The notes under the pieces are model-generated. The model did no database searches and was not told the origin of the DNA. It saw nothing but the letters and a program-made list of their open reading frames with translations. Source: Candidatus Dormiibacterota bacterium (lineage in GTDB: Bacteria; Chloroflexota; Dormibacteria; Dormibacterales; Dormibacteraceae). From it: a stretch of DNA of 64,000 bases. This document shows, in pieces, positions 1 to 64,000 of this stretch. Every line of letters begins with the position of its first letter. Position 1 is the first letter of the stretch. The stretch is from contig JAMXLM010000011.1 in assembly GCA_024280995.1 (NCBI GenBank), positions 62,001 to 126,000 on the forward strand, in the 5' to 3' direction. Made by a program: the position numbers and the translations under genes.

Positions 1-525
1 CAGCTCGCCCACCTGGAACTGGTGCGCGAGGTCGCGCGCAGGTTCAACCGCACGTACGCCTCCGTCCTCCCCGAGCCGCATGCGCTGCTCACCGAGACGC
101 CGCTGATCAAGGGCACCGACGGCAAGAAGCGAATGTCCAAGACCGTCGGCAACATAGTCGGCGTCACGGACGATCCCGAGGTGATCCGCAAGCAGGTGCA
201 CAGCATGGTCACGGACGTGAAGCGGCCGCGCCGTTCCGACCCCGGTCACCCGCGCCAGTGCAACGTCTGCGCCTTCTACAAATACTTCTTCGACGACTGG
301 CAGCACTACTGGGACCTTTGCCGCAAGGCCGAGATCGGATGCAACGACAAGAAGAAGATCCTGGCCGAGCGGTTGATCGAGCGGTTCGCGCCTTTCCGCG
401 AGGCTCGCTCCGAGCTGAGCCCGGAGCTCGTGACCTCGATCCTCGACGAGGGGAGCGCCAGGGCGCGCGACGTCGCGCGCCAGACCCTGCGCGAAGTGCG
501 CACCGCGGTCGGGCTTCCTGCCTGA
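1..525 (+). CDS. trpS: Tryptophanyl-tRNA synthetase, C-terminal part (5' end outside window)
   Basis: Charges tRNA-Trp with tryptophan in the cytoplasm (class I aminoacyl-tRNA synthetase). The frame is open from base 1, so the N-terminal half with the HIGH motif lies outside the window. What is visible is the KMSKS-type loop, read as KRMSKTVGN at about residues 44-52 of the fragment, followed by the helical anticodon-binding region. The segment LIKGTDGKKRMSKT and the later motif CNVCAFYKYF agree with bacterial TrpS. The stop codon sits inside the stem of a strong hairpin, so transcription probably ends here and the respiratory genes downstream form a separate unit. Confidence 0.93.
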   Translation, partial: QLAHLELVREVARRFNRTYASVLPEPHALLTETPLIKGTDGKKRMSKTVGNIVGVTDDPEVIRKQVHSMVTDVKRPRRSDPGHPRQCNVCAFYKYFFDDWQHYWDLCRKAEIGCNDKKKILAERLIERFAPFREARSELSPELVTSILDEGSARARDVARQTLREVRTAVGLPA

Positions 526-550
526 GGCTCGGCCTTTCGGGCCGAGCCTC
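524..550 (+). terminator. Hairpin terminator overlapping the trpS stop codon
   Basis: A perfect 11-bp inverted repeat (524-534 pairing with 540-550) with a 5-base loop begins within the TGA stop of trpS. There is no uridine run after it, so it may act as a factor-dependent or bidirectional terminator. Confidence 0.7.
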
Positions 551-577
551 TACCTGGATCGCTAAGATTTGGGGCGG

Positions 578-1114
578 ATGGCAGACGCCGCAGCGCCAAA
601 GCTAGTCACCCGCCGGACCTTTCTCGGGTGGTGGATGGCATCGCTGTTGACGGCGACGGTCGTCGCCGGGCTGGCCCCGATCCTGGTCTATCTATGGCCG
701 GCGCCTCCGAAGGGACAGAAGCGGGGCCCGATCAAGATCTCGCTGACGACGCCGCTCGATCAAATCCCGGACGGCAGCGCGACGCAGATCCTCTCCCCCA
801 CCAGCCCGAACTCGGCCTTCGTCATGGCCGACGGCGGCGGTGACAACGCGGCCGGCGACCTGGCCTTCGGCGCGTTCATCGTCAAGAGCCAGGGAAAGAT
901 CGCGGTATTCGCGCAGAACTGCTCACATCTCGGCTGCTCGATCGGGTTCAACAGAGATGCGCGGACCTTCGACTGTCCCTGTCACGGATCGCGGTTCAAC
1001 CTCGACGGCACCGTCCTCCACGGACCCGCCGCCAATCCACTGTCGCACCTGACCTGGCAGCAGGGCTCGAGTCCCACCGAGCTGCAGATCGACGGCATCA
1101 TCCTGGGGTTTTAG
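578..1114 (+). CDS. Rieske 2Fe-2S protein of a cytochrome bc/b6f-type complex
   Basis: Electron-transfer subunit that takes electrons from quinol and passes them to a c-type cytochrome on the outer face of the membrane. The ATG at 578 gives 178 residues; a TTG at 569 in the same frame is possible. The N-terminus has a twin-arginine-like stretch (TRRTFLGWW) followed by one membrane helix (about 20-40), the usual Tat-anchored topology. The cluster ligands are visible as CSHLGC (Cys115, His117, Cys120) and CPCHGSRF (Cys133, Cys135, His136), the first and last Cys forming the conserved disulfide. It is the first gene of a three-gene unit with cytochrome b6 and subunit IV, only 3 bases from the next start. 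Confidence 0.92.
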   Translation: MADAAAPKLVTRRTFLGWWMASLLTATVVAGLAPILVYLWPAPPKGQKRGPIKISLTTPLDQIPDGSATQILSPTSPNSAFVMADGGGDNAAGDLAFGAFIVKSQGKIAVFAQNCSHLGCSIGFNRDARTFDCPCHGSRFNLDGTVLHGPAANPLSHLTWQQGSSPTELQIDGIILGF

Positions 1115-1117
1115 AAG

Positions 1118-1813
1118 ATGGCGATTCCTCACCCACGTGACGTCCAGCTGGCGGCGGTCCGATGGCTCGACGAGCGCTACCCGTTCACCAAGGCGGTCGA
1201 CGAGGCGCTGTACCAGCGCGTGCCGAACTTCGCCAACGCCTTCTATTACTGCTTCGGCGGGATGGTGTTCATCCTGATCGTCTTCCAGCTGCTGACCGGC
1301 GTGCTTCTGGCCCTGTACTACGTCCCCGACGCCAGCAGCAACCCGGCGCCTGCGTATCAGTCGGTGAACTTCATCCAGAACCAGGTGTTCCTGGGTTGGC
1401 TCATCCGGGGCGTCCACTTCTGGGCCGCGAACCTTCTGATCATCATGGTGCTGCTGCACATGGCGCGGGTCTATTGGACCGGCTCGTACCGCGCGCCGCG
1501 AGAGCTCAACTGGATCGTCGGCGTGACGATGCTGTTCATCATCCTCGCCCTGGCGCTGACCGGCTACCTGCTGCCCTGGGACACCAAGGCGTACTTCGCC
1601 ACCGAGGTCACGATCAAGATCACCGCCGGGATTCCGATCGGCCCGGTGAGCGCGTTCATCAAGGAGCTTCTGCAGGGCGGCCCGGTCGTCGGCCCGCCAA
1701 CCTTGCAGCGCTTCTTCACCCTGCACGTGTTCGTCCTTCCCGCGCTGATCGTTCTACTGATGTACGTTCACTTCCGGTTCATCCGCGCGCACGGAATCTC
1801 GGAGCCGCTATGA
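1118..1813 (+). CDS. Cytochrome b6-type subunit (N-terminal half of cytochrome b)
   Basis: 231-residue integral membrane protein with four predicted helices. It corresponds to the b-heme-carrying half of cytochrome b, i.e. the PetB/QcrB arrangement of split cytochrome b complexes. Histidines in the second and fourth helix regions (GVHFWAANL...LLHMARVYW and TLHVFVLPALIVLLMYVHFRF) are the expected b-heme ligands. The C-terminus (HGISEPL) resembles the end of cytochrome b6. The start ATG lies 3 bases after the Rieske stop, and its stop overlaps the start of the subunit IV gene in an ATGA junction, so the two halves are probably translationally coupled. Confidence 0.92.
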   Translation: MAIPHPRDVQLAAVRWLDERYPFTKAVDEALYQRVPNFANAFYYCFGGMVFILIVFQLLTGVLLALYYVPDASSNPAPAYQSVNFIQNQVFLGWLIRGVHFWAANLLIIMVLLHMARVYWTGSYRAPRELNWIVGVTMLFIILALALTGYLLPWDTKAYFATEVTIKITAGIPIGPVSAFIKELLQGGPVVGPPTLQRFFTLHVFVLPALIVLLMYVHFRFIRAHGISEPL

Positions 1814-2499
1814 GCGAAAAGGATTCGTTGAAGGAAGGGCCAGGCGCAGCGACCGCCGCGCCGCCGAAAGAGATCGAGATCATCGAGCTCGACGGCCACG
1901 GCGGCCACACGCTCGAGCCTCAGTGGAAGCGCCTGCCGATCGGGCCGGACCACATCCTCTATCCGGTCTTGATCGGCCTCGCGATGTTCCCGATCCTGAT
2001 GGGCGACGCCGGCCATCACCTGGCCGACGACATGCCCGACGACGAGACCCACCCGTTCTTCCCGGACCATTTCTGGCCCTACCCGATCATCGCCGTCGTC
2101 ATGCTGATCGCGGTCGGTCTGCTCGCCTGGTTCGTTCAGAAGAACCTGCAGCTCGAGGCGTCGGCCGACCCGCGGGCGGTCTCGATCCCGCGGCCTGACT
2201 GGTACTTCCTCTTCCTGTTTCAGTTCCTGAAGCTGGGCAACGAGTTCATCTTCTCTATCGGCATCGGGACGGTCGTGATCATCCTGCTCCTGATCTTCCC
2301 GTTCCTCGACCAGGCGCTGGGGCGCAAGGTCGCCGTCCGGCTCGGATGGAAGTCGTGGCCCGTTCCCGGGCGCAACATCATCACCGGCACGATTTTCGTG
2401 GGGGCGCTCGTGATCATCGCGCTGCTGGAGCTCTGGGCCCTGGCCGGGCCGGGGTTCTGCTTACCCTGGTTCGTCAACAGCCCGGTCTGCGGGGCCTGA
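1810..2499 (+). CDS. Cytochrome b subunit IV-type protein (C-terminal half of cytochrome b)
   Basis: 229-residue membrane protein matching the C-terminal half of cytochrome b. It carries the quinol-site motif as PDWY (Pro129-Tyr132) instead of the PEWY of mitochondrial complexes; PDWY is a known natural variant. A charged N-terminal extension of about 50 residues precedes the first helix, and three or four helices follow. The ATGA overlap with the b6 gene indicates coupling. No cytochrome c, cytochrome f or cytochrome oxidase gene follows: the next gene is on the opposite strand. The last electron carrier of the complex must therefore be encoded elsewhere. Confidence 0.9.
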   Translation: MSEKDSLKEGPGAATAAPPKEIEIIELDGHGGHTLEPQWKRLPIGPDHILYPVLIGLAMFPILMGDAGHHLADDMPDDETHPFFPDHFWPYPIIAVVMLIAVGLLAWFVQKNLQLEASADPRAVSIPRPDWYFLFLFQFLKLGNEFIFSIGIGTVVIILLLIFPFLDQALGRKVAVRLGWKSWPVPGRNIITGTIFVGALVIIALLELWALAGPGFCLPWFVNSPVCGA

Positions 2500-2509
2500 T
2501 CCCATAGGT

Positions 2510-2529
2510 CCTCCCCATTCATGGGGAGG
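2510..2529. terminator. Hairpin between convergent genes
   Basis: An 8-bp perfect stem (2510-2517 with 2522-2529) and a 4-base loop lie between the end of the subunit IV gene and the end of the convergent DinB-like gene. It could stop transcription from either side; no strong U-run is seen. Confidence 0.55.
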
Positions 2530-2550
2530 TGGCCCGCAGGGCGGAGGGGA

Positions 2551-3000
2551 CTAGGTCCGGCTGTCGTACAGCTGCTTCGTCAGCTCGATCTGCGCGAGGT
2601 GCTCGCGCGCGTGCCCGTAGTTGGTGGCGATCCAGTAGATCCCCGGCTGCAGCGGCCGATCACCGCGAGGACGTGGATCGCTGAGGTCTGAGGGCGTCAG
2701 CGCGGCAATGTGCTCGCCCATCTCACGGTCGGCCGCATCGATCATCGCGAGCAGCGCCTCGGCGTCAGCCTCGGCTTTGAACTCGGCGTCTCGGTCGCGC
2801 TGTGTCGGCACCTGACGCACCGAGCGCATCATCTCCAGCTCCGAGCCGACGGTATGGGTCACCAGGACGGCGATCGAGTTGGCCTTCGGCAGCGGCCGCC
2901 AGTTGAGCGTTCCGGGGTCCAGGCCCTCGACCTGCTTGCGCAAGTTTTGGTGCAGCTCGTGAAACGCGCCGCCGTACGTCTGACGAACCTTCTCGTCCAT
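2551..3000 (-). CDS. DinB/YfiT-superfamily protein
   Basis: 149-residue soluble protein of the DinB-like four-helix-bundle superfamily, whose members often bind a metal through three histidines and include thiol-dependent transferases. Visible signs are the N-terminal helix with a conserved WRP motif (LNWRPLPKANSIAVLVTH) and the histidines in VTHTVGSE and GHAREHLAQIE, placed as in the family. The start ATG at 3000 is 4 bases downstream of the glycosyltransferase stop on the same strand, so the two genes are probably cotranscribed. The substrate is unknown. Confidence 0.8.
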   Translation of the reverse strand: MDEKVRQTYGGAFHELHQNLRKQVEGLDPGTLNWRPLPKANSIAVLVTHTVGSELEMMRSVRQVPTQRDRDAEFKAEADAEALLAMIDAADREMGEHIAALTPSDLSDPRPRGDRPLQPGIYWIATNYGHAREHLAQIELTKQLYDSRT

Positions 3001-3004
3001 TCCC

Positions 3005-4540
3005 CTAGACCTTCTCCGTCACGCGGTACTCGAGATAGCGTCCAAACAGTAGTCGTGTGTGGGCTTCGAGTGCAGGCAGCACGCTCATGACCAGGCCGAC
3101 GATCGGGTAAGCGAGGTACTGGACGTAGATGACCGTCTTCTTCCACATCGGCCACGACGCCGGCTTCGGCGGCAGGAGCCGGATCTCGAAATAGAGGAAG
3201 AAGATCACCGTCGAGAGCGTCGTCCCGAGCAGCAGACCCGAGATCGTCCACAACGTCTGACCGAGATCCGTCAGTGAGAAGTCGACGCTGACCCAGATCG
3301 GCACGGACGCGCCGAACATCAGGAGCACCGGCAGGAAGATCCAGTTCAGGTGGTTGAGGAAGAGATTCATGAAGCGCCGGATGCGCAGGACGAGCGGGAT
3401 CTCCGGGTGCTTGAACAAGCGCGCCAACACATACGGCACGTCGGTGATTCCCCAGGCCCAGCGCTTGATCTGGTTGTACTGGCTCATGTGCGTCGACGCG
3501 TAGTCGCGCGAATTAGGTGAGTCGCCGTAGATCGGCAGGTACACGGACTTGACCGAGAACTTCTTGCCGAAGGTGAAGAACGCCTTCCAGTAAAAGCGCG
3601 AGTCCTCTGGGATCACGTCCTTGTCCCAGTAGCCGACCTTGTGGACGAAGTCGAGGCTGCACGTGTAGCTGCTGAAGGCGACCAGCCGGTGCGGTCGCGA
3701 GTGCAGGAACATCTGCCACTGCGAGGTGCTGGCGGACATGATGCGCACCGCCATCGGCACCTCCCAGATGTTGTTGTGGAACAGCGGCACAGGCGGCCAG
3801 ATCGTGTAGTCGCGCAGTGGCGTGCGTGCGTGATGCCAGCTGATCCAGGCGAAGTACTGCTTGTGCACCCGGTAGTCGGAGTCGAGGTCCGTGATCAGGA
3901 TCCTCGAGAGGTCGTAGCCCTCATCGGTCAGCACGCGAACCATCCACCGGCCACCCCAGTTCATCGCCGCCGACTTGCCGATGACGATGCCCGGCTCGAG
4001 CGGATCCTTGATGTGGTAGAAGCCGCGCAATCGGGAGCCGAACTTCTCCTTCAGCCTGGCGACGTTCTCCCAGCCGGGCTTGTCGGTCTCGCGGGTGATG
4101 ATCCCGACCATCTTCAGCTCGTCCGGGTAGTTCGCGTCGACGATCGCCTGGACCGTGCGCTCGAGGACGTGATACGGCTCGGTGTAGGTCGGGATGACCG
4201 ACAGGTGGATGTACTGGAGCGGGTCGAACGTGCCGGCCGCGACATCCTCCCGGCAGAGCGCCAGCCAGTCCTTCTTCATGTCGCGGCGCATGCGGAGCAG
4301 GGTGCTGTAGACGCCGGTGACGACCGTCACCGCCCGAAGCACCCAGTAGGCGTCGAACAGCAGGACCGCCGACGCGACGAAGATCGCCCCTGGCAGCTTG
4401 AAGACGATCGGGATCCAGGCGGGCGCGGCCAGCAGGATCCAGGTCACGGCGCCGGGCAGCGCCTCGAAAAACCTGGCGCCGAACTGCCTTAGCGCCTGCT
4501 CCCAGGCGGGCGCCGGCGGCTGGGCTTCGAGCACGGCCAT
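3005..4540 (-). CDS. Membrane glycosyltransferase, GT2/cellulose-synthase-like
   Basis: 511-residue inner-membrane protein with two N-terminal helices (about 28-75), a cytoplasmic GT-A catalytic domain, and about four C-terminal helices (390-490). Processive family-2 glycosyltransferase signatures are present: a nucleotide/metal DxD-like DLDSD at about 218-222, the catalytic-base EDSRF at about 310, and the QxxRW-type QIKRW at about 355. These are typical of enzymes polymerising or transferring sugars from UDP- or GDP-sugars at the membrane. No PilZ domain or partner exopolysaccharide gene is seen, so the product cannot be named. The start ATG faces a thioredoxin gene about 50 bases away on the plus strand. 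Confidence 0.85.
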   Translation of the reverse strand: MAVLEAQPPAPAWEQALRQFGARFFEALPGAVTWILLAAPAWIPIVFKLPGAIFVASAVLLFDAYWVLRAVTVVTGVYSTLLRMRRDMKKDWLALCREDVAAGTFDPLQYIHLSVIPTYTEPYHVLERTVQAIVDANYPDELKMVGIITRETDKPGWENVARLKEKFGSRLRGFYHIKDPLEPGIVIGKSAAMNWGGRWMVRVLTDEGYDLSRILITDLDSDYRVHKQYFAWISWHHARTPLRDYTIWPPVPLFHNNIWEVPMAVRIMSASTSQWQMFLHSRPHRLVAFSSYTCSLDFVHKVGYWDKDVIPEDSRFYWKAFFTFGKKFSVKSVYLPIYGDSPNSRDYASTHMSQYNQIKRWAWGITDVPYVLARLFKHPEIPLVLRIRRFMNLFLNHLNWIFLPVLLMFGASVPIWVSVDFSLTDLGQTLWTISGLLLGTTLSTVIFFLYFEIRLLPPKPASWPMWKKTVIYVQYLAYPIVGLVMSVLPALEAHTRLLFGRYLEYRVTEKV

Positions 4541-4591
4541 GCTCTGGATTATCCGGGGAATACCCCACGGGTCGCCGCCCTTCTATTGGGC

Positions 4592-4942
4592 GTGAGCACG
4601 GACCTGCAGCACTTCGACGGACCAACTTTCGAGGCCGACGTCCTCAATGCCGGCGTACCGGTCGTGGTCGATTTCTATGCCGAGTGGTGCCCGCCCTGCA
4701 AGATGATGGAGCCGGTCGTGGAACAGCTCTCGAGCGAGTTCGCCGGCCGGGTGAAGATCGGCAAGCTGAACACCGACGACAACCAGGAGATCGCCATCCG
4801 CTACGGCGTGATGGGCATCCCGACGCTCGGCCTGTTCAAGGCCGGCAAGCTGGTCGACCGCATGGTCGGCTACCCCGGAGGCGCCGGGCCGATCCGGTCC
4901 TGGATCGAGAAGAACTCGGAGACGGCCAAAGCCAACAACTAG
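4592..4942 (+). CDS. Thioredoxin with WCPPC active site
   Basis: Small cytoplasmic thiol-disulfide oxidoreductase of 116 residues. The active site is WCPPC (about residues 32-36), with Pro in place of the usual Gly, which is expected to shift the redox potential compared with WCGPC. The fold-defining cis-proline follows in MGIPTLGLFKAG. The start is uncertain: GTG at 4592 and TTG at 4586 are both in frame and neither has a convincing Shine-Dalgarno sequence, so translation could be near-leaderless. A second thioredoxin lies at 29456, with a zinc ribbon and a standard WCGPC site. A strong intrinsic terminator follows the gene. Confidence 0.9.
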   Translation: MSTDLQHFDGPTFEADVLNAGVPVVVDFYAEWCPPCKMMEPVVEQLSSEFAGRVKIGKLNTDDNQEIAIRYGVMGIPTLGLFKAGKLVDRMVGYPGGAGPIRSWIEKNSETAKANN

Positions 4943-4954
4943 CCGGTGAGTTGA

Positions 4955-4992
4955 GGGCGGCCGGGTGAGATGCCCAGCCGCCCTTTCTTTTT
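4955..4992 (+). terminator. Intrinsic terminator of the thioredoxin gene
   Basis: GC-rich stem (4955-4961 with 4977-4983, extended inward by GGG/CCC after a mismatch), followed directly by the T-rich tract TTTCTTTTTC. It is located 12 bases after the stop codon. Confidence 0.85.
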
Positions 4993-5006
4993 CTGGCGTG
5001 ACGCCC

Positions 5007-5162
5007 GCGGCCGACTTCACGTCGGCCGCAACTTGTTCCCGAGCCTCCGTGGCGTTGAGACTGGAAGGCGTTAGATCAAGGCACGACCTTATACCGGAAG
5101 GTGAGCAGGCCCGGCGCATGGCGCCCGGCCGATGAGAGGAAACCATCCGGGTTTCCTCTCAT
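5007..5162. repeat. Structured intergenic element, family 1, copy 1
   Basis: This copy shares a conserved skeleton with 31017-31190. Reading the plus strand: (i) a 9-bp GC hairpin with a TTCA[C/T] loop followed by ACTTGTT (5007-5029); (ii) GGAAGGC.TTAGA near 5063; (iii) ACCGGAA.G.GAGCAGGCCCG near 5093-5113; (iv) TCCGGGTTTCCTCTCAT at the right edge. In this copy the right edge is the 3' arm of a perfect 13-bp hairpin (5132-5144 with 5150-5162). The first hairpin has compensated base changes between copies, which suggests a structured RNA. The right edge lies 4 bases from the glnK stop. Orientation and function are unknown. Confidence 0.65.
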
Positions 5163-5166
5163 AACG

Positions 5167-5568
5167 TCAGTGCCCCCACATCGCGCGTTCGGCGTGCTGC
5201 ACGGTTTCCGGTCCATGCTCGCCGGTGCGGATCCGCACGGCGTCCTCGACACCGATCACGAAGATCTTTCCGTCGCCCACCTCGCCGTCACCGGTGCGGC
5301 CGGCGACCGCGAGCTTGTCCACGACCGTGCCGACGATCTCCGAGCGCATCACCGCCTCGATCTTCAGGCGCGGCCGGAGCGAGATGTGCACCGCCGCGCC
5401 GCGATACTTCTCCGTGTAGCCGCGTTGCGCGCCGCATCCCTTGACCTCCGTCACCGTCACGCCCGAGACCCCGCACTCGTCCAGCACGTCCTGAACCTCC
5501 TGCAAACGCTCGTGGCGGACGATCGCGACGACCATCTTCATCGCCAAACCGCTTCCGTTCGCGCTCAT
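5167..5568 (-). CDS. glnK: PII nitrogen regulatory protein, lacking the usual modification tyrosine
   Basis: 133-residue PII signal protein, cotranscribed with amtB (ATGA overlap), whose expected role is to sense 2-oxoglutarate and ATP/ADP and to block the ammonium channel. Conserved parts include VTVTEVKGCG, the T-loop RGYTEKYRGAA, RLKIEAV, and the nucleotide-binding GDGKIFVIGVEDAVRIRTGE. By alignment with E. coli GlnB/GlnK, the modified Tyr51 (…YRGAEY) corresponds to Val60 here (…YRGAAV), and the residue matching cyanobacterial Ser49 is Ala. Uridylylation, adenylylation or phosphorylation at the classical site is therefore not possible. The chosen start gives nine extra residues before the usual Met-Lys start; ATG codons at 5541 and 5535 are alternatives. 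Confidence 0.93.
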   Translation of the reverse strand: MSANGSGLAMKMVVAIVRHERLQEVQDVLDECGVSGVTVTEVKGCGAQRGYTEKYRGAAVHISLRPRLKIEAVMRSEIVGTVVDKLAVAGRTGDGEVGDGKIFVIGVEDAVRIRTGEHGPETVQHAERAMWGH

Positions 5569-7049
5569 GCCGGCGACACCTCGTGATGCCCGGCCGGCGC
5601 GGGCTCATGGTCCGGATGGCCGTTGACCGTCGGCGTGTCCGGCTGCCTGTAGACGCCACCTGGGACGGGCATGAAGGATTCGGGGTAACCCCACATGCCG
5701 TGCTCGCTGATGTCCAGACCTTCCATCTCCTCGCGCGCGCTGACGCGCAAACCGACCGTCTTCTTGATGATCCAGAAGAGCCCGTAGCTCAGGCAGAACA
5801 CGGTGATGAACGACGCGGTGACCGCGATCGCCTGCGCACCCAGCTGGTGGAAGCTCCCGGTGTAGAAGAGGCCGCCCTGGCCTACGCCGTTGAACTTCGC
5901 CAGCGCGGGAACCGTGAACAGCCCGCAGCTGAGCGTGCCCCAGATCCCGGCCAGGCCGTGCGCCGGCAGCGCGCCGACCGGGTCGTCCAGGTACTTGTCG
6001 ATCGCAAGAACTCCGACGACGACGATCACGCCGGCGACCGCGCCGATCACGATCGCGGCCCATGGCTCGACGTAACCCGAGGGCGCCGTGATGGCGACCA
6101 ACGCCGCGATGGCGCCGTTGCCGATCATGCCGACGTCCATCGTCTTGGTGATCAGGTAAATCGTCGCCAGCGCGGCGACAGCACCACCCGCGGCGGCAAG
6201 GTTCGTGACTACGACGATGTCGGCGAAATGCAGGTTGGTCGCATTCAGCGTCGAGCCCGGGTTGAACCCGAACCAGCCGAACCAGAGGATCAGGACGCCC
6301 AGCTGCGCAAGCGGCATGTTGTGGCCGGGGATGGCGTTGGATCTGCCGTTTCGCTCGTATTTGCCGATGCGCGGGCCGAGCAGCAGCAGGCCGGCAAAAC
6401 CGGCGGTCGCGCCTGTGAGGTGGACGACTGTCGAGCCGGCGAAGTCCTGGGAGCCGAGCGTCGCCATCAGGAACCCGCCGCCGAACAGCTGGTGGCTGAT
6501 GAGCGGATAGATGAAGGCCGCGAATGGAATGCCGAACAGGATGTAGACGATGAACTTGGTCCGCTCGAGCATCGTGCCCCAGACGATCGCGAGCGAGACC
6601 GCGCAGAAGACGAACTCGAAGAACCATTTCGCGGCGGCGGGCGCGGTGCTCGCGGCGATCGCCGGCAGGTTCATCTGCGACCCGGGGCTGAAGGTCGGGA
6701 AGAATCCCGTGGTGCCGATGATGGCGAAAATGCCGCCGGCGCCGAACGCGATGCCAAACCCGACCGCCCAGTAGGCGATCGAGCTGACGCTCAGGTTCGT
6801 GACCACCTTGGCGACCACCGTGCCCACGTTCTTCATGCGGCTGAAGCCGACCTCGAGCATCGCGAAGCCTGCCTGCATGAACATCACGAAGCAGGCGGCG
6901 ACGATCACCCAGACTGTGTCCGCGGCCACGCCGGCGGCCTGCGTGGCCGTGTTGTCGTCGGCAAGGGCGACCGCGGGGAACAGTGCGGCCAGGAGCCCGA
7001 GCGAGATCGCGAGAAGGCGTAAGTGTCGGCGCAGCATGGGTCGCGGCAA
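5565..7049 (-). CDS. amtB: Ammonium transporter AmtB
   Basis: 494-residue inner-membrane ammonium channel with about eleven helices after a cleavable signal peptide (cleavage expected after Ala-Leu-Ala, about residue 30). Diagnostic stretches are the AGFAMLEVGFSR segment in the first helix, the twin pore histidine region near STVVHLTGATAG, and the C-terminal cytosolic tail that contacts PII. The start is set at TTG 7049 because GGAGG lies exactly 8 bases upstream; the ATG at 7037 would be 20 bases from it. The gene precedes glnK with overlap and is divergent from glnA across 183 bases, so the whole nitrogen module can share control. Confidence 0.94.
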   Translation of the reverse strand: MPRPMLRRHLRLLAISLGLLAALFPAVALADDNTATQAAGVAADTVWVIVAACFVMFMQAGFAMLEVGFSRMKNVGTVVAKVVTNLSVSSIAYWAVGFGIAFGAGGIFAIIGTTGFFPTFSPGSQMNLPAIAASTAPAAAKWFFEFVFCAVSLAIVWGTMLERTKFIVYILFGIPFAAFIYPLISHQLFGGGFLMATLGSQDFAGSTVVHLTGATAGFAGLLLLGPRIGKYERNGRSNAIPGHNMPLAQLGVLILWFGWFGFNPGSTLNATNLHFADIVVVTNLAAAGGAVAALATIYLITKTMDVGMIGNGAIAALVAITAPSGYVEPWAAIVIGAVAGVIVVVGVLAIDKYLDDPVGALPAHGLAGIWGTLSCGLFTVPALAKFNGVGQGGLFYTGSFHQLGAQAIAVTASFITVFCLSYGLFWIIKKTVGLRVSAREEMEGLDISEHGMWGYPESFMPVPGGVYRQPDTPTVNGHPDHEPAPAGHHEVSPA

Positions 7050-7232
7050 CGTTGTTACCTCCAGAGCGTTGATGCCGCTGAGCCTATGGAGAGCCAGGCC
7101 CCGCCAAATACGTACCACCCATACGGAAAAGTGGCGCCTTAAATCGTGTGAACCACACCTGATTGTCTCCAGGCTGCCTACCTACTCTGAATGTGCGGCC
7201 CGTCAAATCTCTCGTTTTCGTGGAGGGTGTTC
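7050..7232. promoter_or_regulatory. Divergent amtB/glnA control region
   Basis: 183-base non-coding stretch between the divergent starts of amtB and glnA. It holds the amtB ribosome site (GGAGG on the minus strand at 7058-7062) and the glnA ribosome site (GGAGGG at about 7222-7227). Nitrogen-responsive operators would be expected here, but no confident operator or riboswitch was recognised. Confidence 0.5.
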
Positions 7233-8678
7233 ATGGCAGTCGAAACAAAAGCGGTCAGCAAGACCAGTCCGCGCGAAGTGCTCGAGCGGGCGAAGGCGGA
7301 GGGCGTCGAGGTCGTCGACGTCCGTTTCGTCGATCTCCCCGGCACCTGGCAGCACTTCAGCCTGCCGCTGGGCGAGCTGGAGGTCGACAGCTTCACCGAC
7401 GGCCTCGGATTCGACGGCTCGAGCATCCGCGGGTTCCAGTCGATCGATGAGAGCGACATGCTCCTCATGCCGGACCCGGATTCGGCGACGATCGACCCGG
7501 TCCTCTCGCACAAGACCCTGTTTCTGATCTGCGACGTGGTCGACCCGATCAGCCGCGAGCCGTACACGCGCGACGCGCGCTTCATCGCCAAGAAGGCCGA
7601 GGAGCACCTGCGCAAGTCGGCCATCGCGGACGTGAGCTACTGGGGTCCTGAGGCGGAGTTCTACCTCTTCAACTCGCTGCGCTTCGACCAGAACGCGCAC
7701 AGCGGCTACTACTACATCGACTCCGAAGAGGGCATCTGGAACTCGGGCAAGAACTCCGAGCCGAACATGGCCTTCCGGCCGCGGCACAAGGAGGGTTACT
7801 TCCCGGTGCCGCCGACCGACAAGCTCCAGGACCTTCGCTCAGAGATCATGCTCAAGCTCATCGAGGCCGGCGTTCGCGTCGAGGTGCAGCACCACGAGGT
7901 CGGCACGGCCGGTCAGGCCGAGATCGACATGCGCTTCGACTCGCTGACGAAGATGGGCGACAAGATGATGGTCTACAAGTACATCATCAAGAACATCGCC
8001 GCCCAGCACGGATACGTGGCGACGTTCATGCCCAAGCCGCTGTTCCAGGACAACGGGTCCGGAATGCATGTTCACCAGTCGCTGTGGAAGGACGGCGCCA
8101 ACCTCTTCGCCGATGCGAAGGGCTACGCGGGGCTGTCCGAGACGGCGGTGTACTACATCGGCGGTCTGTTGAAGCACGCGGCCGCGCTGCTCGCGATATG
8201 CGCACCGACGACGAACTCGTACCGCCGGCTCGTGCCGGGCTACGAGGCGCCTATCAACCTCGTGTACTCGAAGCGGAACCGCTCGGCGTGCGTGCGCATC
8301 CCGATGTATTCGACGGACCCGAAGACGAAGCGCATCGAGTTCAGGTCACCGGACGCGGCTGCCAACCCGTACCTCGCGTTCTCGGCCTGTTTGATGGCCG
8401 GACTGGACGGGATTCGGAACAGGATCACGCCGCCCGAGCCGGTGGACAAGGACATCTACGAGCTGGACGGCGACGAGAAGGCCAAGATCAAGTCGGTGCC
8501 AGGCTCGCTGGCGGAGTCGCTGGACGCGCTCGAGTCGGACCATGAGTTCCTGCTCGCGAGCGACGTGTTCACGGCCGACGTGATCGAGACGTGGATCGAC
8601 TACAAGCGGAAGAAGGAAGTCGACGCGGTCGCGCTGAGGCCGCACCCGTGGGAGTTCATGCTCTACAGCGACGTCTGA
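7233..8678 (+). CDS. glnA: Glutamine synthetase type I
   Basis: 481-residue dodecameric enzyme that makes glutamine from glutamate, ammonium and ATP. Family signatures visible are the N-terminal FDGSSIRGF, the metal/glutamate site around PEAEFYLF, the ATP-site NGSGMHVHQSLW, and the C-terminal EFRSPDAAANPYL. The length and the extra loop fit the GSI-beta subgroup. A tyrosine lies in the expected adenylylation position (DIYELDG, Tyr409), so covalent control is possible although PII here lacks its own tyrosine. The start ATG 7233 is supported by GGAGGG 6 bases upstream. The gene ends at a very strong terminator and is monocistronic. Confidence 0.96.
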   Translation: MAVETKAVSKTSPREVLERAKAEGVEVVDVRFVDLPGTWQHFSLPLGELEVDSFTDGLGFDGSSIRGFQSIDESDMLLMPDPDSATIDPVLSHKTLFLICDVVDPISREPYTRDARFIAKKAEEHLRKSAIADVSYWGPEAEFYLFNSLRFDQNAHSGYYYIDSEEGIWNSGKNSEPNMAFRPRHKEGYFPVPPTDKLQDLRSEIMLKLIEAGVRVEVQHHEVGTAGQAEIDMRFDSLTKMGDKMMVYKYIIKNIAAQHGYVATFMPKPLFQDNGSGMHVHQSLWKDGANLFADAKGYAGLSETAVYYIGGLLKHAAALLAICAPTTNSYRRLVPGYEAPINLVYSKRNRSACVRIPMYSTDPKTKRIEFRSPDAAANPYLAFSACLMAGLDGIRNRITPPEPVDKDIYELDGDEKAKIKSVPGSLAESLDALESDHEFLLASDVFTADVIETWIDYKRKKEVDAVALRPHPWEFMLYSDV

Positions 8679-8694
8679 TCCGAAACTTCATCAA

Positions 8695-8729
8695 GGGCCC
8701 GGGCGGGTGCGCCCGGGCCCTTTCTTTTT
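8695..8729 (+). terminator. Intrinsic terminator of glnA
   Basis: Perfect 11-bp GC stem (8695-8705 with 8710-8720), 4-base loop and the T-rich tract TTTCTTTTT immediately after. Confidence 0.93.
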
Positions 8730-8773
8730 GATTTGCCACTGACGCGTCAATCGAGACCACCCAAACGCTCGGA

Positions 8774-10492
8774 CTACATTCCCAGCATCGCGCGGGCGCG
8801 CAATGCGATTGAGATCGCCACCCGTGTCTCCGGGTCGTCCAGCTGCAAGCCCGTCAGCGCCTGGATCCTCTCCACGCGGTAGCTCATCGAGTTGATGTGG
8901 ATTCCCAGGTTGCGGGCGGCCGCGCGGCGAATCCAGCGTGCGGCGGCCAGTGCCTCGAGCGTCTCGAGCAGCGGCGTGTCCCGAGACTGCGCGTACTCCA
9001 GCAGCGGCCCAAGCAGCTCGTTGACGAACCGGCGCAGCGCATCAGGGGACTGCACCTCGAGCAGGAGCCGGAAGGCGCCCAGCGAGCGATAGGACGCGAT
9101 CTTTCCCCGGCCTCCCGCCCGGCGCGTCAGGCGCAGCGCTTGCCGCGCCTCGACGTGCGAGCGAGCCAGCTCGCCGACGCCGTTCGCGACGTTGCCGATG
9201 CCCATTGACGCCGAGCCCGGCTTCATCACCGGTGCCGCCGCAGCCAGCACCTGACCCGCGAGCTTCTCCACCGCCGGAAGGTCTGCTGCCAGCTCGTCTG
9301 GCACGAGGAACACGGCCGACGCCGAGCGCACCAGCGAAAGCGCCCCGGGCATCCGCGAGCGGACCACCCCGCTCAGCGCTCGGTCCAATCGGTCCTGCTG
9401 GCCTCGTGCCCCGAGGGCCGCCTCGGTCGTGTCGTCGTCGGGCTCTAGCACCACGACCCACGCCTTCGCGGGAAGCCGGTGCCCGAGCTTCTCCGCCTGG
9501 CGGGCGATCCGCTCGGCCTCGTCCGCCTCCAGCCCACCCGCCAGCACCTCCTCCACCAGGTCGCCGCGCAGGCGGCGTTCGACTTCCGCCGCGGCACGCT
9601 CCTTTGACAGTTCCACAGCGAGCACGGTCGACCCGTGCTCGAGGGCGCGCCTTCGACCTTCCGGGTCAACTTCGTGAGTACCGAACCCCACCCCCAGCAC
9701 GCCCAGCACGTCGGCCCCCGCGCGGACCGGCACAACTTCGATGGCATGGCTCGGGCGGTTAGGGCTGATGCGCGGCGGCATGCCGTCCGCGGCCTCCCTC
9801 ACCCCGCGGATCCGGTAGCCATCCGGCGAATAGAGCGCGGCACGACCACCGGCGAGCGAGCCGATGACCTCGAGGATCGAGGGAATGCCGGCGCCGTCGA
9901 GCGACAGCCTGGTCAGCCGCTCGTGCGTTTCGTGGGAGAGGCGGATGTCGGCCAGCTGCACCTCGGTGCGCCGCTGGAGCTCGCTGCGCTCGAGGATGCC
10001 AGCGACCTGCGCGGCGATCGCGCGCAGAAAGTCGATGTCGCCCGAGTTGAACTCCCGGCGCTCGGTGCTCTGCACGTTGATCACGCCGACCAGCCGCGGA
10101 CCGGCCTCGATCGGCACCGACGCCATCGAATGGAAGCGGTCCTCGTCGAGTCCGGGCACCCACTTCCAGTGGGGGTCCTTGCTCACGTCCGGGACGATCG
10201 CCGGACGGCGAGAGTCGGCGACCCAGCCCGTGATTCCCTCGCCGACCTTCATCTTGACCTTGCCGACCATGTTCTCGTTCAAGCCGTTCGTCGCCGTCAG
10301 GAGCAGCTCGCGGCCAGGCGGAACAAGAAGGTAGAGAGAGCAGACGTCGGCCCCGATCGCCGAGGTGGTCTCGCGGATGATCAGCTCGAGCAGCTCGTCC
10401 GGCCGCTGGGTGGATGCCGCCGCCTGTGCCAGGCGGACCAGGAAGTTGAGCTCCCGCGCGGCCAGGCTGGAATCGGGGATCCTGTTCTTCAT
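8774..10492 (-). CDS. GAF-domain transcriptional regulator with PucR-type C-terminal HTH
   Basis: 572-residue one-component regulator. Residues about 15-175 form a GAF sensor domain (motifs GADVCSLYLLVP, KVGEGITGWVADS). A middle region resembling the CdaR/PucR GGDEF-like domain follows (about 290-480). The C-terminal 60 residues carry the PucR-family helix-turn-helix (GIHINSMSYRVERIQALTG). Such regulators control purine, sugar-acid or other catabolic genes in response to a small ligand. The gene is divergent from a SufS-like gene (80 bases apart) and convergent with glnA. It is far from the purine and pyrimidine islands, so any link to them is speculative. The start ATG at 10492 is chosen because the GAF domain begins soon after. 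Confidence 0.85.
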   Translation of the reverse strand: MKNRIPDSSLAARELNFLVRLAQAAASTQRPDELLELIIRETTSAIGADVCSLYLLVPPGRELLLTATNGLNENMVGKVKMKVGEGITGWVADSRRPAIVPDVSKDPHWKWVPGLDEDRFHSMASVPIEAGPRLVGVINVQSTERREFNSGDIDFLRAIAAQVAGILERSELQRRTEVQLADIRLSHETHERLTRLSLDGAGIPSILEVIGSLAGGRAALYSPDGYRIRGVREAADGMPPRISPNRPSHAIEVVPVRAGADVLGVLGVGFGTHEVDPEGRRRALEHGSTVLAVELSKERAAAEVERRLRGDLVEEVLAGGLEADEAERIARQAEKLGHRLPAKAWVVVLEPDDDTTEAALGARGQQDRLDRALSGVVRSRMPGALSLVRSASAVFLVPDELAADLPAVEKLAGQVLAAAAPVMKPGSASMGIGNVANGVGELARSHVEARQALRLTRRAGGRGKIASYRSLGAFRLLLEVQSPDALRRFVNELLGPLLEYAQSRDTPLLETLEALAAARWIRRAAARNLGIHINSMSYRVERIQALTGLQLDDPETRVAISIALRARAMLGM

Positions 10493-10571
10493 CGTGTCAA
10501 CAACACAAAGGACAACGCGTTCACTAGTGTGACCGATACAGACTCGACCCGCTCCAGGCTTGGAGGTAGAT

Positions 10572-11951
10572 TTGCGTCCTGTGAACCGATGGCGTGAGCA
10601 TTTCGCCGGGGTCGACCTGCCGGTACCGGTGGCAGGCGGCGGCAGCGTGGTTGGCATCAACTTCGACAACGCCGCCAGCACACCCCCGCTCAAGCGGGTC
10701 CGCGAGGCGGTCAACAGCTTCTCCGACCTCTACTCGAGCGTTCACCGCGGCACGGGCTACAAGTCGCGGTTCTCCACCGAGGCGTACGAGCACGCGCGCG
10801 AGGTCGTCGCCCGCTTCCTCGGTGTCAACGAGAAAGACCAGGTCGTGATCTTCGTCAAGGGCACCACCGACGCCCTCAACCGAATCGCGGCCGAACAGCT
10901 ACGACAGGATGGTCGGAAGGTGCTCGTGACCGAGATGGAGCACCACGCGGACCTGCTTCCATGGCGGCACCGAAGCGGCCACGTCATGGTCGGCTTGACG
11001 CCGGACGGTCATATCGACCTCGACGCCATCGAGCACACGCTTCGAGAATTCGATGGTGCCATCGGGCTCGTCGCGCTGTGCGGCGCTTCGAACATCACGG
11101 GATTCGTCTCGCCGGTTCACGAGGTCGCCGAGCTTGCGCATCGGCATGGCGCTCGGGTCTCGGTCGACGCGGCGCAGCTGGCGCCTCATCACCGAATCGA
11201 CGTCCTGCCACCAGACGATCCCGGCCACCTCGACTTCGTCTCTTTCTCCGGGCACAAGATGTATGCGCCCTACGGTGCCGGTGTGCTCGTCGGCCCGCGT
11301 GACTTCTTCGTCGGCCTGCCCGAAGTGATGGGAGGCGGAGCGATCGACATGGTCACGTGGGAGGACACATACTGGACCGACCTTCCCGACCGCGAGGAAG
11401 CAGGATCGCCCAACGTGGTCGGCTCGGTCGCGCTGAGCGTGGCCATCGATACGTTGCTGGGGCTCGGATTCGAAGCCATGCTCGAGGACGAGCTCGCGCT
11501 CGGCCGTCGCATGCTCGAAGGCCTTGGCAAGATCCGAGGGGTGGGGGTCCTCGGTGGGACCGACTCAGGCAGGCCGACGCGACTTGCGCTCGCCAGCTTC
11601 GTCGTCGAAGGACTCGATCACGGACTCGTGGCCGCCGCGCTGAGCCACGAGTGGGGCATCGCCGTTCGTCACGGATGCTTCTGCGCCCACCCTTACATGA
11701 TCCATCTGCTCCACATGAGCAAGGACGAGGTCGGCGTGCTGGTGGACGAGGTGACCACGGGCGGGCGGAAGGCCATGCCCGGGGCGGTCCGGGCAAGCAT
11801 CGCCCCCTACAACACCGAGGAAGAGGTGGACCGTTTCCTCGAGGCCGTCAATCGAATCGCGCGAGGTGAATTCAAAGCCGGCTATTCGCAGACGGCGGAT
11901 GGCGAGTACGAGCCGAAGGGCGGCTGGGCGCGGATCGAGATCGCCATTTGA
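10572..11951 (+). CDS. Class V aminotransferase-fold enzyme, SufS/cysteine-desulfurase-like
   Basis: 459-residue PLP enzyme of fold type I. FDNAASTPP near the N-terminus, the HHAD segment, the PLP-lysine motif SFSGHKMYAPYG and the C-terminal loop RHGCFCAHPY are visible; the last contains a Cys placed like the SufS catalytic cysteine (R.G..CA.P). No sufBCD, iscU or sulfur-acceptor gene is nearby, so sulfur delivery to Fe-S assembly is unproven; a selenocysteine lyase or other C-S lyase role is possible. The start TTG 10572 has GGAGGT ending about 4 bases upstream; GTG 10581 is an alternative. Its stop overlaps the start of the next small gene. Confidence 0.82.
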   Translation: MRPVNRWREHFAGVDLPVPVAGGGSVVGINFDNAASTPPLKRVREAVNSFSDLYSSVHRGTGYKSRFSTEAYEHAREVVARFLGVNEKDQVVIFVKGTTDALNRIAAEQLRQDGRKVLVTEMEHHADLLPWRHRSGHVMVGLTPDGHIDLDAIEHTLREFDGAIGLVALCGASNITGFVSPVHEVAELAHRHGARVSVDAAQLAPHHRIDVLPPDDPGHLDFVSFSGHKMYAPYGAGVLVGPRDFFVGLPEVMGGGAIDMVTWEDTYWTDLPDREEAGSPNVVGSVALSVAIDTLLGLGFEAMLEDELALGRRMLEGLGKIRGVGVLGGTDSGRPTRLALASFVVEGLDHGLVAAALSHEWGIAVRHGCFCAHPYMIHLLHMSKDEVGVLVDEVTTGGRKAMPGAVRASIAPYNTEEEVDRFLEAVNRIARGEFKAGYSQTADGEYEPKGGWARIEIAI

Positions 11952-12142
11952 TCAAGCTCATAGTCGAGATCCTTCTCGCCATCGTCCTGCACCCCGTCGC
12001 CTACATCCTTGTCGTCATCGACGTCGTCAACCGCAAGGACATGAGCGGCTTCTGGAAGGTGTTCTGGATCATCCTCGCCTTCCCCTGGGGCATCGGTCCG
12101 ATCCTCTATCTCTTCTTCGGCGGCGGGGGCAAATTCTGGTAG
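11948..12142 (+). CDS. Small membrane protein with PLDc_N-like domain
   Basis: 64-residue protein beginning at a TTG that overlaps the previous stop (TTGA). It consists of two hydrophobic helices (about 5-24 and 37-56) separated by a short charged turn (NRKDMSGFWK), with the ending WGIGPILYLFFGGGGKFW. This pattern is that of the stand-alone PLDc_N domain, the membrane anchor found at the N-terminus of cardiolipin synthases and in many tiny proteins of Gram-positive-type bacteria. No catalytic domain is present; the function is unknown. Confidence 0.75.
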   Translation: MIKLIVEILLAIVLHPVAYILVVIDVVNRKDMSGFWKVFWIILAFPWGIGPILYLFFGGGGKFW

Positions 12143-12200
12143 CTCGGCCGGCGGTCTTCCCACCTGTTTCTTAGACAAACCACAGCACCGAAATTTAACT

Positions 12201-12229
12201 TTGCCCTGGAACCCGGCATGGGCTAATCT
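12201..12229 (+). promoter_or_regulatory. Predicted promoter of the ftsEX-hydrolase operon
   Basis: TTGCCC (12201-12206), a 17-base spacer, then TAATCT (12224-12229), upstream of the fusion gene. Transcription would begin near 12236, giving a very short leader before GTG 12242 or GTG 12257. Confidence 0.45.
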
Positions 12230-12256
12230 GGACTCGAAAGGGTGGGAAGCCGACCA

Positions 12257-14112
<1,856 letters not shown>

Positions 14113-14116
<4 letters not shown>

Positions 14117-15423
14117 GGCGGGCGCTCGGGGCGATCGCACTCGTGGTCGCCATGGTGGCGCTGCAGGGCGCGAACGCCTCCGCAACCAACCCGAGCCCAT
14201 GCCCCAGCCCGGTGGCGTCGAGCGCGCGCAATTCATGCACACCAACGCCGCCGCCCGATCCAAACCAGGCTGCCTACGACGCGCTGGCCACGCGGCTTAC
14301 AGGCGACCTCGGCAACGCGCTCGCCGCCGAGCATCGCCTCGCCGTCACCCTGGATCAGTTCGCGGGCATCGAACAGGGCCTCACGGCGGAGGTGGCGCAG
14401 GAGGAGGCGACCATCGCGCGCCTGCAGGGCGAGATCGCAAGCCTGGACGCGCAGATCGCCGACACGCAGGCGCGGATCGACGTCGAGAAGCAAGAGCTCG
14501 CCGTTCTCGCGCGCGCGTTGTACCGGCAGCCCCAATCGTTCTGGATCTTGATCGCCCGGACCGGCAACCTGCACGAGGCGCTAATCGCCACCGCGGACGC
14601 GGTCGTCGCGGGCCAGCGCGCGCACGCGCTCCAGGACCAGCTCCAGGCCGACCTCATACAGGAGCAATCGGACCGCGACGCCAGGCAGGCGGACCTGGAC
14701 CGCGAATCCAACACCCGCGACCTCCTGATCGCGAACCTCAACTCGCTGCAGGACGTGATGAGCCAGCAGACGGACGTCAGCGGCCAGTTGACGGTCCTGA
14801 TGACTCAGCTGCAGGGAGCCAAGGCGCAGCTGAAGAATCAGCCGCCGAGCGTCACCTCAGACCTGGTGCAGCTGCTCGAGGCGCAGGAGCAGGACCTGAT
14901 CCTTCGGTCCTACCAGACGGACTGGGCTCAGGCCGAGGTGGGCACAGGGCTCGCCATCGTCAACAGCACCTTCCCCCTCGGCAAGCCGATCGCCGGCTTG
15001 CGTTTGTCATATCCGCTGGCCCACTTCACGATCACGCAGGCGTTCGGCCCCACGACGTTTGCGTTGGAGCCGCCGTTCGGCCCGTACAAGCATTTCCACA
15101 CCGGGATCGACCTCTCGGCGCCGCTTGGATCGCCGGTCATGGCCGCGGCTGATGGCGTCGTGGTCGCCGTCGGCCACGATCCGATCGGCTACGGCAACTA
15201 CATCGTGATCGCGCACGGCGGCGGGGTCGCGACCCTTTACGGGCACCTGCTGGCGACCAACGTCACCGTCGGCCAGGTGGTCGGGCACGGGCAGGTGATC
15301 GGGCTCGAAGGGTCGACGGGATATTCGACCGGGCCGCACGTTCACTTCGAGCTGCGGATCAACAACAGCGTGACCGACCCGATGCCTTACCTGCCGGTTC
15401 CGGGAACGAACTTCAACGGCTAG
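14113..15423 (+). CDS. Coiled-coil M23 peptidoglycan endopeptidase, FtsEX partner
   Basis: 436-residue secreted protein with a signal peptide (residues 1-23), a Pro-rich stretch, a long coiled coil with a hydrophobic interruption (about 50-260), and a C-terminal LytM/M23 domain. Zinc and catalytic residues are all visible: His329 and Asp333 in HFHTGIDLS, and His409/His411 in HVHFELR. The domain should therefore be active, unlike the degenerate LytM of EnvC. The architecture resembles EnvC, PcsB and RipC, which are controlled by FtsEX through their coiled coils. Gene overlap with the FtsE-FtsX fusion supports a direct functional pair in septal wall cleavage. Confidence 0.9.
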
Positions 15424-15424
15424 G

Positions 15425-15442
15425 CCCGCGGGAGCCCGCGGG
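15425..15442 (+). terminator. Short GC hairpin after the M23 peptidase gene
   Basis: CCCGCGG (15425-15431) pairs with CCGCGGG (15436-15442) just after the stop codon. A T-rich stretch follows after TAGAC. Weak terminator candidate. Confidence 0.45.
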
Positions 15443-15492
15443 TAGACTTTCCTTTCCGGCTTGGCCCCGGGCTCGGGCGACTCGGTCGCGGG

Positions 15493-15625
15493 CAGGGCGC
15501 TCACATCCGGACTCATAGACTTCTTGCGGTTCATGCCCACGTAGCTCAGGGGCGCCGGGCGCGCGCAGGGCGCTCACATGCAGACTCTTAGACTTCTTGC
15601 GGTTCATGCCCCCGTAGCTCAGGGG
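15493..15625 (+). repeat. Tandem 60-base duplication of tRNA promoter plus tRNA 5' end
   Basis: 15493-15552 and 15566-15625 are direct repeats offset by 73 bases, with only 4 mismatches in 60. Each holds a TAGACTT -10-like box and the sequence up to the D-loop of the tRNA (…GTAGCTCAGGGG). The first copy diverges at the D-loop and is only a tRNA fragment; the second runs into the intact tRNA-Arg gene. A third TAGACTT occurs at 15443. Confidence 0.8.
15589..15594 (+). promoter_or_regulatory. -10 box of tRNA-Arg
   Basis: TAGACT ends 13 bases before the mature tRNA 5' end, leaving room for a leader of about 7 nucleotides. No good -35 hexamer was found at the standard spacing. Confidence 0.45.
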
Positions 15626-15683
15626 ATAGAGCAGGTCGGTCCTAACGACAAGGTCGGGGGTTCGATTCCCTCCGGGGGCACCA
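15608..15683 (+). tRNA. tRNA-Arg (anticodon CCT), CCA encoded
   Basis: The 76-base cloverleaf is complete: acceptor GCCCCCG/CGGGGGC, D-stem GCTC/GAGC, anticodon stem GGTCG/CGACA with one mismatch at its base, loop GTCCTAA with T33 and A37, five-base variable region, and T-stem GGGGG/CCCTC with loop TTCGATT. The discriminator is A and the 3' CCA is encoded. Anticodon CCT reads AGG codons. Confidence 0.95.
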
Positions 15684-15749
15684 TTCCTCCCAGCAATCTC
15701 TAAGCGGGTTCACACGCGCCGCTGCGACGCTGAACCCACGCTTCAGACC

Positions 15750-16055
15750 ATGGACCACCGAGTACGAGCCCGCGACGCCGCGCTTCGACTGCTCAGCCGC
15801 CTGACCTACGCCGCCGCCTTCGCTTCGGCAGCCGGGGTCGGGGTCTTTGCGGTGGTCAGCGCCGCAACGATCCCAGGCACGAACGCGAACACGACCACGA
15901 ACTCGAGCGCGAGCTCGACGAAATCCGCGACCTCCAGCGATTCGGCCTCGAGCACATCGGCGTCCGCGTCCAGCTCGACCGGCAGCCTGCAACCTTCGAC
16001 CGGGGTAAGCGCCTCGACCGAGATCCCCCACGCCGTCACGGGCGCCTCCCGCTGA
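15750..16055 (+). CDS. Small Ser/Thr-rich membrane-anchored protein with C-terminal flavinylation-like motif
   Basis: 101 residues: a short basic N-terminus, one membrane helix (about 17-40), then about 50 residues almost entirely Ser, Thr, Ala and Asn, and a C-terminus IPHAVTGASR. The last part resembles the site where ApbE attaches FMN (consensus D-x-x-S/T-G-A-T/S) except for His in place of Asp. The rest of an FMN-binding domain is absent. The gene starts a five-gene unit that also encodes a ferric-reductase-type membrane protein, a NuoF-like protein, a ferredoxin and ApbE itself. It is possibly a minimal extracytoplasmic flavin carrier. A degenerate or truncated FMN-binding protein is the alternative. 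Confidence 0.65.
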   Translation: MDHRVRARDAALRLLSRLTYAAAFASAAGVGVFAVVSAATIPGTNANTTTNSSASSTKSATSSDSASSTSASASSSTGSLQPSTGVSASTEIPHAVTGASR

Positions 16056-16058
16056 GCC

Positions 16059-16646
16059 GTGTCCAACAGCGTCCTCTGGTACGCGACGCGCGGCGCCGGC
16101 GCGGTGACCCTGATCCTGCTCACCGCGGTCGTCGTTCTAGGAATCCTCACCGCGCTTCGGGTCGAGGGCCGGGGCTGGCCGCGCTTTCTCGTCACCGGCC
16201 TGCACCGCAACCTCGCCCTGATGACGCTCGTGTTCCTCGCCCTGCACATCGTCACGGCGGTCGTCGACCCGTACACCAACCTCGGATGGGCCTCGGCGCT
16301 GATCCCCTTCTCGTCCTACTACCGCACCTTCTGGCTCGGCCTCGGCGTGATCTCGTTTGAGCTGCTGCTCGCGATCGTTGTGACCAGCCTGCTTCGCGGT
16401 TATCTCGGACACAACACGTGGCGCGTCATCCACTGGCTGACGTACGCGGCGTGGCCGATCGGCGTCATCCACGGTCTCGGCACCGGCACCGACGCGTGGT
16501 CGGCCTGGATGCTCGCGATCACCGGAGGCTGCATCGCCGCCGTGGTGATCGCGTTGCTCTGGCGCCTCGCCGCCGGATCGAGGGATCCGCTCTCTTCAGA
16601 ACGCTCCACGTTTCGCGCTGCGGTCGATCGCCGAGAGGCGCGCTGA
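16059..16646 (+). CDS. Ferric-reductase-like transmembrane b-type cytochrome
   Basis: 195-residue protein with five or six membrane helices and histidines positioned for b-type heme: LHRNLAL and ALHIVTAV in the second and third helices, HWLTYAAWPIGVIHGLG further on. This is the ferric-reductase-like membrane domain (also in MsrQ and NOX families), which moves electrons across the membrane through hemes. It lacks the cytoplasmic FAD/NAD domain of full ferric reductases; the NuoF-like protein next door may supply that role. GTG start 3 bases after the upstream stop; the following gene starts immediately after its stop. Confidence 0.85.
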   Translation: MSNSVLWYATRGAGAVTLILLTAVVVLGILTALRVEGRGWPRFLVTGLHRNLALMTLVFLALHIVTAVVDPYTNLGWASALIPFSSYYRTFWLGLGVISFELLLAIVVTSLLRGYLGHNTWRVIHWLTYAAWPIGVIHGLGTGTDAWSAWMLAITGGCIAAVVIALLWRLAAGSRDPLSSERSTFRAAVDRREAR

Positions 16647-17726
16647 ATGCGTCTGCTCGACGGTCGCGATTTGCTCGCGCCCCTTCCAACGGTCGGCCGG
16701 CGCTTCATCGACGACCTCGAGCGCTCGGGACTCGCCGGCCGAGGCGGGGCGAGCTTTCCAACAGCGACCAAGTGGCGCGCCGTCGCCGAGCGCTCGCGCG
16801 GTGACGCTGTGATCCTGGTCAACGGCGCCGAGGGCGAGCCCCACAGCAAGAAGGACCGGACGCTCATGATTGCGCGGCCGCACCTGGTCCTCGACGGCGC
16901 GTTCATCGCCGCTCGGGTGCTGCGCGCGCGGCGCATCGTCCTGTACATCGGCGAAAGACATGCGGCCGCGCGCGACTCGATGCTGGGCGCGCTCGCCCAT
17001 CGGTCTGAGCCCGAGCGCGGCATCGTCAGTCTCGCGGCCGCGCCGCCGCGGTATGTCGCCGGCGCGGAGACCGCCGCCGTCCATTTCGTCGACGAAGGAC
17101 TCGCCACGCCCACCACCACGCCGCCGTATCCCTTCCAGCGCGCGATCCTCGTCCAGAACGTCGAGACGCTGGCCCACGTGGCCGCGCTCGCCCGCAGCGG
17201 CGAGGCCCCTGACTCGGTGCTGCTGACGATGGCCGGCGGCGTGACCCGTCCCGGCGTGATCGAGGTCGAGCTGGGAACCACCGTAGGCGAGGCGATGGCC
17301 CGCGGGGGCGGACCGGTCGAGGCGCCGCGCGCGGTGCTCGTCGGCGGGTACTTCGGACGCTGGATGCAGGCCGACGAAGCGTGGCGGTTGCCGCTCACAC
17401 GCGAGGCCGGCATCGGTTGCGGTGTGATGGGCGTCCTGCCGGCGAGCCGCTGCCCGGTGTGCGAGGTGGCCGCGATCATGCGGTACCTCGCCGCCGAGAG
17501 CTCGGCGCAGTGCGGCCCTTGCTTCTTCGGTCTGCGCGCCCTCGCCGAGGCGTGCGCAAAGCCCGCCGAGCTGGGTCGCCTGAAGCGCTGGGCAGCCGAG
17601 GTGCGCGGCCGCGGCGCGTGCAAGCACCCCGACGGGGCCGCGATCTTCCTTTCCTCCGCGATCGAGGTGTTCGCGCGTGAGTTCGAGCATCACGATGCGA
17701 TTCACCAGGTGCGGCGCGTCGCATGA
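16647..17726 (+). CDS. NuoF-like NADH dehydrogenase subunit (FMN and 4Fe-4S)
   Basis: 359 residues related to the 51-kDa subunit of complex I and to RnfC. The FMN/NADH-binding glycine-rich sequence GRGGASFPTATKW (about 31-43) and NGAEGEPHSKKDR are present. The C-terminal iron-sulfur region shows SAQCGPC and a later Cys in ACKHPDG, enough for a 4Fe-4S cluster. No other complex I subunit is encoded nearby, so this protein probably oxidises NADH for the membrane cytochrome and ferredoxin of the same operon instead of forming complex I. The ferredoxin gene begins inside its stop codon (ATGA). Confidence 0.87.
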   Translation: MRLLDGRDLLAPLPTVGRRFIDDLERSGLAGRGGASFPTATKWRAVAERSRGDAVILVNGAEGEPHSKKDRTLMIARPHLVLDGAFIAARVLRARRIVLYIGERHAAARDSMLGALAHRSEPERGIVSLAAAPPRYVAGAETAAVHFVDEGLATPTTTPPYPFQRAILVQNVETLAHVAALARSGEAPDSVLLTMAGGVTRPGVIEVELGTTVGEAMARGGGPVEAPRAVLVGGYFGRWMQADEAWRLPLTREAGIGCGVMGVLPASRCPVCEVAAIMRYLAAESSAQCGPCFFGLRALAEACAKPAELGRLKRWAAEVRGRGACKHPDGAAIFLSSAIEVFAREFEHHDAIHQVRRVA

Positions 17727-17941
17727 GCGACGAGAGGCACCTGGTCGTCGACCGGATCAAGTGCGACGGCCGCGGCCTGTGCGCCGAGATCCTGCCCGAG
17801 CTGATCCGGCTCGACGACTGGGGCTATCCCATCCTCAAGCCAGGTCCGATCCCGGAGCATCTCCGGCCGCTCGCGGAACGCGCGATCGACGACTGCCCCG
17901 TGCTCGCGATCGCGATGCGCCGCGCCGAGAAAAGGTCATGA
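17723..17941 (+). CDS. Small single-cluster ferredoxin
   Basis: 72-residue ferredoxin with the arrangement CDGRGLC (Cys14, Cys20) and a distal Cys-Pro (DDCPVLAI, about Cys58). Three cysteines are seen, with Gly in the place of the second cysteine of a classic CxxCxxC. This is the 3Fe-4S (or loosely ligated 4Fe-4S) type that often serves P450s and redox operons in actinobacteria-like genomes. It overlaps both neighbours by four bases and probably shuttles electrons between the NuoF-like protein and the membrane module. Confidence 0.85.
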   Translation: MSDERHLVVDRIKCDGRGLCAEILPELIRLDDWGYPILKPGPIPEHLRPLAERAIDDCPVLAIAMRRAEKRS

Positions 17942-18894
17942 CGGCGAGCGTGCTCGGCATCATCGAGGACCGCGCCCTTGGCGGCTCGCTTCGGGTGGTG
18001 GTCAGCCGGCCGCAGTCATTGACCGCGGCCAAAGCCGCGGTCGACCACGTGGTGGCGGCGATGGACGTGGCCGCCAGCCGCTTTCGTGAGGACAGCGAGA
18101 TCTCCCGGCTGAGCCGGGCGCCCGACCAGGTCGTGCGCGTCAGTCCGCTGCTGGCCGATGCGATCGCTGCAGGGATTCGTGGCGCCGAGCTGACAGAGGG
18201 CGCGGTCGACCCGACTGTCGGCCATGCGGTACGAGTGGCGGGCTACGACGCCGATTTCGCCTCGGTGCCGGCACATGGTTCGGCGCTGCGCCTCGTCGCC
18301 CGTCGTGTTCGCGGGTGGAAGGCGATCCGGTTCAGTCATGCCACTCGAACCCTTGTAGTCCCGAGCGGGATCGAGCTGGACCTCGGCGCGACCGCGAAAG
18401 CGTTGGCGTCCGACCTGGCGGCGTCGGCGGCCCTCCGCGTGATGGGCGGTGGCGGTGTCCTCGTGAGCCTTGGCGGCGACATCGCGGTGGCGGGCGAGGC
18501 GCCCCCCGGAGGCTGGGTCATCCAGGCGAGCGACGACAGCGCGAGCGCCATCTCCGACGCCGAGGAACGGGTCACGATCGAGTCTGGCGGGGTCGCCACC
18601 TCCGGCACGACCGTGCGGCGCTGGGTTCGCGGCGAGGTCGAGCTGCACCACATCATCGACCCGGCGACAGGACTTCCGGCCGCGAGCCCATGGCGAACGG
18701 CCACCGTCGCCGCGGGAAGCTGCGTCGACGCCAACATCGCGTCGACGGCGGCCATCGTCATGGGCGTCCGGGCGCCGGAGTGGTTGACGGACCGCGGCCT
18801 GGCCGCGCGCCTGGTGGGCCGGGACGGATCCGTGACCTACGTCGGGGGCTGGCCCGTTGAAGCAAAATCGAAGCCCGCCCTCACCATTCTCTGA
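17938..18894 (+). CDS. apbE: FAD:protein FMN transferase ApbE
   Basis: 318-residue flavin transferase that covalently attaches FMN to Ser/Thr residues of extracytoplasmic redox proteins using FAD and Mg2+. Family landmarks: the N-terminal region with SRFREDSEISRL, ELDLGATAKALASD, VSLGGDIAVAG, and the C-terminal HHIIDPATGLPA. No signal peptide or lipobox is obvious from the ATG at 17938, which is unusual for ApbE and would leave it cytoplasmic unless an upstream start is used. It is the last gene of the redox operon, and its presence implies a flavinylated partner; the best local candidate is the small protein at 15750. Confidence 0.88.
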   Translation: MTASVLGIIEDRALGGSLRVVVSRPQSLTAAKAAVDHVVAAMDVAASRFREDSEISRLSRAPDQVVRVSPLLADAIAAGIRGAELTEGAVDPTVGHAVRVAGYDADFASVPAHGSALRLVARRVRGWKAIRFSHATRTLVVPSGIELDLGATAKALASDLAASAALRVMGGGGVLVSLGGDIAVAGEAPPGGWVIQASDDSASAISDAEERVTIESGGVATSGTTVRRWVRGEVELHHIIDPATGLPAASPWRTATVAAGSCVDANIASTAAIVMGVRAPEWLTDRGLAARLVGRDGSVTYVGGWPVEAKSKPALTIL

Positions 18895-18920
18895 GCAATT
18901 TCCCAGAATCCAAGATCAGC

Positions 18921-19625
18921 ATGGTCCTGGTGAACAACGCCAACGGTGCCCGGGTGCTCGTGGTCGACGACGAGCCCAACATCACCGAGCTCGTCGCGAT
19001 GGCCCTCCGCTATGAGGGCTTCACCGTCAAGACCGCAGCCACCGGACGAGGCGCGCTGAGCGCTGTCACCCAGTTCTCCCCCGCGCTCGTGATCCTCGAC
19101 GTGATGCTCCCCGACATCGACGGCATGGAGGTCATGAAGCGCCTCAACAGCCAGGGCTCGAAGGTGCCGATCATCTTCCTGACCGCTCGGGACGCCACCG
19201 AGGACAAGGTTCACGGCCTGACCATCGGTGGTGACGACTACGTCACCAAGCCGTTCAGCATCGAGGAGCTGATGGCGCGAGTCCGCGTCGTCCTCCGCCG
19301 CCACGGCAACAACAACGAGTCGGGCAAGCTGACCCTCGCCGACCTCGAGCTCGACGACGAGGCGCACGAGGTCCGCCGCCAGGGCCGGGTGGTCGACCTG
19401 ACCAACACCGAGTACCGGCTTCTGCGCTACCTGCTCATCAACTCCGGGCGGGTGCTGACCCGCAGCCAGATCCTCGACCATGTCTGGCATTACGACTTCG
19501 GCGGCGACGCGAGCGTCCTCGAGACCTACATCAGCTACCTGCGCCGCAAGGTCGACCGCTTCGACCCGCCTCTGATCCAGACCGTCCGCGGCGTGGGCTA
19601 CGTCCTCCGACCGCCTAGAAAATGA
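18921..19625 (+). CDS. OmpR-family response regulator
   Basis: 234 residues: receiver domain (phosphorylatable Asp60 in VILDVMLPD, acidic pair DDEP, Lys in YVTKPFS) and a C-terminal winged-helix DNA-binding domain (about 135-232, ending in the typical TVRGVGYVLRPP). The close resemblance to the MprA/TcrA-type regulators of actinobacteria is an impression from the sequence. It precedes its sensor kinase with an ATGA overlap. It begins 26 bases after apbE on the same strand, so it might be cotranscribed with the redox operon. Confidence 0.93.
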   Translation: MVLVNNANGARVLVVDDEPNITELVAMALRYEGFTVKTAATGRGALSAVTQFSPALVILDVMLPDIDGMEVMKRLNSQGSKVPIIFLTARDATEDKVHGLTIGGDDYVTKPFSIEELMARVRVVLRRHGNNNESGKLTLADLELDDEAHEVRRQGRVVDLTNTEYRLLRYLLINSGRVLTRSQILDHVWHYDFGGDASVLETYISYLRRKVDRFDPPLIQTVRGVGYVLRPPRK

Positions 19626-21046
19626 CCCTGTCCCTCCGCGGGAGGCTCCTGGTCGGCGTCATCGCGCTGGTGCTCGCCGGTGTGGTGCTTTTCGACATCG
19701 CGACCTACCTCCTGCTGCAGGGCTCGCTGATCGGCCGGGTCGACAGCCAGCTGACATCGCGAACGACTGTGGATTCCGCGGTCAATGTGATCCTCCACGA
19801 CTGCCGACCAGGACCCGGTACCGCGGGTGGGTTTCCGACCAACACCGTGACCGAGCTGCTGGCTCCTGATGGATCCGTCCAGGTCGCGTGCCGCGTCGGA
19901 GGCGGCTTCGGAAACACCCAGTCGAACGCAGCCCCCAACCTGCCCGGCAGGCTGCGCACGGCCGGCTCGGACCAGCCCGTCGCACCGTTCACGGTGCCAG
20001 GGTCCGACGGCGTCAACCAGTACCGCGTGACCGACTGGGCCGAGAACTCCTTCTCAGGACAGACAGTCGTCTTCGCGATGCCCATCGACGACGTCCAGTC
20101 GACGCTCCAGCAGCTGCTGCGGCTCGAGATCTTCATCAGCGCGGGGGTCGTGCTCGGGACCGCCATCCTCGCCTGGCTGATCGTCAGGGTCGGCCTGCGA
20201 CCGCTGCAGAAGATGGGCGCGGCGGCGGGAGAGATCGCGGCCGGCGACTACAGCCGGCGCGTGGAGCCCGCCACCACGAAAACCGAGGTGGGGCGGCTCG
20301 GGTTGGCGCTGAACGCAATGCTGACGCAGATCGAAGCGGCGTTCGCCGAACGCACCGCGTCGGAGCGCAGGCTCCGGCGCTTCATCGCCGATGCGTCGCA
20401 CGAGCTGCGCACGCCGCTCACGTCGATCCGTGGCTACTCGGAGATGCTGCGGCGAGGCGCATCGGAGTCGCCGACCGACGCGGAGCTGGCGCGGAGGCGA
20501 ATCGAAGAAGAATCGGTGCGGATGTCGACACTGGTCGATGACATGCTGCTCATCGCGCGCCTCGACCAGGGCCGCCCGCTCGAGTCGAAGCCTCTAGACC
20601 TCCAGGTCATCGCGCGCGACGCCGCCGCGGACGCGCGGGCCGTGGCGCCGCAGCGCGAGATCACCCTGAACGCACCGGACACCGCGATCGTCGCGGGTGA
20701 TGACACGCGCCTGCGCCAGGTCGTCGGCAACCTCGTCCGCAACGCCCTTGTCCACACGCCATCGGCGTCGCCGGTCGAGATCGCCGTGACCACACAGAAC
20801 GGGACCGCGCAGCTGTCCGTGATCGATCATGGCCCGGGCCTTCCTGCCGGCGACCGGGAGAAGATCTTCGAGCCCTTCTATCGCGCGGACGTCAGCCGCA
20901 GCCGCGACAGCGGTGGCGCGGGACTCGGTCTCTCGATCGTCAGCGCCGTGGTTGCCGCGCACGGTGGTCGGGTGAAGGTGAAAGACACCGCCGGGGGCGG
21001 CGCAACGTTCGAGGTCGAGCTCCCGACGGCTACGAAAACGAGCTGA
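19622..21046 (+). CDS. Sensor histidine kinase of the OmpR-type system
   Basis: 474-residue membrane kinase: two helices (about 10-32 and 165-187) enclosing an extracytoplasmic sensor region of about 130 residues, then a HAMP domain (about 190-240), the H-box DASHELRTPLTSIRGYSEM with His260, and an ATPase domain with N-box (GNLVRNALVHTP), G1 (DHGPGLP) and G2 (GGAGLGLSIV). The stimulus is unknown. The 3' end overlaps the convergent propeller gene by 17 bases. Confidence 0.93.
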   Translation: MTLSLRGRLLVGVIALVLAGVVLFDIATYLLLQGSLIGRVDSQLTSRTTVDSAVNVILHDCRPGPGTAGGFPTNTVTELLAPDGSVQVACRVGGGFGNTQSNAAPNLPGRLRTAGSDQPVAPFTVPGSDGVNQYRVTDWAENSFSGQTVVFAMPIDDVQSTLQQLLRLEIFISAGVVLGTAILAWLIVRVGLRPLQKMGAAAGEIAAGDYSRRVEPATTKTEVGRLGLALNAMLTQIEAAFAERTASERRLRRFIADASHELRTPLTSIRGYSEMLRRGASESPTDAELARRRIEEESVRMSTLVDDMLLIARLDQGRPLESKPLDLQVIARDAAADARAVAPQREITLNAPDTAIVAGDDTRLRQVVGNLVRNALVHTPSASPVEIAVTTQNGTAQLSVIDHGPGLPAGDREKIFEPFYRADVSRSRDSGGAGLGLSIVSAVVAAHGGRVKVKDTAGGGATFEVELPTATKTS

Positions 21047-22223
21047 CGCGCAGCGCGATCACCTCGCCTGCAGCGTCGCCCACGAACACGTGGTCACCGT
21101 CGACCGCCGGCCCGCTGCGCACCGCCGACCCCGTCGAATAGCTCCAGAGCTCCCGGCCGTCGGCGGTGGCGAGCGCGGTGATCGAGCCGGCGTTCAGGTC
21201 GCCGAAGACGTTGCCGGTCCCGAAGACAACGGCTCCATGCGCCGGCACCGGCGCGCTGTAGACGGGAAGGGCGGTCGCGTGTCGCCACACGTCGTCCCCG
21301 CTTGCGGCCTGCAGCGCGAACACGCCATACGTTGGGCTCGCCGAGGCGCCGTAAACGAACGTGCCGTCGTAAGCGGGTGAGGCGATGAGCCCGTGCACCG
21401 CCGAGCCCTCGACGATCTTGCGCGCCCAGGCGGCACCGCCGTCGCCTGCGTCCAGTGCCGCGAAGGTCCCCTCGACCGCTCCTACCTCGATCAGCTCGCG
21501 GCCCGGTGCGGAGACGATCAGAGGCCTTGTGCCGACGTCGAGGTCGCGGTGGTCGTCCGGATACAGGCTCGACTGCCATTTGCGCGCTCCGGTCAGCGGG
21601 TCGAACGCGAGGACGCCGTCGTCGGGATTGCCGACCCCGATGAAGGCGACCCCGCTCGCGTCGATCGCGGCCGTGGACCAGACGCCGTCGCCGGGTGCGC
21701 AGCCCGGACGGAGGCAGAACGTCCATCGCACGGCGCCCGTCTCGGCATCGAGGCCGACGATCCTGCCCGGCACGAGCGGCGTGTCGCCATAAGGCGAGGA
21801 AACGCCGATGATCACGATGCCCCGATAGACGACCGGCGACGACCAGAAGGCCGCGTTCGGCGGTGCGGTCCAGTCCCACGCCGGAGCTCCATCCGATGCG
21901 GCGAACGCGAGCACGTGGCCCGACAGGGTGCCCACGAAGACCCTGCCTGAGGCCACCGTGGGTGAATCCGAGATCGCGCCCAGCCCGGACCGACGCCAGA
22001 CAAGATGCCCGGTTTGCTGATCCAACCCCGCCAGATCGCCTCCTTCACTGCCCGCTATCACCATGTCGCCCGCGATGGCGGGCGTTCCGTCGATGGCACC
22101 CGGCAGATGCGTGCCCCAGGCGAGGCTGACCGGCGAGCTGGTCGGAGCGCAGCACGCGAGCAGGCCTGCGGTCAGAGCAAATCCCAAGCTTTGTCTCAGG
22201 TCGTTGTGAGGCCCGCGCGTCAT
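21030..22223 (-). CDS. PQQ-type beta-propeller lipoprotein
   Basis: About 397 residues with repeated PQQ/quinoprotein-type blades, for example LVWRRSG, AWDWTAPP, VRWTFCL, RKWQSSL, VWRHATA and LWSYSTG, each ending a sheet with Trp. The N-terminus carries a signal sequence with a lipobox (GLLAC, Cys24), so the protein should be a lipid-anchored extracytoplasmic propeller. Catalytic residues for a PQQ dehydrogenase are not evident, and a BamB-like or binding scaffold role is as likely. The ATG at 22223 is chosen because it places the signal peptide correctly. Confidence 0.82.
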   Translation of the reverse strand: MTRGPHNDLRQSLGFALTAGLLACCAPTSSPVSLAWGTHLPGAIDGTPAIAGDMVIAGSEGGDLAGLDQQTGHLVWRRSGLGAISDSPTVASGRVFVGTLSGHVLAFAASDGAPAWDWTAPPNAAFWSSPVVYRGIVIIGVSSPYGDTPLVPGRIVGLDAETGAVRWTFCLRPGCAPGDGVWSTAAIDASGVAFIGVGNPDDGVLAFDPLTGARKWQSSLYPDDHRDLDVGTRPLIVSAPGRELIEVGAVEGTFAALDAGDGGAAWARKIVEGSAVHGLIASPAYDGTFVYGASASPTYGVFALQAASGDDVWRHATALPVYSAPVPAHGAVVFGTGNVFGDLNAGSITALATADGRELWSYSTGSAVRSGPAVDGDHVFVGDAAGEVIALRVSSFS

Positions 22224-22270
22224 CGTGACTGTAGCGCCCGATGCCACCTCGGGCCTTTCCCCACGGAGGC

Positions 22271-22294
22271 AGGGGCCGATCCCTAGCGGCCCCT
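22271..22294 (-). terminator. Hairpin downstream of the zinc-ribbon protein gene
   Basis: 8-bp perfect inverted repeat (22271-22278 with 22287-22294), 8-base loop, 12 bases beyond the stop of the minus-strand gene at 22306. No U-run. Confidence 0.5.
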
Positions 22295-22305
22295 ACTCCG
22301 CTCTC

Positions 22306-23184
22306 TCAGGTCAGCTTCCAGTGCACGCTCGCAAGCACGGGTTTGGCCACGCTCAGGTAATGGCTGAGGTCGTCCTGCTGCGTCAGCACGATCACCACGT
22401 AGTAGACGCTGCCGGAGGAGTTGGCGCCCGTGAATACGGACGCGGCCGCCGGAACCGAGTGCGTGCCGTCGGTGAGCGTCAGGCACAGCGTCCAGGCGAT
22501 CCCCTTAGCCCCGTTGAACGTGGCGCTGGAAGTCGTCGTCCCTGGACAGTTTCTCGTGTCGGGGTACTTGCCCTTCAGGCCCTGGTCGATCGACGTCTTG
22601 TTGTCCTGGGCGGTCTGCGCCGGGACCGACGCGCCGCTGGCGATCGTGATCTCGCCTTCGCTGTTGGGGTCGGTCAGCACCAGCGTTTCGCTGTCCTGGT
22701 CCGCGACCGTCCAGCCCGCGGGCAGGGTGACGCTGACGCCGTCGTTCGACTGGGTGGCGCTGCTGGTGGGCGTGGGAACCGGCGAGCCGACCGGGCTAGG
22801 ACTCGCCTCCGGGCTAGGGCTCGCCAGGTCCGCGACGCTGCCATTGTTGGACGGGGAGTTGCGGTTCCCGAGCACCGCGATCAAGGTGCCGACGCCGGCC
22901 ATGATCACGACGAGCGCGACGACCGCGGCGAGGATGACCATCCACGGCGTCCGGTGCACAGGAGGCGTGGCTGCAGCCGGCCGGTAGTAGGGGCTGGCGT
23001 AGCCGGGTGGGCTGGCGAAGGCGGGTGGCGCCATGCCGGGAGGAGGGCCTGGCGGCGGACCCGGCGGCGGCCCGGGCGGCGGGGGTGCGACCCCCACCGG
23101 TGCGGTCAGGGCCGTGCCGCAGTTCTGGCAGTAGAGGTTCCCGTCCGGGTTCTGCGCGCCACAGCGCGGGCACGTCATCGCCAT
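22306..23184 (-). CDS. Zinc-ribbon, Pro-rich, single-span membrane protein
   Basis: 292 residues. The first 25 form a zinc ribbon (CPRCGAQ...CQNCG); a Pro/Gly-rich linker follows (about 30-70), then one transmembrane helix (about 82-108), a Ser/Pro-rich segment, and a C-terminal extracytoplasmic domain with two cysteines (RNCPGTT, TLCLTL) that could form a disulfide. The overall plan is common in actinobacteria-like genomes, where a cytoplasmic zinc ribbon is linked to an exported domain of unknown role. It directly follows the PrsW-like gene (stop and start abut), and both proteins carry zinc ribbons, so they probably work together. Confidence 0.75.
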   Translation of the reverse strand: MAMTCPRCGAQNPDGNLYCQNCGTALTAPVGVAPPPPGPPPGPPPGPPPGMAPPAFASPPGYASPYYRPAAATPPVHRTPWMVILAAVVALVVIMAGVGTLIAVLGNRNSPSNNGSVADLASPSPEASPSPVGSPVPTPTSSATQSNDGVSVTLPAGWTVADQDSETLVLTDPNSEGEITIASGASVPAQTAQDNKTSIDQGLKGKYPDTRNCPGTTTSSATFNGAKGIAWTLCLTLTDGTHSVPAAASVFTGANSSGSVYYVVIVLTQQDDLSHYLSVAKPVLASVHWKLT

Positions 23185-24318
23185 CTACGACTTCGCGACT
23201 GCAGGTTTGCGGGCGCGCTTCACGGACGTCGGCGCAGCAGTGAGCGCCACGCCGCAGTTCGGGCAGAAACCCGAAGCGACGATATGCATGTGGCAGTTCG
23301 GGCAGACGGTCTCGGCAAAACCCATGTGGGCCGCTTCTTCGAGCAGCGCGTGATGAAGCAGGTACCGGACGTAGATCAACATCGCGCCGACGATCGCCGC
23401 CTGCCAGATCAGCACGAAGGGCTGGGCGACGCCGGCGTCGCTGAGGGTCCGCGTGCCCAGCGTGAACGCAACGTGCGCGATCACGGCCATGGCGACGCCG
23501 CCCAGCTCCCTCTGCCCCAACCGTCCTCGCCGGTAGCGCCAGACCGCGGCCACGACCATCCCTGTCGCGCTTCCCTGCACCAGCGGCTGAAAGATCGCGA
23601 GGGTGACGAGGTCGTAGATCCAGTTCCCAGGCGCCAGGTGCGCCGGCAGACCGGTCAGCGCGCCCGAGAAGGCGACCAGTGACTCGGCGACGCTGAAGCC
23701 GAGCCCGGCGGCGATGCCGAACACGAGACCGTCGACCGTCTCCGGGAACTCCGAACGCTTAGGAAGGAACAGCGCCGGCAGTGGCTTGACCGCCTCCTGG
23801 ACGACCGGCACGAGCACGCCCAGGAAGAGGAGCAAACCGATGTTGATCGAGGTCGGGTGCAGCGGGTTCCCGAAGGAGGGATACGGGTTGTCGAGGGCGC
23901 GCACGATCAGCGACAGCACCAGGCCTACGACAGCGCCACCGCCGATGGTGAACCCCAGCACAGTCGCCGGCTCGTCGCGGTAGACCTGCGCCTCGTAGAG
24001 GTAGATCAGGTACAGGACCGGAACGAGGAAGATCGCGACCAGGATCGCCGCGGCGATCAGGCCTGCGACGTACAGGACCGCGATCCCCGCCAGCCCGACC
24101 ACGAACGCCCATCGGAACTCATGGACCTTCTGGTGCCCGAGGTGAGGAAAGATCGTCGTGAACACCGACGGCTGCACCACGTGCTCGGCCGGATGCGCCG
24201 CGTAGCGGTGGGAACGCGTCTTGGCCTTGGCCAGCTCGCCGGTCGTCCCCTGGTGGGCTCCGCAGCGGGTGCAGAACACGCCGTCGGGGACGTCGTTGGC
24301 GCAGTGGTCACAGCGCAC
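23185..24318 (-). CDS. PrsW-like membrane protein flanked by zinc ribbons
   Basis: 377 residues. A zinc ribbon at the N-terminus (CDHCAND...CTRCG), about eight membrane helices, and a second zinc ribbon at the C-terminus (CPNCHMH...CPNCG). The membrane part resembles the PrsW intramembrane metalloprotease family: VPVVQEAVKPLPALF, DGLVFGIAAGLGFSVAES and AHVAFT occupy the positions of the EE..K, AEN and His motifs. The first Glu of the paired glutamates is Gln and the Asn after AE is Ser, so activity may be lost or altered. It is encoded just upstream of another zinc-ribbon protein. Confidence 0.72.
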   Translation of the reverse strand: MRCDHCANDVPDGVFCTRCGAHQGTTGELAKAKTRSHRYAAHPAEHVVQPSVFTTIFPHLGHQKVHEFRWAFVVGLAGIAVLYVAGLIAAAILVAIFLVPVLYLIYLYEAQVYRDEPATVLGFTIGGGAVVGLVLSLIVRALDNPYPSFGNPLHPTSINIGLLLFLGVLVPVVQEAVKPLPALFLPKRSEFPETVDGLVFGIAAGLGFSVAESLVAFSGALTGLPAHLAPGNWIYDLVTLAIFQPLVQGSATGMVVAAVWRYRRGRLGQRELGGVAMAVIAHVAFTLGTRTLSDAGVAQPFVLIWQAAIVGAMLIYVRYLLHHALLEEAAHMGFAETVCPNCHMHIVASGFCPNCGVALTAAPTSVKRARKPAVAKS

Positions 24319-24349
24319 GGCCGGTAAGGATATCCACCGGGCCGTGGGC

Positions 24350-24862
24350 TTAGGCCGGCTTAGCTTCCTCCGTGGGGGCCGGCACCCAGCCCCGGATGAA
24401 GTGGCAGCCGTAGTGGCCCGGGTGCTTGTCGAAGTAGCGCTGGTGGTACTCCTCCGCCCGCCAGAAATCGGTCGCCGGGATGATCTCGGTGACGATCTTG
24501 CGGTCGAAGAACTTCTGCGCCTCCTCCTTCGACTTCAGCGCCGCCTTCTCCTGCTCGGCGTTGTGAAAGAAGATCACGCTCCGGTACTGGTGCCCGAAGT
24601 CCGGCCCCTGGCGGTTGACCGTGGTCGGGTCGTGCATGTTCCAGAACTGGTTCAGAAGCTGCTCGTAGGTCACTTTGGCGGGGTCGTAGGTCACCTCGAC
24701 GGCCTCGGCGTGGCCGGTGCGCCCTGAGCAGACCTGCTCGTAGGTCACGTTGTCGACGTGCCCTCCTTCGTAGCCCGATACCGCTTCAATAACACCCGGC
24801 ACCTCGTTGAAGAGGTGCTCGACGCCCCAGAAGCAGCCGCCGGCAAACGTTGCCTTCTCCAT
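24350..24862 (-). CDS. msrA: Peptide methionine sulfoxide reductase MsrA
   Basis: 170-residue repair enzyme that reduces methionine-S-sulfoxide in proteins. The catalytic GCFWG (Cys10) is at the N-terminus, and the motifs [21 protein letters not shown] and [18 protein letters not shown] are canonical. The ATG at 24862 is preceded by a clear GGAGGG about 5 bases upstream, and it gives the standard N-terminus [13 protein letters not shown]. No MsrB is adjacent. The gene is divergent from the MFS transporter gene with about 30 bases between starts. Confidence 0.95.
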
Positions 24863-24894
24863 GTTTCCCTCCAAGGATTGTCTGGTCACACATG

Positions 24895-26214
24895 ATGATT
24901 CCCGAAGATGAAGATTCGCTAACGCCGCGGCCGCCGCGGCGGTGGTGGCATGTGGCGACCGTGGACATCACCCCACTGCGCCGGCACCGCGACTTCCGGC
25001 TTCTCTTCATCGGCCGGTTCGTCTCTTTCTTCGGCTCGATGATCTCGTCGGTCGCCCTGCCGTACCAGGTCTACCAGCTGACGCACAACGTCCTGGTCGT
25101 CGGCGTGCTCGGCGTGGTCGAGTTCGGGCCGATCCTGATCTTCGCCTTCCTCGGCGGCGCGCTGGCCGACGCCCGCGACAGGCGGACGATGGTTCTGCTC
25201 AGCGAGGCGGCACTGCTCGTCTGCAGCGCCGTCCTCGTCGGGAACGCCCTTCTCTCCAATCCGCAGGTCTGGGTGCTCTTCGCGATCGCCGCGGCCTGGG
25301 GCGTGCTCGATGCCCTCCAGCGGCCATCACTCGACGCAATGCTCCCGCGCCTGGTCGATCGAAACGAGCTGCCGGCCGCGGCCGCGCTGGGAGGGTTGCG
25401 CGGGACGCTCGGCCAGATTCTTGGACCTGCAATCGGAGGGGTGCTGATCGCCGCTTTCGGCCTGCCGGTCACATACGGCGTGAACACGGCGACCTTTGTC
25501 GTGGGCCTGGCCTGCCTGGTGCTCATGCGGGCGGTTCCACCGCCGGCGGACGCCGAGCGGCCGAGCATCCGCCGCGTGGTCGAGGGGCTGCGTTACGCGC
25601 GCAGCCGGCAGGAGCTGCTCGGCACCTACTTCGTCGACATGATCGCGATGTTCTTCGGCATGCCGATGGCCCTGTTCCCGGCGATCGCCCAGAACCTGGG
25701 CGGGCCAAAGGTCCTCGGGCTCCTCTACGCGGCGCCGGCGGTCGGGTCCTTCGCGTTCTCGGCGACCAGCGGCTGGACCAATCGAGTCCACCGCCACGGG
25801 ATGGGCGTGATCGTCGCCGCGACCATCTGGGGCGTGGCGATCGTCGGCTTCGGCTTCTCGCCGACGATCGAGCTCGCGTTCCTCTTCCTCGCGCTGGCCG
25901 GCGCGGCGGACATGATGAGCGGGGTCTTCCGCTCGGTCATCTGGAACCAGACGATCCCCGACGCCCTGCGCGGCCGGCTGGCCTCGATCGAGATGATCAG
26001 CTACACCTCGGGCCCCTCTCTGGGCAACTTCGAGGCGGGGATCGTCGCCGCGCTGTTCAGCGTCCGGATCTCGGTCGTATCAGGCGGCGTCCTGTGCGTG
26101 ATCGGCACCGTCGTCGCCGCTGCGGCCCTGCCGCTCTTCCGCTCGTACGACGCCAGGCGTCACCCGCCGCCGCCAGATCCGCGCGCCGCCAGCGTCAAGC
26201 AGGAGAGTCAGTGA
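24895..26214 (+). CDS. MFS transporter, EntS-like
   Basis: About 439 residues with twelve predicted helices. The cytoplasmic loop between helices 2 and 3 reads [18 protein letters not shown], the major-facilitator signature, and the second half has TNRVHRHG. Sequence style ([30 protein letters not shown], shown in parts) matches the EntS/enterobactin-exporter-like DHA3 subfamily, which includes drug and siderophore exporters. The substrate is unknown. Tandem ATGs occur at 24892 and 24895; GTG codons near 24954 and 24961 are possible later starts. The next gene overlaps by four bases. Confidence 0.83.
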
Positions 26215-26717
26215 GCTCGGAAGCGGCGTTTGCCATTCTCGCGGCCGTGGCGGCCCTTTGGGCCGCGACTTTCGCCACCCGCGCGGACCTTGCGGTCCGG
26301 CGTGCGACGAGGCGCTGGGACGCCGCCACCAAGCCGGTCCCGAACGTGACGTTCACGGGCAACGTGGCGCCGGGAAACGCGATCGAGCTCGAGGTCGAGA
26401 ACCTGGGGGGGACGCTCGCCGCCGGTGGCATCATCGTCCACGCCAGCGACGAGCTCTACGCCGGCGAGCTGACCATGCCGGAGCACGCGCCGGCCAGGCG
26501 CATCTCGCTGCCGTTCGTCGTCAAGGCATGGAAGCGCCAGCTCGAGCCTCAGTGCCTCGTTTTGATCGTCCGCGACGTCAACGGCCGCTGCTTCGACTAC
26601 GCCGACGGCGGCAGGCAGATCGGAAGCCCGCGGCGCTGGCTTTCGAACCAGCTGCGCGACCTGCGGATGCAGGGCATGGTCGACTTTCCCGCGGTCACGG
26701 GAAAAGAACGGCGCTAG
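26211..26717 (+). CDS. Conserved hypothetical protein with N-terminal helix
   Basis: 168 residues from a GTG overlapping the transporter stop (GTGA). One N-terminal hydrophobic helix (about 5-22) is followed by a soluble domain with beta-strand character (FTGNVAPGNAIELEVENLGG, GIIVHASDELYAG), reminiscent of immunoglobulin-like sandwich domains that recognise other membrane partners. No enzyme motif is seen. The tight coupling to the MFS gene suggests an accessory role, but the family was not recognised. Confidence 0.6.
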   Translation: MSSEAAFAILAAVAALWAATFATRADLAVRRATRRWDAATKPVPNVTFTGNVAPGNAIELEVENLGGTLAAGGIIVHASDELYAGELTMPEHAPARRISLPFVVKAWKRQLEPQCLVLIVRDVNGRCFDYADGGRQIGSPRRWLSNQLRDLRMQGMVDFPAVTGKERR

Positions 26718-27151
26718 TGGACGTGATCTAGCTCGCTCTTCAACCTCAACTCGACGTTTCCCTTGAGCGCCTGCGATACAGGGCAACCGTCCTTCGCCTC
26801 TTCGGCGAACTTCTCGAAGTCCTCCGCGCTGAGTCCGTGTATGTGTCCGCGGACCGTGATGGTGCTCGAGACGATGCCCTTTCCTGGCACGAATTCCACC
26901 TCGGCGGTTGTGGTCAGGCGCTCGGGGTCATGGCCTGCTTTGGCCAGACCGTTGGAAAGCGCCATCGAGTAGCACGCCGCGTGAGCCGCGGCGATCAGCT
27001 CCTCCGGGCTGGTTCCGCCCTGCGTTCTGTCTGCGCGATGGGCCCACGTGACCGGAAACTCGTTGAATGTTCCGCTCGCGACCTTGACCCGGCCCTTGCC
27101 ATGCATCAGGTCGCCTTCCCACGTCGCGTCAGCTCGACTGATCGCAGCCAT
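26714..27151 (-). CDS. OsmC/Ohr-family peroxiredoxin
   Basis: 145-residue thiol peroxidase of the OsmC type, reducing organic hydroperoxides. The two catalytic cysteines are visible in AAHAACYSMALSN and DGCPVSQALKGNVE, and the conserved Arg/Glu region is THRA/GGTSPEELIAAA-like. GGGGAGGTGGCGC precedes the ATG at 27151, a strong ribosome-binding site. It overlaps the preceding convergent gene by 4 bases. It fits with the nearby msrA as part of oxidative-stress defence. Confidence 0.9.
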   Translation of the reverse strand: MAAISRADATWEGDLMHGKGRVKVASGTFNEFPVTWAHRADRTQGGTSPEELIAAAHAACYSMALSNGLAKAGHDPERLTTTAEVEFVPGKGIVSSTITVRGHIHGLSAEDFEKFAEEAKDGCPVSQALKGNVELRLKSELDHVH

Positions 27152-27198
27152 GCGCCACCTCCCCAGTGAAGTACTCAACTTGCAGGATAGTTGTTGCC

Positions 27199-28518
27199 AT
27201 GGATCCGGTCGGCGAGGTCGCTTCCAGGCTCGAAGCCAGGGCGGCAAGCTACGTCAAGGACAATCGCCTGCCGGGCGCCGCGCTCGGAGTCGTCCACGGC
27301 GACAAACTGGCCTGGTGGGCGGGCGTCGGGTTCGCCGACATCGCCCGGCGCCAGGCTCCCGAACGCACCACGCTCTATCGAATCGCCTCGATCACCAAGA
27401 CCTTCACGGGGACGGCGATCATGCGCTTGCGCGACGCCGGCAAGCTGCGGCTGGACGACCCGATCGGCGTCCATGTTCCCGAGGTCGACCACCTCGAGGG
27501 AGTCACCATCGCCCGGCTGCTGTCACACGAGTCGGGGCTGCAGAGCGAGCCGCCCGGCACCGACTGGCGACGCGCGCGTTACGAAGGCCTGGTCGAGCGC
27601 AACCTGGAACGGGCGGAGGAGATCCAGACGCGGGTGCCGCCAAGCTCGCAGCACAAGTACTCGAACATGGGCGTGCAGCTTCTCGGCGAAGTCGTCTCGC
27701 GGGTCAGCGGCATGCCGTACGTCGACTACGTGCGCTCGCAGATCTTCGAGCCGCTCGGCATGAGCGGCACCGCCTTCGAACCCCTGTCCGATGTCCTCAG
27801 GAAGCGGTGTGCGACCGGCTATACGGGACGCTTCGTGTCAGACGACCTCGAACCTTCGGCGATCGCGCCGACGGTGTGGGCCGAGGGTGGCCTGTGGTCG
27901 TGCGTCGATGACCTCGGCCGCTGGCTTTCGTATCAGTTCAGCGACGACCCCACGCTGCGTGAGATGCATCGCCCGCGCCACCTTGTCGACGTCGGATGGA
28001 CGCAAGCCTTTGGGCTCGCGTGGTACGGCATGCGCAGAGGCGAGCAGATCTGGATCATGCACTCGGGCGCGCTCCACGGCTTTCGCTCCAACGTCTGCTT
28101 CGATCCGGTGAGCCGGGTGGGGGCGATCACGCTCATCAACGGCGTCGGCGACGCTTCGATGCTCTCCATGGACCTGGCCGAGATCGCGCGCACCGCGGTG
28201 ATGCAGTCGGCGCCGGCTATCGAGCCACCTGCACCGGCGCCGGTCGAGTATCTGCCCCTTCTGGGCATCTATTTCGACCACGACCTCGGGACGACGCGGC
28301 GCGTCGAGTGGCGCGACGGCCGGCTGGCGATAATCGCGCCCGACCTGCCGGCGTGGACGCCGACCCTCCGCCCCACCGAGGACCCGAACGTCTTTCTGAT
28401 CGACCCGGGTTTTCGCGAGTCGGGCGAGAACGCCGTCTTCACCCGCCTTCCCGACGGGCGCGTCGAGTCGATCTTCATCGCCGCCGGCACATGGATCAGG
28501 CTGCTTCCCGCCCGATGA
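27199..28518 (+). CDS. Serine hydrolase, beta-lactamase class C/esterase family
   Basis: 439 residues. SxxK is SITK (Ser64-Lys67), the YxN motif is YSN (KYSNMGVQLLGE), and the third motif is HSG (MHSGALHGFRS). The N-terminal domain is therefore a complete class-C-type penicillin-binding fold; a C-terminal extension of about 100 residues (LPLLGIYFDHDLG...) is a lipocalin-like domain often attached to such peptidases or esterases. There is no signal peptide, so a cytoplasmic esterase or D-amino-acid peptidase is more likely than a true beta-lactamase. It overlaps the cupin gene (ATGA). Confidence 0.85.
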   Translation: MDPVGEVASRLEARAASYVKDNRLPGAALGVVHGDKLAWWAGVGFADIARRQAPERTTLYRIASITKTFTGTAIMRLRDAGKLRLDDPIGVHVPEVDHLEGVTIARLLSHESGLQSEPPGTDWRRARYEGLVERNLERAEEIQTRVPPSSQHKYSNMGVQLLGEVVSRVSGMPYVDYVRSQIFEPLGMSGTAFEPLSDVLRKRCATGYTGRFVSDDLEPSAIAPTVWAEGGLWSCVDDLGRWLSYQFSDDPTLREMHRPRHLVDVGWTQAFGLAWYGMRRGEQIWIMHSGALHGFRSNVCFDPVSRVGAITLINGVGDASMLSMDLAEIARTAVMQSAPAIEPPAPAPVEYLPLLGIYFDHDLGTTRRVEWRDGRLAIIAPDLPAWTPTLRPTEDPNVFLIDPGFRESGENAVFTRLPDGRVESIFIAAGTWIRLLPAR

Positions 28519-28850
28519 AGGCCTTCGAGGTCCCCCAGCTCGATCCCCAGCCACGTGACGAGCAAGGTCACGGATACGTCGATTTCCTCGCCTCGGATCT
28601 CTTGAGCGTGGGGCTCTCGGTCTGGCCGGCCGGCTCGGTCGACGGGCAGCAACCGCACGAAGAGGACGAGGTTTACTACGTGATCAGCGGCCGGGGATCG
28701 ATCCGTGTCGCGGGTGAGGACCGGAGCGTCAAGGCGGGCAGTCTCGTGTTCGTGGCCGCGCATGTCGAGCACCGTTTTCACGACATCGTGGAAGACTTGC
28801 GCGTCCTTGTGTTCTGGGCGCCGCCGCACCGCGCCACGCGTCATTCTTAA
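28515..28850 (+). CDS. Cupin-domain protein
   Basis: 111-residue single-domain cupin. Motif 1 is QPHEEDEVYYVISGRG and motif 2 is AAHVEHRFHDI, with His and Glu residues that can bind a metal. Small cupins of this type may be isomerases, dioxygenases or sensors; nothing here identifies the substrate. It is coupled by a 4-base overlap to the serine hydrolase upstream and followed 4 bases later by the YbjQ-like gene. Confidence 0.82.
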   Translation: MKAFEVPQLDPQPRDEQGHGYVDFLASDLLSVGLSVWPAGSVDGQQPHEEDEVYYVISGRGSIRVAGEDRSVKAGSLVFVAAHVEHRFHDIVEDLRVLVFWAPPHRATRHS

Positions 28851-28854
28851 CGCC

Positions 28855-29196
28855 ATGTCGCAGCAACCCGTCCTCGTCACGACCACCGAACGGCCCGCCG
28901 GCTACGAGGTCAAGCAGTCGCTGGGCCAGGTCTTCGGCGTGGTGGTACGGAGTCGGGGCCTCGGCGGCAACATCATGGCCGGGCTGCGATCGCTTGGCGG
29001 CGGCGAGATCGTCGAGTACACCCGGCTCGTCGAAGACACGCGGAGGCACGCGGTCGACCGGATGATCGAAAACGCCCGGGCGATGGGCGCCAACGCGGTG
29101 GTGATGATGCGCTTCGACTCATCCGAGCTCGGCCAGACGATGACCGAGGTGGTCGCGTACGGAACCGCCGTGATCATCGAGCGCAGCGCCACATGA
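28855..29196 (+). CDS. YbjQ/UPF0145-family protein
   Basis: 113 residues matching the YbjQ (putative heavy-metal-binding) family: N-terminal VLVTTTERPAGYEV, central GLGGNIMAGLRSLGGGEI, and C-terminal MGANAVVMMRFDSSELG. Proteins of this family form pentamer-like rings; the proposed metal binding is not established for this member. It overlaps the next small gene by four bases. Confidence 0.85.
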   Translation: MSQQPVLVTTTERPAGYEVKQSLGQVFGVVVRSRGLGGNIMAGLRSLGGGEIVEYTRLVEDTRRHAVDRMIENARAMGANAVVMMRFDSSELGQTMTEVVAYGTAVIIERSAT

Positions 29197-29408
29197 CGCT
29201 GGTCTGGTTCCAGCTCGGGTCCCTGGTGATTGTCATCCTCATCGCCGTCGTCGGCTACTTCGTCTGGGATCGTCGCTATCGCGGCGCGACGACCGGCCCA
29301 TCTTTGAAACCCACCAGCGAGGTGTTCAGAGACCCGACTTCGGGCAAGCTGACCCGAGTCTACGAGGACCCGACAACGGGCAAGCGGGAGTACCGGGAAG
29401 AGCCGTAG
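29193..29408 (+). CDS. Small single-span membrane protein
   Basis: 71 residues. One N-terminal membrane helix (about 5-24) and a hydrophilic tail with a short internal repeat (RDPTSGKLTRVYEDPTTGKR), in which D-P-T-x-G-K recurs. Translationally coupled to the YbjQ-like gene by ATGA. No family assigned. Confidence 0.6.
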   Translation: MTLVWFQLGSLVIVILIAVVGYFVWDRRYRGATTGPSLKPTSEVFRDPTSGKLTRVYEDPTTGKREYREEP

Positions 29409-29455
29409 CTCGAGCGTTTTCGTTCGATCGGGAGGGGAAGACTGAATTCAGGAAC

Positions 29456-29896
29456 ATGAGTGACTCAAAGGTCCTGACCTGCCCGTCCTGTGCGCAGAAG
29501 AACCGCGTCCAGATCTCGGCCGCGGGCGTCCCGCACTGCGCCAAATGCGGCAAGCCGCTGCCCTGGTTGGGTGAGGTGTCCGGAGCCGACTTCGGTCTGG
29601 CGGTCGAGTCGAGCCCTGTGCCGGTCCTGCTGGATTTCTGGGCCCCATGGTGCGGCCCCTGCCGGATGGTCGCCCCCGCAGTGGAAAAGGTCGCCGTGGA
29701 CCTCGCCGGCCGCATCAAGGTGGCGAAGGTCAACACCGACGAGCAGCCGCAGCTGGGCGAGCGGTTCGGGGTTCGCAGCATCCCGACGCTGGTCCTGTTC
29801 GAGAACGGCCGGGAGAAGGAAAGAGTGGTCGGGGCCAGACCTGCCGCGGAGCTTCGCAGCTGGCTGGATTCGAAGCTTCACGCTCCCGCCCGTTAA
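29456..29896 (+). CDS. Thioredoxin with N-terminal zinc ribbon (TrxC-type)
   Basis: 146 residues. A zinc ribbon (Cys9, Cys12, Cys28, Cys31) precedes a thioredoxin domain with the classic WCGPC active site (Trp65-Cys69) and the cis-Pro in SIPTLVLFENG. This is the layout of thioredoxin 2 (TrxC), an oxidative-stress-resistant reductase of protein disulfides. The gene's last 4 bases overlap the end of the convergent acetate kinase gene. Confidence 0.93.
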   Translation: MSDSKVLTCPSCAQKNRVQISAAGVPHCAKCGKPLPWLGEVSGADFGLAVESSPVPVLLDFWAPWCGPCRMVAPAVEKVAVDLAGRIKVAKVNTDEQPQLGERFGVRSIPTLVLFENGREKERVVGARPAAELRSWLDSKLHAPAR

Positions 29897-30993
29897 GCCG
29901 GCTCCGCCAGCACCCTCCGCACCTCTCGCGCGACCTCGACGTCCTCCCGTGCTTTGACGACGAGGGTCGCCACCGCCGAGCCACGGGCGCTGATGTCGCA
30001 GTCCGCGGTGGCGCCGTCGTTCGACGCGGCGTCCAGCCGCGCGCCGAGAAATTCGAGCCCGGCGAGGGCCTGAGCTCGAACCGGCGCCGCGTTCTCCCCC
30101 ACCCCGCCGGTGAAGACGAGCGCATCGAGGCCGTTCATGGCGGCCGCCATCGCGGCGATCAGCGCACGCAAGCGATGGACGTAGACGTCGAACGCGAGCC
30201 CGGCGGCGGCATCGCCCTCATCGCGGCGGCGAAGGACCTCGCGCATGTCACTCGTTCCCGCCAGCCCCAGCAGGCCACCTTTGCGGTCGAGCGCCTCCGT
30301 CAGCTGAGCCTCCGTGAAGCCTGCGTGGCGTTCCAGGTACAACAGCGCGCCCGGATCGACCGTCCCCGACCGAGTCGCCATGACCAGGCCCTCGAGCGGC
30401 GTGAAGCCCATGGTCGTGTCGACAGAACGGCCCCGATTCACGGCCGCCAGTGACGCTCCCGAACCAAGGTGGCATGTGACGACGCGCAGGTCCCGGGGCG
30501 GTCGGGCCAGGATCTCTGCCGCGCGTCGCGATGCGTAGGAATGCGAGAACCCATGGAATCCGTACCTCCTGATGCCGAAGCGACTCCGCCAGTCCTCGGG
30601 CAGCGCATACGTCGACGCCGCGTCAGGCATGCCGGCGTGAAACGCGGTGTCGAAGCAGGCGACGCCTGGCACGCCGGTCAGCAGCTCCTGTGCCGCCGCG
30701 ATGCCCGCAAGCGCCGCGGGAAGGTGGAGCGGAGCCAGGTCGGTGATGCTCGTCAGGTAGTCGATCACGCCGTCGTCGATCCGCACCGACCGCGTGTAGC
30801 GCGGTCCGCCGTGCACGATTCGATGGCCGATCGCCTGGATCTCGGGCATGGATCGGATTGCGCTTGCAAGCTGCGACGAGTCGAGCTTTCCGTCGGTGAG
30901 CTCGAACTCGCGGTCGGCTGCGACCACGTCACCCTCCTCGACGACGCTGACCTTGAGCGAGCTCGAGCCCGCGTTGAGGGCTAGTACTCGCAC
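29893..30993 (-). CDS. ackA: Acetate kinase
   Basis: 366-residue enzyme interconverting acetyl phosphate plus ADP with acetate plus ATP. Motifs: NAGSSSLK at the N-terminus, GHRIVHGG, ACFDTAFHAGMP, RRYGFHGFSH, CHLGSGASLAAV and FTGGVGENA. It is slightly shorter than the usual 400 residues. The start is GTG 30993. Phosphoketolase, which makes acetyl phosphate, is encoded upstream on the same strand across a 199-base gap, so both probably form an acetate-yielding pentose/hexose phosphate shunt. The gap contains the second copy of structured element family 1, which is therefore part of the ackA leader. Confidence 0.94.
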   Translation of the reverse strand: MRVLALNAGSSSLKVSVVEEGDVVAADREFELTDGKLDSSQLASAIRSMPEIQAIGHRIVHGGPRYTRSVRIDDGVIDYLTSITDLAPLHLPAALAGIAAAQELLTGVPGVACFDTAFHAGMPDAASTYALPEDWRSRFGIRRYGFHGFSHSYASRRAAEILARPPRDLRVVTCHLGSGASLAAVNRGRSVDTTMGFTPLEGLVMATRSGTVDPGALLYLERHAGFTEAQLTEALDRKGGLLGLAGTSDMREVLRRRDEGDAAAGLAFDVYVHRLRALIAAMAAAMNGLDALVFTGGVGENAAPVRAQALAGLEFLGARLDAASNDGATADCDISARGSAVATLVVKAREDVEVAREVRRVLAEPA

Positions 30994-31016
30994 ACGCCTA
31001 GTCCCACGTCGCTATG

Positions 31017-31190
31017 GCGGCCGGGTTCATCCCGGCCGCGACTTGTTTTTTCTGACACCAGACGCCGCATGTGGAAGGCTTTAGAAGAGACTCAACCGTA
31101 CACCGGAAAGAGAGCAGGCCCGTCGCAACGCGACCAACCCTATAGGGCTCCCGCGCCTCGGCGCGGGAACACCTCCGGGTTTCCTCTCAT
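31017..31190. repeat. Structured intergenic element, family 1, copy 2
   Basis: Shares the conserved blocks of 5007-5162 in the same order. The first hairpin is 31017-31025 with 31031-31039 and loop TTCAT; relative to copy 1 the inner three pairs GAC/GTC are replaced by GGG/CCC, a compensated change. The middle variable part contains three other small hairpins (TCGC/GCGA, CCCTATAGGG, and an 8-bp CCCGCGCC/GGCGCGGG). The right edge CCGGGTTTCCTCTCAT ends 2 bases from the phosphoketolase stop. Seen from the minus strand it lies between phosphoketolase and acetate kinase. Confidence 0.65.
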
Positions 31191-31192
31191 AG

Positions 31193-33595
31193 TTAATACG
31201 GCCAGGTCCAGTCGCTGACCTCGGGCACATCCTGGCCGTGGTCGCGCGTGTACTGACGGCTGCGGAGCCGGTTGTCGACCATCTCCTGCCGGATGCTCGC
31301 CACCTTCGATCCGAGCGACGGCACGCGGTCGATCACGTCCATCACGAGGTGGAAGCGGTCGAGGTCGTTGAGCATCACCATGTCGAACGGCGTGGTGGTC
31401 GTGCCCTCCTCCTTGTAGCCGCGGACGTGGAGGTTTTGATGATTGGTCCGCCGGTAGGTCAGCCGGTGGATGAGCCACGGATAGCCGTGGTAGGCGAAGA
31501 TCACCGGCCGGTCACTTGTGAACACCTCGTCGAACTCGGCGTCCGGAAGACCATGCGGATGCTCGCTCGGCGGTTGCAGGCGCATGAGGTCGACGACGTT
31601 GACCACGCGCACCGCGAGATCCGGGAAGCAACGGCGGAGGATGTCGGCGGCCGCGAGCGTCTCGAGGGTCGGCACGTCGCCGGCGCAGGCCAGCACGACA
31701 TCGGGATCGCGGCCTTCGTCGGTGCTCGCCCACTGCCAGATCCCCAGGCCTCGCGCGCAGTGGGCGACGGCTTCGTCCATCGACATGTAGTTGAGCGCCG
31801 GCTGCTTGCCCGCGACGATCACGTTGACGTAGTTGCGGCTGCGCAGGCAGTGGTCGGCGACCGAGAGCAGGCAGTTCGCGTCCGGAGCGAGATAGACCCG
31901 GATCACCTCGGCCTTCTTGTTGGTGACGTGGTCGATGAAACCAGGGTCCTGGTGTGAGAAGCCGTTGTGGTCCTGCCGCCAGACGTGTGACGAAAGCAGG
32001 TAGTTCAACGATGCGATCGGTCGTCGCCACGGGATCGAACGCGTGGTCTTCAACCACTTTGCGTGCTGGTTGAACATCGAGTCGACGATATGGATGAACG
32101 CCTCGTAACAGTTGAACAGGCCGTGCCTGCCGGTCAGCAGATAACCCTCCAGCCAGCCCTCGCACATGTGCTCACTGAGGACCTCCATGACTCGACCATC
32201 CGGTGCAAGGTGGTCGTCACCGGGCACCGTCTGGGCGTCCCACGCCCTGTTGGTCACCTCGAAGACCGCACCAAGCCGGTTGGACACCGTCTCGTCCGGA
32301 CCCATGATCCGGAAGTTGTCCGGGTTCATCTTCACGATGTCGCGGAGGTAGGTCCCGAGAATGCGAGTCGCCTCGCTCGAGCTCTTCCCCGGCTTTGGCA
32401 CGTCGACCTTGTAGTCGCGAAAGTCCGGAAGGCGCAGGTCCTTCAGCAGCTCGCCGCCGTTGGCGTGCGGGTTCGCGCTCATTCGCCTTTCACCGTGCGG
32501 GGGCAGGCTCGAGATCTCATCGACCACCTTGCCTGACGCATCGAATAGCTCCCCCGGGCGATAGCTCCGGAGCCAGTCCTCGAGGATCTTCACGTGGTCG
32601 GGCTTGGTCGCGAAGTCCGTCACGGGGACCTGGTGCGCCCGGAACGTGCCCTCGATCTGCTCGCCGTCGACGACCTTGGGGCCGGTCCAGCCCTTGGGCG
32701 TGCGCATGACGATCATGGGCCAGGACGGTCGGGACCCATGACGATCGCTTTTGATCCGAGAGATCTCGTCCAGCGCCCAGTCGAGCGCCGCGGCCATCAG
32801 CTGATGGACCTTTGGCGGATCGTCTCCGCTGACGAACACCGGCGTGTAGCCGTACCCGACGAGCAGCTCGCGGAGCTCTGAGTCGGGTATGCGCGCGAGG
32901 ACGGTCGGGTTGGCGATCTTGTAGCCGTTGAGATGGAGGATCGGCAGCACCACACCGTCGTCGATCCGGTTGAGGAACTTGTTCGAGTGCCAGCTCGCGG
33001 CGAGCGGACCCGTCTCGGCCTCGCCGTCGCCGACGACGCAGAAGACGACCAGGTTCGGGTTGTCGAAAGCCGCGCCGTAGGCATGCACGAGGGCGTAGCC
33101 GAGCTCGCCCCCTTCGTGTATCGAGCCCGGAGTCTCAGGCGCGTTGTGGCTCGGGATTCCGCCGGGGAATGAGAACTGGCGGAAGAGCTTGCGCAAGCCC
33201 GTCTCATCCGTGCTCACATCCGGGTAGCGCTCGGTGTACGTGCCCTCGAGGTATGCATTGGCGACGCCCGCCGGCCCGCCGTGCCCGGGACCCATGACGT
33301 AGATGGCGTCGAGGTCGCGCTCCTTGATGACCCTGTTGGCGTGGGCGTAGATCAGGTTCAGGCCCGGCGTGGTGCCCCAGTGGCCGAGCAGGCGAGGCTT
33401 GATGTCTTCGAGCGCAAGGGCGCGCTTCAGCAGCGGGTTGTCGAGCAGGTAGATCTGGCCGACCGACAGGTAGTTGGCGGCTCGCCAATACGCGTCGATG
33501 AGGCGCAGCTCCTCGGCGCCAAGTGGCCGCGCGCCAGCGAGGTCAGGCGCTCCCTGGATACCTGTTTCGCCGGCGATCTCGCGCACCCCGACCAC
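31193..33595 (-). CDS. xfp: Phosphoketolase (xylulose-5-P/fructose-6-P)
   Basis: 800-residue thiamine-diphosphate enzyme splitting xylulose 5-phosphate (or fructose 6-phosphate) with phosphate into acetyl phosphate and an aldose phosphate. Conserved parts include [18 protein letters not shown], the GPGHGGPA region, [19 protein letters not shown] and the diphosphate/Mg segment [18 protein letters not shown] (shown in parts). Full length. The start is GTG 33595. It is followed on the same strand by ackA, giving ATP formation from acetyl phosphate; no phosphotransacetylase is in the window. Confidence 0.95.
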
Positions 33596-33611
33596 TCATG
33601 ATGGCACTCAC

Positions 33612-36098
33612 ATGACACCTGCCGAAGCGGCCGCTGCCGACCCGCAAGAGGTCCTGGCGGCCGTCGGCTCGAGCGTCGACGGCCTTTCGGCTGACGAAGC
33701 ACGTCGGAGGCTCGCGCAGACGGGCGCAAACGAGATCGGTCATGAGTCGCGGTCGCTCACGAAGATCATCGTCGAGCAGGCGCGCAACGGCATCAACCTG
33801 CTGCTCGCCGGAGCCGGCATCCTGACGATCGTCACCGGCGACCTGGTCGACGGCGCGATCATCCTGCTCCTGATCGTGCTCAACGTCGGGCTGAGCATCG
33901 TCCAGGAGTACCGCGCCGAGCTGGCGCTCGAGGCGCTTCGCAACTTGCTGCCGATGCAGACGCGCGTCGTCCGCGGCGGCTCCGAGATCGCCCTCCCCGC
34001 GAATCAGCTCGTGCCGGGTGACGTGGTGGTGATCTTCAGCGGCGATCTCGTCCCGGCCGACGTCAGGCTCTTCGAGAGCAACGGCCTGCAGGTCAACCAG
34101 GCGAGCCTGACCGGCGAGTCAGTGCCGCAGGAGAAGGATCCGAAGGCCGTGTCCAGCGACAGGCCGGTCGACTGGACGGACATGGCCTTCGCCGGCACGA
34201 CCGCTGTCGGCGGCGAGGGCAAGGGCGTCGTCGTGGCGACCGGGGCGCGCACTCAGTTCGGCCAGACCGCGGCGCTCGTCAAGGCAGCCCACGCGCACAG
34301 CGACTTCCAGGAGAACCTGACGAAGTTCGCGGGTTTCCTTCTCCGGTTCGGGCTGCTCCTCGCCGCCGCGGTCTTCCTCGCGAACGCGCTGCTGGGCCGG
34401 GGTGTGCTCACGTCGCTGACCCTCGCGCTTGCGCTCTCCCTGGGCATCGTCCCGGAGGCGCTGCCGGCAGTCAGCGCGACGACCCTGGCGCTGGGGGCGC
34501 GCGTCCTGGCCCGGAAGAAGGTGCTCGTACGCAGGCTCGCCGCCGTCGAGGACTTCAGCGCCATCGACACGCTGTGCAGCGACAAGACCGGCACCATCAC
34601 CGAGAACCGCACCCAGCTGATCGAATCGTGGTCGCTGGTCCCGAAGGACGAGCTCTTGACGAAGGCGGTGCTGTGCACGAGCTATCCAGAGCGCGGCGTC
34701 AACGTGATCGACGACGCGATCATCGCGGCGGGCTCCTACCTCGACCTGACGGCGGCGATGAAGGAGCCGCGAAAGCGGGTGCAGGAATTCAGCCCGGTGA
34801 CGAAGCAGATGTGCGTTTCCGTCGGTCAAGAGCTGATCTTCAAGGGCGCCGCGGAGAAGCTTGTCACACGCAGCCGGAGCCTCCGCACCCCGGACGGCGA
34901 CAAGCCCCTCGACGGCGACACCTCCAAGCAGGTGGCCGCTCAGATCGCGCGGCTCCAGGCGGATGGCTCTCGCGTGCTTGCGGTGGCGATCGCGCCCGAA
35001 GGCTCGGCGCAGGACTCAAACCAGCTGACGCTGATCGGCCTGCTCGCCCTTTCGGATCCGCCCCGCCCCGGGGCGGCGGAGGCGCTCAAAGAGGCCGGCA
35101 ACCTTGGCGTCGAGGTCAAGATCGTGACGGGCGACGCGCGGCCTCGCGCCGCCGCGCTTGCGCGGGCGATCGGGCTTGACATACCCGACAGCGCCATCGT
35201 CTCCGCGAGCGAGATGCAGGGCGGCAACGTCGAGAAGGTCGCGCTCGGGGGCCGGATCTTCGCCGAGGTGGTGCCGGCGGACAAGTTCCACCTGGTCCAG
35301 GCGCTGCAGCACCTCAAGCGTCACGTCGCGGTCACGGGCGACGGCGTCAACGACGCGCCGGCCCTTCAGGCTGCGGACGTCGGCATCGCGCTTGCCAGCG
35401 GCACGGACGCGACCAAGGGCGCCGCCGACCTGGTGCTGCTCGAGGACAACCTGCAGGTCATCGTCGACGGGATTCGCGAAGGCCGGCGGACGTTCACGAA
35501 CATCAATCGCTACCTGCTTTACACGATGGTCGGCAACTTCGCCAACGTGGTGATCGTCGCGTTTGCCTCGCTCGTGCTGCCCTACCTGCCGCTGCTGCCG
35601 GAACAGCTGCTGCTCCTGAACCTGCTCTCCGACCTGCCCATGCTGGCGCTCGCAACCGACGTCGTCGCGTTCGACGACCTGGCCACGCCGAGGCGCTGGG
35701 ACGTGCGGCGTCTCATCGAGATCTCTGTGTTTCTCGGCATCCTCAACGCCGTCATGGCGTTTGGCCTGCTGAGGTTCTTCCAGCACCGGCCAGAAGAGGT
35801 GGTGCATGCGGTGTGGTTCCTTTTCCTCGGCTCGACCGGGCTCTTCATCCTGTTCGCGGTCCGAGGCAAGGGGTGGTTCTTCAGCAGGCCGTGGCCAAGC
35901 ACGCCGGTGCTGCTTGCCATCGGCGCGGCCTTCGTCGTGACCGTCGCTTTCGTCAACGTGCCCGCGGTCAAGACGCTGCTGCACTTCGGCGACCTGAGCC
36001 CCCTCGAGCAGCTCGGCATCATCGCCTACTCGGTCGGCTACGTCGTCATCGCCGACCTGCTCAAACGTGAGCATGCCCTGATCCACGGCCATAGATAA
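33612..36098 (+). CDS. P-type cation ATPase, P3-like
   Basis: 828-residue ion pump. N-terminal cation-ATPase domain; actuator motif LTGESVPQEKD; membrane helix 4 motif PEALPAV; phosphorylation site CSDKTGTITEN; nucleotide-domain FKGAAEK; hinge GDGVNDAPAL. PEALP in place of PEGLP, together with the arrangement RRLAAVEDFSAIDTLCSDK, points to the P3 group (MgtA-type Mg2+ or Pma1-type H+ pumps) more than to Ca2+ pumps. The ion is not certain. The ATG at 33612 lies 16 bases from the divergent phosphoketolase start, so both promoters must overlap coding sequence or be leaderless. Confidence 0.88.
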   Translation: MTPAEAAAADPQEVLAAVGSSVDGLSADEARRRLAQTGANEIGHESRSLTKIIVEQARNGINLLLAGAGILTIVTGDLVDGAIILLLIVLNVGLSIVQEYRAELALEALRNLLPMQTRVVRGGSEIALPANQLVPGDVVVIFSGDLVPADVRLFESNGLQVNQASLTGESVPQEKDPKAVSSDRPVDWTDMAFAGTTAVGGEGKGVVVATGARTQFGQTAALVKAAHAHSDFQENLTKFAGFLLRFGLLLAAAVFLANALLGRGVLTSLTLALALSLGIVPEALPAVSATTLALGARVLARKKVLVRRLAAVEDFSAIDTLCSDKTGTITENRTQLIESWSLVPKDELLTKAVLCTSYPERGVNVIDDAIIAAGSYLDLTAAMKEPRKRVQEFSPVTKQMCVSVGQELIFKGAAEKLVTRSRSLRTPDGDKPLDGDTSKQVAAQIARLQADGSRVLAVAIAPEGSAQDSNQLTLIGLLALSDPPRPGAAEALKEAGNLGVEVKIVTGDARPRAAALARAIGLDIPDSAIVSASEMQGGNVEKVALGGRIFAEVVPADKFHLVQALQHLKRHVAVTGDGVNDAPALQAADVGIALASGTDATKGAADLVLLEDNLQVIVDGIREGRRTFTNINRYLLYTMVGNFANVVIVAFASLVLPYLPLLPEQLLLLNLLSDLPMLALATDVVAFDDLATPRRWDVRRLIEISVFLGILNAVMAFGLLRFFQHRPEEVVHAVWFLFLGSTGLFILFAVRGKGWFFSRPWPSTPVLLAIGAAFVVTVAFVNVPAVKTLLHFGDLSPLEQLGIIAYSVGYVVIADLLKREHALIHGHR

Positions 36099-36115
36099 GA
36101 TGCCCGCGATGACCA

Positions 36116-36811
36116 TTGCCTGATCGCCGGCGTGTGGCCGTCCTGGCGGCGCTCGAGGAGGAGGCGCACGCGACAGTGAGCCACCTCCCGCGTTCGGAGA
36201 CGATCGGGCCGCGCCTGTCGATCTGGGAAGGCGACCAGCTCGTGGTCGTCGTCGGCGGCGTCGGCAAGGTCGCCGCGTCCCTGGCGACGCAGTTCGTGTG
36301 CGACGTGTTCAAGCCGCGGTGCGTGATCTCGATCGGCCTGGCGGGCGCGCTGGACAAGAAGGCGAAGCCGGGGCAGGTCGTGGTCGCCACGCGCGCGCTG
36401 CAGCACGATCTCGACGCGAGGCCGCTGACGCAGGCGCGCGGCATGATCCCCGCGCTCGGCATCGGAACGATTCCGGCCAACCCGGCGGTCTCAGAGACCC
36501 TGCTGCGCGCGGCGCGCTACAAGTCGGAGGACGCGCAGGCCGGGCTCGTCCTGACCGGGGACCAGATCATCACCACGCGCGCGGTGCGCGACGCGCTGGC
36601 GAGGGACTTCCCCGACGCCGCGTGCCTGGACATGGAGACCGCGTCGGTGGCGCAGGTCGCCTATCAGAACGACGTGCCGTGGTCGGCCCTGCGCGTGATC
36701 TCGGATGCCGCCGACGAGACCTTCGACCTCAAGGGCATCATCGGCTTCGGAGTCGACACCGCGGCCAACCTGTTCGAGAGCATCATTCAGACCGTGGTGG
36801 ACGACCTGTGA
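36116..36811 (+). CDS. MTA/SAH nucleosidase-like nucleoside phosphorylase-family protein
   Basis: 231 residues with the purine nucleoside phosphorylase/MTAN fold: VAVLAALEEE at the N-terminus, GGVGKVAASLATQF, SIGLAGALDKKAKPGQVVVA, LTGDQIITT, and the catalytic-like DMETASVAQVAY followed by RVISDAADE, where the Asp is the proton donor in MTAN. It could cleave 5'-methylthioadenosine or S-adenosylhomocysteine. Because it overlaps (GTGA) an amidase and barbiturase, a role as a nucleoside hydrolase feeding bases to catabolism should be considered. The start is TTG 36116 or GTG 36134; the latter would give the usual family N-terminus. Confidence 0.8.
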   Translation: MPDRRRVAVLAALEEEAHATVSHLPRSETIGPRLSIWEGDQLVVVVGGVGKVAASLATQFVCDVFKPRCVISIGLAGALDKKAKPGQVVVATRALQHDLDARPLTQARGMIPALGIGTIPANPAVSETLLRAARYKSEDAQAGLVLTGDQIITTRAVRDALARDFPDAACLDMETASVAQVAYQNDVPWSALRVISDAADETFDLKGIIGFGVDTAANLFESIIQTVVDDL

Positions 36812-38085
36812 TCGACGCGTCCCCGCGGTGGCTGACCGCGGAGGAGGCGATGCGGCTGGTCCATCAACACGACCTCGATCCCCAGGTCGTGGTGCGCGCC
36901 CATCTAAACGCCATCGACCGTTACGACGACCGCATCCACGCGTACATCCACGTCGATGGCGAGGCGCAGTCGACGTCGGGAGTGACGCTTGCGGTCAAAG
37001 ACAGCCAGCCGGTGGCCGGCATGCCGTACACCTACGCGACGCCATCGTGGCGCGGGCGCATCGCCACCGAGGACGCCGTAGCGGTGGCACGGGCGCGCCA
37101 GGCAGGCATGGCGGTACTCGGCAAGACCAACCTTCCCGAGCTCGCCGCTTCGATCGGCTGCACCAACACGCTGTTCCCGGCTACAGAGAACCCGTGGCGC
37201 GAGGGGATCACTCCGGGAGGCTCGAGCGGCGGAAGCGGGGCGGCGGTGGCGGCCGGCATGTGCACGGTCGCCCTGGGCGGCGACACCGGCGGATCGATCC
37301 GGATCCCGGCGTCGTGCTGCGGCGTCGTCGGGCTGCGACCCACGCCGGACCGCGTTCCGTCCGAGGAAGTCGACGTCACGGTGCTGCAGTCACGCGGTCC
37401 GATGGCCCGCTCTGTCACCGACGCGCGCTACCTCTTTGCCGTGATGACCGCGACCACGCCGCCGGCCGCCAGTGAAAGACGGCGTCGCGTCGTGGGCATG
37501 ACGTACGAGGGTGCGGAAACCGCGCCCAAAGAGGCATGCCTGCTTGCCGCGGAAGCCCTGCGCGAGCTCGGTCACGTGGTCCAGGAGATTCCGTGGAACC
37601 CCGGACCGGTCACCGAGGGATATGGCACGGTGCGACGCGCAAGCATGGCGAGCTTCCCGGCCGACCTCTCGACGTTCGGCCCGGGCATCCAGAAGCTTGC
37701 CGCCGAGGGTCGCAGCCTGACCGCCATGGATTACTTTCACGCCTTCGAGTCGGCGACCGACGCGGCGAATCGCGCGGTAGGCGTCCCCCTGCTGACGCGC
37801 TACGACTTCCTCCTCACTCCCACCTTGGGGCTGCTGCCGATGCCCATCGAGGAGGTGCCGCCGTTTCTTGGGGAGGCGTGGGCGCGCTACGTCCAGTTCG
37901 TGCTCCCGGTGAGCTTCGCGCGCACGCCCGCGATCTCCATCCCCGCCGGCCTTTACGACGGGCTGCCGGTTGGGGTCCAGCTCGTGGGCCAGTTCGCGCA
38001 GGAATACGACCTGCTCGATTTCGCCGCTGAGCTCGAGCAGATGCCCGGATTCGGATATCGGCGACCGCCGGAGGTGGATGGATGA
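36808..38085 (+). CDS. Amidase-signature hydrolase, candidate ureidomalonase
   Basis: 425-residue amidase-signature enzyme with the Ser-cisSer-Lys triad visible: Lys in LAVKDS (about residue 63), the Gly/Ser-rich GGSSGGSGAA (cis-Ser), and the nucleophile Ser in GGDTGGSIRIPA. It starts at a GTG overlapping the nucleosidase-like gene and ends overlapping the barbiturase-family gene. In the oxidative pyrimidine pathway the product of barbiturase, ureidomalonate, is hydrolysed to malonate and urea; this amidase is one of two local candidates for that step (the other is at 43288). Biuret-type hydrolysis is the alternative if its partner acts on cyanurate. The substrate is inferred from context only. 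Confidence 0.8.
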   Translation: MIDASPRWLTAEEAMRLVHQHDLDPQVVVRAHLNAIDRYDDRIHAYIHVDGEAQSTSGVTLAVKDSQPVAGMPYTYATPSWRGRIATEDAVAVARARQAGMAVLGKTNLPELAASIGCTNTLFPATENPWREGITPGGSSGGSGAAVAAGMCTVALGGDTGGSIRIPASCCGVVGLRPTPDRVPSEEVDVTVLQSRGPMARSVTDARYLFAVMTATTPPAASERRRRVVGMTYEGAETAPKEACLLAAEALRELGHVVQEIPWNPGPVTEGYGTVRRASMASFPADLSTFGPGIQKLAAEGRSLTAMDYFHAFESATDAANRAVGVPLLTRYDFLLTPTLGLLPMPIEEVPPFLGEAWARYVQFVLPVSFARTPAISIPAGLYDGLPVGVQLVGQFAQEYDLLDFAAELEQMPGFGYRRPPEVDG

Positions 38086-39218
38086 AGGCCCAGCGAGTCG
38101 ACATGTTCGTGTGCCCGTCCGCCACGCCGTCTGACGTGTCCGGCCTTCAGAAGCTGGCCGACGAGGGCAAGATCAAACCCGAGACGCTGGTCGCGCTCGT
38201 CGGCAAGACCGAGGGGACGGGTGCACACGACGACTGGGGCAGGATCTGGGCGGACGCCGCGCTGCGCGAATGGACGGCGCGCTTCCTCGGCGTGCCCAAG
38301 GACGAAGTCGCCAAGCACGTGATCTTCGTGCTGTCGGGCGGCTGCCCGGGCGTGATCACGCCTCACATCGCGGCGGTGACCCGCGAGTTTGTGGACGTCC
38401 CCGATGGCGGGGATCGCGAGAAGCGCCTGGTCGTAGGGCGCGCCGGCTCGGAGGCCATCGGTCCGGAAGAGGTCGGACGCATGGGCATGATCCGCAAGGT
38501 CGCGGCCGCCACGCACGAGGCGATGAAGGACGCCGGCCTGACGGACCCGAAGGACGTCCACCTCGTGATGGTCAAGGTGCCGGGCCTGACCGTCGCGAGC
38601 ATCAGGGACGCGGAGTCGAGGGGCGAGACGGTGGTGTCGCACGACCTGACTTTCGGGCCCGAGGGCGCGGGGGTCTATGCCAACGACGCGGCCGCGCTCG
38701 GCGTGGCCATGGCCCTCGGCGAAGTTCCGGAGTCCAAGCTGTCGGACGACGTCGTGCGGCGCGACTGGGACCTGTTCTCGGAGGTCGCGATGACGTCGTC
38801 GGGCGGCGAGAAGCGTCACGGTGAGGTCGTGGTCTTCGGCAACTCGACGGCATCCGCGAGCGCGCTGCGAATCGGCCACTCGGTTACGCACGATTTCATC
38901 GACGCCGAAGGGGTCCGAGCGGCGCTGCGGAGCGCGGGCCTGCAGTTCGACGGCGACGGCCTGCCGGACCAGGACGACTTGCGGCGGCTTGTCCACGTTT
39001 TCGCCAAGTCCGTGATTCCGGGCAACGACCATGTGCGCGGGAACCGGATCACGCTGCTCGACGACGTGCACGCATACGAGATCGGCAAGGCGCTGGGCGG
39101 GATGCTTGTCGCGTCGGTGACCGGGCGGACGACGAACTACGTCAGCGGCGGCGAGCGCAACTCGCACCAGGGGCCGCCGGACGGGAACATCGTCGCGGCG
39201 GTGGTGCGGGCGGACTAG
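38082..39218 (+). CDS. Barbiturase/cyanuric acid hydrolase family ring-opening amidohydrolase
   Basis: 378 residues of the ring-opening amidohydrolase family with three similar domains (Toblerone fold), known only for barbiturase and cyanuric acid hydrolase (AtzD/TrzD). Family landmarks: VGKTEGTGAHDDWGR, VLSGGCPGVITPH, the Ser-rich AMTSSGGEKRHGEVV, SVTHDFIDAEGVR, and VRGNRITLLDD...NYVSGGERNSHQGPPDG near the C-terminus. Each domain supplies a Lys-Ser pair for amide hydrolysis. Uracil/cytosine genes next door (permeases, codA, MatB-like) favour barbiturate as substrate over cyanurate. It overlaps the amidase gene and converges with the small ABM-like gene. Confidence 0.88.
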   Translation: MKAQRVDMFVCPSATPSDVSGLQKLADEGKIKPETLVALVGKTEGTGAHDDWGRIWADAALREWTARFLGVPKDEVAKHVIFVLSGGCPGVITPHIAAVTREFVDVPDGGDREKRLVVGRAGSEAIGPEEVGRMGMIRKVAAATHEAMKDAGLTDPKDVHLVMVKVPGLTVASIRDAESRGETVVSHDLTFGPEGAGVYANDAAALGVAMALGEVPESKLSDDVVRRDWDLFSEVAMTSSGGEKRHGEVVVFGNSTASASALRIGHSVTHDFIDAEGVRAALRSAGLQFDGDGLPDQDDLRRLVHVFAKSVIPGNDHVRGNRITLLDDVHAYEIGKALGGMLVASVTGRTTNYVSGGERNSHQGPPDGNIVAAVVRAD

Positions 39219-39502
39219 GCGGTCGCGAACACCTCGACCGTCGGCTTGCCGTCCAGGCTGCGCTCGAGACTCGTGAACTCCGGCCGCTGGTGGAAGCTGC
39301 GCATCGCTTCGTCGGAGTCCCACCGCTCGATCAGCACCAGCTGATCCGGATTCCGGTCGGAGCTCGCGACCTGGGCGCCGAAGCAGCCCTTCGCGTCCCG
39401 CAACGCCTCAGCGGCGGACCTCAGCACTCCGGCGACCTCGTCGCGCTTGCCTGCGCCAGGTTGGTGGCGCTCAACCCTGACGACACTTGCATGTTCGTTC
39501 AT
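39215..39502 (-). CDS. Antibiotic-biosynthesis-monooxygenase (ABM) domain protein
   Basis: 95-residue dimeric alpha-beta barrel protein: VVRVERHQPGAGKRDEVAG at the start, FGAQVASSDRNPDQLVLIERWDSDEAMRSFHQ (parts) in the core. Such small proteins act as cofactor-free monooxygenases on quinols or only as binding proteins. It is the last gene of the minus-strand uracil-type operon, 66 bases after the molybdenum subunit, and overlaps the barbiturase stop by 4 bases. The start ATG 39502 gives the standard family N-terminus. Its substrate is not known. Confidence 0.78.
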   Translation of the reverse strand: MNEHASVVRVERHQPGAGKRDEVAGVLRSAAEALRDAKGCFGAQVASSDRNPDQLVLIERWDSDEAMRSFHQRPEFTSLERSLDGKPTVEVFATA

Positions 39503-39568
39503 GAAGCTGAAAACGCACATTCGGATGCAAACGGCCGAAATCGGGCGCCGATCGGCGCGTCTGGATCG

Positions 39569-41905
39569 TCAACAGCCGGCCTGGCTCAGCTCGAACAGCT
39601 TCAGCGGCGACAAGGGCATCTCGGTGATCGGCACACCCAGCGCGTCTTCGATCGCCGACGCCAGGACCGCGCCGACCGGGATCACACCCGCCTCCCCCGC
39701 CCCCTTCACCCCGAGCGGGTTCAACGGTGACGGCGTTTCGATGTGGTCGATCTCGATCGGCGGGACCTCGGTTGCGTACGGCATGAGGAACTCCATGAAC
39801 GACGCATTCCGCAGCTGCCCGTCGTCGTCGTAGGCCAGGCGCTCGTAGAACGCTCCACCGATGCCTTGCGCGACGCCACCCTCGATCTGCCCCTGGAGGA
39901 CGAGCGGGTTGATGACACGACCGCAGTCGTGTACGACCACATACTTGAGGATCTCGAGCCGGAACGTCCTGGGGTCGACGCGCACGTAAGCGGCGTGGCA
40001 GCCTGACGCCCACGTCGACCCCGGCGGGCTGTAATAGCCTGTCGCTTCGAGGCCTGGCTGCTCGCCGTCGGGGAGCGGAGGGCCAGGTCGCGATCGCCCC
40101 GCGAACTGCGTCGCCGCCTCCGTGCCGCCGCCGAACGCGTAGCGCACAGGATTCGAGAGAACGGCCACGGCGCCGAGGGGCATGCCTTTATCGGGCGATC
40201 CTTTTACGAATGCGCGCCCGCCGGCGAGCTCGATGTCGGCGGGATCTGCCTCGAGGTGATCGGCCGCGATCTTCTTCGCCTTTTCCGCCACCATCCGCGC
40301 GCCGGCATGCATCGCGTTGCCCACCAGGACCGCGCTGCGCGAGGCGAAGGTGCCTATTCCCCAGGGCATCCGCCGGGTGTCGCCGCTGGTGATCTCGACG
40401 TCCTTCACGTCGACGCCCAGCTCGTCGGCGACGACCTGCGCCCACACCGTGGCGTGCGCCTGTCCTTGATTCGGATTCCCAGTCGCGGCCATGACTTTTC
40501 CCGACACCAGTACCTGCACGTGGGCGCCCTCGTACGGGCCGACGCCGGTGCCCTCGACGTAGGCGGCGATGCCCATGCCCACGTTTTCGCCTTCCGGCTT
40601 CGGCCCGAGCAGCTTCACCGCGCGATCGAGCAGCTCGGGGTAGTTGCCGCTGTCGTAGACGGTCATGTTCCCGTCCTGCCACAGAACGCCGACTTCGTAC
40701 GGGAAAGCGTCCGGCTGGATAAGGTTGCGCCGCCTGACCTCCACGCGTTCGAGCTTCAGCTCGCTGGCGATCGCGTCGAGCGTCCGCTCCATCACGAAGC
40801 ACGCATGCGGCCGCCCCGCGCCGCGGTATGGCGACGTCGCCTGGGCGTTCGTGTACAGGTCGCGGAAGCGCACGCGGTAGTTGGGTATCCGGTACGGCCC
40901 GGGCAGCTGGGCCGCGCTGATGATCGGCAGGATGATGCCGTACGGCGTGTAAGCCCCGCCGTCATGGATGAAGTCGTCGCTCAGGGCGAGCAGCCGGCCA
41001 TCGTCGTCGAAGCCGACCTCGACCTCGTGAACCTGGCCGCGCTCCTGGTTGACCGCCGTGAAGTGCTCCTGCCGGTCCTCCGTCCACTTCACCGGCCGCC
41101 CGAGCTGCATCGCGGCGAACGGGACCAGCAGCTCGTCGGGGTAGAAGAGCATGATCTTCGGCCCGAATCCGCCGCCGACGTCGGGCGCGATGACCTCGAC
41201 GTTCGACTCCGGAAGTCCGAACAGCACCGCCAGCCCGCCGCGGATCGACGTCGGCGATTGCGTCGAGTCGTAGATCGTCAGCTTGTGCTCGGCTTCGGAC
41301 CACCGTGCCCATACCGCGCGCGCCTCCATCGGATTCGCGGCGCCCCGCTCGTAGCGCAGCCGCAGCTTCAAGCGATGAGGCGCCTGCGCCATCGCGCCGT
41401 CGACATCTCCGGCCTCCTGCAGCATCTCCGCGGCGACGTTGCCGGGCACGTCGTCGTGGACCAGGTGCTCGGCGCGCAGGGCCGCTTCGGGCGTGATCAC
41501 CACGGGCATCGGCTCGTAGTCGACCTGGGCGAGCTCGGCCGCGTCCTCCGCGACGTACCGGCTCTCGGCAACGACGAACGCCACCGCCTCCCCCGCGTAG
41601 CGCACGACCTCGGATGCAAGACAGCGCTGCGTGCGGCCGTGGGTCAGGTTCGGGTGCGGGATGAGCAGCGGCAGGTCACGGTCGCCAAACGGCAGGTCGG
41701 CGGCCGTGTAGACGGCGACCACCCCCGGGAGGTCGCGGGCCGCCGTCACGTCGATCGATGTGATGCGCGCGTGCGCGTAGGGCGAGCGCACGAAAACGCA
41801 CTCGAGAGCGCCTTCGCCGATGTCGTCGGTGTAGCGGCCGTGGCCGCGCAGCAGGCGGTCGTCCTCCATACGCTGCACCGGAGCGCCGAACCACCGAGTG
41901 GTCAC
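39569..41905 (-). CDS. Molybdenum hydroxylase large subunit, candidate uracil-oxidising enzyme
   Basis: 778-residue molybdopterin-binding subunit of the xanthine dehydrogenase/CO dehydrogenase family. Mo-cofactor motifs such as GGGFGPK, the active-site loop SPYRGAGRPHA (about 357-366) and the catalytic-Glu motif GVKGAGEAG (about 731-739) are present. The form I CO dehydrogenase loop AYRCSFR is absent, and the loop also differs from the RGFG of the second copy at 58490, so this is a different substrate class. The GTG start overlaps the small-subunit stop. It is encoded with uraA, a MatB-like ligase and, convergently, barbiturase, which makes hydroxylation of uracil to barbiturate an attractive role. 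This is inference from context. Confidence 0.85.
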   Translation of the reverse strand: MTTRWFGAPVQRMEDDRLLRGHGRYTDDIGEGALECVFVRSPYAHARITSIDVTAARDLPGVVAVYTAADLPFGDRDLPLLIPHPNLTHGRTQRCLASEVVRYAGEAVAFVVAESRYVAEDAAELAQVDYEPMPVVITPEAALRAEHLVHDDVPGNVAAEMLQEAGDVDGAMAQAPHRLKLRLRYERGAANPMEARAVWARWSEAEHKLTIYDSTQSPTSIRGGLAVLFGLPESNVEVIAPDVGGGFGPKIMLFYPDELLVPFAAMQLGRPVKWTEDRQEHFTAVNQERGQVHEVEVGFDDDGRLLALSDDFIHDGGAYTPYGIILPIISAAQLPGPYRIPNYRVRFRDLYTNAQATSPYRGAGRPHACFVMERTLDAIASELKLERVEVRRRNLIQPDAFPYEVGVLWQDGNMTVYDSGNYPELLDRAVKLLGPKPEGENVGMGIAAYVEGTGVGPYEGAHVQVLVSGKVMAATGNPNQGQAHATVWAQVVADELGVDVKDVEITSGDTRRMPWGIGTFASRSAVLVGNAMHAGARMVAEKAKKIAADHLEADPADIELAGGRAFVKGSPDKGMPLGAVAVLSNPVRYAFGGGTEAATQFAGRSRPGPPLPDGEQPGLEATGYYSPPGSTWASGCHAAYVRVDPRTFRLEILKYVVVHDCGRVINPLVLQGQIEGGVAQGIGGAFYERLAYDDDGQLRNASFMEFLMPYATEVPPIEIDHIETPSPLNPLGVKGAGEAGVIPVGAVLASAIEDALGVPITEMPLSPLKLFELSQAGC

Positions 41906-42345
41906 CTGGCGAGCTGCTCCACAGCCCGGCGGATCGACGCATAGCCGGTGCACCGGCAGAGGTTGCCGCTGATGCCTTCTTCAATCTCCAGCGCGTTCGG
42001 ATGCGGGTTGCGCGCGAGCAAGCCGGTCACCGACATGACGAACCCCGGAGTGCAGAAGCCGCACTGCAGCGCGTGGTTCTCGTGGAATGCCTGCTGAACC
42101 CGGTGCAGCGGCTCGCCGTCACGAGCCAGGCCCTCGATGGTCGTGACGTCGTGACCTTCGGCCTGGACCGCGAGCATCAGGCATGAGCGCACCGGGGCTC
42201 CGTCGAGCAGAACCGTGCAGCAGCCGCACACGCCGTGCTCGCAGCCGACGTGGGTTCCTGTCAGGCCGAGGTCATGACGCAGGTGGTCGCTGAGGAGCCG
42301 GCGCGCGTCATGCGGCGCGGGATGCTCGACCCCGTTGACCTTCAT
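41902..42345 (-). CDS. Molybdenum hydroxylase 2Fe-2S subunit (first set)
   Basis: 147-residue electron-transfer subunit with two [2Fe-2S] clusters: plant-type GCEHGVCGCCTVLLDG and the C-terminal CGFCTPG...GNLCRCTGY. The N-terminus MKVNGVEHPAPHDARRLLSDHL is typical. ATGA overlap with the FAD-subunit gene upstream and GTGA overlap with the large-subunit gene downstream show an M-S-L order in one transcript. It passes electrons from the Mo site to FAD. Confidence 0.93.
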   Translation of the reverse strand: MKVNGVEHPAPHDARRLLSDHLRHDLGLTGTHVGCEHGVCGCCTVLLDGAPVRSCLMLAVQAEGHDVTTIEGLARDGEPLHRVQQAFHENHALQCGFCTPGFVMSVTGLLARNPHPNALEIEEGISGNLCRCTGYASIRRAVEQLAR

Positions 42346-43094
42346 GCCGCAAACGCCTTGTCGGTGAGCACACGCACGAGGTGGAGGCGGAAGGCCGGTG
42401 TGGCCTCGAGGTCGCCGCTCGGGTCCAGACCCTTCACCGGATCGGCCGGGTCGGCGAGGACCGGAGTCGACGCCACGCCGAACAGCACCAGGCGGTCGTC
42501 CGCGCGCACCGCGCCCGCCAGCGCAAAGTCGCCATGCCGTCGCGACTCTTCGACGATCGCATGCTTGCCGCGGATCGCCGGAAACCACGCCTCCACGAGC
42601 AGCTCGTCGGGCGCCAGCGACGTCTCGAACACGCCGCTGAACAGGTCGTCCGCGGCGATGGTCCGCACCCCGCGCGCGGACCGCGCAACCACGCTGCCGC
42701 CGAGCGCAAGCAGGACGGCGGGAATCTCGGAGGCGGGGTCGGCGTGGGCGATGCTGCCGCAGACCGTGCCGCGGTTGCGGATCACGCGGTGCGCCACCAG
42801 CCGGACCGCGTCGCTCAAAAGCGGGCAGACACGCGCGACGAGGTCCGAGTCCTCCACCGCCGCCTGCCGCGCGAGCGCCTGGATCGCGACGCCGCCATCG
42901 CGCTCGTAGATCCGGTCGAGCGCGCCGACCCGGTTGATGTCGATGAGGTGCGCCGGCCGCGCCAGCCGGAAGTTGAGCAGCGGGATCAGCGACTGGCCAC
43001 CCGCCAGCACCTTCGCGTCGTCCAGCGATGAGAGCAGCTCACACGCCTCCTCGACGGACTCCGGCGAGTGGTATTCGAACGGCGCCGGCTTCAC
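42342..43094 (-). CDS. Molybdenum hydroxylase FAD subunit (first set)
   Basis: About 250-residue CoxM/XdhC-like FAD-binding subunit: KPAPFEYHSPESVEEACELL, FAD motif AGGQSLIPLLNFRLA, and NRGTVCGSIAHADPASEIP. GTG 43094 starts the family-typical sequence; an ATG at 43121 would add nine residues. It follows the cyclase-family gene across 193 bases that include structured element family 2, copy A, so this operon may be split into two transcripts. Confidence 0.9.
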   Translation of the reverse strand: MKPAPFEYHSPESVEEACELLSSLDDAKVLAGGQSLIPLLNFRLARPAHLIDINRVGALDRIYERDGGVAIQALARQAAVEDSDLVARVCPLLSDAVRLVAHRVIRNRGTVCGSIAHADPASEIPAVLLALGGSVVARSARGVRTIAADDLFSGVFETSLAPDELLVEAWFPAIRGKHAIVEESRRHGDFALAGAVRADDRLVLFGVASTPVLADPADPVKGLDPSGDLEATPAFRLHLVRVLTDKAFAA

Positions 43095-43137
43095 TCTTCG
43101 GAGGAGTGTGGCCGGGCCCATGCTCGCCAAGGCGCGA

Positions 43138-43255
43138 CATCGGCGGCCGGAGCCAAGGAAGGGGTGGCGCGACGAGGAGCGCACTCGTAGGTGCGCGAGG
43201 AGTGAGCGCCGGGCCCCCTGACGCAGGCTTCAGCGCCGAAGGCGCCCGGCCGCCT
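43138..43255. repeat. Structured intergenic element, family 2, copy A
   Basis: Shares a 17-base block (43138-43154) and an identical 36-base block (43220-43255) with 54240-54360. Between them is a hairpin with different sequence but same place: GCGCAC/GTGCGC here (43179-43184 with 43191-43196). The right block contains GCGCC-GAA-GGCGC. It sits between the cyclase gene and the molybdenum-hydroxylase FAD-subunit gene, both on the minus strand. Confidence 0.65.
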
Positions 43256-43287
43256 GGGGCGATGCATCGGTGAGCGCGGCCCGGCCA

Positions 43288-44070
43288 TCACTCCTCCAGC
43301 ATCGCCACCGCACGGCACAGGGCCGCCTCGCCGCCCTGGAAGCGCCAGGGGAAGCAGCCGAACAGGATCTTCCGATCGAGAACCTCGTCGAGCCGGCCGC
43401 CGAGGTTTTCGATGTGGATGATGTCGTGCGGAAACAGCAACGTGTGCATGATCTGGTAGTCGGCCCTGGGGAAGATCTCGTCGAGACTCCGGCCCAACTT
43501 CTTCTCCGCCTCCTCCGCCTCGTCGGCACGGATCCGGCGGATGACGGTGTTCATCGGGTGGTCGGCGCTCCCGGCATCGACCGCAAGCCAGCGGATGTGC
43601 CGATCGAGCACCCACTCGGCGAATCGCCGAGAGGGCCCTGGATGGCGGATGAAATAAGTCGTCTCGTCCACGCGTGAACGGTCGGTCCAGTTCTCGGGGT
43701 AGTAGCGGGCGTAACCGGTGCGGATGATCAGGATGTCCCTGGCGTCGATCTTGATGCCGGTGTCTTTCTCCCACTGCTCGAAGTGCTCGGGACCGTACAC
43801 GTCGTAGTCGCCGATGCCATAGCGCTGGAGGTCGACCACGCACGCCGGCCCGATCAGAAAATCGAGCGGGAGCTCGCCGATGAACTTGCCGCCGGTCAGA
43901 AAATGCGCCGGCGCGTCCAGATGCGTGGTGACGTGCAGGGTCATCGTGATCTCCTGCCCGCCCGCCTTGTCGAACGCAAGGTGCTTGATCCAGCGGATCG
44001 CCGGGCCGGGATAGCCGGCGAAGGCCGGAGTGTGCAGGGAGAAATCCTGGGTGAGGTCGAGGAACCTCAC
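43288..44070 (-). CDS. Cyclase-family metal-dependent hydrolase (KynB/isatin-hydrolase-like)
   Basis: 260 residues of the cyclase family, which includes kynurenine formamidase and isatin hydrolase, enzymes that cleave amide bonds of small heterocycles. The metal motif is HVTTHLDAPAHF (positions of HxGTHxDxPxH with Thr for Gly), and the conserved DILIIRTGYARYYPE and DAGSADHP follow. The gene overlaps the MatB-like gene upstream (ATGA) and lies before the molybdenum hydroxylase genes. It could hydrolyse ureidomalonate or a related ureido acid, as an alternative to the amidase at 36808. Confidence 0.85.
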   Translation of the reverse strand: MRFLDLTQDFSLHTPAFAGYPGPAIRWIKHLAFDKAGGQEITMTLHVTTHLDAPAHFLTGGKFIGELPLDFLIGPACVVDLQRYGIGDYDVYGPEHFEQWEKDTGIKIDARDILIIRTGYARYYPENWTDRSRVDETTYFIRHPGPSRRFAEWVLDRHIRWLAVDAGSADHPMNTVIRRIRADEAEEAEKKLGRSLDEIFPRADYQIMHTLLFPHDIIHIENLGGRLDEVLDRKILFGCFPWRFQGGEAALCRAVAMLEE

Positions 44071-45506
44071 TTCACGAGCCGCGACCGCTGAACCTTGCCC
44101 ATCGCGTTGCGAGGCAGGCTATCAACCTTGACGACGCGCTTGGGGCACTTGTAAGCCGCGAGCCGCTCGTGGGCGAAGGCGATCAGCTCCTTTTCGTCGA
44201 GCGGAGCCGTTCCCGAGGGCACCACGAAAGCCGTGACCTCTTCCCCCCACTTCTCGCTCGGCACGCCGGCCACGGCCACCTCGTGCACGGCCGGATGGTC
44301 CTCGAGGACCAGCTCGACCTCGCGCGGGTAGACGTTGAAGCCGCCGGTGATGATCAATTCCTTGATCCGCCCGCGGATGGCGAGCGTGCCGTCCTCGCCG
44401 ATCTCACCGACGTCCCCGGTGCGGAGGAAGCCGTCCGCGGTGAGAGCCTCCTTGGTCGCCGCAGGATTCTCCCAGTAGCTCTTGAATACCTGGCCGCCTT
44501 TGAGCAGGACCTCGCCCTGCTCGCCGATCTTCACCTCGACCCCGGGGAACGGATACCCGACGCGGCCCGGCTGGCGCGGCCCGTCGTAGGGGTTGGTGAC
44601 GACGATTCCTCCCTCCGTGATGCCGTACCGCTCGACGGGCGCCTGACCGAGGAGCCGAGAGCACCGCTCGAACAGGGTCGGCGGCAGCGGGGCCGAGCCG
44701 CAGACGAACACGCGGACGTGCGAGAGATCGGTGGGATTCGCCTCCAGCCACTCGCACAGGCGCTGGTACATCGACGGCACGCCGAAGAACATCGTCCCGC
44801 CGTGCGTCAGCTCGTGGACGACATGCTCGGGCGTGAAAGAGACCAGCACCGCCTTGCCTCCGCTCAGCAGCGTGCCGTGGAGGCCCATGCCCAGGCCGTG
44901 CAGGTGGAAGAGCGGAAGCGCATGGACGAGGGTGTCGTCGCTCGTCCATCGCCAGACCTCGAGCGCGCCGCGGCCCTGGGCGAGGAAGTTGCCGTGATCC
45001 AGGAGCGCCCCTTTCGGCCGCCCCGTGGTGCCGGACGTGTAGAGGATGGCCGCGGGGCTGTCCGCGTCGAGGTCGGGCATTGGCGGAGCCTCGGCCCGCG
45101 GAAGTGCGTCGACCGGCACCACCTCGAAGCCGAGCGTGCGAGCGATCTGCGCGCGCGGTCCGTCCGCGATCACCCGGGCGGGCGTGGAGTCGCGCAGGAT
45201 GTGCTCCGCCTCGGCGGAGTGATAGTCGGGGTTCATCATCACGGCGCACGCGCCCGCGCGCAGGACGCCGAGGTAACCGAGAACCCAGTCGAGCGAGTTC
45301 GCGGCGTAGATGGCGACTCGTTCGCCCGGCGCAACTCCCACATCACGGAGGCCACCCGCGATCCGTCCTGCCTCGTCGCGGAGCTCGTCGCGCGTGAGCA
45401 CGCAGTCGCCCGAGGTCAGCACCGCCCGGGGCCCCGGCTTCAGCAGCTCCTGCGCCAGCGTCCCTTCGCGGAGCCTGCGAGCCACCTCATCGGTGCTCTC
45501 CGGCAC
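44067..45506 (-). CDS. Acyl-CoA/AMP ligase resembling malonyl-CoA synthetase MatB
   Basis: 479-residue adenylate-forming enzyme: YTSGTTGRPKGAL (P-loop A3), LPLFHLHGLGMGLHGTLLSGG, MFFGVPSMYQRL, ERYGITEGG (A5), GFLRTGDVGE, and the C-terminal PRNAMGKVQRSRL with the catalytic Lys. The stretch WRWTSDDTLVHALPLFHLHGL and GGTMFFGVPSMYQRL strongly resembles Streptomyces MatB, which converts malonate, CoA and ATP to malonyl-CoA. Malonate is the end product of the oxidative pyrimidine route, so this gene offers an exit into fatty acid metabolism. Start GTG 45506. A medium-chain or other carboxylate is still possible. Confidence 0.82.
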   Translation of the reverse strand: MPESTDEVARRLREGTLAQELLKPGPRAVLTSGDCVLTRDELRDEAGRIAGGLRDVGVAPGERVAIYAANSLDWVLGYLGVLRAGACAVMMNPDYHSAEAEHILRDSTPARVIADGPRAQIARTLGFEVVPVDALPRAEAPPMPDLDADSPAAILYTSGTTGRPKGALLDHGNFLAQGRGALEVWRWTSDDTLVHALPLFHLHGLGMGLHGTLLSGGKAVLVSFTPEHVVHELTHGGTMFFGVPSMYQRLCEWLEANPTDLSHVRVFVCGSAPLPPTLFERCSRLLGQAPVERYGITEGGIVVTNPYDGPRQPGRVGYPFPGVEVKIGEQGEVLLKGGQVFKSYWENPAATKEALTADGFLRTGDVGEIGEDGTLAIRGRIKELIITGGFNVYPREVELVLEDHPAVHEVAVAGVPSEKWGEEVTAFVVPSGTAPLDEKELIAFAHERLAAYKCPKRVVKVDSLPRNAMGKVQRSRLVK

Positions 45507-45527
45507 GCGGTCAACGATAGCCGACAG

Positions 45528-46826
45528 TTACGTGGCGGCCGCCTCGGTCGGCTCCTCCTCCGTGTCGCGGATGTGGCCTGGCCGAAGGATCTGGTACAGA
45601 ACGATCGAGCCCAGAGCGCCCAGGGCCAGGTTGTTCAGCTCGAAGTCGCCGAACTTCACGTCGGCGCCGCCCGCGGCCAGGATCAGCGGCACCGCCGCCA
45701 CGGCCAGGTTGGCCCGCTTGCTGAAGTCCACCCGCGCGTCGACCCAGATCTTGGCCCCGATGATTGCGATCAGGCCGAACAGGTAGAGCTCGATGCCGCC
45801 GATGACGCTGCTAGGAATGCTGTCGACCAGCGCCCCGAACTTGGGGATGAACCCGAGCAGGATCGCGGCGATCGCGGCGACGATGAAGACCCATATGGAG
45901 AAGACGCGGGTCACGCCCATCACGCCGATGTTCTCCGCGTACGTCGTCTCACCCGCACCGCCGAATAGGCCGCTGACGGTGGTGGCGACCGCGTCGCCCA
46001 GGAAGGTTCGCCCGAGCAGCGGGCTGAGGTCGCGCTTCATGATCCCGCTGATCGCGAACACGTGCCCCGCGTTCTCGGCCACGAGTATCAGCGGGATGAA
46101 CCAGAAGAGGCTGAACTGGTGCTCGAAGTTGCCGAAGCTCGGGAACGAGAACGTCGGCAAGCCGAGCCAGTTCGCGCTCTGGACGCCTGAGAAATCGATG
46201 TGGCAGGCGGTCTTAGCGCCGCAGTTCGGGTCGACCAGTGAAACGACATAGCCGACGATCACCGCGAACAGGATCGGCAGCAGGCGAGGGAACCCGCGCA
46301 GGTAGACGCTGACCAGGAGCGCGGTCATGAGCGTCACGGTGGCGGTCAGGAGGTCGCCCTTGTAGTTGTTCCAGGCCGCGCCGGCGAGCGCGATGCCGAT
46401 CACCGCCACGACGGTGCCGGTGACGACCGGGGGCAGGAGATACCGGATCGGGTTTACGCCCACGAAGTGGACGACCACGCCGATGGCGATGTAGATCACG
46501 CCGGCGATGACGATGCCGCCGTAAGCCAGGTCGTGGTGGGACGTGCTGCCGCCCTGGATGGCAAGCACCGCGCCTAGGAAGGAAAACGATGACCCGAGGT
46601 AGCTCGGCACCTTGCGGCCGGTGATGAACAGGAAGATCAGCGTCGCAACGCCGCTGAAGAAGATGACGGTGTTCGGGTTGAAGCCGAGGATGATCGGCAC
46701 CAGCACGGTGGCGCCGAACATCGCCATCACATGCTGCAGGCCCATGAGGATGGTCTGCGGCCAGGGCAGCCGATCCTCCGGATAGACGATGTCGCTTTCG
46801 CGACTTGCCTTGGTAGCTACCGCCAT
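45528..46826 (-). CDS. Nucleobase permease NCS2, UraA-like
   Basis: 432-residue membrane protein with about fourteen helices. The substrate-site signature GGAGETTYAENIGVM and the helix-8 motif LVAENAGHVFAI match uracil/xanthine permeases; their acidic residues bind the base in UraA. ISGIMKRDLSPLLGRTF follows as in UraA. The first gene of the minus-strand operon that continues with the MatB-like ligase, the cyclase, and the molybdenum hydroxylase, so its likely cargo is uracil. It diverges from the CodA-like gene 62 bases away. Confidence 0.92.
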   Translation of the reverse strand: MAVATKASRESDIVYPEDRLPWPQTILMGLQHVMAMFGATVLVPIILGFNPNTVIFFSGVATLIFLFITGRKVPSYLGSSFSFLGAVLAIQGGSTSHHDLAYGGIVIAGVIYIAIGVVVHFVGVNPIRYLLPPVVTGTVVAVIGIALAGAAWNNYKGDLLTATVTLMTALLVSVYLRGFPRLLPILFAVIVGYVVSLVDPNCGAKTACHIDFSGVQSANWLGLPTFSFPSFGNFEHQFSLFWFIPLILVAENAGHVFAISGIMKRDLSPLLGRTFLGDAVATTVSGLFGGAGETTYAENIGVMGVTRVFSIWVFIVAAIAAILLGFIPKFGALVDSIPSSVIGGIELYLFGLIAIIGAKIWVDARVDFSKRANLAVAAVPLILAAGGADVKFGDFELNNLALGALGSIVLYQILRPGHIRDTEEEPTEAAAT

Positions 46827-46888
46827 ATTCGAAGCCCTCCCCTACAAGAGCCCGGGCCAACCGAGTCCGGCGCTAACTTAAGCCCGCC

Positions 46889-48124
46889 GTGTGGGCTTTG
46901 CAAGATGCACGTGCTGCCGGCGGCCGCGTGGTGGACGTGGTCGTCGAGGACGGGCGTGTCGTGAGGCTCGGCCCCGGGGAGGCCGCCGGCGTCGATGAGG
47001 TGGTCGACTGCGCCGGCCGGCTCCTACTCCCAGCCTTCGTCGATGGGCACGTGCACCTGGACAAGGTGCTGATCCGTGAGGAGCTCAGGGACCACGACGG
47101 CACGCTCGCCGGCGCGATCGGCGCGATCCACGAGCGGAAGCGCCGTTATTCCGTGGAGGACGTTCGGGCGCGGGCGCGAGCAGTGATCGAGGACTCGGTC
47201 CGCCTGGGCACGACCAGGCTCCGTTCGCATGTCGACGTCGACACGATCGGCGGGCTCGTTCCCCTCGAAGGCGTGCTTGCGGCGGCCGCCGACTGCGCCG
47301 ACATCGCCGAGGTTCAGACGATCGCGTTTCCCCAGGAGGGCCTTCTCCGCGACCCGGGCGCCTACGCGCTGATGGAAGCCGCCATCGAGGCGGGCGCGGA
47401 CGTCGTCGGAGGCATGCCTCACTGGGAAACCGACGATGCGGCCCGGCTCGAGCACGTTCGGCTTTGCTTCGACCTGGCAGAACGGTTCGACCGGGACATC
47501 GACATGCACGTCGACGAGACGGACGACGGGGGCGTGCGGACCCTGGAGATGGTTGCAGACAAGGCTCTGGCGCGCGGCTGGATCGGCCGGGTATGCGCGG
47601 GACACGTCTGCTCGCTGTCGGCGGCAGACGACGGCTATGCCGGGCGCGTGATCGAGAAATGCCTCCGCGCCGGTATCTCCATCGCGGCCAATCCCGTCAC
47701 CAACCTCGTGCTACAGGGCCGAGGCGATCGAGGGCTCGTGCGCCGTGGCACGACGCGAATCGGCGAGCTGCGGGCCGCGGGCGTCAACGTCCTCTTCGGC
47801 CAGGACTGCGTCAATGACGGCTTCTATCCATTCGGGCGTGGCTCGATGCTCGAGGTGGCTCTGATCTCGGCCCACGCGGCCCACCTGACGTCCCGAGCGG
47901 ACCTGGACTTCGACCTGCAAGCGGTCACCGACGCCCCCGCCCGCGCGATGCGACTCGACGACTACGGGTTGCGGGTTGGGGCGCGAGCTGATCTGCAGCT
48001 GTACCCGGTGCCGTCGTGGCGCGAGGCGCTGCGACTGCAACCGCCGCCAGACAAGGTCTGGTTTCGCGGCCGGCTCGTCGCCGAGAACTCAGCGAGCTCG
48101 AAGCTGCATCGCGCGCGGTCCTGA
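46889..48124 (+). CDS. CodA-like amidohydrolase, substrate unassigned
   Basis: 411 residues of the cytosine deaminase/AtzC branch of the amidohydrolase superfamily. Metal and catalytic motifs: DGHVHLDK, FPQEGLL, DMHVDETDDGG, CAGHVCSLSAAD and FGQDCVNDGFYPFG. All expected metal ligands are conserved, so the protein should be active, but the motifs differ from the genuine CodA at 50900 (HCDETDDDHSR, GHDSVMDPWYPLG). It might act on a modified cytosine, an aminotriazine or a related N-heterocycle. Starts at GTG 46889, divergent from the uraA-type gene; its 3' end overlaps the convergent DUF4126 gene by 36 bases. Confidence 0.82.
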   Translation: MWALQDARAAGGRVVDVVVEDGRVVRLGPGEAAGVDEVVDCAGRLLLPAFVDGHVHLDKVLIREELRDHDGTLAGAIGAIHERKRRYSVEDVRARARAVIEDSVRLGTTRLRSHVDVDTIGGLVPLEGVLAAAADCADIAEVQTIAFPQEGLLRDPGAYALMEAAIEAGADVVGGMPHWETDDAARLEHVRLCFDLAERFDRDIDMHVDETDDGGVRTLEMVADKALARGWIGRVCAGHVCSLSAADDGYAGRVIEKCLRAGISIAANPVTNLVLQGRGDRGLVRRGTTRIGELRAAGVNVLFGQDCVNDGFYPFGRGSMLEVALISAHAAHLTSRADLDFDLQAVTDAPARAMRLDDYGLRVGARADLQLYPVPSWREALRLQPPPDKVWFRGRLVAENSASSKLHRARS

Positions 48125-48676
48125 CCGCCGGCGGCGGTGGACCAGGATCACCGCCCCGGCGATCAGCAGGGCCACAACCGCCGGAACCGCGATGGGCGCG
48201 AGCAGCGCTGCGAACGCCAGCACGGCCGCCGCCACATCCTCGAACAGCGACAGCCCCGGCCCCAGGAACGCAATGTTCACAACCGGGCGGAGGCCCGAGC
48301 GCGCGGCGTGGATGGTGCCGGCGAGGCCCGCGCCGATGAGGACGCTTGCCACCACGCCCAGACCGGGGTTCACCCAGGTCACGGTCCCGGTTTGCGAGGC
48401 GAACAGGATGCCGCCGGCCGCCGCCGAAACGGGGAGCATGACGATGTGCCCCACCGAGTCGATGAACGGGATCTTGTCCATGGCGAACTCGATGACAGCC
48501 AGCACCAGAAGGCCGTAGAAGGCGAAGTCCGACGCCAGCGCGTCGTACGGCGAGCCCAGATGGATCAGGCCCAGCCGGGCCAGGAGGCTCACGATCACAA
48601 GTGGCAGGGTCGCGTTCAAGCCGCTGGCCCCCGCCAGCCCAAACGCCGCCGGCAGGGAGAGCAACGCCGGGTTCAC
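48089..48676 (-). CDS. DUF4126 membrane protein
   Basis: 195 residues with about five helices. N-terminal LPAAFGLAGASGLNATLPLVIVSLLAR, the DKIPFIDSVGHIVMLPVSAAAGG segment (parts), and a basic C-terminus match the DUF4126 family of unknown function. The start GTG 48676 is uncertain. It is followed on the same strand side by nothing related to nucleobase metabolism. Confidence 0.8.
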   Translation of the reverse strand: MNPALLSLPAAFGLAGASGLNATLPLVIVSLLARLGLIHLGSPYDALASDFAFYGLLVLAVIEFAMDKIPFIDSVGHIVMLPVSAAAGGILFASQTGTVTWVNPGLGVVASVLIGAGLAGTIHAARSGLRPVVNIAFLGPGLSLFEDVAAAVLAFAALLAPIAVPAVVALLIAGAVILVHRRRRSGPRAMQLRAR

Positions 48677-48699
48677 CTCAGCCTCAGTTGTACCACCCG

Positions 48700-49323
48700 C
48701 TAGACGGAGCCAATCACCAGGACCGGCACCTGGCGACCGACGCCACGGACCTTCTGCTCCCGGATCACGCGCAGGCCGGAGGCGGCAAGCATCGGGTACA
48801 GGTCACGACGCTCGCGAAACCTCGTCAGCCGGAAAACACGCCGGACGTACTTCATCACGCCCGACGCGATGAAATCCGCGAGCAGCCATCGCCCTCCCGG
48901 CGCGAGCACCCTTGCGACCTCGGCGACGCCTTTGCTCTGGTCGGCCCAGTGATGGAAGGTCATGGTGCTGAAGACCAGGTCGAACTCGCCGTCGCCGAAC
49001 GGAAGCGATTCAGCGCCCGAGAGGCGAAAGGTGATGCCGGCCCCGGCCGGGGCGATCGCTTGCGCCACGCGGACCATCTCAGGGGCAGCGTCGACACCGT
49101 CGAGCCGCGCGCCGGGAAACCGCGCGGAGGCCGCCCGCAGGAGCTTGCCTGTTCCACAGCCGACGTCGAGGATCGCGCGCGGATGCGGAACCTCCGCGGA
49201 AGCCAGTTCGAGCAGCGACTTCTGGATCGGCTCGAAGATGAGGCGCTGCAGCGGATGCTTCTCGTAGTCCGCGGCCCAGCGGTTGAACCTGTCGACGTCC
49301 TCGTTCGCTCTGTCCGCAGTCAT
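48700..49323 (-). CDS. Class I SAM-dependent methyltransferase
   Basis: 207 residues. SAM-binding motif I is ILDVGCGTGKLLRAA, motif II DGVDAAPEMV, and the later FSTMTFHHWAD and LAPGGRWLLADF are of the UbiE/MenG-like methyltransferase_11 type. The substrate is unknown. The ATG at 49323 is preferred; the hpt gene begins 26 bases away on the opposite strand. Confidence 0.85.
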   Translation of the reverse strand: MTADRANEDVDRFNRWAADYEKHPLQRLIFEPIQKSLLELASAEVPHPRAILDVGCGTGKLLRAASARFPGARLDGVDAAPEMVRVAQAIAPAGAGITFRLSGAESLPFGDGEFDLVFSTMTFHHWADQSKGVAEVARVLAPGGRWLLADFIASGVMKYVRRVFRLTRFRERRDLYPMLAASGLRVIREQKVRGVGRQVPVLVIGSV

Positions 49324-49349
49324 CGGGTCAAACACTAGACTCACAACGG

Positions 49350-49904
49350 GTGGCGGTTAAACAACGGGTTCGTGGGTCGAAGCGCGCGCCGGGCCGCGCG
49401 ATGATCTCCTCCGAGCGCATCGCCAAACGTGTCAGGCAGCTCGGCCTCGAGATCTCCGAGGTCTACGCCGGCACCGACACGCCGCTGGTCCTGGTCGCCA
49501 TCCTCAAGGGCGCGACGGTTTTCGCCGCCGACCTGCTGCGCAGCCTCTCCATCCCCGCCGAGCTCGAGTTCGTGCGCGCGGCAAGCTACGGCGCCGGGAC
49601 GAAGAGCAGCGGGCGCGTGAAGATCGCGCACATGGTCGAGGGGTCGCTCGAGGGACGGCACGTCCTGCTCGTCGAGGACATCGTCGACTCGGGACGCACG
49701 ATCGACACGATCCTCAAGCGGTTCCGGCGTTTGAAGCCTGCATCGCTTCGCGTGGCGGCGCTGCTCGATCGTCCTGCGCGCCGTGAGATCGAGGTCCAGA
49801 TCGACTTCGTCGGCTTCGTCATCCCAGACCGATTCGTGATCGGCTACGGGCTGGACTACGCCGGCCTCTATCGGGAGCTGCCAGGAATCTACTCCCTCAG
49901 CTAG
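49350..49904 (+). CDS. hpt: Hypoxanthine phosphoribosyltransferase
   Basis: 184-residue (or 167 from ATG 49401) purine salvage enzyme making IMP or GMP from hypoxanthine or guanine and PRPP. The PRPP-binding motif is VLLVEDIVDSGRTI, the flexible loop contains RAASYG, and the C-terminus VGFVIPDRFVIGYGLDYAGLYRELPGI (in parts) is diagnostic of HPRT. Starting at ATG 49401 would give the typical family N-terminus (ISSERIAKRVRQLG). Salvage here sits next to catabolic genes, so hypoxanthine from adenine deaminase can go either way. Confidence 0.92.
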   Translation: MAVKQRVRGSKRAPGRAMISSERIAKRVRQLGLEISEVYAGTDTPLVLVAILKGATVFAADLLRSLSIPAELEFVRAASYGAGTKSSGRVKIAHMVEGSLEGRHVLLVEDIVDSGRTIDTILKRFRRLKPASLRVAALLDRPARREIEVQIDFVGFVIPDRFVIGYGLDYAGLYRELPGIYSLS

Positions 49905-50910
49905 ACAGCCTCGCCTCGACCACCTTGAACACGCCGCCGCTTGGGATCAGGCGAACGTCATTGAACCCCGCGCTCTTCAGCAACGACCGGAACTCGTCCA
50001 GCGTCCTTTCCCGGCTGCCGAGCTGAACCATCATCTGCAGGTCGGTTATGACAGCGTTGAGGTCGGCCGGGCTGTCGGTCACGGGAGAGGGCACGAGCCG
50101 CTCGACGATGACCAGACGGGCGCCGGCCGGCATCGCCTTCCGGCAGACGGCGAGGATCTTTGCCGCGGGGGCATCCTCCAAGTCGTGGATGATGTCCTTC
50201 AAGAGGTACACGTCTCCATTTCGCGGAACGGACTCGAAAAAGTCGGCTTCGACGATCGTGCTCCGGTCAGCCACACCAAGCTCGGCTAGGTTTGCCGCGG
50301 TCTCGGTCAGGCCCGCCGGGAGATCGCACACCACCCCGCGAAGGTGTGGATGCGCGCGAAGAATCCCTCCGACCAGCCCCCCTTTGCCGCCTCCGACGTC
50401 GACGACGAGCTTGGCGCTCGCGAAGTCAACCGAGGCAGCGACGAAGTCGACGGTATCGTTCGAGTTCGACACCATCGCCTGGTTGAAGCGGGCGGCGTAA
50501 TCCGGATCCCGCGCGACCGTCTCCCAAAGCGTGCCGCCGTGGGCGACGACGTGGCCCACGGCGCCCGTCTTGAGAACGTCCATGAAGAGACCCCACGAGA
50601 GGTAGCTCTCGGGGATCAGCATCATGGTGGTGGGGCGCCGTGAACCAACGGTGTCGCCTCGGAACAAGTGCCCGACCTCGGTGTTGGCATAAGTGCTGTC
50701 AGGACGCTGCTCGAGAACGCCAAGTCCAACCAACCCGCGAAGCAGTCGCTCGAGCCTGGACGCATCGATTTGGGTCGCCCTACTGAGTGCGTCGGCACCA
50801 AACGCTGAGTCGGCAAGCAAGTCTGGGATCTTCAGCTCGCATGCGGCGTGCACGATCTGCGACGCACGGAAACCGTTGAGGAGCTGATACGCGCGGTCGC
50901 TAGGGGTCAC
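49897..50910 (-). CDS. O-methyltransferase (family 2, winged-helix dimerisation domain)
   Basis: 337 residues. An N-terminal dimerisation/winged-helix domain (SQIVHAACELKIPDLLAD) and a C-terminal SAM domain with VVDVGGGKGGLVGGIL and DLPAGLTETA, plus LLKDIIHDLEDAPAAKIL, as in TcmO/CrtF-like and plant-type O-methyltransferases. Its start overlaps the end of codA by 11 bases on the same strand, so it is probably cotranslated after cytosine deaminase, although no methylation step is known in that pathway. It overlaps hpt (convergent) by 8 bases. Confidence 0.85.
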   Translation of the reverse strand: MTPSDRAYQLLNGFRASQIVHAACELKIPDLLADSAFGADALSRATQIDASRLERLLRGLVGLGVLEQRPDSTYANTEVGHLFRGDTVGSRRPTTMMLIPESYLSWGLFMDVLKTGAVGHVVAHGGTLWETVARDPDYAARFNQAMVSNSNDTVDFVAASVDFASAKLVVDVGGGKGGLVGGILRAHPHLRGVVCDLPAGLTETAANLAELGVADRSTIVEADFFESVPRNGDVYLLKDIIHDLEDAPAAKILAVCRKAMPAGARLVIVERLVPSPVTDSPADLNAVITDLQMMVQLGSRERTLDEFRSLLKSAGFNDVRLIPSGGVFKVVEARLSS

Positions 50911-52186
50911 GCAGTTGGTTTCGGGGTGGGTTCAGGAAGTCGACCATCTCCTCACGGCCGTCCCACGTCACTGTTGTCCGCGCGGGCTCGGTCCGGGCGA
51001 CGATCTTGCCCCCACGGAGGACGAGCTTGCGTGGAGCTATGAGCCGGATCGCGTCCATCTCGGTCGGCGCGTCGAACGCGCAGAGGTCGGCGCGACATCC
51101 GGGCAGCAGCCCGTACTTCTCGAGGCCGAGCGCGCTCGCCCCATTCCAGGTGATCATGTCCATCAGCGTCCGCAGCTCGGAGTGGCCCGACATCTGGCCG
51201 TAGTGGGCGAGCACGAACGCCGACTGCATCGGGTCGCCGTAACCCAGCGGATACCACGGGTCCATGACCGAGTCGTGGCCGATGCAGACGTTGATGCCCG
51301 CCGACAGCAGCTCTTTCACGCGCGTATGCCCTCGGCGGATCGGATACGAGTCGAAACGTCCCTGCAGCGTCGAGTTGTCGAGCGGGTTGGTGACCATGTG
51401 CATCTGCGCGCGCTTGAGGTTGTTTATCAGCCGGTACGCGTAGGCGTTGTTGTACGAGTGCATCGCCGTCGTGTGTGAGGCGGTGACCCGTCCGCCCATC
51501 CCCAGCCGGATCGTCTCGGCGGCCATGGTCTCGATGAAGCGCGAGTGGTCGTCGTCCGTCTCGTCGCAGTGGATGTCAACCCGCAGGCCCTTGTTCGAGG
51601 CGAGCGCGAAGGCGAACTTGACCGAGTCGACGCCGTACTCGCGCGTCAGCTCGAAGTGCGGGATCGCTCCGACGACGTCGACGCCGAGGTCGACCGCCTT
51701 GCGCATCAGGTCCTGGCCGCCGTCGAACGACATGATTCCCTGCTGCGGGAAGGCGACGAGCTGCAGGTGGACCTGGTCGCCGATCTCCTCGCGGAGCTCG
51801 ACCAGGGCGCGCACGGCCTTCAATTCCGGGTCACACACGTCGACGTGAGAGCGCACGAACTGCACCCCGTTGGCCAGCTGCCAGCGGAGGACTGTCCGCA
51901 CCCGCTGCTTCACGTCCTCGACCGTCAGCGTCCTGACTCGCTCGGCCCAGATGGCGATCCCCTCGAACAGGGAGCCCGTCTGGTTGTGCCTGGGCTCGCC
52001 TACCGTGAGCACCGCGTCGAGGTGGATGTGGGGTTCGACCAGGGCCGGGGTGACCAGCGCCCCGCCGAGGTCGATGGTCTGCTGCGCGTCGGGCTCCAGC
52101 TCGCTGATCAGCCCCTCCTTGATGCCGATCTCCCGGGTCTCGGATTCCCCGGGCAGGCGGGCGCCCCGGAGGAGCAAATCGAGCAT
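50900..52186 (-). CDS. codA: Cytosine deaminase
   Basis: 428-residue metal-dependent deaminase converting cytosine to uracil and ammonia. Motifs closely follow E. coli CodA: EPHIHLDA, FPQQGIMSF, IHCDETDDDHSRF, SHTTAMHSYNNAYAYRL, TLQGRFDSYPIRRG, and GHDSVMDPWYPLG. The ATG at 52186 starts MLDLLLRGARLPG; sequence upstream of it is only in-frame non-coding. It is divergent from a CodB-like permease gene across 75 bases, the usual cod arrangement, and is followed by an O-methyltransferase gene. Confidence 0.94.
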   Translation of the reverse strand: MLDLLLRGARLPGESETREIGIKEGLISELEPDAQQTIDLGGALVTPALVEPHIHLDAVLTVGEPRHNQTGSLFEGIAIWAERVRTLTVEDVKQRVRTVLRWQLANGVQFVRSHVDVCDPELKAVRALVELREEIGDQVHLQLVAFPQQGIMSFDGGQDLMRKAVDLGVDVVGAIPHFELTREYGVDSVKFAFALASNKGLRVDIHCDETDDDHSRFIETMAAETIRLGMGGRVTASHTTAMHSYNNAYAYRLINNLKRAQMHMVTNPLDNSTLQGRFDSYPIRRGHTRVKELLSAGINVCIGHDSVMDPWYPLGYGDPMQSAFVLAHYGQMSGHSELRTLMDMITWNGASALGLEKYGLLPGCRADLCAFDAPTEMDAIRLIAPRKLVLRGGKIVARTEPARTTVTWDGREEMVDFLNPPRNQLRDP

Positions 52187-52261
52187 TCGACGAAATCCTA
52201 ACTTGACCTTAAACTTCCGATCCGTAGCTGACGGCGTCGCTTTTTTGAGGGGGAAGCGCCT

Positions 52262-53737
52262 ATGCAGTCGGTCCAGGAAGTAGAGACACACGTACCCGTT
52301 AGGGAGGGCGACTACGGGGACAAGGTCGCCACCGTCGAGCCCGGAGGCGTCGAGTTCATCTCTCTCAAGGAGCGGCACGGCAAGCCGATCCACCTCTTCT
52401 GGACGTGGCTGTCGCCGAACCTCGAGTTCGCGACCGTCTTCGTCGGGGTGCTCGGGATCGCCGTGTTCGGGCTGAGCTTCTGGGAAACCGCCGTCGCAAT
52501 CGTTGTAGGTACTGCGCTCGGCTCACTGACGCACGCGATCCTGTCGTCCTGGGGACCGCGATACGGCGTGCCGATGATGGTGAAGAGCCGCGGGGCATTC
52601 GGCTTCCTCGGCAACATCCTGCCGGCCGGGTTGAACGCGTTCACCGGCTCGATCGGCTGGTTCATCGTCAACAGCGTCAGCGGCGCCTTCGCGCTGCAGG
52701 CGCTGGCCCTGCTGATTCACTGGAACGTCCCGTTCTGGCTTTCGTTCCTGGTCATAGTGGTCGCCCAGGTCGCCATCGCGACCCTCGGCCACAACTTCAT
52801 CCACTTCTTCGAGCGGTGGGCGCTCCCTCTGCTCGGCATCGTGTTCGCCGCGGCGACTCTGCTCATCTTCAGTCACGCCAACCTGGGCGTGGCGAGCAAC
52901 CCCGGCTCCGTCGGCCATGTCGGTGCGTTCCTACTCCTCTTCACCGCGGTGTTCGGATACGCCGCCGGCTGGAACCCGTACGCCGCCGACTACACGCGCT
53001 ACCTGCCGCCCGACACGGACCGGCGAATGGTCGGCTTCTGGGCCGGCGCGGGCGTCTTCGTCTCGTGCGTCGTCCTCGAGCTCGCCGGCGCCGCGCTGGC
53101 CACAGTCTCAGGGACCAAGTGGGGGCCGAATGACATCCCGACCGTGCAGCTCCAGAAGGGCATGCCGGACTTCCTGTACTACCTGACGCTTCTGTCGATC
53201 GCCGTGGGGGCGGTCGCCGCGAACGCGATCAACATCTACAGCGGCACCCTGTCGCTGGTCGCGGTGGGCATCCGCGAGATGGGTATGACGCTGAAACAAC
53301 GCCGCGCCGCGCTGGCCATCGGCGCCGGCGTGCTCGGGTACATCATCGGAGTCGCCGGCCAGGCCAACGTCGGCCCTGGCAGCAAGTACGAGTCCTTCCT
53401 GCTGCTGATCAGCTACTGGATCGCGGCGTGGCTCGCGGTGGTACTCGTCGACCACTGGCTGCGACGCGGCGACTATGGCGACGAGTCGCTCTTCTTCAAC
53501 ACCAGGTACAACCGCTGGCAAGGAGTCGTGGCGATGGCCCTCGGGGTCATCGTCTCCGTGGGGCTATTTGGCAACGTCTTCGGCGTCTACGTCGGGCCGA
53601 TCCCCAACAACAACCCGGGCATCGGCGACATCACCTTCATCGTCGGCTTCGTCCTCACAGCCGTCCTGTACTACGCCTTCTCGATGGTCACGCGAACACA
53701 GACGACGACGGCCGCTGCCGGTTCCAGGGCTGCGTAA
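52262..53737 (+). CDS. NCS1 cytosine/purine permease, CodB-like
   Basis: 491-residue transporter with twelve helices. Signs of the NCS1 family: GPRYGVPMMVKSRGAFG in the second helix region, GYAAGWNPYAADYTRYLP in the middle and SYWIAAWLAVVLVDHWLRRGDY near the end. It is divergent from codA, which favours cytosine as substrate; allantoin or uracil are alternatives because allantoin genes follow. A ribosome site AGGGGG lies 8 bases before the ATG. Confidence 0.92.
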   Translation: MQSVQEVETHVPVREGDYGDKVATVEPGGVEFISLKERHGKPIHLFWTWLSPNLEFATVFVGVLGIAVFGLSFWETAVAIVVGTALGSLTHAILSSWGPRYGVPMMVKSRGAFGFLGNILPAGLNAFTGSIGWFIVNSVSGAFALQALALLIHWNVPFWLSFLVIVVAQVAIATLGHNFIHFFERWALPLLGIVFAAATLLIFSHANLGVASNPGSVGHVGAFLLLFTAVFGYAAGWNPYAADYTRYLPPDTDRRMVGFWAGAGVFVSCVVLELAGAALATVSGTKWGPNDIPTVQLQKGMPDFLYYLTLLSIAVGAVAANAINIYSGTLSLVAVGIREMGMTLKQRRAALAIGAGVLGYIIGVAGQANVGPGSKYESFLLLISYWIAAWLAVVLVDHWLRRGDYGDESLFFNTRYNRWQGVVAMALGVIVSVGLFGNVFGVYVGPIPNNNPGIGDITFIVGFVLTAVLYYAFSMVTRTQTTTAAAGSRAA

Positions 53738-53797
53738 CTCCATCGATTCCATCAGCGCCGCTGCCCGCGTGGGCGGCGGCGCTACTTTTATGCACGC

Positions 53798-54208
53798 GTG
53801 GACGTAGAGATCAAGGTCGGCAACCTTCGGTTCGTCGCCCGGCTCGAGACCGAGACGGCGCCGAAGACCTGCCACGCGTTTCAGAACATGCTCCCCCTCG
53901 AGGCCCAGCTGATCCAGGCGCGATGGAGCGGGGAGGCGGCCTGGATCCCGTTCGGCGAGCTCGACCTCGGGCTGGGATATGAGAACCACACGAGCCATCC
54001 CGCGCCGGGCCAGCTTCTGCTCTACCCCGGCGGCATCAGCGAGACCGAGATCCTCTTCCCATACGGCGCCACGCTGTTCGGGAGCAAGATGGGCCAGCTC
54101 GCGGGCAACCACTTCGCCACGATCTTCGACGGCAACGACCGCCTGAAAGACCTGGGCGAGCTCGTGCTGTGGCGGGGCGCGCAGGAGATTTCGTTCAGCA
54201 CCCTGTGA
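53798..54208 (+). CDS. DUF3830 (cyclophilin-like) protein
   Basis: 136 residues of the DUF3830 family: AKTCHAF-like N-terminus (ETAPKTCHAFQNMLP), ARWSGEAAWIPFGELDLG, ENHTSHPAPGQLLLYPGGISETEILFPYG (parts) and KMGQLAGNHFATI. The fold is that of cyclophilins, but peptidyl-prolyl isomerase residues are not conserved, so an enzymatic role on a small molecule is more likely. Starts at GTG 53798, 60 bases after the permease gene and on the same strand as the following allantoate genes. Function not assigned. Confidence 0.8.
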   Translation: MDVEIKVGNLRFVARLETETAPKTCHAFQNMLPLEAQLIQARWSGEAAWIPFGELDLGLGYENHTSHPAPGQLLLYPGGISETEILFPYGATLFGSKMGQLAGNHFATIFDGNDRLKDLGELVLWRGAQEISFSTL

Positions 54209-54239
54209 GCTGCGCCGGTGCTTCGCAGCGGATCCGCGG

Positions 54240-54360
54240 CATCGGCGGCCGGAGCCGAGGAGACGACGAGCACGCGAGGAAGCGCATCAATAGAAAGATG
54301 CGTGCCCGAGCGCGCGCAGGGGTCGACGCAGGCTTCAGCGCCGAAGGCGCCCGGCCGCCT
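54240..54360. repeat. Structured intergenic element, family 2, copy B
   Basis: Second copy of the 17-base and 36-base blocks at 43138-43255. The hairpin between them is CGCATC/GATGCG plus a G-U pair (54282-54288 with 54297-54303) with an 8-base loop, replacing GCGCAC/GTGCGC of copy A. Lies between the DUF3830 and allantoate amidohydrolase genes on the plus strand, so its orientation to flanking transcription is opposite to copy A. Confidence 0.65.
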
Positions 54361-54404
54361 AGGCCGCGCAGCCGCAAGTATCAGCCGGCGCGGGTCACAG
54401 CTGA

Positions 54405-55592
54405 ATGACGCCTGCGGAGACGGTCATGAAGCGGTGCGACGTGCTCGCGGCATGCACGGAGGAACCAGGTTCCATCACCCGGCCCTTTGCGTCCGAGGCG
54501 ATGCGCTGCGCGCACCGGTTCGTCGAGCAGTGGATGCGTGAGGCCGGGATGACCGTGACACGCGACAACATCGGCAACCTGCGCGGACGCTACGAGGGCG
54601 CCGGCCCCGGGCTGCTGCTCCTCGGCTCCCACCTCGACTCGGTTCGCGACGCGGGCAGATACGACGGCCCGCTCGGCGTGCTCGTGGCGATCGCGGCCGT
54701 CCAGCGGCTGCACGACGCCGAGAAGCGACTGCCCTTCGCGATCGAGGTGCTGGCCTTCGCGGACGAGGAAGGCCTGCGCTTCGGGTCGACGTACCTCGGC
54801 AGCCGCGCGGTCGCCGGAAAGCTCGAGGACGCAGAGCTGCGGCGCACCGACCCGGATGGGGTGACGATGGCGGACGCCATTCGCCGATTCGGCGGTGATC
54901 CCGAAAAGCTAGGCGATGACCGCTGGTCAGGCGCCCGACCGATCGGCTATGTCGAGGTCCACATCGAGCAGGGCCCCGTGCTCGAGGCTATCGGACTCCC
55001 TGTCGGCGTCGTCTCCGCCATCGCCGGCCAGAGCCGTTACGAGATGACCTTCAGCGGGGAGGCGGGGCACGCCGGCACGGTGCCCATGGCGCAACGCCGC
55101 GACGCTCTGGTGGCGGCGGCGACTTTCGTTTCCGCAGTCCCCGCGGCCGTGCATGGTGATGTCGTCGCCACGGTCGGCAAGCTGTCGGTCAAGCCGGGCG
55201 CGGCCAACGTCATCCCTGGCAGAGTCGAGGTGAGCCTCGACGTGCGCAGCCCGGACGATCGCACGCGCGAATCGGCGTCGCATGCCCTGCTCGGCCTGGC
55301 CCGGCGACAGTCCGCCGATATCGCGGTCCAGATAACCCCGGTGAGCGAGCGCGCGGCCGTCGCGTGCTCCCCGCGCCTGACCGCGCTGCTGAGCGAGGCA
55401 ATTGGCGAGGGCGCGGTGTCGGTGGCAAGCGGTGCGGGCCACGACGGTGTCTACATGTCGGAGATCACGGACATCGCGATGCTGTTCGTGCGCTGCAAAG
55501 GCGGCATCAGCCACAACCCCGCCGAGTCGGTGACCGAGGCCGACGTCGCTGTGGCGCTCGACGTGCTGAGCAGGTTCCTCGACCTGTTGTGA
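54405..55592 (+). CDS. Allantoate amidohydrolase (M20 hydantoinase/carbamoylase family)
   Basis: 395-residue zinc peptidase-family enzyme hydrolysing allantoate to ureidoglycolate (via ureidoglycine) with release of ammonia and CO2. Motifs: GSHLDSVRDAGRYDGPLGV, AFADEEGLRFGSTYLGS, VEVHIEQGPVLEA, GEAGHAGTVPM, SGAGHDGVYMSE and RCKGGISHNPAE. The metal ligands and the catalytic Glu are conserved. It overlaps allantoinase by four bases. A carbamoyl-amino-acid hydrolase role is possible but context argues for allantoate. Confidence 0.9.
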   Translation: MTPAETVMKRCDVLAACTEEPGSITRPFASEAMRCAHRFVEQWMREAGMTVTRDNIGNLRGRYEGAGPGLLLLGSHLDSVRDAGRYDGPLGVLVAIAAVQRLHDAEKRLPFAIEVLAFADEEGLRFGSTYLGSRAVAGKLEDAELRRTDPDGVTMADAIRRFGGDPEKLGDDRWSGARPIGYVEVHIEQGPVLEAIGLPVGVVSAIAGQSRYEMTFSGEAGHAGTVPMAQRRDALVAAATFVSAVPAAVHGDVVATVGKLSVKPGAANVIPGRVEVSLDVRSPDDRTRESASHALLGLARRQSADIAVQITPVSERAAVACSPRLTALLSEAIGEGAVSVASGAGHDGVYMSEITDIAMLFVRCKGGISHNPAESVTEADVAVALDVLSRFLDLL

Positions 55593-56806
55593 TCGTCCGC
55601 GGCGGTTCGGTCGTGACCGCGCGCGGCATCGATGTCGCCGATCTGCGGATCGAGGACGGGTTGATAGCGGAGGTGGGCCGAGACCTGGACCAACAACCGG
55701 ATGAAATCGACGCCAACGGACTGCACGTGTTCCCCGGCGGCATCGACTCCCACGTCCACTTCGACGAGCCGGGACGGACGGAGTGGGAGGACGTCGCGCA
55801 CGGGACGGCGGCGTTGCTCGCCGGCGGCTACACGGCATTCGTCGACATGCCCCTCAACAACCTGCCGGTGACCACGACGGCCGAGGCTTTCGAACTGAAG
55901 CTCGCCGCGATGCGGCGCTCAGCACGGTGCGATTACGGGCTCTGGGGCGGGCTAGTGCCGGGCAACCTCGACCAGCTCGGCCCTATGCACGAGCAAGGCG
56001 CGATGGGTTTCAAGGCCTTCATGTGCCCGAGCGGCATCGAGGAGTTCCCGGCATGCAACGAGATGACGTTGCGGGAGGGCATGAAGCGGATCGCAGAGCT
56101 GGATTCGATCCTGCTGGTCCACGCCGAAGATCCGGCGCTGTTGCGAGAGCCCGCCGGCCCCACCGCGCGCGACTTCGTCGAATCACGTCCCGTCGATGCC
56201 GAAGTGCGCGCGATCGAGACCTGCGTCGAGCTGTCGCGGGAGACCGGCTGCCGCGTGCACATCGTCCACGTCAGCACCTCCGCCGGCGCGGCCTTGCTCG
56301 GAGGCGGCGTCAGCGGCGAGACCTGCGCGCACTATCTGCTGTACACGGCGGAAGACCTCGAGCGGCTTGGCGGCCCGGGGAAGTGCGCGCCGCCCTTGAG
56401 AGGCGAGCGGATGCAGCTGCTTCCGATCATCGTGTCCGACCATTCGCCCAGCACGCCCGACCTGAAGCAAGGGAACGACTTTCGCCAGATCTGGGGCGGC
56501 ATCTCGGGGTGCCAGTCGACCCGCGGGCTGCTGCTCGCGATGGGCATCGAGCCACCCACCGTCGCGGCGGTGACGGCGACCAACATCGCCGAGCGATTTC
56601 GGATCGCGCGGAAGGGCGACATCGCGCCAGGATTCGACGCCGACCTGTGGCTTGTCGACCTGGGCGACGAGGAGGTGGTGCGCCGCGAGGACCTTCTCTA
56701 CACGAACCCGTTCAGCGCCCACGAGGGACAGAAGGTCCGCGGCCGTACGGTCAAGACTCTGACCCACGGGATGCCGCGGTTCATCCGGCCCGCCGTTGCC
56801 AGCTAG
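55589..56806 (+). CDS. Allantoinase
   Basis: 405-residue cyclic amidohydrolase opening the hydantoin ring of allantoin. Metal site: DSHVHFDEPGR (His55, His57), carboxylated-Lys candidate GFKAFMCPSG (Lys142), VHAEDPALL, HIVHVSTS and VSDHSPSTPDLK (Asp284). Between PPLRG and SDHSP only ten residues are found where E. coli AllB has about twenty, so a surface loop is shortened. It starts at a GTG overlapping the allantoate amidohydrolase stop. The 3' end overlaps the convergent small gene by 4 bases. Confidence 0.92.
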   Translation: MIVRGGSVVTARGIDVADLRIEDGLIAEVGRDLDQQPDEIDANGLHVFPGGIDSHVHFDEPGRTEWEDVAHGTAALLAGGYTAFVDMPLNNLPVTTTAEAFELKLAAMRRSARCDYGLWGGLVPGNLDQLGPMHEQGAMGFKAFMCPSGIEEFPACNEMTLREGMKRIAELDSILLVHAEDPALLREPAGPTARDFVESRPVDAEVRAIETCVELSRETGCRVHIVHVSTSAGAALLGGGVSGETCAHYLLYTAEDLERLGGPGKCAPPLRGERMQLLPIIVSDHSPSTPDLKQGNDFRQIWGGISGCQSTRGLLLAMGIEPPTVAAVTATNIAERFRIARKGDIAPGFDADLWLVDLGDEEVVRREDLLYTNPFSAHEGQKVRGRTVKTLTHGMPRFIRPAVAS

Positions 56807-57129
56807 CCGGCGCTGAAGAGCGGTGCGCCTCCGAACACAAATGGCTCTTCGGGCTGGAACACGTCCGCCTTCTCGTTGAAGGCATGGAAGCCCGGATCGT
56901 TGTCGTGCTCGTGATGGCCCTCGCCTTCTGACTCGACCACGATCACGTAGTTCGCGATGCCGTCGTCTTCGTGGGAGCCGAAGACCGAGCGGAATATGCG
57001 GGCGCTTTTGAAAAGTCCGCGCTCGACGTAATCGCGCCAGCGTGGCAGCTCGTCCTGCTCGAAAAGCCGCTCATAGTCCGCGGCGTGATCCTTCTCGATC
57101 CTGATCACCAGCACAGCCATCTCGCTCAT
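56803..57129 (-). CDS. Unidentified 108-residue protein ending the purine operon
   Basis: Translated from ATG 57129 with GGAGG about 6 bases before it, overlapping the 8-oxoguanine deaminase stop (ATGA). The sequence begins MSEMAVLVIRIEKDHAADYERLF and ends FGGAPLFSAG, with a His-rich centre (EGEGHHEHDNDPGFHAF). The pattern of helix and strand and the WRDYVERGLFKSARIF stretch could suit a small dimeric alpha-beta barrel, but no family was recognised. The position at the end of the operon suggests an accessory role in urate or 8-oxoguanine metabolism. Confidence 0.65.
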   Translation of the reverse strand: MSEMAVLVIRIEKDHAADYERLFEQDELPRWRDYVERGLFKSARIFRSVFGSHEDDGIANYVIVVESEGEGHHEHDNDPGFHAFNEKADVFQPEEPFVFGGAPLFSAG

Positions 57130-58493
57130 CCGATCCTCCTTGCCACAGCCGCGATCTCGCGAGTGATCTCGCCCTCGTCGGCGGTCAGCAGACGCGCGCC
57201 ACGGACGACGACACGACCGTTGACGACCACGGTCTGAGCGCGCGAGGGAGGCGCCAGCGCCAGCCCCGCGAGCGGGTCTTTGATGCCGGCGTGCGCCAGG
57301 TCGTCGATGCGAAAGCACGCCACGTCGGCGCACTTTCCCGCTTGGAGCGACCCACAGTCCTCGCGACCGAGGCATTGCGCCCCGCCGCGGGTGGCCAGCC
57401 GCCAGGCGGCGCGGGCGTCGAGCGCCTGCGGAGACTCCGCATGCACACGCGCGAGCAGCAGCGCCTGGTGCGCCTCCATCGCGAGGTTGGCGTCCTCGTT
57501 GCTGGCCGAGCCATCCACCCCGAGGCCGACGCGCGCGCCCGCGCGCACGAGGTCGGCGACCCGGCAGGTCCCCGCGCCGAGGCGCATGTTGCTCGATGGG
57601 CAGTGCGCGATGCCGGTCTCGAGCTCGGCGACGCGAGATACCTCCGCGTCGTTCAAGTGGATCCCGTGCGCGTACCACACGTCGTCGCCCGTCCAGCCGA
57701 GGTCCTCCATCAGCTCGTGCGGCCGCATGCCGAACTTCTCGATGCAGAAGGTCTCCTCGTCCAGTGTCTCCGCGACGTGCGTGTGCAGCCGAGATCCATG
57801 CTTGCGCGCGAGCGCCGCCGAATCGCGCATCAGCTCCGGGGTGACCGAAAAGGGCGAGCAGGGCGCGACGACCACACGGCACATCGATCCTGTTTCATGA
57901 TCGTCATATCTCATGATCATCGCCTCGGTGTCGGCGAGGATCGCGTCGTGCTCCTCGACCACGCTGTCCGGCGGCAGTCCCCCCTTCGACTCCCCCAGCG
58001 ACATCGAGCCACGGCACGGGTGAAACCGAATGCCCAGCTCCCGCGCCGACTCGACCAGGGCCTCGAAGATGCCCGGCTTGCCATGCGGGAAGACGTAATG
58101 GTGATCGGTGGACAGGGTGCAGCCGGACAGCAAGAGCTTCGCCATCGCGGCTCGCGACGCGACGCGAACGGTGTCCGCGTCGATGCGTGCCCAGACCGGG
58201 TACAGCGCGCGCAGCCACTCGAACAGGGTGCCGTCGGGCGCATAGCCGCGAGTCGCCCACTGGTACATGTGGTCGTGGGCGTTCACCAGCCCCGGCATCG
58301 CGACGCAGTTGGGCTCGTCGATCACGTCGTCGGCGTGCGGAGCCTGGCCCGAGCCGACCTGTTCGACGAAGCCGTCGCGGGCGAAAAGCCAGCCGCCCTC
58401 GATCTCCTCCGTGCCGGTCCACAGGAGGCCCGCCTTTAGAACGAGGGTGCGCGGCCTGAGGCTCCTCGCATCTTCGCGGCCTCGGAGAGTCAC
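57126..58493 (-). CDS. 8-oxoguanine deaminase-like amidohydrolase
   Basis: 455-residue ATZ/TRZ-type amidohydrolase matching the 8-oxoguanine deaminase subgroup: NAHDHMYQWATRGYAP, GCTLSTDHHYVFP, RGSMSLGESKGGLPPDS, VVAPCSPFSVTPEL, LHTHVAETLDEETFC, GIAHCPSSNMRLGAG and GVDGSASNEDANL. Such enzymes turn 8-oxoguanine into urate, which enters uricase in the same operon. Start GTG 58493 overlaps the xanthine dehydrogenase stop; it gives a short N-terminal extension. Guanine deaminase or s-triazine deaminase are less likely. Confidence 0.85.
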   Translation of the reverse strand: MTLRGREDARSLRPRTLVLKAGLLWTGTEEIEGGWLFARDGFVEQVGSGQAPHADDVIDEPNCVAMPGLVNAHDHMYQWATRGYAPDGTLFEWLRALYPVWARIDADTVRVASRAAMAKLLLSGCTLSTDHHYVFPHGKPGIFEALVESARELGIRFHPCRGSMSLGESKGGLPPDSVVEEHDAILADTEAMIMRYDDHETGSMCRVVVAPCSPFSVTPELMRDSAALARKHGSRLHTHVAETLDEETFCIEKFGMRPHELMEDLGWTGDDVWYAHGIHLNDAEVSRVAELETGIAHCPSSNMRLGAGTCRVADLVRAGARVGLGVDGSASNEDANLAMEAHQALLLARVHAESPQALDARAAWRLATRGGAQCLGREDCGSLQAGKCADVACFRIDDLAHAGIKDPLAGLALAPPSRAQTVVVNGRVVVRGARLLTADEGEITREIAAVARRIG

Positions 58494-60646
58494 AAGGTCA
58501 GGTCGTGAGGCCGCACGGGCACCCGGTCGATCTCCCGCCCGGTCGCGGCGCGGATCGCCGCCACGATCGCCGGGCCGGACGAGATGGTCGGAGGCTCGCC
58601 CACGCCCTTCAGCCCGTACGGCGAATTCGGGTCGCCGAGCTCCAGGATGTCCATCTTCACCGGCGGCATGTCGAGCATCGTCGGCAACAGGTAGTCCGTG
58701 AAGGAGGCGTTGCGGATGACGCCGTCTTTGAGCTGGATCTCCTCCATCACCGCGAGGCCGAGTCCCTGCGCCGCTCCGCCTTCCAGCTGCCCCTCCACGG
58801 CGAGGGGATTGATCGCCTTGCCCACGTCTTGAGCGGTCGTGAGCTCGACGACCTTCACCAGCCCGAGCTCGGTGTCGACGTCGACGATCGCGCGATGCGC
58901 GGCGAAGGCGAACTGCATGTGGGCGTCCGACTGCCCCGTCTCGGGATCGAGATGATGCGTCGCTCGCGGACGGAATTCACGCGTCTCCTCGATCACGGCG
59001 TCGCCGAGCAATGTGGCGAGTGCGGCTTCGTTCCCGACGGGGAGCTCGCCACCGAGCTCCGACTCGCCGAGCTCGATGACGCGCGCGCGCACTGCCTCCG
59101 CCGCGGCTTGCACGGCCCCACCGGTGATATACGTCTGACGAGAGGCCGACGACGATCCGGCCGAGCCTACCCCGGTGTCGGCGTTGAGCACCACCACATC
59201 GTTGACACCGAGCACCGATCCGGCGATCTGAGCCTGGACCATCACCACGCCCTGCCCCACCTCGGCGGCGGCCGAGTGCACCTCGACCCGTGGTCGGCCC
59301 TCATGGACGAAGAGCCGGACGCGAGCGGTCGAGTAGTCGTCGAAGCCTTCCGAGTAGCCGATGTTCTTGAAGCCGGCGGCGTAACCGACGCCACGCTTCA
59401 CTCCTTCGCCGTGCGTCGTGTTCGAATATCCGCCCGGCATGAGCCCGTCGCCCGCCGGTTCGGGAAACGCGCGGACCCGTCGGAGCAGCTCGGCCACCGG
59501 AACCGGCCCGTCGATGATCTGCCCGGTGATCAACCGGTCGCCCGTCTTCAAGGCGTTCTTGATCCGCAGCTCGACCGGGTCCATCCCAAGCGCTGCCGCA
59601 AGCTTGTCCATCTGCGCCTCGTGCGCGTAGCAGTTCTGAACCGATCCGAACCCGCGCATCGCCCCGCATGGCGGGTTGTTGGTGTAGACGACGATGCCGT
59701 CGATCGTCGCGTTCGGCATCAGGTACGGACCGCACGAAAAGCAGGTCGCGTTCGCGATCACGGCGGTCGAGCTCGACGCGTACGCGCCGCCGTCGAGAAG
59801 GATTCGCGCCTTGACGTACACCAGCTTGCCGTCGCGGTCGGCGCCGTGCTCGTAGACGAGCGTTCCGGGGTGGCGGTGGACGTGGCCGACGAAAGACTCC
59901 GGTCGCGAATACGCGATCTTCACCGGGCTGCCGGTCCTGATGGCGAGGAGGCATGCGTGCGCCTGCATCGACAGGTCCTCGCGCGATCCGAACGCGCCAC
60001 CAATGCCTGCCATGGTGAGCCGCACCTTCTCGCGCGGCAGGGCGAGGATCGACGCCAGCTGCTGCTGATCGACGTGAAGCCACTGCGTGGCGATGTGGAG
60101 GTCGACACCGCCCGCGCCGTCGGGTATCGCGAGCCCAGACTCCGGCCCCAGTGGCGCCTGGTCCTGCATCCCGATCTCGTAATCGCCGCGCACGACCACC
60201 TCGGCGTGTGCGGATTGGTCGCCGTGCCGGATCTTGACGTGACGCAGGACCCTGCCGTCCTCGGCACGAGTCACCGGCGGCAGAACCTCGTACTCGACCT
60301 TGACCGCGGCGGCCGCACGGCGCGCCTGCTCGGGATGATCGGCGGCGACCAGCGCGACCGCCTCGCCCCAATAGTTGACCTCGTCGATCGCCAGCACCGG
60401 CTGGTCGGCGATCTCGAGGCCGTACAGCTTCTCGCCCGGGACGTCCGCGTGGGTCAGCACCGCATGGACGCCGGGCATCGCGCGGGCCGCGGCGGCTTCG
60501 ATCGAGAGGATGCGCGCGTGCGGATGTGGGCTGCGGACTGTCGCGCCCCAGAGCATGCCGTCGACATGCAGGTCGGACGAATAGACGAATGACCCGTGGA
60601 CCTTGGCCTGTCCGTCGGGGCGGCGGACGCTCTCGCCGACTTTCAC
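58490..60646 (-). CDS. Xanthine dehydrogenase molybdenum subunit
   Basis: 718-residue Mo-cofactor subunit oxidising hypoxanthine and xanthine to urate. GIGGAFGSREDLS, the substrate loop PCGAMRGFGSVQN (about 322-334; the RGFG Arg is the purine-binding position of xanthine dehydrogenases) and GLKGVGEPP (catalytic Glu, about 677-685) are visible. GTG start overlaps the small-subunit stop. Part of a long minus-strand operon with uricase and relatives. Different in active-site loop from the other molybdenum hydroxylase at 39569. Confidence 0.92.
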   Translation of the reverse strand: MKVGESVRRPDGQAKVHGSFVYSSDLHVDGMLWGATVRSPHPHARILSIEAAAARAMPGVHAVLTHADVPGEKLYGLEIADQPVLAIDEVNYWGEAVALVAADHPEQARRAAAAVKVEYEVLPPVTRAEDGRVLRHVKIRHGDQSAHAEVVVRGDYEIGMQDQAPLGPESGLAIPDGAGGVDLHIATQWLHVDQQQLASILALPREKVRLTMAGIGGAFGSREDLSMQAHACLLAIRTGSPVKIAYSRPESFVGHVHRHPGTLVYEHGADRDGKLVYVKARILLDGGAYASSSTAVIANATCFSCGPYLMPNATIDGIVVYTNNPPCGAMRGFGSVQNCYAHEAQMDKLAAALGMDPVELRIKNALKTGDRLITGQIIDGPVPVAELLRRVRAFPEPAGDGLMPGGYSNTTHGEGVKRGVGYAAGFKNIGYSEGFDDYSTARVRLFVHEGRPRVEVHSAAAEVGQGVVMVQAQIAGSVLGVNDVVVLNADTGVGSAGSSSASRQTYITGGAVQAAAEAVRARVIELGESELGGELPVGNEAALATLLGDAVIEETREFRPRATHHLDPETGQSDAHMQFAFAAHRAIVDVDTELGLVKVVELTTAQDVGKAINPLAVEGQLEGGAAQGLGLAVMEEIQLKDGVIRNASFTDYLLPTMLDMPPVKMDILELGDPNSPYGLKGVGEPPTISSGPAIVAAIRAATGREIDRVPVRPHDLTL

Positions 60647-61089
60647 CGGCGCGCCGCCAGGTTCACGGCGTCGATGATCTTGGCGTAGCCGGTGCAGCGG
60701 CAGACGTTGCCCGCGAGCGCCTCGCGGATCTGCTCCTCGGTCGGATGCGGAACTCGGTGGAGCAGGTCGTGGGTGGCGACGACGAGCCCAGGCGTGCAGA
60801 AGCCGCACTGAACGGCGCCCGCCTCGACGAACGACTGCTGCACACGATCCCCGTCGAGCCCTTCGACGGTGACGACCGAGCGGCCGTTGGCCTGGCCGCC
60901 GAGGACCAGGCACGCGCAGACCAGCGCGCCATCGAGATATACCGAGCACGAGCCGCACTCGCCCTGCTCGCAGGCGTTCTTGGAGCCGTAGAGGCCGAAC
61001 CGCTCGCGCAAGACATGCAGCAGGCTCTCGCCTTCCCACACGTCCTCGACGACGCGCCGCCCGCCGTTGACGGTGGTCTCGATCCTCAA
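60643..61089 (-). CDS. Xanthine dehydrogenase 2Fe-2S subunit
   Basis: About 148 residues with two [2Fe-2S] motifs: ACEQGECGSCSVYLDG and CGFCTPGLVVATHDLL...GNVCRCTGYAK. The start is uncertain: TTG 61089 overlaps the FAD-subunit stop (TTGA) and yields MRIETTVNGG, the usual family beginning; GTG 61098 and GTG 61110 are alternatives. It transfers electrons from the Mo site to FAD. Confidence 0.92.
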   Translation of the reverse strand: MRIETTVNGGRRVVEDVWEGESLLHVLRERFGLYGSKNACEQGECGSCSVYLDGALVCACLVLGGQANGRSVVTVEGLDGDRVQQSFVEAGAVQCGFCTPGLVVATHDLLHRVPHPTEEQIREALAGNVCRCTGYAKIIDAVNLAARR

Positions 61090-61925
61090 TTCCAGCACCA
61101 AGAAAGGCACCGCCGCGCCATGACGGCGAGCGCGTGCCGGCGGTAATCGGCGGTGCCGCGAACATCGTCTATCGGCTTCGCGGCGGCCGCGACGAGCTCA
61201 CCGAAACGGGCAAGCGTCGCTTCGCTCGGCCGCGTGTGGTTCGCCCAGTCGAGCTCGCCGGCGATGAACTCGTCCGCCTCCGTCGCCCGCAGCGGCGTAG
61301 GCCCGGCCGATCCGATGCCGGTGCCGGCGATGCGGCGGGTGGGGTCGAGTGCAAGCGCAAACGAGCAGACGGCGATCACCATCGCGTTGCGCGTGCCGAC
61401 CTTGGCGAACTGCTGCGGTCCCGGCGCCGAGGCAACCCAATAGGCGGCGATCAGCTCGTCCTTTTTCATCGCGTTGCGCTTGGGACCGGTGAAGAACTCG
61501 CGGACCGGGACTCGCCGAGCACCGGATGTCGATGCCAGCTCGACCTGAGCGTCGCAGGCCAGCAGCGGCGGGAGTGCGTCGCCCGCCGGCGAGGCGGTGC
61601 CGAGGTTCCCTCCGACGGTCCCCCGGTTGCGGATCTGCGGCGATCCCACGGTGCGCGACGCGATGGCGAGCGCCGGCAGCCGGTCGCCAAGCTCGTCGAC
61701 GAGCCGTGTGTAGGTCACTCCCGCGCCGACGCGCAGAAGGCCGTCCTCCATCCCCCATTCGGTCAGCTCGCCGATGCGGGTCAGGTCGATGAAGGCAGGC
61801 GGGCGGTTGTGGTCGAGGTTCAGCTCCACCATCACGTCCGTCCCGCCGGCGATCGGCACCGCCTCGGGGTGCGCCGCCTTCGTCTCCAGCGCCTCCACCC
61901 AGGTCGCCGGCTGGAAGAACTGCAT
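61086..61925 (-). CDS. Xanthine dehydrogenase FAD subunit
   Basis: 279-residue FAD-binding subunit: MQFFQPATWVEALE, IAGGTDVMVELNL, NRGTVGGNLGTASPAGDALPPLLA (parts) and GVTYTRLVDEL. The ATG at 61925 lies in a TGATG junction with the uricase stop; GTG 61928 one codon earlier is also in frame. It accepts electrons from the 2Fe-2S subunit and passes them to NAD+. Confidence 0.92.
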   Translation of the reverse strand: MQFFQPATWVEALETKAAHPEAVPIAGGTDVMVELNLDHNRPPAFIDLTRIGELTEWGMEDGLLRVGAGVTYTRLVDELGDRLPALAIASRTVGSPQIRNRGTVGGNLGTASPAGDALPPLLACDAQVELASTSGARRVPVREFFTGPKRNAMKKDELIAAYWVASAPGPQQFAKVGTRNAMVIAVCSFALALDPTRRIAGTGIGSAGPTPLRATEADEFIAGELDWANHTRPSEATLARFGELVAAAAKPIDDVRGTADYRRHALAVMARRCLSWCWN

Positions 61926-62779
61926 CACCAGGCGAGGCCGGGCGGGGGCGCATCGTCACGGATGACCGTGCCCTCGATGAGACCGTACGGCCGGTCGGCC
62001 GCGTAGAAGACCTCGTTCGGGTTGGTCATACCGAACGGCGAGAGATCGACGACGAAGTGGTGCTTGTTCGGCATCGAGAGGCGCACCTCGGCGATCTCCG
62101 GCCGCGCCCTCAACACCGCCTCGCCCATCGCGTAGAGCGTCTGCTGCAGGGAAAGGCTGTGCTTCCGCGCGAACGTCTCGAGGAGCGCACTCCTCGCCTC
62201 GACAAATGATCGGCCCCAGTCAAGCCCGGCCGAGTCGCTGTAACGCCACCGCGCCGACAGCGAGGTGGCCATGATCCGGTCGTTCGTCTCGGGCAGTGTC
62301 GTGTACCGGTCCTTGATGTAGCCGTGGAACTCAGAGCCGGTCGATTTGAGGACGACGAGATCCGTCACGCCCGCAACGACCCATGTGCCATCGTCGGTGC
62401 CCGTGACGGTGGCCACCCGCTTCTCGGACCCGGTCCGAACGAACGCGTGGTTGTGAAGGCGGTCCCACGCGAACTCCTCGATGTCGACCCGCGCGCGGTA
62501 GACGGAGGCGAAATCGCCCACGAAATGGCGCGCAAGTCGGATGCCGAACTCCTCGATCTCGCCGATGCCGTCCTTCGCGAAAGCGAAGACCGTGTTCTTC
62601 TGGGTGTCGGTCGGCACGACCTTGGAGTTGTCGCCGGTGAGGTGCGTCTCGGCGAAGTCGCCGGCGAGCGCGATGCTGACGTTGAGGTCCTTGATGTCGT
62701 GCGCGGTGCCCTGCTTGATGATCCGCACGACGTGCGTCTCCGACTTCCCGTACTGGTTGTCGCCGAGACGGAACTTCAT
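61925..62779 (-). CDS. Urate oxidase (uricase)
   Basis: 284-residue cofactor-free enzyme converting urate and O2 to 5-hydroxyisourate and H2O2. Features: FRLGDNQYGKSETHVVRI with the catalytic Lys, TDTQKNTVFAFAKD with the catalytic Thr region, EFHGYIKDRYTTLPET, and the C-terminal MPNKHHFVVDLSPFG with its His/Asn-type elements. The ATG overlaps the HIU hydrolase stop (ATGA). Hydrogen peroxide formed here needs a catalase from elsewhere. Confidence 0.95.
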   Translation of the reverse strand: MKFRLGDNQYGKSETHVVRIIKQGTAHDIKDLNVSIALAGDFAETHLTGDNSKVVPTDTQKNTVFAFAKDGIGEIEEFGIRLARHFVGDFASVYRARVDIEEFAWDRLHNHAFVRTGSEKRVATVTGTDDGTWVVAGVTDLVVLKSTGSEFHGYIKDRYTTLPETNDRIMATSLSARWRYSDSAGLDWGRSFVEARSALLETFARKHSLSLQQTLYAMGEAVLRARPEIAEVRLSMPNKHHFVVDLSPFGMTNPNEVFYAADRPYGLIEGTVIRDDAPPPGLAW

Positions 62780-63105
62780 GTCCCTTTGTAAGTGGTGTAG
62801 CCGAAAGCGCTGAGCAGCACCGGAACGTGGAGGCGCCCGCCGTCGAAGTTGAAGACGACGGCGATCGAGGGATAGAACGGGTTCAGGCCCGAACGTTCGA
62901 AGTACGGCCGCGTGTCGAACTCGAGCCGGTACTCCGCGGCTTCGAGCTCGTCGTCCGTGAGCTGGCGGACGCGGCCGTCGGCGTCGGTGGTCGCCTTTGC
63001 GACCTCCTTCCAATCCCCGTCGGGCTCGCGCCTGTGGAGCGCCACGTCGAGTCCGGCGGCCGGCGTCCCGCGCATCGTGTCGAGCACATGAGTCGAGATG
63101 CTCAT
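62776..63105 (-). CDS. 5-hydroxyisourate hydrolase
   Basis: 109-residue transthyretin-like enzyme turning 5-hydroxyisourate into OHCU. N-terminal STHVLDTMRGTPAAGLDV and C-terminal HVPVLLSAFGYTTYKGT carry the family His and YxGS/T ending. Translationally coupled to both neighbours by ATGA overlaps. Normal length. Confidence 0.95.
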   Translation of the reverse strand: MSISTHVLDTMRGTPAAGLDVALHRREPDGDWKEVAKATTDADGRVRQLTDDELEAAEYRLEFDTRPYFERSGLNPFYPSIAVVFNFDGGRLHVPVLLSAFGYTTYKGT

Positions 63106-63509
63106 CGCGCGTTCGCCATGCGGAGGTGCGCGATCTTCCGCAGCTCGCGCTTGGCCTCGACAAGCTCCTGGGCAGGGTCGTTCTTCATGCGCCGGCGCAG
63201 CTCCCCAAGGATCTCGTCCGCGGTGCGGCCGCTGGCAAAGATGAGAAAAACGTGGCCGAAACGGTCCTCATACCGTCGATTTTCGGCGGCCAGCTCCGTC
63301 AGCGTCGCGGCCGCCCCCTGCATCGCCTTGCTCTGCTCCCTAGCGGAATCCGCGCCCCCGCGCTCGCCGATCCGCGGATGGGCCTTCATCGCGCCGACCC
63401 ACTCGTCGTCGGTCAAAGCATCCATCGCCTGGTCCGGGTCAGCCCCCGCGGCAACTGCGTGCGCCCACCTCCTGCTCGCGAGACAGGCGTAGAGCTCGTC
63501 CTCATTCAA
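63102..63509 (-). CDS. OHCU decarboxylase
   Basis: 135 residues of the OHCU (2-oxo-4-hydroxy-4-carboxy-5-ureidoimidazoline) decarboxylase family, giving S-allantoin. The catalytic-histidine motif is AHPRIGERG and the signature ENRRYEDRFGHVFLIFASGR is present. It is about 25 residues shorter than usual, lacking part of the first helix, though CLASRRWAHAV remains. Overlaps the adenine deaminase gene by 8 bases. Confidence 0.92.
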   Translation of the reverse strand: MNEDELYACLASRRWAHAVAAGADPDQAMDALTDDEWVGAMKAHPRIGERGGADSAREQSKAMQGAAATLTELAAENRRYEDRFGHVFLIFASGRTADEILGELRRRMKNDPAQELVEAKRELRKIAHLRMANAR

Positions 63510-64000
63510 CGCCGAGCGACACCAGCTCGAACCTGCCGACGTCCACGAGCCCTCGGTCCGTGATCTTCAGCTCGGGGATGACGGACAGCGCAAGGAAGCT
63601 GAGCGTCATGAACGGCGACGCCATGGTCGCGCCCATCTCGCGCAGCCGCCCCTCCATCGATCGAAGCCGCTCATGCACCTCGCCAAGGGGGCGGTCGCTC
63701 ATCAGCCCCGCCACCGGCAACGGCAGCTCCTCAACGACCCTCCCGCCCTCGGCGATGACGATGCCGCCGCCAATCTCCGCCAGGCGCATCGCGCACGCGG
63801 CCATATCCTCGTCGTCGACGCCCAGGACGACGATGTTGTGGGCGTCGTGCGCGACCGTCGACGCGAACGCGCCGCGCTTCAAGCCCACGTTGGTCGCGAA
63901 ACCGATGCCGACCCGACCACTTGCGTGGTGGCGTTCGACCACCGCGATCTTGATGAGGTCCCGCGCGGGGTCGGCGACGACGCAACCGTCCTCGACAGCC
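63502..64000 (-). CDS. Adenine deaminase, C-terminal part (5' end outside window)
   Basis: About 165 residues of the C-terminal domain of the Ade-type enzyme that deaminates adenine to hypoxanthine. VERHHASGRVGIGF, LKRGAFASTVAHDAHNIVVLG, LPVAGLMSDRPLGEV and PFMTLSFLALSVIPELKITDRGLVDV (parts) match the domain. The frame stays open to base 64000; the metal-binding barrel is beyond the window. It is the first visible gene of the purine operon. Confidence 0.93.
   Translation of the reverse strand, partial: AVEDGCVVADPARDLIKIAVVERHHASGRVGIGFATNVGLKRGAFASTVAHDAHNIVVLGVDDEDMAACAMRLAEIGGGIVIAEGGRVVEELPLPVAGLMSDRPLGEVHERLRSMEGRLREMGATMASPFMTLSFLALSVIPELKITDRGLVDVGRFELVSLGVE

Follow-up and report, generated by a model that had tools for sequence, protein, structure and literature searches.

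A candidate island for oxidative pyrimidine catabolism beside purine-degradation genes in a Dormibacteraceae genome

Which ring compounds are broken down by the nucleobase genes at 36808-53737 of the window, the whole stretch of 64,000 nucleotides analysed here? The preliminary description had read them as a complete oxidative pyrimidine pathway from cytosine through uracil, barbiturate and ureidomalonate to malonate, urea and malonyl-CoA. The nucleobase island stands; a class VI barbiturase and a fixed MatB gene do not, and the urea step is doubtful. We consider it probable, if short of assured, that this soil bacterium uses the island, which adjoins a set of genes for purine degradation, to catabolise pyrimidine bases oxidatively; the bases are probably uracil, thymine or methylated cytosine, and the route is a rarely seen one. 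To our knowledge, neither uracil/thymine dehydrogenase, the first enzyme of this route, nor ureidomalonase has an assigned gene. Biochemical knowledge of the route goes back to the 1950s (PMC3758960). In a literature search on pathway terms, at the level of titles and abstract openings and reaching a minority of subscription-journal papers, none of the papers listed names this gene set.

Layout and conservation of the island

All gene families named in the preliminary description were recovered as open frames. The island runs from the trimmed start of the amidase (36808) to the stop of the NCS1 permease (53737), and the features are as follows.

36116..36811, plus strand: MTA/SAH-nucleosidase-like gene, named by eye from sequence; heads the plus-strand run and overlaps the amidase start
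36808..38085, plus strand: amidase-signature hydrolase (PF01425, 249 bits; start by trimming)
38082..39218, plus strand: AtzD/TrzD-family (Toblerone-fold family) cyclic amide hydrolase of the window type, the ring opener (PF09663, 373 bits, cut-off 25)
39215..39520, minus strand: small ABM-domain protein (PF03992)
39569..41953, minus strand: Mo hydroxylase large subunit, coxL-like (NF040766, 1156 bits, cut-off 950)
41902..42345, minus strand: Mo hydroxylase 2Fe-2S (small) subunit (PF01799 and PF00111; start trimmed)
42342..43184, minus strand: Mo hydroxylase FAD subunit (PF00941; trimmed start 43121)
43288..44070, minus strand: PF04199 cyclase-family hydrolase with the motif HVTTHLDAPAH (120 bits)
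44067..45506, minus strand: AMP-forming acyl-CoA ligase, MatB-like (malonate or methylmalonate), named from the best solved chains; NF005702 below cut-off
45528..46826, minus strand: NCS2 nucleobase permease (TIGR00801 above cut-off)
46889..48124, plus strand: cytosine-deaminase-family enzyme with Cys at CodA position 314 (closest solved chain 4r7w)
49350-49904: hypoxanthine-phosphoribosyltransferase-like frame (by eye, first 60 residues)
50900..52393, minus strand: second cytosine-deaminase-family enzyme with Ser at CodA position 314 (443 bits to 1r9z)
52262..53737, plus strand: NCS1 nucleobase permease (PF02133, 128 bits)
53798..63942, continuing past the window end: adjoining genes, mostly purine degradation (DUF3830, allantoate amidohydrolase, allantoinase-like, 8-oxoguanine deaminase, xanthine dehydrogenase subunits, urate oxidase, HIU-hydrolase-like by eye, OHCU decarboxylase and the C-terminal part of adenine deaminase)

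The second deaminase paralogue, the phosphoribosyltransferase-like frame and the purine-degradation genes had been omitted from the preliminary description. Overlaps of 4 bases join the amidase to the ring opener and the cyclase to the AMP ligase.

The co-location goes beyond chance, because 14 genomes of the family keep the same gene order, and their proteins share 59-91% identity with the window counterparts. The Mo hydroxylase adjoins the ring opener in all 14 family genomes with a window-type ring opener, the amidase adjoins the ring opener in 12 of the 12 loci that reach its place, and all 11 ring-opener loci that extend to the PF04199 cyclase have it next to the Mo hydroxylase. These four components form a conserved core. 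Among 20 other loci, 10 also have the cyclase next to the Mo hydroxylase, at an identity of at least 55%. The gene set first described thus holds together in relatives for the Mo hydroxylase and the ring opener but only in part for the MatB-like gene, which is kept in six of the 11 loci reaching its place and missing from the other five, and so is ruled out as a fixed part of the island. The NCS1 permease adjoins the second deaminase in three relatives (L028, L033 and L036), and the ABM-domain protein is matched in some relatives only. The MTA/SAH-nucleosidase-like gene, adjacent in five same-genus stretches (L027, L029, L030, L032 and L038), is likely a bystander.

The ring opener and the molybdenum hydroxylase

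The ring opener scores above the PF09663 cut-off and its three Ser-Lys pairs align, which predicts membership of the AtzD/Bar Toblerone family. At positions 195, 321, 325, 345 and 346 (AtzD numbering) all 14 window-type rows read N,Y,K,G,G. The signature of class VI barbiturase (Bar) is given in the available text of PMC3758960 as Asn195, His321, Lys325, Val345 and Ser/Ala346; Asn195 and Lys325 are common to both, and residues 321, 345 and 346 differ (Tyr, Gly, Gly), with Gly in place of the Bar Val345. Window-type and Bar rows form separate clades in the tree (each 100/100), the former together with the solved structure 5hy0 and next to the barbiturase clade. Three of five signature positions and the separate clade rule out class VI barbiturase, and the name 'barbiturase' is therefore one that we infer. 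The window type is a candidate for opening barbiturate or 5-methylbarbiturate. Its nearest solved relatives are 5hy0, 5hy2 and 5hy4 (370 bits versus 224 for Bar), which share its SGGERNSH insert but have His at position 321 where the window type has Tyr. We take 5hy0 to be a Frankia enzyme for which no substrate was found, from a class that acts on neither cyanurate nor barbiturate. We know of no enzyme of the window-type clade that opens barbiturate; the clade gains two substrates to try.

The Mo hydroxylase (39569-43184, minus strand) consists of large, small and FAD subunits, the three-subunit Mo/2Fe-2S/FAD layout of quinoline 2-oxidoreductase and coxL-like Mo hydroxylases. Quinoline 2-oxidoreductase is the best solved relative of its large subunit, with 453 bits versus at most 427 for CO dehydrogenases. 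Identity to homologues outside the family is 47-60% in the phylum search and at most 58% in plasmid-collection records; for paralogues in the same genome it does not exceed 42% across nearly the whole length and is 48% within one short piece. We regard the enzyme as a candidate uracil/thymine hydroxylase. Diamond et al. counted 1,889 coxL homologues in 466 grassland-soil genomes and reported that most differ from the CO-oxidising type and may be dehydrogenases of small molecules that have been overlooked, with unknown specificity (PMC6784897). The locus gives one coxL-like subtype a concrete candidate substrate.

A link to barbiturase is found elsewhere. Among 436 plasmid-collection records for the Mo hydroxylase, the two best come from Embleya and Nonomuraea, and these are also the only two records more than 60% identical to a barbiturase piece; both class VI barbiturase loci seen outside the phylum (n=2) come from this collection. 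In Embleya, about 8 kb separates a class VI barbiturase from a Mo hydroxylase homologue of 58% identity, and a stretch of about 32 kb also takes in NCS2 and NCS1-like (27%) permeases, a deaminase that has the CodA Asp, a carbamate-kinase-like gene, FdrA/AllH/AllG and HyuB. In Nonomuraea, the barbiturase lies about 30 kb from a 57% identical homologue, together with HyuAB, NCS2 and FdrA/AllG. NCS2 homologues adjoin the Mo hydroxylase in both and in Rhodococcus ZPP. Within the family, G071 (N,H,K,V,A) and G371 (N,H,K,V,G) hold a Bar-clade enzyme and this Mo hydroxylase, on other contigs.

Deaminases, permeases and the later steps

The first deaminase is closest to 4r7w (also 4r85 and 4r88), a chain labelled cytosine deaminase that we take to be the Klebsiella 5-methylcytosine deaminase. 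Position 314 of CodA is Cys in this enzyme and in four other genomes, and Ser in the second deaminase and in three others. In CodA, Asp314 excludes 5-methylcytosine, and by alignment both window deaminases are without it; with CodA-family metal ligands recognised by eye in the alignments, both could be 5-methylcytosine deaminases. The 'cytosine deaminase' of the preliminary description is therefore right as to family, with two paralogues, while cytosine as the substrate is uncertain, because both lack the discriminating Asp. Solved chains match the second deaminase from residue 76, so its true start is likely downstream of the start of the 50900..52393 frame. The NCS2 permease scores 391 bits against the RutG model (cut-off 759).

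The four best solved chains for the AMP ligase are malonyl-CoA synthetases (309-316 bits), two of them chimeras with benzoate-CoA ligase, and NF005702 gives 413 bits (cut-off 558). The amidase is a candidate for cleaving the ring-opened ureide. The PF04199 cyclase is distant to the solved kynurenine formamidase and isatin hydrolase chains. Cleavage to malonate plus urea, as first proposed, is doubtful because the genome, rated 94% complete, contains no urease match and no urea carboxylase above cut-off.

The proposed route and its alternatives

Every substrate in the following scheme is predicted, with the observed gene families, kept order, signatures and class VI barbiturase linkage elsewhere as its basis. 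The NCS2 and NCS1 permeases would import bases, the deaminases would act on cytosine and/or 5-methylcytosine to give uracil or thymine, and the Mo hydroxylase would oxidise these to barbiturate or 5-methylbarbiturate. Ring opening by the window-type hydrolase may then yield ureidomalonate or the methylated equivalent, the amidase would cleave this ureide, probably giving ammonia rather than urea, and the MatB-like ligase, where present, would yield malonyl-CoA or methylmalonyl-CoA; the cyclase is a core member with no step assigned. Putative genes can be named for the steps from uracil to malonate and urea, and no urea-using enzyme was found in the genome. The predicted chemistry resembles the Rhodococcus erythropolis pathway (uracil/thymine dehydrogenase, Bar and ureidomalonase), and the ring opener belongs to the Toblerone family of Bar in the clade nearest to it; the departure from the Bar signature and the lack of a urea-using enzyme set the two apart. 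We know of no amidase, cyclase or ligase as part of that pathway. A search limited to the PreA model gave no dihydropyrimidine dehydrogenase above cut-off.

The pyrimidine reading is supported by the gene order in 14 genomes, the nearness of the Mo enzyme to an N-heterocycle hydroxylase, the Embleya and Nonomuraea linkage, Asn195 and Lys325, the Bar-clade enzymes of G071 and G371, and the negative PreA result. Against it count the lack of a window-type enzyme known to act on barbiturate, the presumed class of 5hy0, the wider spread of the Mo hydroxylase (found at E<=1e-200 in 67 of 400 genomes of the phylum, versus 18 of 400 with PF09663 of any type), the five loci without the MatB-like gene, the missing urea-using enzyme and the residues at 321, 345 and 346. 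The relatives also bear on it. All eight family genomes with the Mo hydroxylase but without this operon have HyuB and/or AllG at most 17 kb away; neither is on the same contig in any of the 14 that carry it. Of the 20 other loci, 10 have FdrA and AllG next to the Mo hydroxylase, as does G071 in L118. Four of the 20 (L077, L078, L086 and L088) with neither HyuAB nor FdrA-AllG, and G111, with FdrA-AllG and no recognised ring opener, count against the pyrimidine reading, as does the joint presence of Bar and HyuB in Embleya and Nonomuraea. Bar and HyuB are therefore not plain alternatives, which weakens HyuAB as a strict substitute for the ring opener.

The FdrA-AllG neighbours also favour another cyclic ureide or imide as the substrate, such as hydantoin converted through parabanate to oxalurate, or another N-heterocycle, whose product would be cut by the amidase or FdrA-AllG. 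NCS1 family members transport varied substrates, and the window-type ring opener has no assigned substrate. The E. coli relative AllFGH, an oxamic transcarbamylase acting with carbamate kinase, cleaves oxalurate, according to the available text of PMC11326118. We nevertheless judge this reading unlikely: in Embleya and Nonomuraea this Mo hydroxylase is linked to class VI barbiturase and its neighbours point to ureidomalonate rather than oxalurate, cytosine-deaminase-family genes adjoin, and the ligase scores higher with malonyl-CoA synthetase, at up to 316 bits, than with oxalate-CoA ligase, at 223 bits. An FdrA-AllG type is ruled out for the window itself, whose genome has no AllG match. Within the pyrimidine reading, a tentative sub-case, to which we give a minor share of belief, runs from 5-methylcytosine through thymine, 5-methylbarbiturate, ureido-methylmalonate and methylmalonate to methylmalonyl-CoA. 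It draws on Cys or Ser at 314 in both deaminases and their orthologues, set against Asp in the single Embleya locus, on Gly345 of the ring opener, and on three methylmalonyl-CoA-mutase-family matches in the genome, a family common enough to occur in 8 of 14 control genomes. A change at CodA position 314 need not abolish cytosine activity, which tempers the argument. Ser at this position marks a 5-methylcytosine deaminase in the available text of PMC6186785.

Cyanurate degradation of the AtzD type is very improbable, for all that Gly345 and Gly346 are those of AtzD, the sequence family and three Ser-Lys pairs are shared with AtzD/TrzD, and the AtzD model NF052395 gives 322 bits, below its cut-off of 360. 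Arg195, Thr321 and Arg325 of AtzD/TrzD (PMC9118981, PMC3758960) are absent, and the tree sets the window type apart from cyanurate-type rows (100/98). Two further conserved Arg and the motif SGGxExQGPxGGGP characterise cyanuric acid hydrolases (PMC9118981); the window enzyme has Asn and Lys at the Arg positions, and its motif region reads SGGERNSHQGPPDGN, with a two-residue insert (SGGERNSHQGP). The amidase falls far below cut-off in the models scored, those of AtzE and allophanate hydrolase. Residues, motif and tree rule out a cyanurate hydrolase, in agreement with the preliminary description. A true aerobic CO dehydrogenase among unrelated neighbours is extremely improbable: NCBI models give the enzyme this name, with CODH_aero_grp5 above cut-off, but its active-site loop is SPYRGAGRP rather than the form I loop AYRCSFR, quinoline 2-oxidoreductase scores higher, and the nucleobase neighbours are conserved.

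A more speculative and rather doubtful extension of the pyrimidine reading is a modular pathway, in which the misnamed coxL-like Mo hydroxylase is the missing uracil/thymine dehydrogenase and the form found in the window is adapted to 5-methylcytosine and thymine, with methylmalonyl-CoA as its end product. The enzymes that open the ring (window-type or class VI Toblerone enzymes, or a dedicated HyuAB clade) and those that cleave the ureide (the amidase or FdrA-AllGH transcarbamylase) would be swappable. The relatives suggest which genes carry out the missing steps, making candidates for the dehydrogenase, the coxL-like subtype and the orphan ring-opener clade testable. They also suggest a phosphorolytic, ATP-recovering variant, in which counterparts of the E. 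coli proteins (FdrA and AllG, joined in Embleya by AllH) adjoin the Mo hydroxylase: FdrA-AllGH would convert ureidomalonate and phosphate to malonamate and carbamoyl phosphate, from which carbamate kinase would recover ATP.

The probable pyrimidine gene island and its enzymes

The gene island at 36808-53737 is a real, conserved nucleobase island, best read, with moderate confidence, as serving oxidative pyrimidine catabolism. Its chemistry is already known and its gene content is new: the island supplies candidate genes for those enzymes of the oxidative pyrimidine route that, to our knowledge, have had no genes assigned so far. The gene families named in the preliminary description were borne out by family searches of the window, and its boundaries correspond to the amidase start after trimming (36808) and the NCS1 stop (53737). 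The second cytosine deaminase paralogue and the purine-degradation set listed below were absent from it.

Features of the island and its right flank
36808-38085, amidase
38082-39218, + strand, PF09663 cyclic amide hydrolase (ring opener)
39569-43184, - strand, three-subunit Mo hydroxylase
43288-44070, PF04199 cyclase
44067-45506, MatB-like ligase
45528-46826, NCS2 permease
46889-48124, first deaminase
50900-52393, second cytosine deaminase paralogue
52262-53737, NCS1 permease
from 53798, past the window end, purine-degradation set

The main rival reading is a different cyclic ureide as substrate. The ring opener matches PF09663 with 373 bits. Among solved chains, 5hy0 ("ring-opening amidohydrolase") comes nearest with 370 bits, whereas cyanurate hydrolases reach at most 293 bits and barbiturase 5hwe 224 bits. 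We take 5hy0 to be a Frankia protein for which reportedly no substrate was identified. At the five specificity positions that the excerpted text of PMC3758960 defines for the AtzD/Bar family (Bar, class VI barbiturase), AtzD has R,T,R,G,G, Bar has N,H,K,V,S and 5hy0 has N,H,K,G,G; N,Y,K,G,G was found in all 14 rows of the window's own clade, here called window type. These rows comprise the window, 11 other family genomes and two contigs (fetched stretches L002 and L003), omitting the partial genes of genomes G215 and G095, the shorter match of L005, and L004 and L006, whose DNA is identical to that of L038 and L040. All three Ser-Lys pairs of the window's ring opener are retained in the alignment. 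In a 28-row tree, in which the tool flagged long branches, the window-type rows form a single clade (100/100). A larger clade (100/100) adds 5hy0 and the G027 gene, and the whole groups with the Bar rows, apart from the cyanurate-type rows (100/98). Ring openers 77-88% identical to the window's occur in loci of Chloroflexi MAGs, presumably from Angelo grassland soil judging by the MAG names.

G027 carries yet another variant of the ring opener, the third (N,E,K,G,G, 51% identical), at L035 7232-8341, distant from the Mo hydroxylase, whose operon holds HyuAB instead. On a Serratia plasmid (L048 3998-9095), a ring opener with cyanurate-type residues adjoins an NCS2 permease, DUF2877 (AllH-like) and FdrA, and a transcarbamylase may act there on the ring-opened product.

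The large subunit of the Mo hydroxylase scores 1156 bits to the NCBIfam model for aerobic CO dehydrogenase group 5 and has the loop sequence SPYRGAGRP. Among solved relatives, quinoline 2-oxidoreductase ranks highest (453 bits), then 6-hydroxypseudooxynicotine dehydrogenase (446), with CO dehydrogenase chains third (427 bits and below).

Conservation of the operon and its variants

Of 400 phylum genomes, 18 contain PF09663, and 17 of these belong to the window's family (23 genomes in the draw). The Mo hydroxylase is more widely spread (67/400 at E<=1e-200), including 22 of the 23 family genomes, the exception being G036. The gene set of the preliminary description recurs in relatives as regards the Mo hydroxylase, whose large subunit adjoins the ring opener in all 14 of the 17 family PF09663 genomes with a window-type gene; the amidase (12/12) and the cyclase (11/11) adjoin in every locus reaching their place. 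The MatB-like ligase recurs only in part, in 6/11 loci (window, L038, L027, L030, L031, L032), and is absent from L028, L033, L034, L036 and L039.

In the plasmid collection, 436 records hold a Mo hydroxylase homologue (E<=1e-50). The top two, Embleya (58%) and Nonomuraea (57%), are also the only records to match the Bar N-terminal piece at more than 60% identity (best match per record), and in both proteins the signature is that of class VI, N,H,K,V,A. The Embleya genes, within ~32 kb, are AllG, FdrA, AllH, NCS2, Mo hydroxylase, C-N hydrolase, Bar, a carbamate-kinase-like gene, an NCS1-like permease, deaminase and HyuB; in Nonomuraea (11.85 Mb record) Bar and Mo hydroxylase are ~30 kb apart. 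The third best is a Rhodococcus plasmid (51%); HyuAB and NCS2 lie close to its Mo hydroxylase, and the stretch showed no match to the window's ring opener. In G071 (L026 9420-13031), a Bar-clade gene directly adjoins a different Mo hydroxylase large subunit (34% identical).

Twenty loci (L069-L088) were fetched from the 53 Mo-hydroxylase phylum genomes without the window-type operon. HyuAB was found in 6/20 (additionally in G371, ~17 kb off on the same contig, L116), FdrA with AllG in 10/20 (additionally in G071, L118), NCS2 in 8/20 and the cyclase (at least 55% identity) in 10/20; L077, L078, L086 and L088 show neither HyuAB nor FdrA-AllG on the fetched stretch. HyuA is apparently in two frames in L073 (3521-5361), adjoining intact HyuB and Mo hydroxylase.

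In G027 (L069), HyuA and HyuB occupy the ring opener's position, between amidase and Mo hydroxylase. All eight family Mo-hydroxylase genomes without the window-type operon have HyuB (G027, G354, G391, G371) or AllG (G071, G111, G175, G254, G354) within 17 kb of it on the same contig, as against 0/14 window-type genomes with a match on that contig, several contigs being short and the counts uncorrected for shared ancestry. AllG lies elsewhere in window-type G268 and G289. The eight HyuB proteins from Mo hydroxylase stretches (Chloroflexota and two Actinobacteria) all fall inside one 11-row clade (100/100) and are 60-87% identical to the G027 protein; other fetched HyuBs reach at most 35%, which also holds for the full-length HyuBs in the six window-type genomes with any. 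Of the three remaining rows, all off the stretch, that of G371 shares the contig and those of G175 and G254 lie elsewhere. A simple exchange of HyuAB for the ring opener is counted against by Embleya and Nonomuraea, each with Bar and this kind of HyuB (in Nonomuraea 11 kb away from the Mo hydroxylase; in Embleya 60% identical, truncated by the stretch end and left out of the tree). G071 and G371 have Bar-clade genes on a contig other than the Mo hydroxylase's. G111 has no PF09663 match and no HyuB in the clade.

Candidate substrate and end products

Within the reading as oxidative pyrimidine catabolism, the deaminases bear on which pyrimidine enters. At the place of the CodA aspartate, which we take to be position 314, the first deaminase has Cys (window and four genomes) and the second Ser (window and three genomes), but the Embleya deaminase near class VI Bar has Asp. 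Ring-opener position 345 is Gly in the window type versus Val in Bar. According to the excerpted text of PMC6186785, Ser at this CodA position marks the Klebsiella 5-methylcytosine deaminase, and changing the Asp (numbered 315 there) to alanine makes CodA accept 5-methylcytosine. Together, the residues at 314 and Gly345 suggest that the island's pyrimidine may be 5-methylcytosine or thymine. The methylmalonyl-CoA-mutase family, a common one, has three matches in the window's genome.

The urea product of the preliminary description fared less well: the genome (3.02 Mb, 94% complete, 46 contigs) has no match to urease or AllG and no urea carboxylase above cut-off (partial matches only), so the amidase more likely releases ammonia, or urea would go as waste. 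Dihydropyrimidine dehydrogenase (PreA model) likewise gave nothing above cut-off. The FdrA-AllG pair of relatives resembles E. coli AllFGH, which, in the excerpted text of PMC11326118, turns oxalurate into oxamate and carbamoyl phosphate; by analogy, FdrA-AllG acting on ureidomalonate would yield malonamate and carbamoyl phosphate.

Adjoining purine genes

Purine degradation from adenine and guanine to allantoate adjoins the pyrimidine genes (53798-63942, continuing into L041). The set comprises allantoate amidohydrolase, an allantoinase-like enzyme, 8-oxoguanine deaminase, xanthine dehydrogenase, urate oxidase, OHCU decarboxylase, adenine deaminase and an HIU-hydrolase-like frame named by eye; the use of allantoate amidohydrolase is in keeping with the lack of a urease match in the genome. 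Right of the window (L041 1170-4636) lies another Mo hydroxylase large subunit, 33% identical to the island's, adjoined by an AMP-ligase-like stretch (35%). DUF3830 is found between the NCS1 permease and allantoate amidohydrolase (53798-54208), and also on a Skermanella plasmid (L044 10039-10452), close to a ring opener and allantoinase.
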